Made by a program: the position numbers and the translations under genes. The notes beneath the pieces are model-generated. The model was not told the origin of the DNA, made no database searches, and worked only from the letters and a program-made list of their open reading frames with translations. 42,131 nt of DNA from Eubacterium sp. (GTDB lineage Bacteria > Bacillota > Clostridia > Lachnospirales > Lachnospiraceae). The stretch is from positions 1 through 42,131 of the forward strand of contig JAEFAB010000070.1 of NCBI GenBank assembly GCA_016292095.1, read 5' to 3'. This document shows positions 1-42,131 of this stretch, piece by piece. The number at the start of each line of letters is the position of its first letter. Position 1 is the stretch's first letter.

Positions 1-105
1 AGCGGCGCTGCACGGGCGGCGCCGCGGGGGGGGGGGGGGGGGGGGGCGGAGCGGGAGGGGGGGCGGGGGGGGGTGGAGGGGGGGGGGGTGACGACAACGG
101 GAAGG
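1..105. other. Poly-G / GC-rich edge tract, probable artefact
   Basis: The first ~105 bases are almost entirely G and C with long G runs, then composition switches abruptly to the A-rich codons of a Thr/Glu linker. No comparable stretch occurs elsewhere in the window. This looks like a contig-end sequencing or assembly artefact rather than native sequence, so the true 5' part of the first gene is missing or corrupted. Confidence 0.7.
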
Positions 106-771
106 CGAGCAGGTGAGGAAGGAAGCACTGAAGCAACAACGAAGGAAGAAACAACCAAGGAAGAAACTACAAAAGAAGAAACCACAACAGAAGTTGAAAC
201 TACAACAGAAGAAGTAAACGGAACTGTTAAGGTTGAAGGATACCAGATTAGTACAAGATACGAAGGATTCAGAGTGATCGGATCTGTTGAACCAAAGGTT
301 AACGGAAAGAGAGTTCAGAAGTTTGGTACAGTTTATTCAATCAAGACATTGAATGGAAAGACTGATACAGGTATCACAGAAGATGATCTTGTAGTTGGAT
401 CAACCCACGAATATGTAGCAGCTTATGAATGTACATCTGCAGGTATTATGAATACTCAGTTTGGAGATTCTGAAACAGCTACATACTACGCAATGACAAT
501 GAAGTTTGGTCGTAAGAATGTGAATGCATTCGTAACAGAGTATTGTGTAAGAACATACGCATTGTTAGAAGATGGAACATATGTATACAGTGATGCAGTT
601 AACTTTACAGTATTCAACATTGCTAAGGCAGCATATGACAGAAATCTTATGACAAGCGAAGCAGGACACAATTATCTGTATGACACAATCATTAAGGTAG
701 TTGACCCAAGCTATGAAAGAAAAGATTTTCACTGGCCCAGCACCTATGCCCCAGTAGATGATCTGGATTAA
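73..771 (+). CDS. Secreted protein, C-terminal fragment with shared C-terminal domain
   Basis: This is only the 3' end of a gene. The frame stays open to base 1 and the GTG at 73 lies in the suspect poly-G tract, so it is not a credible start. What survives is a Thr/Glu/Lys linker with repeated EETTK units (about residues 19-47), followed by the ~170-aa C-terminal domain that closes six other proteins in this window: it opens at GYQIST, has a central VRTYALLEDGTYVYSD-like segment, then HNYLYD, and ends with a KDFHW motif. The closest match by eye is the C-terminus of the adjacent GH16 protein. The missing N-terminal part was probably a signal peptide plus a catalytic or binding region (inference from the neighbours). 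An intrinsic terminator follows directly. The domain's function is unknown. Confidence 0.75.
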   Translation: MEGGGVTTTGRRAGEEGSTEATTKEETTKEETTKEETTTEVETTTEEVNGTVKVEGYQISTRYEGFRVIGSVEPKVNGKRVQKFGTVYSIKTLNGKTDTGITEDDLVVGSTHEYVAAYECTSAGIMNTQFGDSETATYYAMTMKFGRKNVNAFVTEYCVRTYALLEDGTYVYSDAVNFTVFNIAKAAYDRNLMTSEAGHNYLYDTIIKVVDPSYERKDFHWPSTYAPVDDLD

Positions 772-784
772 GAAACAAATAATT

Positions 785-817
785 GAGTGGAGACCGAAAG
801 GTCTCCGCTTTTTTTTG
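785..817 (+). terminator. Intrinsic terminator after the first gene
   Basis: Stem GGAGACC / GGTCTCC (789-795 with 800-806) with a GAAA loop, extendable outward by wobble pairs, followed by a run of eight T. It lies 17 bases after the stop codon. Confidence 0.9.
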
Positions 818-870
818 TTGTGAAAAAAGGTGTAAATTTTTTAGAAAAGGGTGTAAAATTTTAAGCTCGA

Positions 871-899
871 TTGTTTGAAAAATTTCAATATGATAGGAT
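871..899 (+). promoter_or_regulatory. Candidate sigma-A promoter for the GH16-cotH pair
   Basis: TTGTTT at 871-876 and TAGGAT at 894-899 are separated by 17 bases, about 55 bases before the GH16 start codon. The match is moderate. Just upstream, GGTGTAAA occurs at 829 and again at 850, exactly 21 bp apart, a possible operator pair. Confidence 0.45.
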
Positions 900-953
900 T
901 GTGGAATGTAGGAAAACTTTGTCAGGAGAAAAAAAGAAAGAGGAGAAGATGTT

Positions 954-3773
954 ATGTTGAGAAAAGGAATTGCATATGTAACAGCCGCAGCTCTTGTGGT
1001 GACTTCTATTGTCTTTACACCTGTTAAAAAGCAGACGGTACAGGCAGAAGTAGCTGGCCCGGGAGAATCCGGATGGAACTTGGTATGGAGTGATGAATTT
1101 AATGGAAATGCATTGGATACCAGCACTTGGATTCGTGAAACAGGTGGTACTGACGGCGGCGGTTGGGGAAACAACGAACTGCAGTATTACACAAACAGAA
1201 CGGACAACAGTTATGTCTCTGATGGGACATTAAAAATGATTGCTAAAAGAGAAAACTATAATGGATGTAGATTTACATCTGCAAGATTGAAAACAGCAGG
1301 AAGAAAGTCCTTTAAATATGGAAAGATGGAAGCCAGAATCAGAGTATTAGGTGGAAATCAGGATGGTGTATGGCCTGCATTTTGGATGATGGGTGATGAC
1401 GGATTGCCTTGGCCAAGATGTGGAGAATTGGATATTATGGAACATGCCAACGGACGTGATTATGTAGAAGGAACACTTCATTGGGGTGAAAACGGAACGG
1501 ATGCTCATGTATTCTGGGGAAGTTATTCAAACCGAGACTATTATTATTTTAATGATAATGCGAACAATGGTATTACTGCATGGCATACCTATGGTGTAAC
1601 ATGGGATGAAAGTTCTGTAAAATGGTATGTGGACGGAAATGTTTATCTTACAGGATACTTTGGAGCTAATAATGCGTATGCATTTCAGAAGGCGCATTAC
1701 TTCCTTCTAAACTTGGCATTAGGAAGTAACAATACACCGTATACCGGTGGTGTTGCACCAAACAACAGCTTCCAATCAGCAACAATGGAAGTAGATTATG
1801 TACGTGCATATTCTTATAATGGTTCCAACAGTGGTGGAGGTTCAACACCGGCCGGATACACAGCTTGTGGAAAAGGAAACTGGAATGACGTTGGAGCATG
1901 GAGATATTACGTAGGTGATGGAGCAGCAGCATATAAGGGTGGAAACTCTATCAACGATTTCTCAGTTTATGTGCAGACAAAACCAACTTGGGACTGGGGT
2001 ATTCAGGCAAAACCTGAAATCTCATTAGAAGCAAATACAACATATAACTATACAATTAATGCAACATCCAGCAAGGCAACAGGTGCCTTGGTTGTAAACC
2101 GTGACCTTGGCGGAAACGGCGTTGGAACAATCGTTAATAAGGGAATCATTGCAGGAAACAATACATTCAGCGGTTCCTTTACAACCGGTGGAACAGCCGG
2201 AGAAGAACTGGTATTTGACCTTGCAAATATTGATTCGGATACAACTTTTAGCATTACAAATGTATCGATTACAAAACAGTCAAACAATAACCCGACAACT
2301 GCTGAACCTACCACAGCACAGCCAACAACAGAACAGATTGTTGGTACTTGGGAAGCAGTTCCAAACAGTACAGGATTGACATATTATACAGGAACAACAG
2401 CAACAGTTGTTAACGTACAGAATCCCGGATGGACAGAAGGAAATTACTCCGGAGACGGAATTTACATGAACGTTCCGGAAGCAATTAACTCTATTACATT
2501 GAACGGAAATAATGCCGGTGTCCATGTAGAAGGTGCCGGTGCATTGGTATACCTGTCAGCATTGAAGACAGGAGACAATACAGTATCCATCACCTATGGT
2601 GGAAACAAGACAACTACAGTACAGATTAAAAAGGCAGCAGCAGAAGTAACAACACAGGAACCAACGACAGAAAAGCCTGCTGATGGATTTACAGCAGTGC
2701 CAGCATCAGATTTGCAGGTAGGAGATTTCACTCTTTATGCTGCAAACGGCTCTTGGACTACAGGAAAAATGTCTTACAAAGGAACCGGAAATAACATGGA
2801 CCTTACAGTAAGAGTAGATGAGGCCAGCGGTGAAGTAGGAAGCTGGGGGCTTCAGATGAAATATCCTGTAACTGGATTAGACCCAACAAAGACTTACGAT
2901 GTTGCAGTAAAATATGAGTCAACAAAAGCAGGAACCATTCTTGCAAAGATTGAAGAAGGATCCGGTACCGATGGAAACCAGCAGAACGTGACAACAGCAG
3001 TAGGAACGACAAACTATACCACTTCTGTTAGTGGGGAAAGTCAGTATAAGGTAGTTCTCGAACTTTCCGGAATGCCAAACGGAACAGAATTGAAGATGAA
3101 ATCCATCACCTTCACACCGAGAGAAGTTCCGACTACAGCAGAACCAACAACTGCAGAACCGACTACAGCAGAACCAACAACTGCTGAGCCGACAACAGAA
3201 GAACCTACTACAGTAGATCCAAAGACCAAAGTAAAAATCAGAGGATATCAGATTAGTACAAAGCATGAAGGATATAGAGTTGTAGGTTCCGTAGAACCGA
3301 CAATCAACGGAAAGAACGTTGAATCTTACGGTGTAGTTTACGCAATTAAGAACCTTTTTGGAACAACAGATACAGACGTTACCGATGCAGATATGGTGGT
3401 TGATTCAACACATCCATATGTAAAAGCTTTTGAAGCAAATGATTCTGCAACATTGAATGCACAGTATGGCGATTCAACAACAGCGATTAACTTTGCTCAG
3501 GTAATGAAGTTTGGTAGAAAGAATGTTAAGGCATTCAACACCGTTTATGCCACAAGAGTTTATGCTCGCCTGGAAGACGGAACCTATGTATACAGTGACG
3601 TGCAGCAGTCTTCTGTATTCGCTATTGCAAAGAAAGTTTATGATAACGGATTGATGTCAACTTATGCAGCACACAATTATCTGTATGAAGAAATTTTGAA
3701 AGTGGTAGATCCAAGCTATGAAGCTGTGGATTTTGATTGGAAGGAAAAAACCGTTGATCCTGGAATGTTTTAG
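954..3773 (+). CDS. Secreted GH16 endo-beta-1,3-glucanase (laminarinase type), multi-modular
   Basis: Predicted to cut beta-1,3- or mixed-linkage beta-glucans outside the cell. The N-terminus is a signal peptide (about 1-32, ending VQAEV). The GH16 domain spans about 38-290 and keeps the signature E158-L-D160-I-M-E163, giving nucleophile and acid/base glutamates. It is followed by a carbohydrate-binding-like beta-sandwich (about 300-443), a PTTAE linker, a small beta module of unknown type (about 466-565), a second linker, a second binding-like module (about 585-720), a tandem PTTAE linker (721-757), and the shared C-terminal domain (758-930, ending VDFDW). The ATG at 954 has AGGAGA 7 bases upstream. 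The next cotH gene starts 41 bases after the stop with no terminator between, so the two are probably co-transcribed. GH16 assignment is firm; exact glucan specificity is inferred. Binding modules are judged by pattern only. Confidence 0.93.
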   Translation: MLRKGIAYVTAAALVVTSIVFTPVKKQTVQAEVAGPGESGWNLVWSDEFNGNALDTSTWIRETGGTDGGGWGNNELQYYTNRTDNSYVSDGTLKMIAKRENYNGCRFTSARLKTAGRKSFKYGKMEARIRVLGGNQDGVWPAFWMMGDDGLPWPRCGELDIMEHANGRDYVEGTLHWGENGTDAHVFWGSYSNRDYYYFNDNANNGITAWHTYGVTWDESSVKWYVDGNVYLTGYFGANNAYAFQKAHYFLLNLALGSNNTPYTGGVAPNNSFQSATMEVDYVRAYSYNGSNSGGGSTPAGYTACGKGNWNDVGAWRYYVGDGAAAYKGGNSINDFSVYVQTKPTWDWGIQAKPEISLEANTTYNYTINATSSKATGALVVNRDLGGNGVGTIVNKGIIAGNNTFSGSFTTGGTAGEELVFDLANIDSDTTFSITNVSITKQSNNNPTTAEPTTAQPTTEQIVGTWEAVPNSTGLTYYTGTTATVVNVQNPGWTEGNYSGDGIYMNVPEAINSITLNGNNAGVHVEGAGALVYLSALKTGDNTVSITYGGNKTTTVQIKKAAAEVTTQEPTTEKPADGFTAVPASDLQVGDFTLYAANGSWTTGKMSYKGTGNNMDLTVRVDEASGEVGSWGLQMKYPVTGLDPTKTYDVAVKYESTKAGTILAKIEEGSGTDGNQQNVTTAVGTTNYTTSVSGESQYKVVLELSGMPNGTELKMKSITFTPREVPTTAEPTTAEPTTAEPTTAEPTTEEPTTVDPKTKVKIRGYQISTKHEGYRVVGSVEPTINGKNVESYGVVYAIKNLFGTTDTDVTDADMVVDSTHPYVKAFEANDSATLNAQYGDSTTAINFAQVMKFGRKNVKAFNTVYATRVYARLEDGTYVYSDVQQSSVFAIAKKVYDNGLMSTYAAHNYLYEEILKVVDPSYEAVDFDWKEKTVDPGMF
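3127..3220 (+). repeat. Tandem repeat encoding PTTAE linker
   Basis: About six copies of a 15-base unit encode PTTAE/PTTEE between the second binding module and the C-terminal domain of the GH16 protein. Such Thr/Pro/Glu tracts are flexible extracellular linkers. Units alternate in synonymous codons, giving a visible 30-base higher-order period. Confidence 0.85.
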
Positions 3774-3813
3774 AAACTAAAAGGATTGTTTATTGAAAGT
3801 GGGAGATTATTAT

Positions 3814-6480
3814 ATGTTAAGAAAGGGATTATCATTGCTGTTAGTAATGGCACTGGTGGTAGTAACAATGCACTACGTACCAAAGTCTGTTACAGCAGCG
3901 CAAAGCGACGCTCAGTCTTATGACTGGAGTGGCGTGAACTTTATTGGTTGTGATGGAACTGCCGGAGATTATGTAAACAAAGTAAAAGTAGCTGTTGTGA
4001 ACAATAGCGGCTTACAGGACGTTGTAAACATTCAGACCGGACAGGCAACACAGCCGGGCATTTATGTTACATTTAAATCAGCAGAATTTGCCAGCTTTAC
4101 CTTAAACGATGAAACCTTCACATCTTATGATGTGCAGGGTGCCGGCGTTTGGATTCATATAGCGGCAATTACAGAACAGTATAATGACCTGATTGTAAAA
4201 AAAGGAAACGGCGAAGTGATGGCTGAACTCTATATTTACAAAGCAGGTTCTGAGGAAGAATCTTCTAGTGAAGCAACTTCAGAGGAAGAATCAACCACAG
4301 AAGCGGTTACGGAAGAACCGGGACTTGCTGCACCAACCGGTGTGGCAGCATACAACTTCTACGGAAACGGAAAAGGTTATCAAGTATGCTTTAAGGAAAC
4401 TGCCGATGCAGTATCATACAACATTTATATGGATAATTCCGCAGTGCTTGCTACAGTGGCAGGAACAGACGAATTTATCAATGCATCTGTATTTGCAACA
4501 TATGCAGACAATGCATTGCACAAACTCTATGTTCAGGCTGTAGATGCAGAAGGAAATACGTCCGAAAAGGTATCCGCAAAAGTAAGAGTAACAACATTAA
4601 CTAATTCATCTGCAGATCCAACAGATGTTTCTCGTGTATACGTGGTAACAAACTCAGATGATGAAATTATAAAAGCATCAAAGACGAAAGCATCTTTAAC
4701 TGTTGTCAGTGGTGACAATGCAATCAAGAATACTTTTGAAGGCGGTAGTATTAAACTTCGTGGAAATTCCACATCGATTGCTGACAAGAAAGCATACAAT
4801 ATTTCATTTAACAGCAAACAGAAAGTTATGGATGGTGCCGCAAAAGGAAAGAAATGGTGTCTTCTTGCCAATGCCTATGAAAAGACATTGATGAGAAATA
4901 AACTTGCCATGGATTTCGGTAGAACTTTAGGCGGCGTGGCAGCACCGGAAGAGCATTACGTGGATTTATACATTGATGGCGTTCTGATGGGAAGTTATGT
5001 CATGAGTGAACCGGCAGACAACGGTCGTTCTGGTGTGGCTTACAATGAAGATGGAAAAGATGTTTTAATTGAATTAGAACAGAATGATAAAGATGAATCT
5101 GCTGATGGAGCAGCATACTATACTACATCCAGACTTGGAAGACGTTTTGCCTGTGAAGATTTGGAAGATGAAGTAAAAGCACTTTATGAATCAGGCGTAA
5201 CATCATCTGGCGCCATTGCAGCAAACCTTCGTCAGAATTATCCGAAGTTTAGTAATATGATTACTACCTTGGATAACTTTGAAACGGCATTGGTAAATAC
5301 TTCATCCGATGCAGTGTTTGACTATATTGACGTGGATTCTTTCGTCAGCATGTACATTGTTAATGAATTATTCCAGACGGTAGATTTCGGATACAGCTCT
5401 GTAAAATTCTACATTACTTATGACGAAAATGATGCACCGACAATTCATGCAGGTCCGCTTTGGGACTTTGACTTGTCATCCGGAAACTCCGGAGATGCAA
5501 GCTGCAGAACTTATAACACATTCCGTGGACAGAATGTTAATCCATGGTTTAATTACCTGATGAAGAACAATACCTTCAAGAACAGAGTATTGGCCAAGTA
5601 TGAAGCAATGCAGCCAACGATTCAGAATCTCTATCGTGATAATGCATTGGGACTTTCAAAGATTCATCAGAACGAAGCGTTGATGGAAGCTTCCAGAATC
5701 AGAAACTACAGCACAGCAGGTTGGTCTGTAAATGTAGCGGATGGTGCTGAATACAGAGTATATCGTTATAGCTATAGTACTGACAGCCCATATAACACAT
5801 ATACTTACGACCAGCATATTTCCTATTTGGAAAACTGGTTAAAGAACAGAAATGAATGGATTTGTACCCAGTGGGGTATCGACTATACCGCATACGAAAG
5901 CGAGTATAATTCAGATTCAACAATTACTTCCGATTTAGGTATCACAGGATACCAGATGACTTCCACATACAATGGGGAAGACGGAAGAATGGGACTTCGA
6001 GTAATCTTCCAGGTAGAAGAAACCGTAAACGGACAGACACCTGTAGAAACCGGTCTGGTATATGGATTGGACTATGATGGTTCCATTACAATGGATGATG
6101 TATTGGTTGGCTCAGAGAGTCAGTTTGTTGCATCCTTTGCAGCACCGAGAGAAAACAAGATGACAAAGCAGATGGGTGATTCTGCTACTGCATCTTACTA
6201 CTCAATGGTAATGAACACAGGACAGGACAATGTTCGACCTGCAGCGTTTACCACAACCTATTTTGTACGTGCATATGCAAAGATGAGCGACGGTTCTTAT
6301 GTGTACAGCAACACTTGTGCATACACTGTATTCAGAGTGGCAAACTTCCTGTATCGCAATACATTATCAAACAATTTATCAACACATAACTACTTGTATT
6401 CGAAAATATTAGCTTACGTAGATCCTACTTACAAAGAAGTAGAATATGATTGGAGCAAAGTAGTAGCAAAATTCTCATAA
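3814..6480 (+). CDS. Secreted CotH-kinase-family protein (paralogue 1)
   Basis: A CotH-family protein of 888 aa. CotH of Bacillus is an atypical protein kinase that phosphorylates spore-coat proteins; here the domain sits on a secreted multi-domain protein, so substrate and role are unknown. Visible order: signal peptide (1-29, ending VTAAQ), beta-rich module of unknown family (about 33-145), Glu/Ser/Thr linker, fibronectin-III-like domain (about 170-265), CotH domain (about 270-690) with the R316-G-N-S-T loop, a KKWCLLANAYEKTLMRN segment and the putative metal-binding W-D551-F-D553, then the shared C-terminal domain (about 706-885, ending VEYDW). I chose ATG 3814 because GGGAGA lies 8 bases upstream; a TTG start at 3793 has no suitable site. 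It follows the GH16 gene closely and is ended by a strong terminator. Confidence in the CotH family is high; kinase activity is inferred. Confidence 0.9.
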   Translation: MLRKGLSLLLVMALVVVTMHYVPKSVTAAQSDAQSYDWSGVNFIGCDGTAGDYVNKVKVAVVNNSGLQDVVNIQTGQATQPGIYVTFKSAEFASFTLNDETFTSYDVQGAGVWIHIAAITEQYNDLIVKKGNGEVMAELYIYKAGSEEESSSEATSEEESTTEAVTEEPGLAAPTGVAAYNFYGNGKGYQVCFKETADAVSYNIYMDNSAVLATVAGTDEFINASVFATYADNALHKLYVQAVDAEGNTSEKVSAKVRVTTLTNSSADPTDVSRVYVVTNSDDEIIKASKTKASLTVVSGDNAIKNTFEGGSIKLRGNSTSIADKKAYNISFNSKQKVMDGAAKGKKWCLLANAYEKTLMRNKLAMDFGRTLGGVAAPEEHYVDLYIDGVLMGSYVMSEPADNGRSGVAYNEDGKDVLIELEQNDKDESADGAAYYTTSRLGRRFACEDLEDEVKALYESGVTSSGAIAANLRQNYPKFSNMITTLDNFETALVNTSSDAVFDYIDVDSFVSMYIVNELFQTVDFGYSSVKFYITYDENDAPTIHAGPLWDFDLSSGNSGDASCRTYNTFRGQNVNPWFNYLMKNNTFKNRVLAKYEAMQPTIQNLYRDNALGLSKIHQNEALMEASRIRNYSTAGWSVNVADGAEYRVYRYSYSTDSPYNTYTYDQHISYLENWLKNRNEWICTQWGIDYTAYESEYNSDSTITSDLGITGYQMTSTYNGEDGRMGLRVIFQVEETVNGQTPVETGLVYGLDYDGSITMDDVLVGSESQFVASFAAPRENKMTKQMGDSATASYYSMVMNTGQDNVRPAAFTTTYFVRAYAKMSDGSYVYSNTCAYTVFRVANFLYRNTLSNNLSTHNYLYSKILAYVDPTYKEVEYDWSKVVAKFS

Positions 6481-6487
6481 AAAAGGG

Positions 6488-6518
6488 GTGCGGTTCTTCG
6501 GAATCGCACTTTCTTTTT
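6488..6518 (+). terminator. Intrinsic terminator after cotH paralogue 1
   Basis: Nine-base-pair stem GTGCGGTTC / GAATCGCAC (one G-U) closed by a stable TTCG tetraloop, then TTTCTTTTT. Confidence 0.92.
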
Positions 6519-6564
6519 GCTCTGAAAACTATGATGAAACTGTGAAAAAATCATAGGATATTCA

Positions 6565-6593
6565 TTGAATGAAAACGGCTTGTATGGTATAAT
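6565..6593 (+). promoter_or_regulatory. Sigma-A promoter of cotH paralogue 2
   Basis: TTGAAT (6565-6570) and a perfect TATAAT (6588-6593) with a 17-base spacer, directly after the preceding terminator and about 48 bases before the start codon. Paralogue 2 is therefore a separate transcription unit. Confidence 0.8.
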
Positions 6594-6640
6594 CACTCCT
6601 ATTGAAAGGGTCGGAGAAAAATGAATATGGAGGAGAAGAA

Positions 6641-9310
6641 ATGAGAAAAGTACTCAGAAAAACGCTGTCAGGAATGATGGCTGTTGTTTTGATGTCCACA
6701 AGTATTACATTCTATGGCATTAAGACAGCAAACGCAGATGCGATTAACCTGGAAGGGGTTACCTGCACACAGAACATTGTAAACGGAGAAGATGCAGGAA
6801 TTATTGGAATGATTACTTCCGACACAGTAACTATTGATGGGGTGGAATATAACAACTATGCCCATTACACGGGACTTCGAGCAAGTGCAACTACAGAGTT
6901 GCAGGAAGCTGATAAAGCAATTGACAGGAAACTTAACACACGTTGGGAATCTATTCAAGGATTGGACAATCAGGACCTGACAGTTTATTTGGGAAACAGT
7001 TATGCAGTTAAGGGATTGGCAATTTACTGGGAAGGTGCTTCTGCAGCAGATTATGTACTTCAGGTATCTGATGACGGAATCAATTATCAGGATGTAACAG
7101 AGGTGCAGACTACATTTCAGAAGCGTTCAGAACAACTGACATTTTCTTCTGAAATCAACACCCGTTATATTCGTATTAGTTGTAAAACAAGAACAACAAC
7201 TTACGGATTTTCCATTTATGAAATGGGAATTTTCGGAAGCGATGCGCAGAAAGAAGAAATCAAACAATTAGCAAATCTGAAAGTAGAAAACTACTTTGCA
7301 TATTCAGGAAAGTATATGATTTACTTTAACGAAGCAACCGGTGCTGCAAGTTACAACGTATATATTGATGACAGTAAAACACCAATCAAGAATATTGCTT
7401 CATCCGGAAGTTATATCGAAGCAAAAGACTTGCAGGGAGTAGCTGCAGGAACCCATACAATGCGTGTGACAACCGTGGATGCAGAAGGAACAGAAAACGG
7501 TGAAATCACCACAACCTTTAAGGTAACAACAGATGAGGGAACTTACACAGAAGTACCTCAGATTTATATTTACACCGAAAAGACAATTGAAACAGAATAT
7601 CATCAGGATAAAGATGTTACAGTAACTGTAGTGGACAAAAAAGGCGGTAAGAACAAAGATTTGACTGCTTCTGACTGTAATATCAAGATTCGTGGTAACA
7701 CAACAGCCGGAGCGCCGAAAAAGCCTTATAACATTAAGTTCAACAAGAAACAGTCCGTACTTGGTATGGGAAAAGCAAAGAAGTGGTGTCTTCTTGCAAA
7801 CTCTTTTGATAAGTCCCTGCTTCGTAACTACCTTGCTTACAACTTCGGTAGAGAAAACGGCGTAACTTATACAAACAACAACAGATTCGTAGAAGTTTAC
7901 GTAAACGGTGTGTTCCAGGGGAACTATTTGCTGACAGAAGCAGTGGAAGCCAAGAAGGAACGTGTCAATGTTGATGCTTATGTGGCAGACAGCAATGATG
8001 TGTTATTGGAATTAGGACACAGAGATTATGAAACAGATGTGGATCATTTTACAACAAGTGTTTTGGGAACAACATTTGACATCAATGATCCGGAACGTGG
8101 TGATGATCTAACAGATGAACAGGTAGATACAAAGATTGCCAATGTCAAAGCCTACCTGGAAGAATTCGAGACTGTATTGAAAACACAGGATTATGATGAT
8201 ATTCTTCAGTACATTGACGAAGATACATTTGTAGACTTCTATATTGTAAATGAATTATTCAAGAACGTAGACTTTAACTTTAGCTCAACAAGATTTTACA
8301 TTAAGGGTGACAAAATCTATGCAGGCCCAATGTGGGATTTGGATTTATCCAGTGGTAACTGCAAGAGTACAATGTATCACGATTATTACGGGGATGATGG
8401 TCTTAGCTACACAGGATATTACTGTACCGGCATGAAGTGGTATAGTGAATTGTTGAAGAATCCATACTTTATGGAAAAAGTAAAAGAAAGATATGCGGAA
8501 CTTCAGTACAAAATTCAGAGCCTCTACAGAGAAGATTCCGTAGAAGAAATCGGTATCGAAAAGGCTGTGGAAACTTATGGCGCATCCTTTGAAAGAAATT
8601 ATAAAGCTAAGGTGAATCTTGGTGCCGGTTGGGAACTGACTAACGAAGATGGATACAGTTATGCAGCTGAGTCAGGATGGAGAACATGGCAGGAACCAAT
8701 TGAGTTCTTAAGAACATGGCTTGATAACAGAAATGCTTGGCTTTGCCAGCAGTGGGGAATCAATGCTGAAGAAGCATACGAAGAAACCGATCCTGGTACA
8801 GTGAAAGTGACTATTAACGGTAGCCAGATCAGTACCGTTTACGAAGGATATCGTGTGGTTTATTCCATCAACAATCCAACAAAAGCAACAAGAGTTGGCT
8901 TGATTTACGGACTTAGTGACTACGCATCAGATAGCGATATGGTACTGGACAGCACAGCTCCAACTGTTTATGCATACGAAAACAGTGAAGAAGGAACGTT
9001 ATCTGTGAACTTTAGTAAGAGTAAAAAAGGTCAGAGTTATGCAATGGTAATGAAAAACATTAAGAATGTCAATTTCTATACTGCACCAATCAGCGTTAGA
9101 GCATACGCAGTGCAGGAAGACGGAACTGTTGTTTACAGCGATGTAAAACATATGACTGTTTACAATGTAGCTGATTACTTATATCAGAACTTAAAGATGA
9201 ATAATCTTTCCGGACATAACTATTTATTTACAGACATTTTATCCTATGTAAATCCGAACTATGAACAGAAAGATTTCAATTGGTCAGATGCTTTAGCACC
9301 AATGAACTAA
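6641..9310 (+). CDS. Secreted CotH-kinase-family protein with F5/8 type C domain (paralogue 2)
   Basis: Second CotH protein, 889 aa. Order: signal peptide (about 1-30), F5/8 type C (discoidin-like) binding domain (about 60-205) with the AIDRKLNTRWES core, fibronectin-III-like domain (about 215-300), CotH domain (about 305-715) with R351-G-N-T-T and W-D566-L-D568, and the shared C-terminal domain (about 722-885, ending KDFNW). The F5/8C segment closely resembles those in the two longer GH128 glucanases of this window, so enzymes and CotH proteins may bind the same ligand (inference). The start is ATG 6641, preceded by GGAGGAGAAGAA; an in-frame TTG at 6602 gives no signal-peptide-like N-terminus. 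It has its own promoter and terminator. Substrate unknown; a structural or scaffold role instead of catalysis is possible. Confidence 0.9.
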   Translation: MRKVLRKTLSGMMAVVLMSTSITFYGIKTANADAINLEGVTCTQNIVNGEDAGIIGMITSDTVTIDGVEYNNYAHYTGLRASATTELQEADKAIDRKLNTRWESIQGLDNQDLTVYLGNSYAVKGLAIYWEGASAADYVLQVSDDGINYQDVTEVQTTFQKRSEQLTFSSEINTRYIRISCKTRTTTYGFSIYEMGIFGSDAQKEEIKQLANLKVENYFAYSGKYMIYFNEATGAASYNVYIDDSKTPIKNIASSGSYIEAKDLQGVAAGTHTMRVTTVDAEGTENGEITTTFKVTTDEGTYTEVPQIYIYTEKTIETEYHQDKDVTVTVVDKKGGKNKDLTASDCNIKIRGNTTAGAPKKPYNIKFNKKQSVLGMGKAKKWCLLANSFDKSLLRNYLAYNFGRENGVTYTNNNRFVEVYVNGVFQGNYLLTEAVEAKKERVNVDAYVADSNDVLLELGHRDYETDVDHFTTSVLGTTFDINDPERGDDLTDEQVDTKIANVKAYLEEFETVLKTQDYDDILQYIDEDTFVDFYIVNELFKNVDFNFSSTRFYIKGDKIYAGPMWDLDLSSGNCKSTMYHDYYGDDGLSYTGYYCTGMKWYSELLKNPYFMEKVKERYAELQYKIQSLYREDSVEEIGIEKAVETYGASFERNYKAKVNLGAGWELTNEDGYSYAAESGWRTWQEPIEFLRTWLDNRNAWLCQQWGINAEEAYEETDPGTVKVTINGSQISTVYEGYRVVYSINNPTKATRVGLIYGLSDYASDSDMVLDSTAPTVYAYENSEEGTLSVNFSKSKKGQSYAMVMKNIKNVNFYTAPISVRAYAVQEDGTVVYSDVKHMTVYNVADYLYQNLKMNNLSGHNYLFTDILSYVNPNYEQKDFNWSDALAPMN

Positions 9311-9326
9311 AAGTGTTTATTTTTGA

Positions 9327-9363
9327 AAAGCCTTTACCGTAAAGAGCGGTAAGGGCTTTTTTT
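9327..9363 (+). terminator. Intrinsic terminator after cotH paralogue 2
   Basis: Stem AAGCCTTTACCG / CGGTAAGGGCTT with a 7-base loop, followed by a T run, 17 bases after the stop codon. Confidence 0.93.
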
Positions 9364-9403
9364 ATGCGATAAAATGCATACTATATCACATTGTTATCAA
9401 AAA

Positions 9404-9484
9404 CAAACGGTTTGCAGAAAACGCTTGCGACATTCAACCCCAAGTGTATAAAGGAATTTGAAATAAAGTGTTGTGAACCGTTTC
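9404..9484. promoter_or_regulatory. CG-centred palindromes, possible LacI/CcpA-type operators
   Basis: CAAACGGTTTG (9404-9414, perfect palindrome), AGAAAACGCTTGCG (9416-9429, close to a catabolite-responsive element core) and TGAACCGTTTCA (9474-9485, one mismatch from a palindrome) cluster just upstream of the probable -35 box at 9491. LacI-family regulators, including CcpA, bind such CG-centred sites. The assignment is by pattern only. Confidence 0.35.
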
Positions 9485-9490
9485 AATTAT

Positions 9491-9519
9491 TTGAAAAAGG
9501 AGTTGAAAAATGATATATT
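9491..9519 (+). promoter_or_regulatory. Candidate sigma-A promoter of the giant cotH gene
   Basis: TTGAAA (9491-9496), 17-base spacer, TATATT (9514-9519). It predicts a leader of about 225 bases before the start codon, unusually long for this window and containing strong secondary structure. Confidence 0.5.
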
Positions 9520-9610
9520 TATTATGATAGACTAAGTATACTTTGGTGGAGTGCACCCTTTTTTAGGAAAAAGAGGAGAAGTGGGAAAAAACAAAGTAAA
9601 AAAGGGAGTT

Positions 9611-9688
9611 GACTTTTGGTTCAATTAGCAGCAATTCAGAATCGTCTGGAAGGGTGCTAATTGAATCGAAAGTCTCGCAGAAGACTTT
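9611..9688 (+). promoter_or_regulatory. Structured leader with two mutually exclusive hairpins
   Basis: Bases 9611-9630 pair with 9655-9674 as a continuous 20-bp stem (two wobble pairs) around a 24-base loop. The last six bases of the second arm (AAAGTC, 9669-9674) can instead pair with a second GACTTT at 9683-9688 across an 8-base loop. The two helices exclude each other, the basic layout of a switch or attenuator. No known riboswitch consensus was recognised. Confidence 0.5.
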
Positions 9689-9751
9689 AAAGGAAACTGG
9701 GAAGAAACTGAAGTGTATGGTCTAAATAATAAAAAGAAAGGAAAAGAAAGT

Positions 9752-12700
9752 ATGAAAGGAACGATGAAAAAAATTATTTCCGTAGTATTGGCTCTGGTTA
9801 TGGTGATAACCGGGTTACAGTATAGTCCGAGTACTACGGTAAAGGCGATGGAAATCACGACGGCTGGTTATACCTATTCTATTAGCGGAGTAAGCGGAAC
9901 CATTGTGGGATTTACAAACAATGGTAATAATAATAATGCTTTTAACTTTGCATGGAATGGGGATTATGCAACCACTGTAGATGCTACGATTTCAGGAGAC
10001 GGATTGGCGTCTACGCCTTTAAAAAGTGGTATCACAAATGGTGGAAGTATTACGATTGCTGAAATTACAGCGATTGTAAATACAGAAGGGACATATACCA
10101 TTTCATTTGTTGGAAACGGAGGAAACAGTAATCCAAATAATGATACAACGGCGACAGCTACCTTAACAATCGCTGAGGCAGCTGCACCGGAACCGATAGT
10201 GGATGGAACTGAATTGATTCCGGTAGCTAAGCAGAATAGCGGAATACTTAGTATTCCAACATATGAAGGTGGAAATCCTTACGACAATGAATACAAAGTT
10301 GAAAATTTGAATATCGTGGAAAATGTATGGTACGTTGCAAAATATACCATTACATCTGATGTTCAGAAATGGTTTGAGTTAAGACTACAGAATTCATCAG
10401 GTTGGTCAGATTATAGTAGAAAGGGCGTTCCGGCTCAGCAGGTTCAGGTTAACGCTGGAGAGACTGTTACTCAGACATTAGTGTTCCAGGCAAATCAGAG
10501 TACAAATGCAGGTGTATTTGATATCTGCATGGGAAAGATTAATAATGTTACTGCCAATGCTGCAACAGTTCAGATTACCAATATCAGCTTGAAAACATAT
10601 AGTACTCAGGCTGCAGCAGAAGCTGCAACAGCTGCAGAAATAACTACACCTATTGAAGAAACTTCGTCAGTAGAAACATCTACAGAGGAACCTACATTGA
10701 ATTGGCAGACAGATGCAAATTTGACAGCTTACTTTGGTAGTGGAGCAAGATATGCATATGTAACATCAAATCCTGGAAATGGTGATGACAAGTTCCTAGG
10801 TGGTACTTTCACTATTCATGCAGATAAAATCAATATTACTGCAGGCGCACATGGTGTAGGTGGTACTGGATCTTACATCAAATTAAATGGAACACAGGTG
10901 GATGAAACATCAGCAGATTATGCATTGAATCGTAATTGTATGTTTTCACAATTCCATTATGGAATAAATACGATACAGTTCATTGGTAACTATACTGCTG
11001 GTAATTCAAATCTTAATGTTGAATTTACGTTGTATGTAGATGTTCCGGATCGCGCCGGCAACTTTATGATTGATGATTACTCTGCATATACAGGAAAATA
11101 TATTGCAAAATTTGATAATATTGGAAATACTATTTCCAAGTATGATGTATATGTAGATGGCGTTAAGACAGATATTACATTGTCTGGTAGTGGAGATTTC
11201 TTTACTGTTGCCGATTTGGAAGCGGAAGAAATTTCTCCGGGCTCACACACTGTTACAATTACAGGTGAGTATGCAAACGGAAATGAAACAATTGCTTCTG
11301 TAGACGCAACAATTAATGTTCCAGCATCTGCAGGAACCAATGGGGATATTGCACAGATTTACATTCAGACAGATAATACATCTTTATCGCCGATAGAACA
11401 GGAAAGTAAGACAGTAATTGATAAGGTTAATGTAGGAAAACAAGCAGCTGCAATCACAGTAATTGATAAAGATGGTGTACAAAATCCATATAAAGTATGT
11501 GAAGATGCAGCAAAGACTACTGTTAAGGTGCGTGGAAACTCTACGGCCGGAGCGGTAAAGAAAGCATATAACATTACGTTCAATTCTGGAAGAGATTTGT
11601 TTGGGTTAGATGGCTCAGCATCACCAGCAAAGAAGTGGAGTCTTCTTGCAAATGCGTTTGACAAATCCTTAATTCGTAATTATTTAGGATTTGATATTGC
11701 ACATCATGTATGGGCTGATAATGCTACGCCTGACTATAACAGCCAATGTAAATTCGTTGATTTGTATTTTAACGGAGTTTATATGGGTAATTACTTGTTG
11801 ATTGAATCTGTGGAAACCGGAGCAGGACGTGTTAATATTGATTCGCAGAATGCATCAACATACAATACAGAGGCGTTGCTCGAATTAGAAGAAATTCATG
11901 CAATCGGTGAGGAAGCAAATTTCACAACAAGTCGTTATGAACAGACATTTATTTTTGGATCACCGGAAACAGCTGATGATATTGGTGGCTCAACCAGCAT
12001 GGTTGGCGAACAAACGTTCTTTGAAAAGAAACAAGCGGATGTGGCTGATATATTTAATGATTTTGAAGATGACTTATATGCAGCGGAACAGGATCCTACA
12101 AATGAGACGAAGTGGAATGCAGTTTTAGCTGACATTGATTTAACATCCTTTGTTAAGTTTTACTTAGTCAGTGAAATTATGACTACAAAGGACTTTAATC
12201 AGAGTTCTACAAGATTTTATGTTCACAATGGAAAGATTTATGGCGGACCACTTTGGGATATGGATTACTCCAGTGATAACAACTTAGATAATCCAGTGTA
12301 TACAAGAGAATACCAGAGAAGAATGCCATGGTTTGACCATTTGATGAACATTCCTGCATTCAAGACAGCAGTGGTAAATGAATACAGATCAATTCGCCCA
12401 TATGTAATGAGCTTGTATGCAAATAATGGTGGTATTGATACATTGGTAACGAGTATTGCTGGTTCTGCAAGTAGAAACTATTCTGCAAGAAATAATGGTG
12501 GAGCAGGATGGTCGATTAATACAGCGGATACTGGTGATTCATACGGATATATGCAGATGATTACTAATGGTGTTGCAGGAGCGACTGCTTACACAAGTTA
12601 CAATGCTGCAAATGATTCTACCAGTGCTGTAGCTCAGGTTAAGAATTATTTCCAAGAGAGAATAGCAGGTTTAGATGAAACATGGGATGTTTCTTATGAT

Positions 12701-15700
12701 GCAACAATTGATACTACCGGCGGTGAGGTGGTAGTATCTTGGGATGCAATGGAAGGCACAACAGGATATCGCCTTACATTCTCAGGAAAATATACAGCGC
12801 CGGGAGCACCGGAACAAGCACTGGTACAGCAGATTGATGACGATTACACAGCGCAGACTGTTGATGTACCGGCAGGAACAACAAGCTATAACTTAACAAC
12901 AAATGGTTATGAAGTTGAAGACGGAACAGATATTACAGTTGCATATAGTACAGATAGTGGAAGTACTTATACGACACTGGATACAGTGACTTATAATGCA
13001 CCAGTACCTGAACCGGAAGTTGCAACCATTTCTCTTAATGCTAGTGCAGTAAATTATAGAATCAGTGCAACTTGGGCTAACCCAACTGGAACAGCACATG
13101 CATATGCATACCTTAACAGCGTTGCACCAGGAAAGAGTGTAATTGCAGCGAATAATTGGGATTTCAATACTCAAGCTGAACAACCTATGACGGGAGTTGA
13201 TACAGTCTCAAGAACAAGAGATAGTTCTGTTACTGTTGAATATGGAAATACATATACAATTATTGTTGAAGCTTATGATTCAGAAGATAATTTAATTGGA
13301 AGAGGTGAAGCAGAGGTTACTATTCCAAATGCATCACAAGAAGAAATTCTTAAAAATCGTGTAGGACAGTTGGATAACTTGGCACGTAATAAAACACCGA
13401 TGGTAGGTTCTAATTCTGGAGCTGCAAATAATTTGGTAGACGGAAACACTGGAAATAGATGGCAAGCAGATAAAGCTGTTGATAATACGTATTTTGGCGT
13501 AGATTTGGGAGCAGTATATTCAATAGACCGTGTATTAGTGTGTTGGGAGAACAGTTATGCGACTGCTTATACCGTTCAGGTTTCAACAGATGGAGAAAGT
13601 TATACAACAGTTGATACAGTATCTGGGGTGAGTGGAAACAATCCTGATAAATTGAGTACATTTGAACCGATATATGCCAGATATGTAAAGATAGTTGCTA
13701 CCACGTTAAGTGGTAATGCTACAGCTTATGGAATGTCTGCATATGAACTTGCAGTATTTGGAGGAGATATCACACCAGGGGTAAATGATTCGGGATGGGT
13801 ACAGGTACCTAATTCTTCACATTATTGGTACTATGTTCCAAATAACTATTCGTTTAATGTTAACACAGCTGGTGCAACAATGCAGGGAATGGAAGAAAGG
13901 ATTTATTTTCCATTCTATGGTCAAATAAATACAACTCCTAAGTCAGCAACGTTAGGAAGTACAGATTTAACAAACACAGGAAATGCTCAAGTTTGGCTTC
14001 CTACAAGTTTGATCGCATCAAACAATACAGTTTATAAGTTGACGTTCGTTGACAATGATGATGAAAAAGCAGTTGTCTATTTTAAGAAACAGACAGAGGC
14101 GAATTATACACCAACAGGTATTGCAATTACTCAGGCAGGTGTAATGACGTGGACACCAAGTGCTGATGCAACTACCGCAGGAGCAACATATTCAGTAACA
14201 TTTAATGGTTCTACAACAAATAATATTTCAACAGGAACCACAACTCTTGATTTAACAGGAGTTGCATATGGAGAATATAATGTTGTATTAAAAACATATG
14301 TTGCAGGAAGTGAAGTGGATTCGCAGACAGTTTCCTTCAAGTATAAGGATCCGGAAGTAGTAGATTCTACACTTCATAAGACAGGCAATAATCAGATTGC
14401 ATGGGAAAAGGAACGTTGTGATTACTTATCTTGGGATGCAGTAGCTGGACATACCTATGCAGTTTATGTAGATGGTAAACTTTGGGAAGATGAAATTACA
14501 GAAACTTCTTATAAACTTCCGGCTTATGCATTAGTAGATACTGAAAATGGTACATTGGATAAAAATGATCAGGCTCAGACTAGAGGAACACATTCAGTTT
14601 CTGTAGTTGCTATTCCTACAGAAGGAACAGCACCGGCATTATTTGAAAATGTAAATTCGAAGAAAGTAATTGGAACGGACAACTTTACATTAAACTTAAA
14701 CTATATTTATGGTGATGGAACAGATATTTGGAATGATACAGGTGTTCCAAGTAAGTGGAACTTTACCATTACTCCGGAAGATGGAGAAACATCCGGATTA
14801 AAGGCTACATACAATAACGATGGCTCCGTAAGTATTACAAATATTGAAAGTGCAGCTGAATGGAAGGCAAAAGCAGCTATTTACGATAGACATCTGAACG
14901 TTGAAGACGTAGGTGGATTAGTTAATATTTCATTTGATTTAACTATTACAGATGGAGATATTATCAATTCTATAAGAGAAAATCCTGGAAGTTTAAAAAT
15001 AGGCATTAAATGTGTTGCTGATGAAATTGCTAATGATAATGGCAATTATACATATGCAGGTAAACTTTACGGATTAACACAAGATCAGATAAATGCTGGT
15101 TTACGTTGGGTATATCAGGATCCAAGAAATGTAGATACTGAACCAGGATATGATGCAACTTTAGATGGTCCGGCTGCAGAGTACCCATTCGTATATGATG
15201 AGCAAACAGGTACAGCGGTTCTTCATTACTCATTTACATTTACTCCAGTTTTGGATACATATGATTTGCTTTTTGACTTGGAAGGATTAGAAGGTGCCAG
15301 TATGACACTTTCTGATGCAGTAGCAAAAGACGTTTATAAGGTTACAGAGGCAATTGGCTCGCCAATTCCAAACGGATCAGATATTACAGATAGTAGCATT
15401 CAGGTAGGTTGGAATAGTAATGTTCCGGATCATCTGTCTGGAAATTATTACTACAAGGTATATATTGACGATACTTTAGAAAGTGCCAATGCTACACTCA
15501 ATGCATCTTATTCAGGATATAATGCAGGCGAGCATACTGTGAAGGTAGAAAGTTACTATGGTCTCCCGGCTGGACCTGGACAGGAAGAAACCGGAGTGAA
15601 GACTGGAGAAGCAACTGCGACGGTTAATATCGTTCAGGAAGAAAAACCGAACCTTGTTATATCTGATATCAGTATTCCGGGTGGAGTACATTACATAGGT

Positions 15701-18700
15701 GATACTATTACTGTTAATGTAAAAATAAAGAATATTGGTAATGCAGTGGCAGATCCAAATGCAGACAACTTGATTGTTTGGTTATACAAAAAATCTGTAA
15801 ATGATGCGTCGGAAACAAGTTTGGACTATAAGACGGTCATTGATAGAGGGGTTGAGGACTCAATAGCTGTTGATGAAGAACGAACTGTTTCATGGCAGTA
15901 CACGCTTACTCAAAATGAAAGCATAGATGATTTGGGTATTGTAAGTTTTAGAGCTGTCGTAGATCCTGAGGCGCATATAGCAGAATTATCAGAAGCTGAT
16001 AATGAAAAAGTTGGACGTTTCAAATTCTATGAACACGTGAAAGTATTAAATCTCACAAATGACGGAACGAATGTAAAAGCCACATGGCCTGCAATTACCG
16101 GAACACCGGATGGTGCAGAAATTGTTTATACGACAGCAGATAATATTGAACGTACTGTTCCAATTTCAACAGCGGCTACGGAATATACATTCCCTGCAGC
16201 GTTAAAGAATAATACATCTGTAACAGTAAAAGTTGTTTATGGAACAGATGAAGTCAATTATGCACAGGGAACTGCGTTAGCTGATTTGGTTGCAACTTCT
16301 GTAGATGCTAGAAATGGCAATGCAATCATGGATGTGGATAATGACATTGTATTTACAGTAAAGAACCAAGGTACAGCACAGGCAGTTACAGATGACTTAG
16401 TTATTTGGGCGTCAGACGGGGCATCATGGACAAAGTACAAAGAAGGAATTGTGATTGATTTAGAGCCAAATGAAACAATTACGGATTATGTGACAGGATA
16501 TCATCCAACAACGACAGGCGAAAAAACATTGAATTACAAAGTGGATGAAAGAAATACTGTTGTAGAAAGTAATGAAGAAAATAATATCAGTACTTTCACA
16601 GTATCTGTTATTGAAATACCAATGCCTGACTTAGTGATTACTTCATTGACAACAGATAAGACTGCTTACAAAGTTGGTGATGTGATTCATGTAACAATGG
16701 TAATGACTAACGTTGGTAATGCGGATGCAGTAACAGGTGGAGGAAATATTGTTGAAAAACTTAGAATCAATGGTACTGATGGTGCATATTCAACAGAAGG
16801 AATTACTACATTAGATGTTAACGACACAATCGAATATGAATTTACATACACAGTTGTGGCAGCAGATTATGAGAGAGGATATATAGATATCGCAGGACAT
16901 GCTGATGCTGACAATAATGTTGCAGAAGGAACAGCAGGGGAAGCAAACAATATTAGTGAAAATGTTCGTGTTAAAGTTGTAGACAGTGGAACAGTTACCT
17001 TGACAAATACAAATGACGTTGTATCTGCTTCATGGAATGCTGGAGCATCTGCTACAGGATATAAGATTTCTTATACATCTAACGGAACTGTTTATACAGA
17101 AGTGATTGATACGACGAGTGGAAATCCAAATGCAACTTTGGCAGATGGAACTTACACTTATACATTCTCTAGCTCTAGACCTTTGGATCATGATTCATAT
17201 GTAGAAATTACAGCAACATATGATGAAACAATTACCGGAGAATCTACATATTATGATTATGCAAAGGCACAGGCAAAAGCTGATTTGATTATTACAGCTG
17301 TAACATCAAACACACAGGTATACAAAGTGAAAGTACCTTTTACATTGACTGCAACAGTTAAAAATATTGGTACCGCTCAGGTAATGCCTGGAACAGATGA
17401 TATGGAACACTATTCTACATGGCTCGGTATAAATATGCCGGCAGTAGGACAGAATATCGAACAGGTAATTGGTACACATACTGTAGCCGGCTTACCTGTT
17501 GGTAGTACAGTAAACTTACAAATTCAAGATATAAATGTAAAGGCACAGGGAGATTACAACATTGTTATTAACGCTGATGATTTAGGATATGATCAGCAGG
17601 CAGGTGTTGGACATATCAATGAATTGGATGAAACAAATAACTCTTATACATTCCCTGTGACAGTAATCTTTGAACAGCAACCAATGGATTGGACACCATT
17701 CTATACATCACAATCTGTAGTAAATGGAGAAGATGTTTATACGAATGGAAACAAAGAAGCAAAAGGAAATGTAAGTAATCTTCCTGATGGTACAAAGGTT
17801 GTTAGCATGAATAATGGTTCCGATTGGAGACCGATTGAATTTAAGGTTATTGACACAAATATCGCGGATATGGATTACGAAGATATTGTAACCACCTGGG
17901 AAAGTTATGGTGGACAGTATACACAGTTATCATTTAATAATAACTATCAGATGATCCAGTATAATACTCCGGAACAAGGTCAGGCAGCAACGTGCTTATC
18001 TAAATTTGAATTTGCACAAGTAAGTGCCACTGATATTGAAAACTATGACTTTGCAACAGATGACATAACATATACAACAAGACATGCAGGAGATGGTTTG
18101 ATTCAGACCTTTAACGGAAATGGATGGCAGTTCCATACAAGATCATTTGCAGCAGGAAAATATTACATTGCAAAAATCACAAATATAAATGCAAATGATA
18201 CAGAAAATTATATTGTAGTAGCATTTAAAGTACCGGGAGATTCCGGTGTATGGATTAAAGCTCAGGCTAGTGACAATTCGGACCCGGATCAAGTACCGTT
18301 GTTGTATCATAACAATGATAATACAGTAAATGGAAGCATCTACTATGATGCGGAAGATTTAGGTCTGGCAGGAATTACAGTATACAATGGAAACCATATT
18401 GCTATTACTACAGATGGAAGTTGTACAATGAATTCCAATGCATGGCATATGACAATTCAATATGCTCATTTGGATGAGAATGATGAATTTGTTCCAGGTA
18501 TTGCAAGTGATGATTTGGATGAGATAGGAAATAATCCGGGAGAAATCAGATTAGATCCTACAGCGGAAATATTTGGACTTCAGGGAGCAAATACAATCTT
18601 AATTAAATTCCCTGAAATGATAGAAGATTTGCCAATTCACAGTCCAGAAGGTGGCAATACCGACAATGAATACTATTTATTGAAGGTTTACTATGATGAT

Positions 18701-19996
18701 ACGGAACATACTGGAAGTTATGTTAACATTCCAATTCGAATGGTAGCAAATATTCCGGAAATTGACGAACCACAGAATGTGAGTGTATGGTCCGGAACAG
18801 ACGCATTCTATGTAAGCTTTACAGAAACAAATCATCAGTTGTATCATGATTACTCTTACACATTCTATATCGGTGAAACAAAAGTAACCGGTGTTAAGAA
18901 AGATGGAGTAGCTCTTACAAATGATACTGCAACAGAAGGTGGAATTTATGAATTACCTGTTGATGCTCAGACAAAGGAATTACTCCAGATAGATGGAAGT
19001 GAATTTACAATCGGAATTAAGGCAGAGTGGTGTCAGCAGGAAACAATGGTTACACAGGAATATACGGTTGACATTTCAGATGGAACAGTTGATATCGAAG
19101 GATTCCAGGTGAACACAAACAACGCAGAAGGCGGTGTATCAGAATATATGCCAACCTTCAGAGTAGTAGCCCATTCTAGTAAGCAGTTCCTTGGAACAGA
19201 AGGTGCTTATGCAGGAAAAGCGGTAGCAACAGTAGAAACCGGTTTGATTTACGCACAGACAGAATTAGCTGATACAGAAATCAATTCAACTACAATGGTT
19301 CTTGACAGTGACAATGCATATATTAGTTCTCATGCAGCACAGAACTTGCATGGATGGGGCGGATTAGAAGTGAAGACAAATTACTTCTCTTTAACAATGA
19401 AGGAAATGGAATACAACTATAATAACCTTCAGAAACATTATTCATTCAGAGCTTATGCAATCTTAGAAGATGGAACAGTTAAATATGGTGAACATATTTA
19501 TACAGTTAGCACATACGAAATTGCAAAATACTTATATGATAATGAAATGATGTCAACAGAAACTGCTCATAACTTCTTGTACGATCAGATTCTGAACGTA
19601 GTGAAGATGTGCGAAAACTCTAAGAAGATTGCAAATGCTATGAACAAAGCACTTACACCACAATATGGAACAATAGACAGAACAACATACCAGAGATATA
19701 TTCAGGATATTCGTAAAGATTTTGAATACTATGCAAATGGTGTTGCGAAGTATGGTTACACTTACAGCAATAGAGAGCATAATGATTTCACAAGTGTATT
19801 GTTGGGAGAAGAAAAGCAAGCAGCTTTACTGGCAGCCTTGAACGATGCACAAGATGCAGATTACGATACAATTTTTGATTGGATTGTAAATGAAGTTAGT
19901 AACTATAGCAATGCAGGTGTGGCTTACGAAGGCTTCTACCCTCAGGTAGAATACAGCTGGGGCAAAGCTATTTCCAATGCATATACTACCGAATAA
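9752..19996 (+). CDS. Giant secreted CotH-kinase-family protein with CARDB and F5/8C domains
   Basis: About 3414 aa, an uninterrupted frame of 10.2 kb. Order: signal peptide (1-33), Ig- and binding-like beta modules (to about 525), CotH domain (about 530-970) with R594-G-N-S-T and W-D836-M-D838, fibronectin-III-like repeats (about 975-1200), F5/8 type C domain (about 1208-1340), further beta modules, then four CARDB-like repeats starting near 1965, 2176, 2291 and 2510 (pattern DLVI...VKNxGxA), another mixed region, and the shared C-terminal domain from about 3111. That domain is interrupted after HNFLYDQILNVV by about 115 extra residues but still ends with VEYSW. ATG 9752 was chosen because AAAGGA lies upstream and a signal peptide follows. 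Codon choice looks more A/T-ending than in the upstream paralogues. CARDB repeats are adhesion-type domains, so a surface fibre or adhesin carrying a CotH head is plausible; function is unknown. Confidence 0.9.
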   Translation: MKGTMKKIISVVLALVMVITGLQYSPSTTVKAMEITTAGYTYSISGVSGTIVGFTNNGNNNNAFNFAWNGDYATTVDATISGDGLASTPLKSGITNGGSITIAEITAIVNTEGTYTISFVGNGGNSNPNNDTTATATLTIAEAAAPEPIVDGTELIPVAKQNSGILSIPTYEGGNPYDNEYKVENLNIVENVWYVAKYTITSDVQKWFELRLQNSSGWSDYSRKGVPAQQVQVNAGETVTQTLVFQANQSTNAGVFDICMGKINNVTANAATVQITNISLKTYSTQAAAEAATAAEITTPIEETSSVETSTEEPTLNWQTDANLTAYFGSGARYAYVTSNPGNGDDKFLGGTFTIHADKINITAGAHGVGGTGSYIKLNGTQVDETSADYALNRNCMFSQFHYGINTIQFIGNYTAGNSNLNVEFTLYVDVPDRAGNFMIDDYSAYTGKYIAKFDNIGNTISKYDVYVDGVKTDITLSGSGDFFTVADLEAEEISPGSHTVTITGEYANGNETIASVDATINVPASAGTNGDIAQIYIQTDNTSLSPIEQESKTVIDKVNVGKQAAAITVIDKDGVQNPYKVCEDAAKTTVKVRGNSTAGAVKKAYNITFNSGRDLFGLDGSASPAKKWSLLANAFDKSLIRNYLGFDIAHHVWADNATPDYNSQCKFVDLYFNGVYMGNYLLIESVETGAGRVNIDSQNASTYNTEALLELEEIHAIGEEANFTTSRYEQTFIFGSPETADDIGGSTSMVGEQTFFEKKQADVADIFNDFEDDLYAAEQDPTNETKWNAVLADIDLTSFVKFYLVSEIMTTKDFNQSSTRFYVHNGKIYGGPLWDMDYSSDNNLDNPVYTREYQRRMPWFDHLMNIPAFKTAVVNEYRSIRPYVMSLYANNGGIDTLVTSIAGSASRNYSARNNGGAGWSINTADTGDSYGYMQMITNGVAGATAYTSYNAANDSTSAVAQVKNYFQERIAGLDETWDVSYDATIDTTGGEVVVSWDAMEGTTGYRLTFSGKYTAPGAPEQALVQQIDDDYTAQTVDVPAGTTSYNLTTNGYEVEDGTDITVAYSTDSGSTYTTLDTVTYNAPVPEPEVATISLNASAVNYRISATWANPTGTAHAYAYLNSVAPGKSVIAANNWDFNTQAEQPMTGVDTVSRTRDSSVTVEYGNTYTIIVEAYDSEDNLIGRGEAEVTIPNASQEEILKNRVGQLDNLARNKTPMVGSNSGAANNLVDGNTGNRWQADKAVDNTYFGVDLGAVYSIDRVLVCWENSYATAYTVQVSTDGESYTTVDTVSGVSGNNPDKLSTFEPIYARYVKIVATTLSGNATAYGMSAYELAVFGGDITPGVNDSGWVQVPNSSHYWYYVPNNYSFNVNTAGATMQGMEERIYFPFYGQINTTPKSATLGSTDLTNTGNAQVWLPTSLIASNNTVYKLTFVDNDDEKAVVYFKKQTEANYTPTGIAITQAGVMTWTPSADATTAGATYSVTFNGSTTNNISTGTTTLDLTGVAYGEYNVVLKTYVAGSEVDSQTVSFKYKDPEVVDSTLHKTGNNQIAWEKERCDYLSWDAVAGHTYAVYVDGKLWEDEITETSYKLPAYALVDTENGTLDKNDQAQTRGTHSVSVVAIPTEGTAPALFENVNSKKVIGTDNFTLNLNYIYGDGTDIWNDTGVPSKWNFTITPEDGETSGLKATYNNDGSVSITNIESAAEWKAKAAIYDRHLNVEDVGGLVNISFDLTITDGDIINSIRENPGSLKIGIKCVADEIANDNGNYTYAGKLYGLTQDQINAGLRWVYQDPRNVDTEPGYDATLDGPAAEYPFVYDEQTGTAVLHYSFTFTPVLDTYDLLFDLEGLEGASMTLSDAVAKDVYKVTEAIGSPIPNGSDITDSSIQVGWNSNVPDHLSGNYYYKVYIDDTLESANATLNASYSGYNAGEHTVKVESYYGLPAGPGQEETGVKTGEATATVNIVQEEKPNLVISDISIPGGVHYIGDTITVNVKIKNIGNAVADPNADNLIVWLYKKSVNDASETSLDYKTVIDRGVEDSIAVDEERTVSWQYTLTQNESIDDLGIVSFRAVVDPEAHIAELSEADNEKVGRFKFYEHVKVLNLTNDGTNVKATWPAITGTPDGAEIVYTTADNIERTVPISTAATEYTFPAALKNNTSVTVKVVYGTDEVNYAQGTALADLVATSVDARNGNAIMDVDNDIVFTVKNQGTAQAVTDDLVIWASDGASWTKYKEGIVIDLEPNETITDYVTGYHPTTTGEKTLNYKVDERNTVVESNEENNISTFTVSVIEIPMPDLVITSLTTDKTAYKVGDVIHVTMVMTNVGNADAVTGGGNIVEKLRINGTDGAYSTEGITTLDVNDTIEYEFTYTVVAADYERGYIDIAGHADADNNVAEGTAGEANNISENVRVKVVDSGTVTLTNTNDVVSASWNAGASATGYKISYTSNGTVYTEVIDTTSGNPNATLADGTYTYTFSSSRPLDHDSYVEITATYDETITGESTYYDYAKAQAKADLIITAVTSNTQVYKVKVPFTLTATVKNIGTAQVMPGTDDMEHYSTWLGINMPAVGQNIEQVIGTHTVAGLPVGSTVNLQIQDINVKAQGDYNIVINADDLGYDQQAGVGHINELDETNNSYTFPVTVIFEQQPMDWTPFYTSQSVVNGEDVYTNGNKEAKGNVSNLPDGTKVVSMNNGSDWRPIEFKVIDTNIADMDYEDIVTTWESYGGQYTQLSFNNNYQMIQYNTPEQGQAATCLSKFEFAQVSATDIENYDFATDDITYTTRHAGDGLIQTFNGNGWQFHTRSFAAGKYYIAKITNINANDTENYIVVAFKVPGDSGVWIKAQASDNSDPDQVPLLYHNNDNTVNGSIYYDAEDLGLAGITVYNGNHIAITTDGSCTMNSNAWHMTIQYAHLDENDEFVPGIASDDLDEIGNNPGEIRLDPTAEIFGLQGANTILIKFPEMIEDLPIHSPEGGNTDNEYYLLKVYYDDTEHTGSYVNIPIRMVANIPEIDEPQNVSVWSGTDAFYVSFTETNHQLYHDYSYTFYIGETKVTGVKKDGVALTNDTATEGGIYELPVDAQTKELLQIDGSEFTIGIKAEWCQQETMVTQEYTVDISDGTVDIEGFQVNTNNAEGGVSEYMPTFRVVAHSSKQFLGTEGAYAGKAVATVETGLIYAQTELADTEINSTTMVLDSDNAYISSHAAQNLHGWGGLEVKTNYFSLTMKEMEYNYNNLQKHYSFRAYAILEDGTVKYGEHIYTVSTYEIAKYLYDNEMMSTETAHNFLYDQILNVVKMCENSKKIANAMNKALTPQYGTIDRTTYQRYIQDIRKDFEYYANGVAKYGYTYSNREHNDFTSVLLGEEKQAALLAALNDAQDADYDTIFDWIVNEVSNYSNAGVAYEGFYPQVEYSWGKAISNAYTTE

Positions 19997-20019
19997 AATT
20001 CGGGTGTTAGTTTTGTTTT

Positions 20020-20047
20020 ATCAAGCAGAGTTGAACCTCTGCTTGAT
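20020..20047 (+). other. Perfect 11-bp hairpin without T tract
   Basis: ATCAAGCAGAG and CTCTGCTTGAT pair around a 6-base loop in the gap between the giant gene and the 53-aa peptide gene. No T run follows on either strand, so it is not a typical intrinsic terminator. It could protect or process the mRNA, letting the peptide and the next gene be expressed from the same transcript at different levels (inference). Confidence 0.6.
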
Positions 20048-20099
20048 GAAACCACTATTATGAGTTAAACTTTATATATATACAATGGAGGGAAAAACA

Positions 20100-20261
20100 A
20101 TGAATAATAAGATGAAATACCAAACACCTGAGTTAAATGTGATTAAGTTCGAGGTGGATAAAGATATAATGCTTGGAGAAGAAAATACAGATGAGTGGGT
20201 TGAAATGAGTACAAATCCACATGAGTCGTGGACAACGATTGCAGACTTCGAATGGGATTAA
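20100..20261 (+). CDS. 53-aa peptide with YxxPxL leader-like motif
   Basis: ATG 20100 is preceded by GGAGGG at 7 bases and the frame ends with TAA at 20259; the next gene starts 16 bases later with its own site, so the pair is one translational unit. The N-terminus reads MNNKMKYQTPELNVIKF, containing Y7-x-x-P10-x-L12. That motif resembles leader peptides recognised by RRE domains in lasso and related RiPP systems, although the Gly usual four residues after the Leu in lasso leaders is Lys here. The rest is acidic and rich in Glu, Asp, Trp, Ser and Thr, with no signal peptide, no Cys and no membrane segment. No modification enzyme lies in the window. Its last residues, ADFEWD, resemble the acidic-[FY]-x-W ending of the neighbouring secreted proteins. 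Similar KYxxPEL small proteins are common in Lachnospiraceae (general recollection). Function unknown. Confidence 0.7.
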   Translation: MNNKMKYQTPELNVIKFEVDKDIMLGEENTDEWVEMSTNPHESWTTIADFEWD

Positions 20262-20276
20262 TGAAAGGAGTTTATT

Positions 20277-21920
20277 ATGGGAAATGGAACGAGAAAAATA
20301 ATAGCAGTCATGTGTGCTATTGCTTTGGTAATAAGCTCCGTGACGATATTAAAAAAGGAAAATGTAATTGCCGATACTAATTATGCAGCATTGACGTATT
20401 CAACAATTGCTTGTAATGGAGCAGAAGGTCTTTCGTTGGATTATTGTGTAGTAAGTAACAATTTGCTAGGCTATGGTGATGTATGGTATGGAGATGGTGG
20501 AATTACATTTCAGATTGTCTTTTCTGGAGCAGTACTAGCAGAGAATTATACAATTACTGTTAATGGAGAGGAACCGGCAACAGGTGTCGTCTCTTTGAAG
20601 GGAAATGGATTAGTAAAGTTAAACCCAACTGTTTTGGCAGATAATAATTATTACGATATTCTTATCACACGAACAGATGAAGCACAGACCTTGAATATTG
20701 TGTTAAAAAAAGGGACGCCTTCAGGTAGTGGTGAGACTATTTCGTCTGGAACGACAACGACAACAACTGCACCAGAACCTACAACAGATGCACAGGGATA
20801 TACAAAGGTTGTTAATGGTTGGATTACAGTAGGAAATTTCCAACTGTTTCCAGGGTGGACTGCTCGAACTCACTGGTATTTGGGAACAGGTGCCTATAAT
20901 GATATGAAGGTTAAACTTCAAGGGACAAGTTCAGCTGAATATGATTCGCAGATTGGAATTAACGTGGCTGGGTTAACGAATGGAACGCAGTATGATTACG
21001 AAGTAGTATTTTCATCAAATACTAGCGGAAATATTTATATGCAGATTCCGGGGATTGTCCGTGTTCCAACTTCTGGAACATCTAGTGTTACCGCTGGTAC
21101 AAATACTTTTACGGGAACATTTACAGCAGGAACTAATCCTGCACATGGACAAATAATGTTATTCCCAGAAGGTATGCCGGATGGTACAATTCTTGATTTT
21201 ACAAGTGTAACTGTTACAGAACATGTTGATACACCTGATCCGGATGACCGTGTAAAAACTTGTACTACATGTGAAGATTTAGTTGTAGAAGGATTCCAGA
21301 TTAATACAAATAATGCTAAACGCGGAACTGGCTTTAGAATGATTGCAAAAGTTCCGAATGCTACAACAATCGTTGATGATGAAGGTGTTAGTCATACGGT
21401 AGCTCATTTTGGAACTGTTTACACATTGGATACGAATAATACTGGAGTTGATGCTAATAATACATATGATAAGTATGACACCATTTTAGATGATACAGGT
21501 GTGTCTGACAAAGCGTGGGAATTCGAAGGCGTGAATAATGGTAACGACACTGTAGGGTTTGCATGTACAGCAGAAGCTTTTTTGCCAAAATGGAAACCGG
21601 AAGATACAACACATCGGTACTATGCCATGACAATGTATGATATAGATAATGCGATTTTAGAACATACAATTTTTGTAAGACCATATTTCGTAGATACAGC
21701 TGGAAATATTGTTTATGCGGCAAACACATATGTTACATCTATGGCAAAAGTTGCAGATGACTTATATAAAAATAGTAAGATGCCAAATGCAACAGCACAT
21801 GAATACTTGTATTCACATATTTTAGGTCATGCGGTATTTACACAGCATAGTGCTTTCCATAGAACTACAAGATTAGAATATGGATATGGTAGTGGAGTAT
21901 ATGTACCTACACAACCGTAA
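20277..21920 (+). CDS. Secreted protein with binding-like module and shared C-terminal domain
   Basis: 547 aa, no catalytic domain recognised. A signal peptide (about 1-32, ending VIADT) is followed by a beta-rich module of unknown type (about 35-145), a Thr/Pro linker (about 147-168), a module (about 172-312) resembling the second binding module of the GH16 protein (VGNFQLF...GTGAYNDMKVKL against VGDFTLY...GTGNNMDLTVRV), and a divergent shared C-terminal domain (about 333-530) with GFQINT, a VRPYFVDTAGNIVY segment, HEYLY and LEYGYG. Start ATG 20277 has GAAAGGAG 6 bases upstream. It lies directly behind the 53-aa peptide gene and a terminator follows. It may be a glucan-binding or surface-display protein without enzyme activity (inference). 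Confidence 0.85.
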   Translation: MGNGTRKIIAVMCAIALVISSVTILKKENVIADTNYAALTYSTIACNGAEGLSLDYCVVSNNLLGYGDVWYGDGGITFQIVFSGAVLAENYTITVNGEEPATGVVSLKGNGLVKLNPTVLADNNYYDILITRTDEAQTLNIVLKKGTPSGSGETISSGTTTTTTAPEPTTDAQGYTKVVNGWITVGNFQLFPGWTARTHWYLGTGAYNDMKVKLQGTSSAEYDSQIGINVAGLTNGTQYDYEVVFSSNTSGNIYMQIPGIVRVPTSGTSSVTAGTNTFTGTFTAGTNPAHGQIMLFPEGMPDGTILDFTSVTVTEHVDTPDPDDRVKTCTTCEDLVVEGFQINTNNAKRGTGFRMIAKVPNATTIVDDEGVSHTVAHFGTVYTLDTNNTGVDANNTYDKYDTILDDTGVSDKAWEFEGVNNGNDTVGFACTAEAFLPKWKPEDTTHRYYAMTMYDIDNAILEHTIFVRPYFVDTAGNIVYAANTYVTSMAKVADDLYKNSKMPNATAHEYLYSHILGHAVFTQHSAFHRTTRLEYGYGSGVYVPTQP

Positions 21921-21945
21921 AACTAAATAGGTGATTATGTTATAT

Positions 21946-21981
21946 AAAAATAGATGCGTGTTAAAGCGCATCTATTTTTTA
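21946..21981 (+). terminator. Intrinsic terminator after the 547-aa protein gene
   Basis: Eleven-base-pair stem AAATAGATGCG / CGCATCTATTT with an 8-base loop and a T run. Confidence 0.93.
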
Positions 21982-22073
21982 TGAAGATCACAGTGAACAG
22001 TTAGAGAGTATTGCGTAGGAAATTATTGAACGAAAGAAAAAAATCATATGATGCAAAAGATAAAGCCCATATG

Positions 22074-22102
22074 TTGACAATCTTGTAGGATTCGATTAGA
22101 AT
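22074..22102 (+). promoter_or_regulatory. Sigma-A promoter of the ileS leader
   Basis: Perfect TTGACA (22074-22079), 17-base spacer, TAGAAT (22097-22102). Transcription would begin near 22109, just before the T-box stem I. Confidence 0.85.
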
Positions 22103-22109
22103 AGCAAGA

Positions 22110-22399
22110 GTATAGATTAGAAAAGACTTTGAAAGAGACAGTAGTTATTCAAACGAAAGTCACAGAGAGCCTGCGGTGGTGAGAGCAGGTACGAGTAGTT
22201 GAATGATGAATATCACTCTGGAGTTGCAACCCGAAAATCACAGGACTTTCTAGGAAGACTTGGTTGATGTTGAAAGTAGGCGTTGACGGATTCCTCCGTT
22301 AAAGGGAACACATATAAAAGGAATGAAAATTCCGGAGTATGCTGTACAGGTGGTTAAACGAAGTATTATTACGCTCGTCCTTTACAGGACGGGCGTTTT
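22110..22399 (+). promoter_or_regulatory. T-box riboswitch, isoleucine specific
   Basis: The leader shows the stem I signature AGAGAGCC...GGTGGTGAGAGC, followed by a specifier region GAATATCACTCTGGAG in which ATC is the isoleucine codon. A T-box/antiterminator segment ACAGGTGGTTAAACGAAG lies at about 22346-22363. Uncharged tRNA-Ile should stabilise the antiterminator and allow transcription into ileS. Identity and specifier agree with the downstream gene. Confidence 0.9.
22372..22399 (+). terminator. T-box regulated terminator
   Basis: CGCTCGTCC (22372-22380) pairs with GGACGGGCG (22387-22395), one G-U, followed by TTTT. It overlaps the antiterminator region as expected for a transcriptional T-box. 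Confidence 0.88.
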
Positions 22400-22423
22400 G
22401 TGCGTTAGTAATTTTTCAAGTGT

Positions 22424-22750
22424 ACAAGGCGTTTTGATAAGATAAATATGCAACAAATATGCTTGCATAATTTGGTGTATATTTATCTTATCAACAAATG
22501 CCGAAGGCATTTGAAAAATACCGCACCATGAGTAAAATGCGAAGCATTTTGCGAATGTCGGTATAACGCCTTGTAAAAAGAAGGCATTTGAAAAATACCG
22601 CATCATGAGTGAAATGCGAAGCATTTTACGAATGCGGTATAACGCCTTGTATGAAAAAGAGGCATTTGAAAAATACCGCACCATGAGTGAAATGCGAAGC
22701 ATTTTGCGAATGTCGGTATAACGCCTTGTATGTAAAAGAAGGCATTTGAA
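22424..22750. repeat. Hairpin repeat cluster in the ileS leader
   Basis: Three near-identical units of 77-80 bases start at 22504, 22581 and 22659, and a partial fourth at 22739 runs into the ileS ribosome site. Each unit holds AAATGC-GAA-GCATTT, a flanking TACCGCA / TG(t)CGGTA pair and an ending CGCCTTGT that can pair with ACAAGGCG at 22424. Ahead of them is a long imperfect hairpin with perfect 16-base arms (22434-22449 with 22479-22494) and CAAATGCC-GAA-GGCATTTG (22495-22513). The cluster looks like a REP/MITE-type element that has multiplied between the T-box and the gene. Confidence 0.8.
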
Positions 22751-22765
22751 AGAAAGGAGTAAACA

Positions 22766-25700
22766 ATGTACAAGAAAGTATCACCAAACCTGAATTTTGT
22801 TGACAGAGAAAAAGAAACTGAAAAATTCTGGAAAGAAAACGACATTTTTAGAAAGAGTATGGATAGTCGTAAAGAAGGAGAAACTTATACCTTCTATGAC
22901 GGACCGCCGACTGCAAACGGTAAGCCACATATCGGTCACGTTTTGACTCGTGTTATCAAGGATATGATTCCACGTTACCAGACAATGAAGGGAAAATATG
23001 TTCCTAGAAAGGCCGGATGGGATACTCATGGATTGCCTGTAGAATTGGAAGTTGAAAAGCTTCTTGGATTGAACGGAAAAGAACAGATTGAAGAATACGG
23101 AATGGAACCGTTTATTAAGAAGTGTAAAGAATCTGTTTGGAAATATAAGGGAATGTGGGAAGACTTCTCCGGAACAGTTGGTTTCTGGGCTGATATGGAT
23201 GACCCATATGTTACTTATGATGACAACTTTATTGAGTCTGAATGGTGGGCTTTGAAGGAAATCTGGGACAAGAAGCTCCTTTACAAAGGATTTAAGATTG
23301 TGCCTTATTGTCCTCGTTGTGGAACTCCGCTTTCTGCACAGGAAGTGGCTCAGGGTTATAAGACTGTAAAAGAACGTTCAGCAATCGTTCGTTTCAAGGT
23401 CGTTGGCGAAGATGCATATTTCCTTGCATGGACAACAACTCCTTGGACTTTACCATCAAACGTTGCACTTTGTGTGAACCCTGATGATACTTATTGTAAG
23501 GTTAAAGCTGCCGATGGATATACTTATTATATGGCAGAAGCATTGCTTGATACTGTATTAGGTAAATTGGCAGAAGATGATACACCGGCATATGAAGTGC
23601 TGGAAACATTTAAGGGAACGGATTTGGAACACAAGGAATATGAACCACTCTTTGCATGTGCAAAGGATGCGGCTGATAAGCAGAGAAAGAAAGGTTTCTT
23701 TGTAACTTGTGATTCTTACGTTACTATGAGTGACGGTACCGGTATTGTTCATATTGCTCCTGCATTTGGTGAAGACGATGCCAATGTTGGTAGAAAGTAT
23801 GACCTTCCATTCGTTCAGACTGTTAATGATAAGGGTGAAATGACGGAAGAGACTCCGTTTGCCGGTTTATTTGTTAAGGATGCAGATCCAAAGGTATTGG
23901 TTGATTTAGATGCCAGAGGACAGCTCTTTGATGCACCAAAATTTGAACATGAATATCCACATTGTTGGAGATGTGATACTCCGCTGATTTACTATGCGAG
24001 AGAATCATGGTTTGTTAAGATGACAGAAGTAAAAGACAGACTTGTTGCAAACAATAAGACTGTTAACTGGATTCCTACTTCTATTGGAGAAGGACGTTTT
24101 GGAAACTGGCTTGAAAATGTTCAGGACTGGGGTATTTCCAGAAACAGATATTGGGGTACACCGCTCAACATTTGGGAATGTTGTGATTGTGGTTGCCAGG
24201 AATCTATCGGAAGCAGAGCACAGCTTGCTGAACGTTCAGGAAATCCTGACAATGCCAATGTGGAACTTCACAGACCTTATATTGATGAAGTAACTTTCAA
24301 GTGTAATGAATGTGGTGGCACGATGAAGAGAGTACCGGAAGTTATTGACTGCTGGTTCGATTCAGGAGCAATGCCTTTCGCACAGCATCATTATCCATTT
24401 GAAAATAAAGATTTATTTGAACAGCAGTTCCCTGCAAAATTCATTTCTGAAGCAGTGGATCAGACCAGAGGTTGGTTCTATTCTTTGATGGCAGAATCAA
24501 CATTGTTGTTTGACAAAGCGCCTTACGAAAATGTTATCGTTTTAGGTCACGTTCAGGATGAAAACGGACAGAAGATGAGTAAGTCTAAGGGAAATGCAGT
24601 TGATCCGTTTGAAGCATTGGGACAGTACGGTGCTGACGCAATTCGTTGGTACTTCTATATCAACTCTGCACCATGGCTTCCAAACCGTTTCTCAGGAAAG
24701 ACTGTTCAGGAAGGACAGAGAAAGTTCCTTGGAACTCTTTGGAATACTTATGCATTCTATGTATTATACGCAGAAATCGACCAGTTCGATCCTACTAAGT
24801 ACGAATTGGATTACGATAAACTTTCTGTAATGGATCAGTGGTTATTGTCTAAGATGAATACTATGGTTAAGACTGTGGATGATTCTCTTGGAAGCTACAA
24901 GATTCCTGAAGCTGCAAGAGCTTTGGATGAATTTGTAGATGAAATGAGTAACTGGTATGTTCGTCGTTCCAGAGAACGTTTCTGGGCTAAAGATATGCCA
25001 CAGGATAAGATTAATGCATATATGACTTTATATACTGCATTGGTTACTGTTGCTAAGGCAGCAGCTCCAATGATTCCGTTTATGGCAGAAGATATTTACA
25101 GAAACCTTGTTTGCAGCGTAGATGCAAACGCTCCGGAATCTGTACATCTTTGTGACTTCCCTGTAGTTAATGAAGCGTATATTGATGCAGAATTGGAAGA
25201 TAATATGGAAAAGGTATTGGATGTGGTTGTATTGGCTCGTGCCTGCAGAAATACATCCGGTATTAAGAACAGACAGCCAATCGGCAAGATGTTCGTAAAG
25301 GCGGACTTCGACCTTTCTGACTTCTTCAAGGAAATCATTGCAGAAGAATTGAATGTTAAGGAAGTGGAATTCACTCAGGATGTTAGTGCATTTACTTCTT
25401 ACGCATTTAAACCACAGCTTCGTACTGTTGGTCCGAAGTACGGTAAGTTCCTTGGACAGATTAAGGAAGCGTTGGCAAACGTTGACGGCAATGAAGCAAT
25501 GGCAACATTAAATGCCGGAAATCCTTTAACATTTGACTTTGATGGTAATGAAGTTGTTCTTGAAATGGAAGACTTGTTAATCGACAATGCACAGGTAGAA
25601 GGCTTTGTTTCTGAAAGTGACAAGGGAATCACAGTTGTGTTGGATACAAATCTCTCTGATGAGCTGATTGAAGAAGGTTTCGTTCGTGAAATCATCAGTA

Positions 25701-25921
25701 AGATTCAGACAATGCGTAAGGAAGCGGACTTCGAAGTTATGGATAAAATCATCGTCAATGTGGATAAAAACGATAAGATCAAGACTGTGATTGAAGACAA
25801 TATTGATGAAATTAAAGACGAAGTGTTGGCAGAAACGGTTGCTTTTGGTAAAATAAGCGGATACGAGAAAGAGTGGAACATCAACGGCGAAAAAGTTACT
25901 TTCGGTGTTGAAAAAGCTTAA
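22766..25921 (+). CDS. ileS: Isoleucyl-tRNA synthetase
   Basis: Charges tRNA-Ile with isoleucine in the cytoplasm, with editing of valine. At 1051 aa it has the class I signatures H55-I-G-H58 within a GPPTANGKPHIGH stretch and K603-M-S-K-S607. A WDTHGLPVE motif and an editing (CP1) domain lie between. CxxC pairs near PYCPRCG and in the KCNEC stretch are zinc-binding candidates. The C-terminus ends in a beta-like GKISGYEKEWNINGEKV segment without the Cys-rich zinc finger typical of IleRS type 1, so it is probably the type 2 (eukaryote-like) form, a class often naturally insensitive to mupirocin (family knowledge; not testable here). ATG 22766 has AGAAAGGAG upstream. Expression is set by the T-box. 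glgP follows 24 bases after the stop with no terminator. Confidence 0.97.
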   Translation: MYKKVSPNLNFVDREKETEKFWKENDIFRKSMDSRKEGETYTFYDGPPTANGKPHIGHVLTRVIKDMIPRYQTMKGKYVPRKAGWDTHGLPVELEVEKLLGLNGKEQIEEYGMEPFIKKCKESVWKYKGMWEDFSGTVGFWADMDDPYVTYDDNFIESEWWALKEIWDKKLLYKGFKIVPYCPRCGTPLSAQEVAQGYKTVKERSAIVRFKVVGEDAYFLAWTTTPWTLPSNVALCVNPDDTYCKVKAADGYTYYMAEALLDTVLGKLAEDDTPAYEVLETFKGTDLEHKEYEPLFACAKDAADKQRKKGFFVTCDSYVTMSDGTGIVHIAPAFGEDDANVGRKYDLPFVQTVNDKGEMTEETPFAGLFVKDADPKVLVDLDARGQLFDAPKFEHEYPHCWRCDTPLIYYARESWFVKMTEVKDRLVANNKTVNWIPTSIGEGRFGNWLENVQDWGISRNRYWGTPLNIWECCDCGCQESIGSRAQLAERSGNPDNANVELHRPYIDEVTFKCNECGGTMKRVPEVIDCWFDSGAMPFAQHHYPFENKDLFEQQFPAKFISEAVDQTRGWFYSLMAESTLLFDKAPYENVIVLGHVQDENGQKMSKSKGNAVDPFEALGQYGADAIRWYFYINSAPWLPNRFSGKTVQEGQRKFLGTLWNTYAFYVLYAEIDQFDPTKYELDYDKLSVMDQWLLSKMNTMVKTVDDSLGSYKIPEAARALDEFVDEMSNWYVRRSRERFWAKDMPQDKINAYMTLYTALVTVAKAAAPMIPFMAEDIYRNLVCSVDANAPESVHLCDFPVVNEAYIDAELEDNMEKVLDVVVLARACRNTSGIKNRQPIGKMFVKADFDLSDFFKEIIAEELNVKEVEFTQDVSAFTSYAFKPQLRTVGPKYGKFLGQIKEALANVDGNEAMATLNAGNPLTFDFDGNEVVLEMEDLLIDNAQVEGFVSESDKGITVVLDTNLSDELIEEGFVREIISKIQTMRKEADFEVMDKIIVNVDKNDKIKTVIEDNIDEIKDEVLAETVAFGKISGYEKEWNINGEKVTFGVEKA

Positions 25922-25944
25922 TCGTTTGAAAGGGAGAAACATAT

Positions 25945-28419
25945 ATGGCGAGAAGAAATGTTATTAGTGAAACAGAGGCTTTCAAGAATGAGTTTAAGAC
26001 TCATGTAAGAGATCAGGCTAAGATGCTCTACAGAAAGACCTTGGAAGAAATCAGTGACAGACATAAATTTGTTTGTGTAGCTTATGCAGTAAAAGATATT
26101 GTAATTGACCAGTGGATTGCTACACAGAAGGCTTATGAAGAAAAAGATGCAAAGACTGTATACTATTTGTCAATGGAATTTTTAATGGGTCGTGCTTTAG
26201 GAAACATGATTATTAACTTATCTGAGCGCGACGAAATTAAAGAAGCCATTGAAGAACTTGGTTTGGATCTGAATGTCATTGAAGATCAGGAACCGGATGC
26301 AGCGCTTGGAAACGGTGGTCTTGGTAGACTTGCTGCTTGTTTCCTGGATAGTTTATCAACCTTAAACTACCCTGCTTATGGATGTGGTATTCGTTACAAA
26401 TACGGTATGTTCCAGCAGAAAATTGAAAACGGATTCCAGAAGGAAATTCCGGAAGATTGGTTGAGACATATCAATCCATTGGAAATCAAGCGTGAGGAGT
26501 ATGCATGTGAAATTAAGTTTGGTGGATTCGTTAAGGTAGAACACCGTGACGGAAGAAACCACTTTATTCAGGAAGGGTATCAGTCTGTCAATGCGATTCC
26601 ATATGATATGCCAATCGTTGGATACGGAAACAATGTAGTTAATACTCTTCGTATTTGGGATGCAGAACCAATCGTTCATTTCAACTTGGATGAATTTGAT
26701 AAGGGTGCTTACATGGCAGCAGTGGAACAGGAAAACCTTGCGAAGACAATCACTGAAGTATTATATCCAAACGACAATCATTACGCAGGTAAGGAACTTC
26801 GTTTGAAACAGCAGTATTTCTTTGTTTCTGCTTCATTGCAGACAGCAATCAAGAAATTCTTAAAGAACCATGATGACTTACATGACCTTCCAAAGAAGGT
26901 TGTATTCCAGATGAATGATACTCATCCGACATTGACTGTTGCGGAATTAATGAGACTGTTAATGGATGAATATATGCTGGAATGGGAAGATGCATGGGAT
27001 ATCACTACACACACAGTAGCGTATACAAACCATACGATTATGGCTGAAGCATTGGAAAAGTGGCCAATTGAATTATTCTCAAGACTGCTTCCAAGATGCT
27101 ACCAGATTATCGAAGAAATCAACAGAAGATTCTGTATGGAAATTGAAGCAAAATACCCTGGAAATCATGATAAGGTTGCAAAGATGGCAATCATCTATGA
27201 TGGTCAGGTGAAAATGGCACACCTTGCTATTGCAGCCGGATACTCTGTAAACGGTGTAGCAAGACTTCATACAGAAATCCTGAAGAACCAGGAATTAAAA
27301 GACTTCTATGAAATGATGCCGGATAAGTTCAACAACAAGACCAACGGTATCACACAGCGTAGATTCCTTCTTCACGGAAATCCATTGTTGGCTGACTGGG
27401 TTACAAACAAAGTTGGAAATGACTGGATTACAGATCTTTCAAAGATTAAAGGAATTGAAGTTTACGCTGATGACAAGAAGGCTCAGGCTGAATTCATGAA
27501 CATCAAGTATCAGAACAAAGTGCGTCTTGCAAAATACATCAAGGAGCACAATGGAATCGAAGTTGACCCACGTTCTATTTTCGACGTTCAGGTTAAGAGA
27601 CTTCATGAATACAAGAGACAGCTTTTAAACATCTTACACGTGATGTATTTATACAATGAAATCAAGGAACATCCGGAAAGAGAATTCACACCAAGAACAT
27701 TTATCTTCGGTGCTAAGGCAGCTGCCGGATACAAGATTGCTAAGCTTACAATCAAGTTGATTAACAACGTTGCTGAAGTAATTAACAACGACGAATCTAT
27801 CAACGGTAAATTGAAAGTTGTCTTCATTGAAAACTATCGTGTTTCCAATGCGGAAATCATCTTCGCGGCATCCGATGTTTCTGAACAGATTTCTACAGCA
27901 TCCAAGGAAGCATCCGGAACAGGTAACATGAAATTCATGTTAAACGGTGCGATGACTCTTGGAACAATGGACGGTGCAAACGTGGAAATCGTAGAAGAAG
28001 TTGGAGAAGAAAATGCAGTTATCTTTGGTCTTTCTTCCGACGAAGTTATCAATTACGAAAACTACGGTGGATATGATCCAATGCAGATTTTCAACACAGA
28101 TATGGACATCAGAAAAGTTCTGATGCAGTTAATCAACGGATTCTACTCACCGGAAAATCCGGAACTTTTCCGTCCAATCTACAACTCTCTTCTTACAAAA
28201 GAAGAAACAGGAGTAGCTGACAGATACTTCATCTTAAAGGACTTCCGCTCTTATGCAGAAGCACAGAAGCGTATTGAAGAAAAATACAAAGATGAAGCAG
28301 GCTGGGCAAAATCAGTAATGCTCAATGTTGCTAATGTTGGTAAGTTCTCTTCAGACAGAACAATTGAAGAATATGCAACAGAAATCTGGAACCTGGAAAA
28401 GGTAGAAGTAAAAATGTAA
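25945..28419 (+). CDS. glgP: Glycogen/starch/alpha-glucan phosphorylase
   Basis: Releases glucose-1-phosphate from the non-reducing ends of glycogen or maltodextrins using phosphate and pyridoxal phosphate; cytoplasmic. At 824 aa it has the usual length. The PLP site is K663 in EASGTGNMKFMLNGA, and the family motifs NGGLGRLAACFLDS, QMNDTHPTL and VKRLHEYKRQLLN are all present. The start ATG 25945 has AGGGAGA about 8 bases upstream. The 23-base gap behind ileS holds no terminator or evident promoter, so the gene is likely co-transcribed and subject to the isoleucine T-box, an uncommon pairing. A promoter inside the ileS 3' end cannot be excluded. Two terminators follow. Confidence 0.96.
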   Translation: MARRNVISETEAFKNEFKTHVRDQAKMLYRKTLEEISDRHKFVCVAYAVKDIVIDQWIATQKAYEEKDAKTVYYLSMEFLMGRALGNMIINLSERDEIKEAIEELGLDLNVIEDQEPDAALGNGGLGRLAACFLDSLSTLNYPAYGCGIRYKYGMFQQKIENGFQKEIPEDWLRHINPLEIKREEYACEIKFGGFVKVEHRDGRNHFIQEGYQSVNAIPYDMPIVGYGNNVVNTLRIWDAEPIVHFNLDEFDKGAYMAAVEQENLAKTITEVLYPNDNHYAGKELRLKQQYFFVSASLQTAIKKFLKNHDDLHDLPKKVVFQMNDTHPTLTVAELMRLLMDEYMLEWEDAWDITTHTVAYTNHTIMAEALEKWPIELFSRLLPRCYQIIEEINRRFCMEIEAKYPGNHDKVAKMAIIYDGQVKMAHLAIAAGYSVNGVARLHTEILKNQELKDFYEMMPDKFNNKTNGITQRRFLLHGNPLLADWVTNKVGNDWITDLSKIKGIEVYADDKKAQAEFMNIKYQNKVRLAKYIKEHNGIEVDPRSIFDVQVKRLHEYKRQLLNILHVMYLYNEIKEHPEREFTPRTFIFGAKAAAGYKIAKLTIKLINNVAEVINNDESINGKLKVVFIENYRVSNAEIIFAASDVSEQISTASKEASGTGNMKFMLNGAMTLGTMDGANVEIVEEVGEENAVIFGLSSDEVINYENYGGYDPMQIFNTDMDIRKVLMQLINGFYSPENPELFRPIYNSLLTKEETGVADRYFILKDFRSYAEAQKRIEEKYKDEAGWAKSVMLNVANVGKFSSDRTIEEYATEIWNLEKVEVKM

Positions 28420-28425
28420 TATTTG

Positions 28426-28454
28426 AAGGGCTGGTATTGTGCCGGCCCTTTTTT
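28426..28454 (+). terminator. Intrinsic terminator after glgP
   Basis: AAGGGCTGG / CCGGCCCTT stem (one U-G) with a 7-base loop and T run, 7 bases after the stop codon. Confidence 0.92.
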
Positions 28455-28457
28455 ACA

Positions 28458-28485
28458 GGAACTGTCAAGTTGGCAGTTCTTTTTT
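28458..28485 (+). terminator. Second tandem terminator after glgP
   Basis: GAACTG / CAGTTC stem (28459-28464 with 28474-28479) followed by a T run. It backs up the terminator immediately upstream. Confidence 0.75.
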
Positions 28486-28518
28486 CATATAATGAAGTAA
28501 ATTTTGTCTGGAGAATTT

Positions 28519-29526
28519 ATGAATTACAAGAAGCTTCTTTTGGCATGTGCTATGTTTGTGTCATGTTTGGTGGTTTTGGTTACTTCGCCAAACCATTACC
28601 GTCAATCCGCTTCCGGAACTATCATTTTGGAGATGGAGAATGCGCAAATGGAAATGGATTTGGAGCAGTTTATTCCTTTGGTGCTGATGGCGGAAATGCC
28701 GTACGAGAGTCCCGGAGAATTGTTAAAAGCCCAGGCGGTGGTAATTCGAACCAATATTTTACATACGATGGATGGGAACAAAGTCATGAAGGCCCGGGAA
28801 ATCGGCCTGCCTTACAAGACACCAAGTCAGTTAAAACAATTATGGTTTCAGGAAGAAAAAATGTTCCGGGCAAACAAGGTATCGGGGATGGTGGCGAATT
28901 TCTCCGGCTTGGGCGAAGGAGAAATTTACACAAAGAAGATGAAGGAATTAAAGGAGATTGTGGGGGAGACTGAAGGACGGGTTTTAAAAATAGAAGGAAA
29001 ACTGATTTTGCCTTTGTTTCACCGGCTAAGCAATGGGAAAACCAGAGGAGGAAAGGAAACGATTGGAGACGATTTTTCGTACTTAAAAGAGGTGGAATGC
29101 AGTATGGATATGGAGGCTTCAGGATATACGCAGTATCAGGAATTTGGAGTTCCGGAGATTTTTGAAAAGTTGAAGCAACATGGAATTGTAATTTATCAAA
29201 AGGGGGATGAGATGGATACAATCAGCGCAGAAACTTTTGTGAAGCAGTATCAGGAAACAAAGAAGGAACAGCAGGGATATCTGTGCTGTTTTTGTCTGGG
29301 AGATGTACAAATTGACGGGATGGATTTTGCGGATGCTCTGGGACTCTCGTCACCGGCAATGGATGTAACTTGGGAAGCAGAGAAAGTACGATTTACAACA
29401 AGAGGATGCGGGCATGGGTTTGGAATGAGTTTGAATGAGGCCGGAAATATGGCAAGGAAGGGGATGAAGTACGATAAAATTTTAAAGACTTTTTATGATG
29501 CAGCGCTTGTGAAAAATATTGAATAA
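28519..29526 (+). CDS. spoIID: SpoIID/LytB-family sporulation lytic transglycosylase
   Basis: 335 aa. SpoIID cleaves peptidoglycan glycan strands in the mother cell during engulfment of the forespore, working with SpoIIP and SpoIIM. An N-terminal membrane anchor (about 5-25) is followed by the SpoIID domain with the segment VLMAEMPYESPGELLKAQAVVIRT; E59 in AEMP corresponds to the family's catalytic glutamate. The end keeps FTTRGCGHGFGMSLNEAGNMARKGMKYDKILKTFY, the classic SpoIID/LytB C-terminal motif. I chose ATG 28519 with GGAGA a few bases upstream. CATATAAT at 28486-28493 resembles a sigma-E -10 box, but no clear -35 is visible. The neighbour is a spoIIQ-like gene, an arrangement known from clostridial genomes. 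Presence argues that the organism forms endospores. Confidence 0.88.
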   Translation: MNYKKLLLACAMFVSCLVVLVTSPNHYRQSASGTIILEMENAQMEMDLEQFIPLVLMAEMPYESPGELLKAQAVVIRTNILHTMDGNKVMKAREIGLPYKTPSQLKQLWFQEEKMFRANKVSGMVANFSGLGEGEIYTKKMKELKEIVGETEGRVLKIEGKLILPLFHRLSNGKTRGGKETIGDDFSYLKEVECSMDMEASGYTQYQEFGVPEIFEKLKQHGIVIYQKGDEMDTISAETFVKQYQETKKEQQGYLCCFCLGDVQIDGMDFADALGLSSPAMDVTWEAEKVRFTTRGCGHGFGMSLNEAGNMARKGMKYDKILKTFYDAALVKNIE

Positions 29527-29566
29527 AAATTTTAAAATTGTTCATACTATGTTTGAGGTGATAAGT

Positions 29567-30367
29567 ATGGATAAGAAATTTATTGCAGCAGTAGCTGTGT
29601 GTGTAGTGGCATTAATAGCAGTTGCCACAGGAACTATTTTTTTAGGACAACGAGGAGCAAGTTTCAGAACATCAGATGCTGAAATTGGAATTACGACAGA
29701 GAGCAATATGGATGTGGCACAGAAAATCGTCAAAGAATTTGAAAGTGAAATTGCATCCCAGGGAGACCGTGTCGGTCCTCAGGAAGAAGACAAAGAACAC
29801 AAGGAAGGCGAGAAAAACATTGTTAGTACCAACGGAAAAGTGAAAAAGAAGACCGTTGAAGCAAACAGCGAAACCGGAACGATTGCGAACGAAGAATATC
29901 GCGGACTTTCTTCGGAGGCTACCGCCCAGATTGAATTGCTGAAGTTTAATAAAAACAGTAAATTGCTGTGGCCGGTAGAAGGGAATATTATTATTCCTTT
30001 TGATATGGAAAGTACAGTATATTATTCCACCTTGGATGAGTACAAAACCAGTCCCGGCATTGTGATTCAGAGTAGCAAAGGCACTGCTATCAAGGCGGCA
30101 TCTGCCGGTGTAATTACTAAAATTGAAGACAGCGAGGAACTGGGAGTGTGTATCAAGCAGGCAGTTGGAAACGACTATATTGCAACCTATGGACAAGTCA
30201 CCAATCCGGAAGTGGCAGTGGGGGACTATGTGGAAGCAGGACAGGTGATTGCTTATGTTGGAAAACCGTCTGCTTACTACACCAAGGAAGGTGACAATCT
30301 TTATTTCGCATTGTCCAAAAAAGACAAAAAGATTGATCCGCTGAACCATATTGTTTATGAAGATTAG
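29567..30367 (+). CDS. spoIIQ: SpoIIQ-like membrane-anchored degenerate M23/LytM protein
   Basis: 266 aa with one N-terminal transmembrane segment (about 5-27), a charged Glu/Lys-rich stalk (about 50-125) and a LytM/peptidase M23 fold (about 140-260). SpoIIQ sits in the forespore membrane and binds SpoIIIAH across the intermembrane space, forming the feeding-tube channel. The usual zinc-ligand positions are substituted: the first motif reads S162-P-G-I-V-I instead of H-x-G-x-D, and the second reads L-Y246-F-A-L instead of L-H-F-E. It should therefore be non-hydrolytic, like Bacillus SpoIIQ. GAGGTG lies 6 bases before ATG 29567. It follows spoIID by 40 bases. Alternatively it could be a generic M23-family scaffold; the spoIID context favours SpoIIQ. 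Confidence 0.72.
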   Translation: MDKKFIAAVAVCVVALIAVATGTIFLGQRGASFRTSDAEIGITTESNMDVAQKIVKEFESEIASQGDRVGPQEEDKEHKEGEKNIVSTNGKVKKKTVEANSETGTIANEEYRGLSSEATAQIELLKFNKNSKLLWPVEGNIIIPFDMESTVYYSTLDEYKTSPGIVIQSSKGTAIKAASAGVITKIEDSEELGVCIKQAVGNDYIATYGQVTNPEVAVGDYVEAGQVIAYVGKPSAYYTKEGDNLYFALSKKDKKIDPLNHIVYED

Positions 30368-30422
30368 CGGAACCAAATGGGAAACGTTGCATAAGATAAA
30401 GTAGATGGGCAATGCCCGAGGT

Positions 30423-30456
30423 ACAACAGGCAACAGTTAACAACCTGTTGTTTATT
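30423..30456 (+). terminator. Terminator-like hairpin after spoIIQ-like gene
   Basis: ACAACAGG / CCTGTTGT stem with a 13-base loop, followed by TTATTAT; a modest T tract. Confidence 0.6.
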
Positions 30457-30463
30457 ATAGATG

Positions 30464-30533
30464 GACTACTTCACTGTAATAATTATAGGAGCAAAGCTTT
30501 GTTCCTACCGGTTGCAGTGAGGTAGTCTTTTTT
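30464..30533 (+). terminator. Large nested intrinsic terminator
   Basis: GACTACTTCACTG (30464-30476) pairs with CAGTGAGGTAGTC (30515-30527), one G-U, and encloses a second hairpin TAGGA-CAAAGCTTTG-TCCTA-like; seven T follow. It separates the sporulation pair from the next gene. Confidence 0.85.
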
Positions 30534-30553
30534 GCACATGATAAATAATAACA

Positions 30554-30581
30554 TTGCAGGTATTAGAGGGATTATTATAGA
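30554..30581 (+). promoter_or_regulatory. Weak candidate promoter of the acidic-protein gene
   Basis: TTGCAG (30554-30559), 16-base spacer, TATAGA (30576-30581). Some promoter is needed here after the strong terminator, but the match is only moderate. Confidence 0.35.
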
Positions 30582-30624
30582 TATACTTATGAAAAAATGA
30601 TAAAATATCAAAGGGAGGTTGGTT

Positions 30625-33416
<2,792 letters not shown>

Positions 33417-33420
33417 AGGG

Positions 33421-35595
33421 ATGAAGTCAAGAAGATTATTGGCGGGAGTAATGGCTTTGATTTTAGTGCTTGCCATGATTCCGGTTACTATGGGAGTAAA
33501 AGAAGTACATGCGGCAGAAGCAACACAAATCACGGCACCAATCGACCAGTCATTGGTAGCCGCCGGCTATGTTCAGATCGCCTGGAAGGCAGCAAGCGGT
33601 TCCGTAAGAAACTATGAAGTATATATTGATAACACAAAGGTGGTAACAACCCAAAACACGGAATACGAGTACTATACCACCAGCGTGAAGCGTTTTGATG
33701 TGTATGTTAAAACGGTTTATACCAACGGCAGTTGGGCAAATTCAGAAAGCAGTTCCTTCTTTGTGACGAAAAAAGGATTGGCAGTTAATGAAGTAATGGG
33801 GAAAAATCTGTCTCCATTGGAAATGAATATAGGTTGGTACTATACCTGGGGAACTTCGGAATTTTCACATTCAACCTATCGTTATGCGCAATTCGTTCCA
33901 ATGCAGTGGGGGAAAGGAAACGAAACAAATAACATCAATAATGCGGTAAGTAAAGGATACCGATATTTTCTTGGATACAATGAGCCGGATATGAGTGGCG
34001 ATGTTGGCGGCAGCAATATGACCGTGGAAACGGCATTAAACAATTGGCCGAATTTAACCGGAAAAGATATTCACTTAGGTTCACCGGCGCCGGCATTGTG
34101 TCCGGCATGGAGCAACGGAAGCTGGTTCAGAAGTTTTATGAACGGGGTTGACCAAGATTCCTTTGAATTTATTCCGTTACATTGCTATTACGGTCAATAT
34201 GGCGGTGCCCAGGCGGCAAACACATTTCTGACAGAAGTGGTGGATGGAACTTACAACATGTATCATAAGCCAATCTGGATTACGGAATTTGCCATTAGTG
34301 GCTGGGGATACAATGATGCAAACGGAAAGCAGAAAACAAAAGAATTTATGGAAGCGGTGATTCGGGGATTGAATGAGAGAAGCTATGTGGAACGTTATTC
34401 CTGGTTCTCGTTTAATACTACCGATGGAAATAATGGTGCGTCTGCACTTTGGACCAACGCTACAGGCGAACTGACAGAGTTGGGACAAATGTATGTAAGT
34501 CTTGGAAATCCGGAAGGGTACGATTACCACCGTACTCTTGAAAACGAGCCGTATTCCATTGCAATTTCAAGCAGAAATGACCTTCTTCCGAACAGCGTAA
34601 CGATTAAGGATGTTGTTTATGAAGACCAGGCGGCAAAGAACGGCGTGACCGTTACAGCATCTTCGGAACTTGGAAATAATAAGGCAGTCGCTGCCATTGA
34701 TAATAGCATTTCTTCCCGTTGGGAGTCTGTTCAGGGGGTGGATCCCCAGTCTCTGACAATTGATTTGGGAGAAACGAGAAAGATTAAACAAGTGGACATT
34801 GTCTGGGAAGGTGCTTCGGCAGAACGGTATTCTATTGATGTTTCCACAGATGGTGTGAATTATGAATCGATTGCTTCGGTAAGAAGTAGTCAGGGGGCAA
34901 GATGGGATTGTATTACTCTAGCAAAAATGCAGGAAGCAAGATTTGTTAAAATTAATGGAACAAGTAGAACGACACCGTATGGTTATTCCATTTATGACCT
35001 TGCAGTGTACGGAAGCGAAGTGGAGGAACCGACAACAGAAGAACCGACGACAGTGGAACCGAAAACACAGGTTCAAATGTTGGGGTATCAGCTCAGTACT
35101 ACGAAAGAAGGCTACCGTGTTATTGGCGCTGTGGAACCGCAGATTGGTGGGAAGCGTGTAAAGTCCTATGGGGTTGTTTATGCCATCAGAAATCTATTCG
35201 GAACAGAGTCCACAGGAATTCAAGAAGAAGATATGGTGGTAGGTTCTTCAAATACATATATCAGAAGTTTTGAAGCCACACCTCAGGCAACTTTGAACAC
35301 GCGATATTCTGAATCTTCTACCGCAATTAATTTTGCACAGTTAATGTCTTTTGGAAGAAAGAATGCAAAGGCATTTAATACAGTTTATGCCACAAGAGTC
35401 TATGCGGAATTAGAAGATGGAACTTATGTCTATAGCAATATGATGCAAACCTCTGTTGCGTACCTTGCAGATTACCTGTATAGCAGACGAATGATGAAAA
35501 ATTATACAGCACATAACTATCTGTATGAGCAAATCCTCAAAGTAGTAAATCCGAACTATGAGGAAATAGCTTTTGAGGAATCATCAATGCCGTAA
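33421..35595 (+). CDS. Secreted GH128 beta-1,3-glucanase with F5/8C and shared C-terminal domain
   Basis: 724 aa. Signal peptide (about 1-35, ending VHAAEA), an Ig/Fn3-like domain (about 38-125), a GH128 (Glyco_hydro_cc) catalytic domain (about 130-370), an F5/8 type C domain (about 390-532), a short EEPTTEEPTT linker, and the shared C-terminal domain (about 547-718). Putative catalytic residues are acid/base E188 in GYNEPD and nucleophile E289 in WITEFAISGWG; GH128 enzymes hydrolyse beta-1,3-glucans. ATG 33421 uses AGAGGAG located across the glpK stop codon. The C-terminal domain keeps HNYLYEQILKVVNPNYE, but the final IAFEES lacks the usual Trp. It is the only one of the three GH128 proteins here with this domain, linking the glucanases to the CotH block 25 kb away. 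Confidence 0.92.
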   Translation: MKSRRLLAGVMALILVLAMIPVTMGVKEVHAAEATQITAPIDQSLVAAGYVQIAWKAASGSVRNYEVYIDNTKVVTTQNTEYEYYTTSVKRFDVYVKTVYTNGSWANSESSSFFVTKKGLAVNEVMGKNLSPLEMNIGWYYTWGTSEFSHSTYRYAQFVPMQWGKGNETNNINNAVSKGYRYFLGYNEPDMSGDVGGSNMTVETALNNWPNLTGKDIHLGSPAPALCPAWSNGSWFRSFMNGVDQDSFEFIPLHCYYGQYGGAQAANTFLTEVVDGTYNMYHKPIWITEFAISGWGYNDANGKQKTKEFMEAVIRGLNERSYVERYSWFSFNTTDGNNGASALWTNATGELTELGQMYVSLGNPEGYDYHRTLENEPYSIAISSRNDLLPNSVTIKDVVYEDQAAKNGVTVTASSELGNNKAVAAIDNSISSRWESVQGVDPQSLTIDLGETRKIKQVDIVWEGASAERYSIDVSTDGVNYESIASVRSSQGARWDCITLAKMQEARFVKINGTSRTTPYGYSIYDLAVYGSEVEEPTTEEPTTVEPKTQVQMLGYQLSTTKEGYRVIGAVEPQIGGKRVKSYGVVYAIRNLFGTESTGIQEEDMVVGSSNTYIRSFEATPQATLNTRYSESSTAINFAQLMSFGRKNAKAFNTVYATRVYAELEDGTYVYSNMMQTSVAYLADYLYSRRMMKNYTAHNYLYEQILKVVNPNYEEIAFEESSMP

Positions 35596-35631
35596 ATATT
35601 GAATAAAAGTGTTTTTTTCACGGAAAGATTC

Positions 35632-35660
35632 TTTTCAAAAAACGTTTTTACTTCTATAAT
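35632..35660 (+). promoter_or_regulatory. Candidate promoter of the GH128 pair
   Basis: TTTTCA (35632-35637), 17-base spacer, perfect TATAAT (35655-35660), 47 bases before the start codon of the second GH128 gene. Confidence 0.55.
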
Positions 35661-35706
35661 CAAATCAGGAGATTGAACGGGTTAAAATTGAATATGGAGG
35701 AGAGAA

Positions 35707-37821
35707 ATGAAATCTGTGAGAAAAATCATTGCAGGAATCCTGGCAATTGCATTAGTGCTGGCATTGATTCCGGGAACAATGGGGGAGAAGAAGACTCAGG
35801 CAGCAGAGGCAACGACGATTACTGCACCTGGAAATAATTCTTTGGTAGCTGCAGGATATGTTCGTATTGCGTGGGAAGCATCACAAGGTTCGGTGAAGAA
35901 CTATGAAGTGTATATTAATAATGCTAAGGTGACAGCGACACCGAAGACAGAATATGAGTATTACACAACACAGGTAAAGAAGTTTACAGTTTATGTAAAA
36001 ACTCTTTATAACAATGGAACGTCCGCTACATCGGAGGTAAGTAACTTTTTTGTAACGAAGAAAGGACTTGCCGTCAACGACAATATGGGCAAAAATATTT
36101 CTCCGTTGGAAATGAACATGGGATGGTATTATACTTGGGGAAATACTCCTTTTTCCTATACAACCTATAAAAGTGCAGAGTTTGTGCCAATGGTATGGGG
36201 AACAGGAGATGAGGATAAGAATCTTGCAAAAATTGCCGCAGGAAAATATCGCTATTTATTAGGATACAATGAACCGGATTATCCGATGTGGGATCAGAAT
36301 GGAAATTATATTGGAGGAAGTGATGTTCCTGTCAACACTGCAATTGCAAATTGGTCAAAATTCCAAGGGAAGAGTAATTATCTTGGAGCACCGGCACCGG
36401 CACAATGTCCGGCATGGACTGGTGGTGACTGGGCGAGAACTTTCTTTAACAGCGTGTCAAAAGATGATTATGATTTTATTCCATTACACTGCTATTATGG
36501 TACTTTTGGTGGTGCAGCCGGAGCAAATTCCTTTTTAGAAAATGTAGTGGATGCCACATATGAGTTGTATCACAAACCTATTTGGGTTACGGAGTTTGCC
36601 GTTAGCGGATGGGGATATGATAATGAATATGCGAAACAGTCCATGAAAGAATTTATGGAAACTGTTATTCAGGGATTAAATGAAAGAGCTTATGTGGAAC
36701 GTTATTCATGGTTCTCATTTGATACAACCGACGGAAATAATGGTGCTTCTGCTCTTTGGACCAACGCCACCGGTAAATTGACGGAGTTGGGCGAAATATA
36801 TGTGGATGAAGGAAATCCGGAAGGATACGATTATCGCAATTTACCACAGCCTGAATACATTACCTCAGTTGTAAATAGAAAAACTATTTTGGATAATACA
36901 GTAACAATTAATAAAGTTCAGTGTGAGGACTATGTGGCAAAAAACGGGGTTTCACTTTCCGCAACTTCTGTACAGGGAGGAAACAAACCGGAGGATGCCA
37001 TTGATAACAGTTTTACTTCCCGTTGGGAATCAAAGCATGGTGTAGATCCTCAGTCCCTTACCATTGACCTGGGAACGGTACGAAATATTAAACAGGTTGA
37101 TATTATTTGGGAGAATGCATCAGCTGCAACATATTTTATTGAGATTTCTACGGATGGAAGGACTTACGAACAGGTAGCTGAAGTTAGTAGCAGTCAAGGT
37201 GAGCGTTGTGATATTGTTGAATTTAGTCATCTGAAATCAGCCCGTTATGTGAGAATTAACGGAACCAGCAGAACCACAGGGTATGGTTACTCCATTTTAG
37301 ATCTTGCGATTTACGGTACAGACAATGTGGTTGTGGATGAGACAACAACACAACCTCAAACAACTAGAAGACAGAATCCTACTACACAGAGAACAACAAC
37401 AAAAGTTGTAACAACTCAGGAAGTTGGAAGCACCGGTTCAAAGAATGTGGAAACGACAGGGAAAGAAGTCACTTCTCTTTTAGCAGATGGGAAAACAACT
37501 GTCCCGAAAACAGAAGTTAAGAAACCTGGAAGAGTTGTGATTAAGAAGGCAAGCAAAAAGAAGAATGCGAAGAAAGCAAAAATTGTCTTAAAGAAAATGA
37601 AGAGCGTGTCCGGTTATCAAATCAGATATTGTGAAAACAAGAAATTCCAGGGCTATATGGATAAGACAATTCGCACAAAGTCGACGAAACTGACCTTGAA
37701 AGGACTTGCAAAAGGACGAAAGTACTACATCAAGGTTCGAGCATATTACAAAGACAAGACCGGAAAATATTATGGTAAATGGTCAAAGAAAGTACGTGTG
37801 AAAATAAGGAGGAAAAAATGA
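35707..37821 (+). CDS. Secreted GH128 beta-1,3-glucanase with F5/8C and Lys-rich C-terminal domain
   Basis: 704 aa. Signal peptide (about 1-36), Ig/Fn3-like domain (about 38-125), GH128 domain (about 130-375) with E189 in GYNEPD and E296 in WVTEFAVSGWG, F5/8 type C domain (about 395-540), a Thr/Gln/Arg-rich linker (about 545-600), and a C-terminal Fn3-like domain with many lysines (about 603-704; motifs GYQIRYCENKKFQGY and YYIKVRAYYKDKTG). This basic module replaces the shared C-terminal domain of the first GH128 protein and may bind anionic wall polymers (inference). Start ATG 35707 follows GGAGGAG. Its stop overlaps the start of the third GH128 gene by four bases (ATGA). Confidence 0.92.
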   Translation: MKSVRKIIAGILAIALVLALIPGTMGEKKTQAAEATTITAPGNNSLVAAGYVRIAWEASQGSVKNYEVYINNAKVTATPKTEYEYYTTQVKKFTVYVKTLYNNGTSATSEVSNFFVTKKGLAVNDNMGKNISPLEMNMGWYYTWGNTPFSYTTYKSAEFVPMVWGTGDEDKNLAKIAAGKYRYLLGYNEPDYPMWDQNGNYIGGSDVPVNTAIANWSKFQGKSNYLGAPAPAQCPAWTGGDWARTFFNSVSKDDYDFIPLHCYYGTFGGAAGANSFLENVVDATYELYHKPIWVTEFAVSGWGYDNEYAKQSMKEFMETVIQGLNERAYVERYSWFSFDTTDGNNGASALWTNATGKLTELGEIYVDEGNPEGYDYRNLPQPEYITSVVNRKTILDNTVTINKVQCEDYVAKNGVSLSATSVQGGNKPEDAIDNSFTSRWESKHGVDPQSLTIDLGTVRNIKQVDIIWENASAATYFIEISTDGRTYEQVAEVSSSQGERCDIVEFSHLKSARYVRINGTSRTTGYGYSILDLAIYGTDNVVVDETTTQPQTTRRQNPTTQRTTTKVVTTQEVGSTGSKNVETTGKEVTSLLADGKTTVPKTEVKKPGRVVIKKASKKKNAKKAKIVLKKMKSVSGYQIRYCENKKFQGYMDKTIRTKSTKLTLKGLAKGRKYYIKVRAYYKDKTGKYYGKWSKKVRVKIRRKK

Positions 37822-39278
37822 AAACAGAAAAAAAATTATTTGCAGGATTTTTAGTTGTTGTAATGATGTTCTCTGTTTTTTCGGATTATTCCGGAAAAAC
37901 AACGGTTTCCGCAGCAGAGAAAGTATCTATTATTGCACCGGCAAATAATAAGCTGGTAGCAGCAGGGTATATTGGAATTGAGTGGAACAGTGTTAGTGAT
38001 GCAAAAAACTATACGTTATATATCAATGACACAAAGGTTGTCACACAGAAAGAAACATCTTATGAGTACTATACAACAGAAGTTGCATATCATACTGCAT
38101 ATGTAAAGGCAAATTTTGAAGACGGAACTTCAATTACTTCATCTAAATCAACCTTTGGAGTTTCTAAAAAAGGACTTGCAGTTAATGACGGAATGGGAAA
38201 GAAGTTATCTCCTGCAAATATGAATATGGCATGGTATTACACTTGGGGAAACACCCCATTTAGATATACCACTTATAATCAAATTGAGTTTGTGCCAATG
38301 GTATGGGGAACAGGAGATGAGGATAAGAACCTTGCAAAAATAGCCGCTGGAAATTATCGCTATTTATTAGGATACAATGAACCTGATATGGGGAACAGCG
38401 TTGGAGGTAGTAACATTAATGTTCAAACCGCTATTGACCACTGGCCAAAGTTTCAGGGAAAGAGTAAGTACTTGGGAACACCAGCACCGGCACTGTGTCC
38501 GGCATGGAGTAGTGGCAGCTGGGCGAGAACATTCTTAGACAGTGTTGATCCAAGCACTTATGACTTTATTCCGTTGCACTGCTATTATGGCACTTACGGT
38601 GGTGCTTCAGCAGCAAATACATTTTTAACAGAAGTTGTAGATGGTACTTATAAAAAATATCATAAGCCTATTTGGATTACAGAATTTGCAATTAGCGGTT
38701 GGGGATATAACAGTTCACAAAAATCTTCTGTAAAATTGTTTATGGAGAAAGTTATTGAAGGATTGAATGAACGAAAATATGTAGAGCGCTATTCATGGTT
38801 TTCTTTTGACACAACTGACAATACCAATGGTGCCTCTGCACTGTGGACCAATTCAACAGGTGTTTTAACAGAGTTAGGACAAACCTATGTGAATTATGGA
38901 AATCCAACAAAAGCTTCAACAGAGCCTGTTTCAACGGAAAAGGATACGGTTGATCGGGAAACAACAAAGAAAGCAGAAATCAAAAAGCCGGCAAAGGTAA
39001 AAATCAAATCTGCGAAAAAGAAAAAGAATGCTAAGAAAGCGAAAATCACAATTAAAAAAGTGAAAGGTGCCCTTGGTTATCAGATTCGTTTTTGTGATAA
39101 CAAAAAATTCCAGGGATACGAAGATAAATTAATCAAGAAAAATAAAGCGAAAATCACTTTAAAGGGACTGCAAAAGAAAACAAAGTATTTTATTAAAATT
39201 CGTGCCTTTAATAAGAAGCGAAGTGGAAAAAGACAGTACGGAAAGTGGTCGAAAGTAAAGAAGATAAAAATGAAGTAA
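37818..39278 (+). CDS. Secreted GH128 beta-1,3-glucanase, short form with Lys-rich C-terminal domain
   Basis: 486 aa. Signal peptide (about 1-34, ending VSAAE), Ig/Fn3-like domain (about 36-122), GH128 domain (about 127-362) with E188 in GYNEPD and E289 in WITEFAISGWG, short Thr/Glu linker, and the same Lys-rich Fn3-like C-terminal module as its upstream neighbour (about 388-486). It lacks the F5/8C domain. ATG 37818 has AAGGAGG six bases upstream and overlaps the previous stop, so the two are translationally coupled. A stretch of about 100 bases around 38286-38389 is nearly identical to 36178-36281 of the upstream paralogue, suggesting recent duplication or gene conversion. A strong terminator closes the operon. 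Confidence 0.92.
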   Translation: MKTEKKLFAGFLVVVMMFSVFSDYSGKTTVSAAEKVSIIAPANNKLVAAGYIGIEWNSVSDAKNYTLYINDTKVVTQKETSYEYYTTEVAYHTAYVKANFEDGTSITSSKSTFGVSKKGLAVNDGMGKKLSPANMNMAWYYTWGNTPFRYTTYNQIEFVPMVWGTGDEDKNLAKIAAGNYRYLLGYNEPDMGNSVGGSNINVQTAIDHWPKFQGKSKYLGTPAPALCPAWSSGSWARTFLDSVDPSTYDFIPLHCYYGTYGGASAANTFLTEVVDGTYKKYHKPIWITEFAISGWGYNSSQKSSVKLFMEKVIEGLNERKYVERYSWFSFDTTDNTNGASALWTNSTGVLTELGQTYVNYGNPTKASTEPVSTEKDTVDRETTKKAEIKKPAKVKIKSAKKKKNAKKAKITIKKVKGALGYQIRFCDNKKFQGYEDKLIKKNKAKITLKGLQKKTKYFIKIRAFNKKRSGKRQYGKWSKVKKIKMK

Positions 39279-39288
39279 CAAACAATGA

Positions 39289-39325
39289 AACAGCGGATTT
39301 CCGAAAGGAAGTTCGCTGTTTTTCT
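39289..39325 (+). terminator. Intrinsic terminator after the GH128 pair
   Basis: Fourteen-base-pair stem (39289-39302 with 39307-39320) closed by a GAAA tetraloop, followed by a T-rich tract. Confidence 0.93.
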
Positions 39326-39350
39326 GTCTTATTGTCCATTGATTTTATGA

Positions 39351-39368
39351 TTGATAAATAATTATCAA
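39351..39368. promoter_or_regulatory. Rex-like operator overlapping the nfnAB -35 box
   Basis: TTGATAAATAATTATCAA is a perfect inverted repeat with 7-base arms and a 4-base centre. The clostridial Rex (NADH/NAD+ sensor) consensus is TTGTTAA-N4-TTAACAA, so this differs by one symmetrical substitution. The position over the -35 box fits repression, and the genes downstream handle NADH/NADPH/ferredoxin balance. The regulator assignment is inferred. Confidence 0.5.
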
Positions 39369-39379
39369 TGTGTTATACT
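39351..39379 (+). promoter_or_regulatory. Sigma-A promoter of nfnAB
   Basis: TTGATA (39351-39356), 17-base spacer, TATACT (39374-39379). The leader is about 110 bases. Confidence 0.8.
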
Positions 39380-39494
39380 AAAACGAACTGCAAATTTTAG
39401 AGACTGAAAAATAGAAAGTTTAGCAATTTTTTTGTTAAACCATAGCAGTAAATTGAAGTTTAGATGATTAAGAAACATTTTAGGAGGAACACAA

Positions 39495-40349
39495 ATGTAC
39501 AAAATTGTTAAGAGACAGCAATTAAACGATACCGTTGTACGTCTTGACATTGAAGCACCTTTTGTTGCAAAAAAGGTTAAAGCAGGACAGTTTATCATTC
39601 TTCGAATTGATGAACTTGGAGAAAGAATGCCACTTACAGTAGCTGATGCAGATCCGGAAAAGGGAACTGTAACAATTATCTTCCAGATCGTTGGACGCAC
39701 CACAATGTTATTGTCCCAGATGAAGGAAGGCGATGCACTGTTAGACTTTGTCGGACCATTAGGAAAGGCAACAGAATTTGGTGACATTAAGAAGGCATGT
39801 GTTGTCGGCGGTGGTGTAGGTAACGCGATTGCATACCCATCAGCAAAAGCTTTGCACAATGCAGGCGTTGAGGTTGATGTTATTGCCGGTTTCAGAAGCA
39901 AAGATATTGTAATTTTAGAAGATGAGTACAAGGACGTATGTGATAACCTTTACATCACAACAGACGACGGTACTTACGGAGAAAAAGGTTTTGTAACAAA
40001 CAAGCTTCAGAGCTTAATTGATGCAGGAAACAACTATGACTTAGTTATTGCCATTGGACCAATCCCAATGATGAAGTTCGTTTCCAAGGTGACAGAGCCA
40101 TACAATATTAAGACATTGGTTTCTTTAAATCCTATTATGATAGATGGAACAGGTATGTGCGGTGGATGCCGTGTAACTGTTGGCGGAGAAATTAAGTTCG
40201 CTTGTGTAGACGGTCCTGACTTTGACGGACATCAGGTAGATTATGATGAATTAATGCAGCGTAACTCTACATATAGAGACTTTGAAGCGCATGATAGAGA
40301 AAATTGCCGTATGTATAAGGCAGCAGAACAGGTAGGAGGTGCAGAATAA
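39495..40349 (+). CDS. nfnA: NADH-dependent ferredoxin:NADP+ oxidoreductase subunit A (FNR-like)
   Basis: 284 aa. Small subunit of the electron-bifurcating NfnAB (Sud-type) complex, which couples NADH and reduced ferredoxin oxidation to NADP+ reduction in anaerobes. An FAD-binding barrel comes first (about 1-95, with RMPLTVADADPEKG), then the NAD-binding half (about 98-215, VGGGVGNAIAYPSAKAL), then a [2Fe-2S] site with C222-G-G-C225 and C237. An Asp five residues before C222 may be the fourth ligand (inference). It is homologous to PyrK, but no pyrD is present and the partner downstream is NfnB. The ATG at 39495 follows AGGAGG. It overlaps nfnB in TAATG. Confidence 0.88.
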   Translation: MYKIVKRQQLNDTVVRLDIEAPFVAKKVKAGQFIILRIDELGERMPLTVADADPEKGTVTIIFQIVGRTTMLLSQMKEGDALLDFVGPLGKATEFGDIKKACVVGGGVGNAIAYPSAKALHNAGVEVDVIAGFRSKDIVILEDEYKDVCDNLYITTDDGTYGEKGFVTNKLQSLIDAGNNYDLVIAIGPIPMMKFVSKVTEPYNIKTLVSLNPIMIDGTGMCGGCRVTVGGEIKFACVDGPDFDGHQVDYDELMQRNSTYRDFEAHDRENCRMYKAAEQVGGAE

Positions 40350-41734
40350 TGCCAAATATGTCATTAACAAAGGTTCCTATGCCTGAGCAGGATCCAAATG
40401 TAAGAAATAAAAATTTTGAAGAAGTAGCACAGGGCTATACAAAAGAAATGGCTATGGAAGAAGCTACTCGTTGTTTAAATTGTAGACATAAACCATGTAT
40501 GAGTGGTTGTCCGGTTTGCGTAAGAATTCCAGAATTCATTACAAAGGTAGCTGCCGGAGAATTTGAAGAAGCTTATAAGATTATCACAAGCACAAACGGA
40601 CTTCCGGCTGTTTGTGGACGTGTTTGCCCACAGGAAAATCAGTGTGAAGGAAAGTGTGTTCGCGGAATTAAGGGTGAACCGGTTTCTATCGGACGTCTGG
40701 AAAGATTTGTTGCAGATTATCACATGGCACACAGTAATGATGCTGCTGAAAAGCCTGAATCAAACGGAATCAAGGTTGCAGTTATCGGTGCCGGCCCTGC
40801 AGGACTTACTTGTGCAGGAGACCTTGCAAAACTTGGATATGAAGTAACTATTTTCGAAGCCTTCCATAAGGCAGGTGGTGTATTGGTTTACGGTATCCCT
40901 GAATTCAGACTTCCAAAAGCAATTGTTCAGAAGGAAGTTGAAAACCTTGAAAAGTTAGGTGTTAAGATTGAAACAAACATGGTAATCGGTCGTGTCCTTT
41001 CTGTAGATGAAATTATGGATATGGGATTCAAGGCTGTATTCATCGGTTCCGGTGCAGGACTTCCATCCTTCATGGGTATCGAAGGGGAAGCTTTAGTGGG
41101 TGTGTACTCAGCAAATGAATACCTCACAAGAGCGAACCTTATGAAAGCTTACTTAGATGAATACGATACTCCGGTTATTAAGAGTAAGAACGTAGCCGTT
41201 GTCGGTGGTGGTAACGTAGCAATGGATGCTGCAAGAACTGCTCTTCGTCTCGGTGCTGAAAAAGTATATATTGTTTACCGTCGTGGTATGGAAGAACTTC
41301 CTGCAAGAAAAGAAGAAGTTCATCATGCTCAGGAAGAAGGCATTATCTTTAAGACACTTCATAATCCTGTAAAATTAATCGGAGATGAAAATGGTCGTGT
41401 TGAAAAGATGGAATGTGTTCAGATGGAATTGGGAGAACCTGATGCATCTGGTCGTCGACGTCCTATGGAAATCGAAGGAAGTAACTTCGAATTAGACGTT
41501 GATACAGTTATCATGTCAATCGGTACTTCACCAAACCCATTACTTCGTACAACAACAGAAGGCTTGGAAGCAAACAAGCGTGGTTGTCTCGTAGTAAATG
41601 AAGAAACATTGGAAACAACTCGCGACAATGTATATGCCGGCGGTGATGCCGTAACAGGTGCTGCAACAGTTATCCTTGCCATGGGAGCAGGTAAGCAGGC
41701 AGCTGCAAGCATTCATGAAAAGTTAAGTAAATAA
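40349..41734 (+). CDS. nfnB: NADPH-binding flavin/iron-sulfur subunit NfnB (glutamate synthase small-subunit-like)
   Basis: 461 aa. Large subunit of NfnAB, carrying the bifurcating FAD and two [4Fe-4S] clusters. The N-terminal Cys pattern C42-L-N-C45, C49, C53, then C56 and the later CGRVCPQENQCEGKC supply the clusters. The first dinucleotide motif VAVIGAGPAGLTCAGDLAKLGYEV binds FAD and the second VAVVGGGNVAMDAARTALRLGAEKV binds NADPH. It ends with the GDAVTGAATVILAMGAGKQAA signature. Such genes are often annotated as gltD or gltA; the direct overlap with an FNR-like partner and lack of a glutamate synthase large subunit favour Nfn. A terminator follows. Confidence 0.9.
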   Translation: MPNMSLTKVPMPEQDPNVRNKNFEEVAQGYTKEMAMEEATRCLNCRHKPCMSGCPVCVRIPEFITKVAAGEFEEAYKIITSTNGLPAVCGRVCPQENQCEGKCVRGIKGEPVSIGRLERFVADYHMAHSNDAAEKPESNGIKVAVIGAGPAGLTCAGDLAKLGYEVTIFEAFHKAGGVLVYGIPEFRLPKAIVQKEVENLEKLGVKIETNMVIGRVLSVDEIMDMGFKAVFIGSGAGLPSFMGIEGEALVGVYSANEYLTRANLMKAYLDEYDTPVIKSKNVAVVGGGNVAMDAARTALRLGAEKVYIVYRRGMEELPARKEEVHHAQEEGIIFKTLHNPVKLIGDENGRVEKMECVQMELGEPDASGRRRPMEIEGSNFELDVDTVIMSIGTSPNPLLRTTTEGLEANKRGCLVVNEETLETTRDNVYAGGDAVTGAATVILAMGAGKQAAASIHEKLSK

Positions 41735-41748
41735 TTGATTGAATATAG

Positions 41749-41785
41749 AAGGTCTGGAAAGTGATTCACTTTTCAGACCTTTTTT
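41749..41785 (+). terminator. Intrinsic terminator after nfnAB
   Basis: Fifteen-base-pair stem (41749-41763 with 41767-41781, one G-U) with a 3-base loop and a T run. Confidence 0.93.
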
Positions 41786-41886
41786 ATGTGGTGGAGGGGA
41801 TTCAAGGAGAATTGATAAGAGTGGTGGAGAATCGAGGTAGTTGGGAATTTGGCAAGAAAAAGTTTAAATGCAACGTAATGTTTGTA

Positions 41887-41915
41887 TTGTGCTTGACGCC
41901 ATCAGGTGCTATAAT
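41887..41915 (+). promoter_or_regulatory. Candidate promoter reading into the terminal repeat array
   Basis: TTGTGC (41887-41892), 17-base spacer, perfect TATAAT (41910-41915). No coding region follows before the window ends; the predicted transcript enters the 65-bp repeats. Confidence 0.6.
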
Positions 41916-41991
41916 AAGTCTCTAATGATTTGTGTAAAGACGATGATACGCAGGCATTTGGAGACGCTGGAAAGACTTTTGAAAAGCAGGT

Positions 41992-42131
41992 GTACCCGGA
42001 AAATTGAAAAAGAGGCGAAAACACGGGTACGCTAGGAAGAAATCGAGAAGGAAGGAGTACCCGGAAAATTAAAAAATTGGCGAAAACACGGGTACGCCAG
42101 GAAGAAATCGAGAAGGAAGGAGTACCCGGAA
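41992..42131. repeat. 65-bp tandem repeat array with internal hairpins, running off the edge
   Basis: GTACCCGGAAAATT starts at 41992 and 42057, and a third copy begins at 42122, giving an exact 65-base period. The two full units differ at only a few positions. Each contains the inverted repeat GTACCCG ... CGGGTAC spanning about 39 bases, plus a purine-rich tail with GGAAGGAG. All three frames meet stop codons and the period is not a multiple of three, so it is not coding. The array continues beyond the window. Confidence 0.85.

Follow-up and report, generated by a model that had tools for sequence, protein, structure and literature searches.

A fibronectin-III-like module recurring on secreted proteins of a Eubacterium species (Lachnospiraceae) and its possible role in attachment

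A domain shared by seven proteins

What is the function of a domain that closes seven otherwise different proteins encoded on one contig? The window analysed here (the whole stretch of 42,131 nucleotides of contig JAEFAB010000070.1) contained seven copies of this module, all on the plus strand and each forming the last part of its ORF (table 1). The original prediction of one shared domain was confirmed for all seven (7/7), with boundaries only a few bases from those expected. A profile of any six window copies recovered the seventh at E values (for a database size of 2000) between 2e-21, for the copy of the 547-aa protein, and 4e-70, which excludes chance. In a search with the GH16 copy alone, the other window copies were matched and the 547-aa copy was missed. 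Identity of the window copies to the first copy, aligned over their length, was 29–57%, with 16 columns invariant among the seven, and the predicted landmarks (G-x-Q, GxVY or GLIY, VRxYAxLEDGTYVYS, HNYLY and an acidic-[FY]-x-W end) were all visible.

The module copy that ends the truncated first protein probably closed a GH81 protein, as judged from its position next to GH16 in locus L058 and its domain similarity to L063, a relative in which GH81 is present. Both L058 and L063 are cut N-terminally by the locus end.

Table 1. Module copies, their genes and alternative C-terminal domains in the window.
Feature	Position	Strand	Basis
Module copy, end of truncated first protein	226..768	+	Leave-one-out profile, alignment
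GH16 protein (939 aa), C-terminal module	954..3773	+	ORF, Pfam
Module copy of GH16 protein (used for structure model)	3231..3770	+	Profile, alignment, AlphaFold2
CotH protein 1, C-terminal module	3793..6480	+	ORF, Pfam
Module copy of CotH protein 1	5935..6477	+	Profile, alignment
CotH protein 2 with F5/8-type C domain, C-terminal module	6602..9310	+	ORF, Pfam
Module copy of CotH protein 2	8807..9307	+	Profile, alignment
Giant CotH protein (3427 aa; CotH, F5/8C, CARDB repeats), C-terminal module	9713..19996	+	ORF, Pfam
Module copy of giant CotH protein (about 110 additional residues ahead of the terminal F/Y-x-W segment)	19088..19993	+	Profile, alignment
Secreted 547-aa protein of unknown function, C-terminal module	20277..21920	+	ORF, Pfam
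Module copy of 547-aa protein (most divergent in window)	21279..21917	+	Profile, alignment, own model
GH128-type protein 1 (Glyco_hydro_cc, F5/8C), C-terminal module	33391..35595	+	ORF, Pfam
Module copy of GH128-type protein 1	35071..35592	+	Profile, alignment
Lysine-rich fn3 domain, C-terminal end of GH128-type protein 2 (alternative module)	37525..37818	+	Pfam fn3 above cut-off
Lysine-rich fn3-like domain, C-terminal end of GH128-type protein 3 (alternative module)	38985..39275	+	Pfam fn3 below cut-off

In line with the earlier view that the family is unnamed, no family cut-off was reached in Pfam and NCBIfam scans of the window copies or in a Pfam scan of 37 copies from the whole genome. 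Isolated sub-threshold matches were rejected as identities, among them CE2_N, matched once in Pfam by the CotH 2 copy (E 0.0013; 19.2 bits, with the cut-off at 27.9), and DUF3419, matched by one of the 37 copies (E 0.0016, far under cut-off). A sequence search of the PDB detected no relative of the module (best match E 0.5), and a literature search, mostly at the level of titles and abstract openings, returned no paper recognisably on this domain.

Predicted fold and selection

The AlphaFold2 model of the GH16 copy (pLDDT 92.6) consisted of a fibronectin-III-like (fn3-like) sandwich with two C-terminal helices, and the copy of the 547-aa protein, modelled separately, had the main strands and helices in the same order. 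The structure alignment comprised non-duplicate matches covering more than 140 profile positions. The best Foldseek match in the PDB was the fn3 domain of Ihog (2ic2; E 4.3e-4), and fn3 domains were also numerous among the matches that followed, such as that of CDO (3n1f; TM-score 0.66 by target). By query the TM-score was only about 0.4, which makes the match a partial one. The module is thus predicted to have the fn3 beta-sandwich fold, with partial correspondence. It shares this fold, and its placement beside catalytic domains, with the fn3 domains of bacterial glycosidases (PF00041), but differs from them in its length (about 170 aa), its two added helices and the curated profile, which was not reported for any of the 37 copies at E values up to 1.

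The sequence is diverse (23–61% identity to the GH16 copy) and its net charge ranged from -10 to +5 over the 37 copies. Four polar residues, Q7, R16, R109 and H148, were nearly invariant (35–36 of 37 copies). The module is under purifying selection: dN/dS was 0.10–0.20 in eight of 11 cross-species comparisons, where dS was itself about 1–2, and dS was saturated in the remaining three. The adjoining F5/8C module gave values close to these (0.13–0.16).

Copies, positions and export

The genome contained at least 37 module copies in 36 proteins, of which the seven in the window are a small part. This count includes the window copy at 21279; a 32-residue fragment (C72:5169-5264), the locus-end duplicate of C71:62825 and weak stretches (E above 1e-5) were excluded. 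The expectation that the module is always last held for the window (7/7) and failed genome-wide, where it was the last domain in 33 of the 36 proteins; it was also last in all 51 related ORFs with a visible stop codon. In two proteins (C33 and C57) it lay N-terminally, directly after the signal peptide, and in C6 it was internal, in tandem. Internal or cytoplasmic positions were therefore not frequent, and all three exceptions had signal-peptide-like N-termini. A 230-aa protein (C72:70400-71089) consisted of the module alone, with a signal peptide.

Secretion of the carriers, and the unrelated nature of the domains preceding the module, were likewise supported: a signal-peptide-like N-terminus was found in 31 of the 33 carriers with a complete N-terminus, compared with 51 of 132 control ORFs, as measured by a crude home-made score. 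A T/E/P-rich linker directly preceded the module in 21 of the 36 proteins. The sortase motif [LVI]PxTG was absent from the last 60 residues of all 36 carriers, and seven sortase matches were found. The mobile-element check gave no plasmid match and confirmed no viral contig.

Cargo and distribution of the module

The module was joined to GH18, GH81, GH128, GH16, GH76 and alpha-1,3-glucanase domains, and also to proteases, CotH proteins and an amylase. About a third of the carriers belonged to fungal-wall-degrading enzyme families; passages of a published study (PMC6520439) name GH18, GH81, GH128, GH76 and GH87 as putative fungal-wall families. Many carriers already hold CBM5/12, CBM6, CBM26, ricin-type or F5/8C domains.

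Sister modules were found on unrelated enzyme folds, namely GH16 with GH128 (support 100/98) and GH81 with GH128 and a weak-GDSL protein (support 100/97). The modules of neighbouring genes were no closer than expected by chance (p 0.45–0.64, and 0.94 beyond the window's contig; GH18 neighbour pairs and the tandem pair left out). An association of module subtype with substrate was obtained from full tree distances (permutation p 0.0001–0.005; two of the three pools without six rows that were long-branched or non-terminal, one of the two also without GH18 rows). It faded to p 0.18 when terminal branches were excluded, with 0.02 by node counts, and to 0.38 and 0.08, respectively, once the pair from the contig of the window was dropped. 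A strong association was therefore not relied on, and tracking of substrate by subtype is only suggestive.

Strong matches to the module were restricted to one genus, with at least about 35 copies in each of four species. Over 23 species, module copy number correlated with GH18 and CBM5/12 matches (Spearman 0.66 and 0.62; relatedness uncorrected, and high module counts standing for at least about 36) and as strongly with CotH (0.65) as with GH18; these correlations were non-significant within the 19 low-copy species. The module is absent from one member of the genus, G019, in which a multi-GH18 chitinase and CBM5/12 are present.

A remote homologue was detected in a related genus, as an uncharacterised domain (A6) of three proteins, L125, L126 and L196 (154 columns, hhalign probability 95.6, E 1.1e-8, three-sequence template). 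Unlike the module, it sits in a different kind of protein, which looks GH73-like, and is followed by a collagen-like tail in L125; no Pfam family scored above cut-off on this domain in L125 and L126. Kinship with a domain that occurs twice in an Oscillospiraceae protein (A7, L094) was rejected as too weak (probability 17).

A lysine-rich tail in the same position

The C-terminal slot is often occupied by a lysine-rich fn3-like tail (alignment A5) instead of the module. Equivalent triple-GH18 chitinases ended in the module in some cases and in the lysine-rich tail in others, and the same was true of paralogous CotH and GH128-type proteins. The tails were read at the loci given, i.e. 34 of the 65 CotH and 30 of the 118 GH128 matches in the genus. 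Of the 34 CotH locus ends, seven had the module, 16 the lysine-rich tail, five another strongly basic tail and one neither, and five loci were cut short. The two were never found together among the module ORFs examined. The lysine-rich tail was present in all 23 genus genomes (23/23).

The last 90 residues carried a charge of +27 to +38 in the lysine-rich tail (CotH and GH128 loci), whereas the module was near neutral. Profile comparison detected no relation between them (hhalign probability 2.8), and no trade-off in copy number was seen (Spearman +0.40, p 0.06).

Possible functions of the module

We infer that the module serves attachment, a reading supported by the large number of copies joined to many unrelated catalytic domains, the T/E/P linkers and the varied positions. 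Tentatively, with a probability of about 0.4, it is a non-catalytic attachment module that binds on the target side, i.e. to the insoluble material under digestion. It would be exported as part of the secreted enzymes, would bind a component of that material in the manner of a carbohydrate-binding module (CBM), and would keep each enzyme at its place of work; in this enzyme set it would take the C-terminal place in which many other proteins of the genus carry the lysine-rich tail. The ligand can be guessed at, and would probably be a fungal-type cell wall glycan. Also in favour of this reading are the confident fn3-like fold, the purifying selection, the putative fungal-wall families among the carriers, the sister modules on unrelated enzyme folds, the lack of closeness between modules of neighbouring genes and the correlation of copy number with GH18 and CBM5/12. 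CBM5/12, CBM6 and F5/8C resemble the module as accessories on many catalytic domains, and F5/8C is similarly constrained, while no catalogued CBM family scored above the Pfam cut-off for the module copies. Counting against target binding are the weak subtype-substrate association, the limits of the copy-number correlations (non-significant in low-copy species, and as strong for CotH as for GH18), the carriers that already bear CBM, ricin-type or F5/8C domains and the lack of the module in G019; moreover, proteases, CotH proteins and an amylase as carriers are not easily explained by a single glycan ligand.

This mixed cargo would fit a common address on the producer, where the module would hold the enzymes non-covalently on the bacterium's surface through a wall polymer or a surface protein. 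Sharing of the slot with a strongly basic tail in CotH loci and triple-GH18 chitinases points the same way, and passages of a study on an outer-membrane bacterium (PMC6851124) describe many secreted rumen hydrolases as sharing a single C-terminal domain and discuss the basic C-terminal domain of the Fibrobacter enzymes as a surface anchor. However, the charge of the module is unlike that of the basic tail and a common ligand is not required, sortases are available for surface anchoring, and N-terminal and internal copies exist. Retention by the producer, a role also named in the original prediction, stays a candidate but is rather unlikely on this evidence, and substrate binding is considered slightly more likely than binding to the producer cell.

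The use of a single module on dozens of differing enzymes recalls that of dockerins, and the four conserved polar residues could make an interface with a partner protein in an extracellular enzyme complex. Such docking is improbable, as neither dockerin nor cohesin families turned up in the scans of the 36 carriers and 37 copies. Fn3 domains often act as spacers, and together with the diverse sequence this would suit a structural cap or spacer lacking a specific ligand, which stabilises the C-terminus or shields it against proteolysis; the stand-alone copy with its signal peptide, the heavy use in one genus and the conserved polar residues make this a poor candidate. The C-terminal secretion or sorting signal originally proposed is very improbable despite the predominantly terminal position, given the predicted folded domain of about 170 residues and the signal peptides at the opposite end, with no NCBIfam sorting model matching the seven window copies, and a cleaved or export signal was rejected on account of the N-terminal, internal and stand-alone copies.

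Significance

Type IX C-terminal domains and the Fibrobacter basic terminal domain share with the module a C-terminal use on many hydrolases, but the module is not strictly C-terminal, and the seven window copies matched no type IX (T9SS) model in NCBIfam, where all matches were at chance level (best E 0.016). It is conceivable, though doubtful, that the binding module proposed here is part of a genus-specific, genome-wide addressing system, in which an fn3-derived module, placed in the C-terminal slot that a basic tail often fills, gathers about three dozen proteins (hydrolases, proteases and CotH proteins) on a single target; fungal walls in the herbivore gut would be the most plausible one. 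If true, such a system would parallel cellulosome dockerins and type IX C-terminal domains in a Gram-positive, non-covalent form.

The domain occurs in dozens of copies per genome, yet matches no Pfam or NCBIfam model above cut-off, and equivalent enzymes that end in one or the other of two terminal modules provide a natural experiment on terminal-module function. Should the module prove to be an attachment device, it would explain the placing of about 36 secreted proteins in a poorly known gut lineage; judging by its enzymes, this lineage may specialise in fungal or fungus-like walls.

Seven related C-terminal regions in the window

The draft genome of the source organism (2.30 Mb, 74 contigs, 91% complete) contains the window as one entire contig, C17, of 42,131 bases. 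The seven shared C-terminal regions of the original prediction all proved to be real and their coordinates were recovered. Their alignment has 16 invariant columns, and a profile of any six copies recovered the seventh (E 2e-21 to 4e-70). Partner domains detected by Pfam in the window are GH16, CotH (three) and the GH128-type Glyco_hydro_cc. By eye, the initial ~40 residues of the truncated first protein (window 1-225) are Gly/Arg/Glu-rich, perhaps through a contig-end assembly error beside a repetitive T/E linker.

The region had also been described as belonging to no named family, and this held, as Pfam gave nothing over its curated cut-off and an NCBIfam scan of the seven copies gave matches at chance level. 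The top sub-threshold Pfam match was CE2_N on the CotH 2 copy (E 0.0013, 19.2 bits vs cut-off 27.9); DUF3419 matched the GH16 copy, searched alone, at E 0.0016 (18.2 vs 28.2). No PDB sequence relatives were found (best E 0.5).

Coordinates of module copies and lysine-rich tails (window, unless a contig of the same genome is named)
Feature	Position	Strand	Detection or description
Module, truncated first protein	226-768	+	alignment, profile
Module, GH16 protein	3231-3770	+	alignment, profile
Module, CotH 1	5935-6477	+	alignment, profile
Module, CotH 2	8807-9307	+	alignment, profile
Module, giant CotH	19088-19993	+	alignment, profile
Module, 547-aa protein	21279-21917	+	alignment, profile
Module, GH128-type protein 1	35071-35592	+	alignment, profile
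Lys-rich fn3-like domain, end of GH128-type protein 2	37525-37818		Pfam fn3 over cut-off
Lys-rich fn3-like domain, end of GH128-type protein 3	38985-39275		Pfam fn3 under cut-off
Module carrier	C33:22381-25605		module right behind signal peptide; further domains including F5/8C downstream
Module carrier	C57:38875-40839		module right behind signal peptide; remainder without Pfam match
Module carrier	C6:12576-19280		two tandem copies, residues 1210-1570 of 2235
Module carrier	C72:70400-71089		signal peptide and module, nothing else

Position across the genome and distribution

A single-copy query against the genome found 37 stretches, including one short fragment, and an iterated profile over the window and 22 fetched regions found 37 copies in 36 proteins. 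A stop codon lies within 29 residues after the module in 32 proteins, and the giant CotH, in which ~110 extra residues precede the terminal segment, is the 33rd C-terminal case. The expectation that the module always comes last was borne out by 7/7 window copies and fails genome-wide in three of 36 proteins (on C33, C57 and C6). That carriers are secreted was supported by a crude signal-peptide score, passed by 31/33 proteins with a complete N-terminus and by 51/132 control ORFs of the same regions. A T/E/P-rich linker lies directly upstream of the module in 21/36 proteins. On C72, a 32-residue stretch (5169-5264) matching the C-terminal helix region lies ~100 bases past a full copy, and looks like a decayed partial duplicate.

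The module occurred in 21 of 98 genomes, every one in the window's genus (21/23 members, own genome included; 0/75 others). The own genome, G004, G007 and G009 each carry at least about 35 copies, their count being limited by the number of candidates scored, and the remaining members 0 to 13. A search of 392 genomes from the order gave three genus members and, beyond these, just two weak matches (23–25 bits), both belonging to a domain of remote homology (hhalign probability 95.6); in 391 genomes from the class, the only matches came from the own genome and, weakly (23–27 bits), from one other. In named public genomes, 36/37 loci are labelled Lachnospiraceae, Eubacterium or Eubacteriaceae; the one exception, from Oscillospiraceae, is a weak match of 20 bits. 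Loci from other genomes held 56 copies in 55 ORFs, and all 51 ORFs with a visible stop have a copy within 10 residues of their end, one as a terminal tandem. The remote homologue sits in proteins of another kind, from a related genus (loci L125, L126 and L196 of genomes G346, G340 and G044), and is followed in L125 by a long collagen-like repeat tail.

An alternative lysine-rich tail

GH128-type proteins 2 and 3, and CotH proteins on C62 and C71, terminate in a Lys-rich fn3-like domain of net charge about +30. The triple-GH18 chitinase (orthology judged by domain order) has the module at its C-terminus in the own genome, G002, G006 and G016 and the Lys-rich tail in G013 and G019; the G011 protein runs off its contig. 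In the G013 and G019 tails Pfam reported no fn3 domain; a profile built from the remaining Lys-rich tails recognised them (leave-one-out E 2e-12 and 3e-21). At 34 CotH loci the tail was the module in 7, Lys-rich in 16, otherwise strongly basic in 5 and neither in 1, 5 loci ending before the stop; at 30 GH128-type loci the counts were 2 module, 22 Lys-rich, 1 other basic and 5 neither, some assignments being weak (about 10–20 bits). None of the 36 own module ORFs, which number 37 with a duplicate, and none of the 55 related ones carried both. Profile comparison found no similarity between module and Lys-rich tail, and there was no copy-number trade-off between them. Since the Lys-rich profile matched all 23 genus genomes (20 to 54 matches each; own genome 45), this looks like a common tail of the genus, whose position the module takes on part of the secretome. 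In the trio of adjacent GH128-type proteins (window 33391-39278) the first protein ends in the module and the other two in the Lys-rich tail, an order repeated in loci L062 and L064. Searches of Pfam, NCBIfam and the literature turned up neither this module family nor its expansion within a single genus, nor the alternation of module and basic tail.

Predicted fold and conservation

The AlphaFold2 model (61 input sequences, from the window and related loci; mean pLDDT 92.6, pTM 0.84) predicts a beta sandwich and, C-terminal to it, helices at residues 129-138 and 145-159. A separate model of the 547-aa-protein copy, the most divergent in the window, has the main elements in the same order at lower confidence (79.1). 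The top Foldseek match in the PDB, and the sole one below 0.001, was the fn3 domain 2ic2 (E 4.3e-4), covering the query only in part (TM ~0.4 by query); viral structures gave nothing better (best E 5.5e-4). The fold class is already known. The polar positions Q7, R16, R109 and H148 are near-invariant among 37 copies, and D116 is retained in 29. Purifying selection acts on the module between species, dN/dS being 0.10–0.20 in 8/11 comparisons with high dS; dS was saturated in the other three, and the comparisons share species and are not independent.

Partner enzymes and possible function

A Pfam survey of all 36 own carriers found GH18 in six, CotH in three, and GH16, GH128-type, GH43 and pectate-lyase-like folds in two each. 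Single carriers have GH81, GH76, GH115, an alpha-1,3-glucanase (CatAgl, which we take to be GH87) or an amylase with CBM26. Subtilase S8 and peptidase M64 also occur; the remaining carriers include one sub-threshold GDSL match and several without known family. The truncated first window protein probably represents the C-terminal end of a GH81 protein, since in locus L058 the protein preceding GH16 shares its back half with the GH81-bearing protein of L063, the N-terminus missing in both. On contig C52 (locus L135, 1003-5117) a GH18 protein adjoins a GH16-like protein, both lacking the module and having, by eye, a common, different back half (N/S linker, ricin-like repeats).

The module is most simply read as a putative non-catalytic attachment domain. 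It would bind the material being digested, placing the enzyme on its substrate (probability about 0.4). Its position-independence, the enzyme partners and the linkers ahead of it are in favour, as are sister modules on unrelated enzyme folds of the same expected substrate, highly supported in a tree of 37 copies in which half of the inner branches are weak (GH16 with GH128; GH81 with GH128 plus a GDSL-like protein). A permutation test of subtype against substrate gave p 0.0001–0.005 on full tree distances, a moderate 0.02 by node counts and a non-significant 0.18 without terminal branches; without the window-contig pair the latter two became 0.08 and 0.38. Local gene conversion was rejected as a general cause of the sister pairs, because modules of neighbouring genes were no more alike than chance. 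Over 23 species, module copy number correlated with the number of matches to GH18, CBM5/12, GH128-type and CotH domains, relatedness being ignored; within 19 low-copy species the correlations were not significant.

It is a close call between substrate and producer surface. Retention of the proteins on the producer's own surface, a somewhat less probable reading, is favoured by the varied cargo, by the C-terminal slot common to module and basic tail, and by a precedent in Fibrobacter, where PMC6851124 discusses a basic terminal domain of cellulases as a surface anchor, also assigned to type IX secretion. Sortases are present (7 matches), and no sortase motif was found in module carriers. By eye, a very acidic (D/E-rich) protein at window 30619-31911, with a signal-peptide-like start and an end of VPTGD, hydrophobic stretch and basic tail, is a likely sortase substrate. 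Docking to a partner protein and a role as spacer both appear improbable, and a C-terminal sorting signal very improbable.

PMC10449523 describes a soil-bacterium chitinase whose beta-glucan-binding module targets it to bulk fungal wall. GH18, GH81, GH128, GH76 and GH87 are named among putative fungal-wall-targeting families in a section of PMC6520439, and because the partner families match these, it is reasonable to propose a putative lifestyle of digesting fungal or fungus-like walls.
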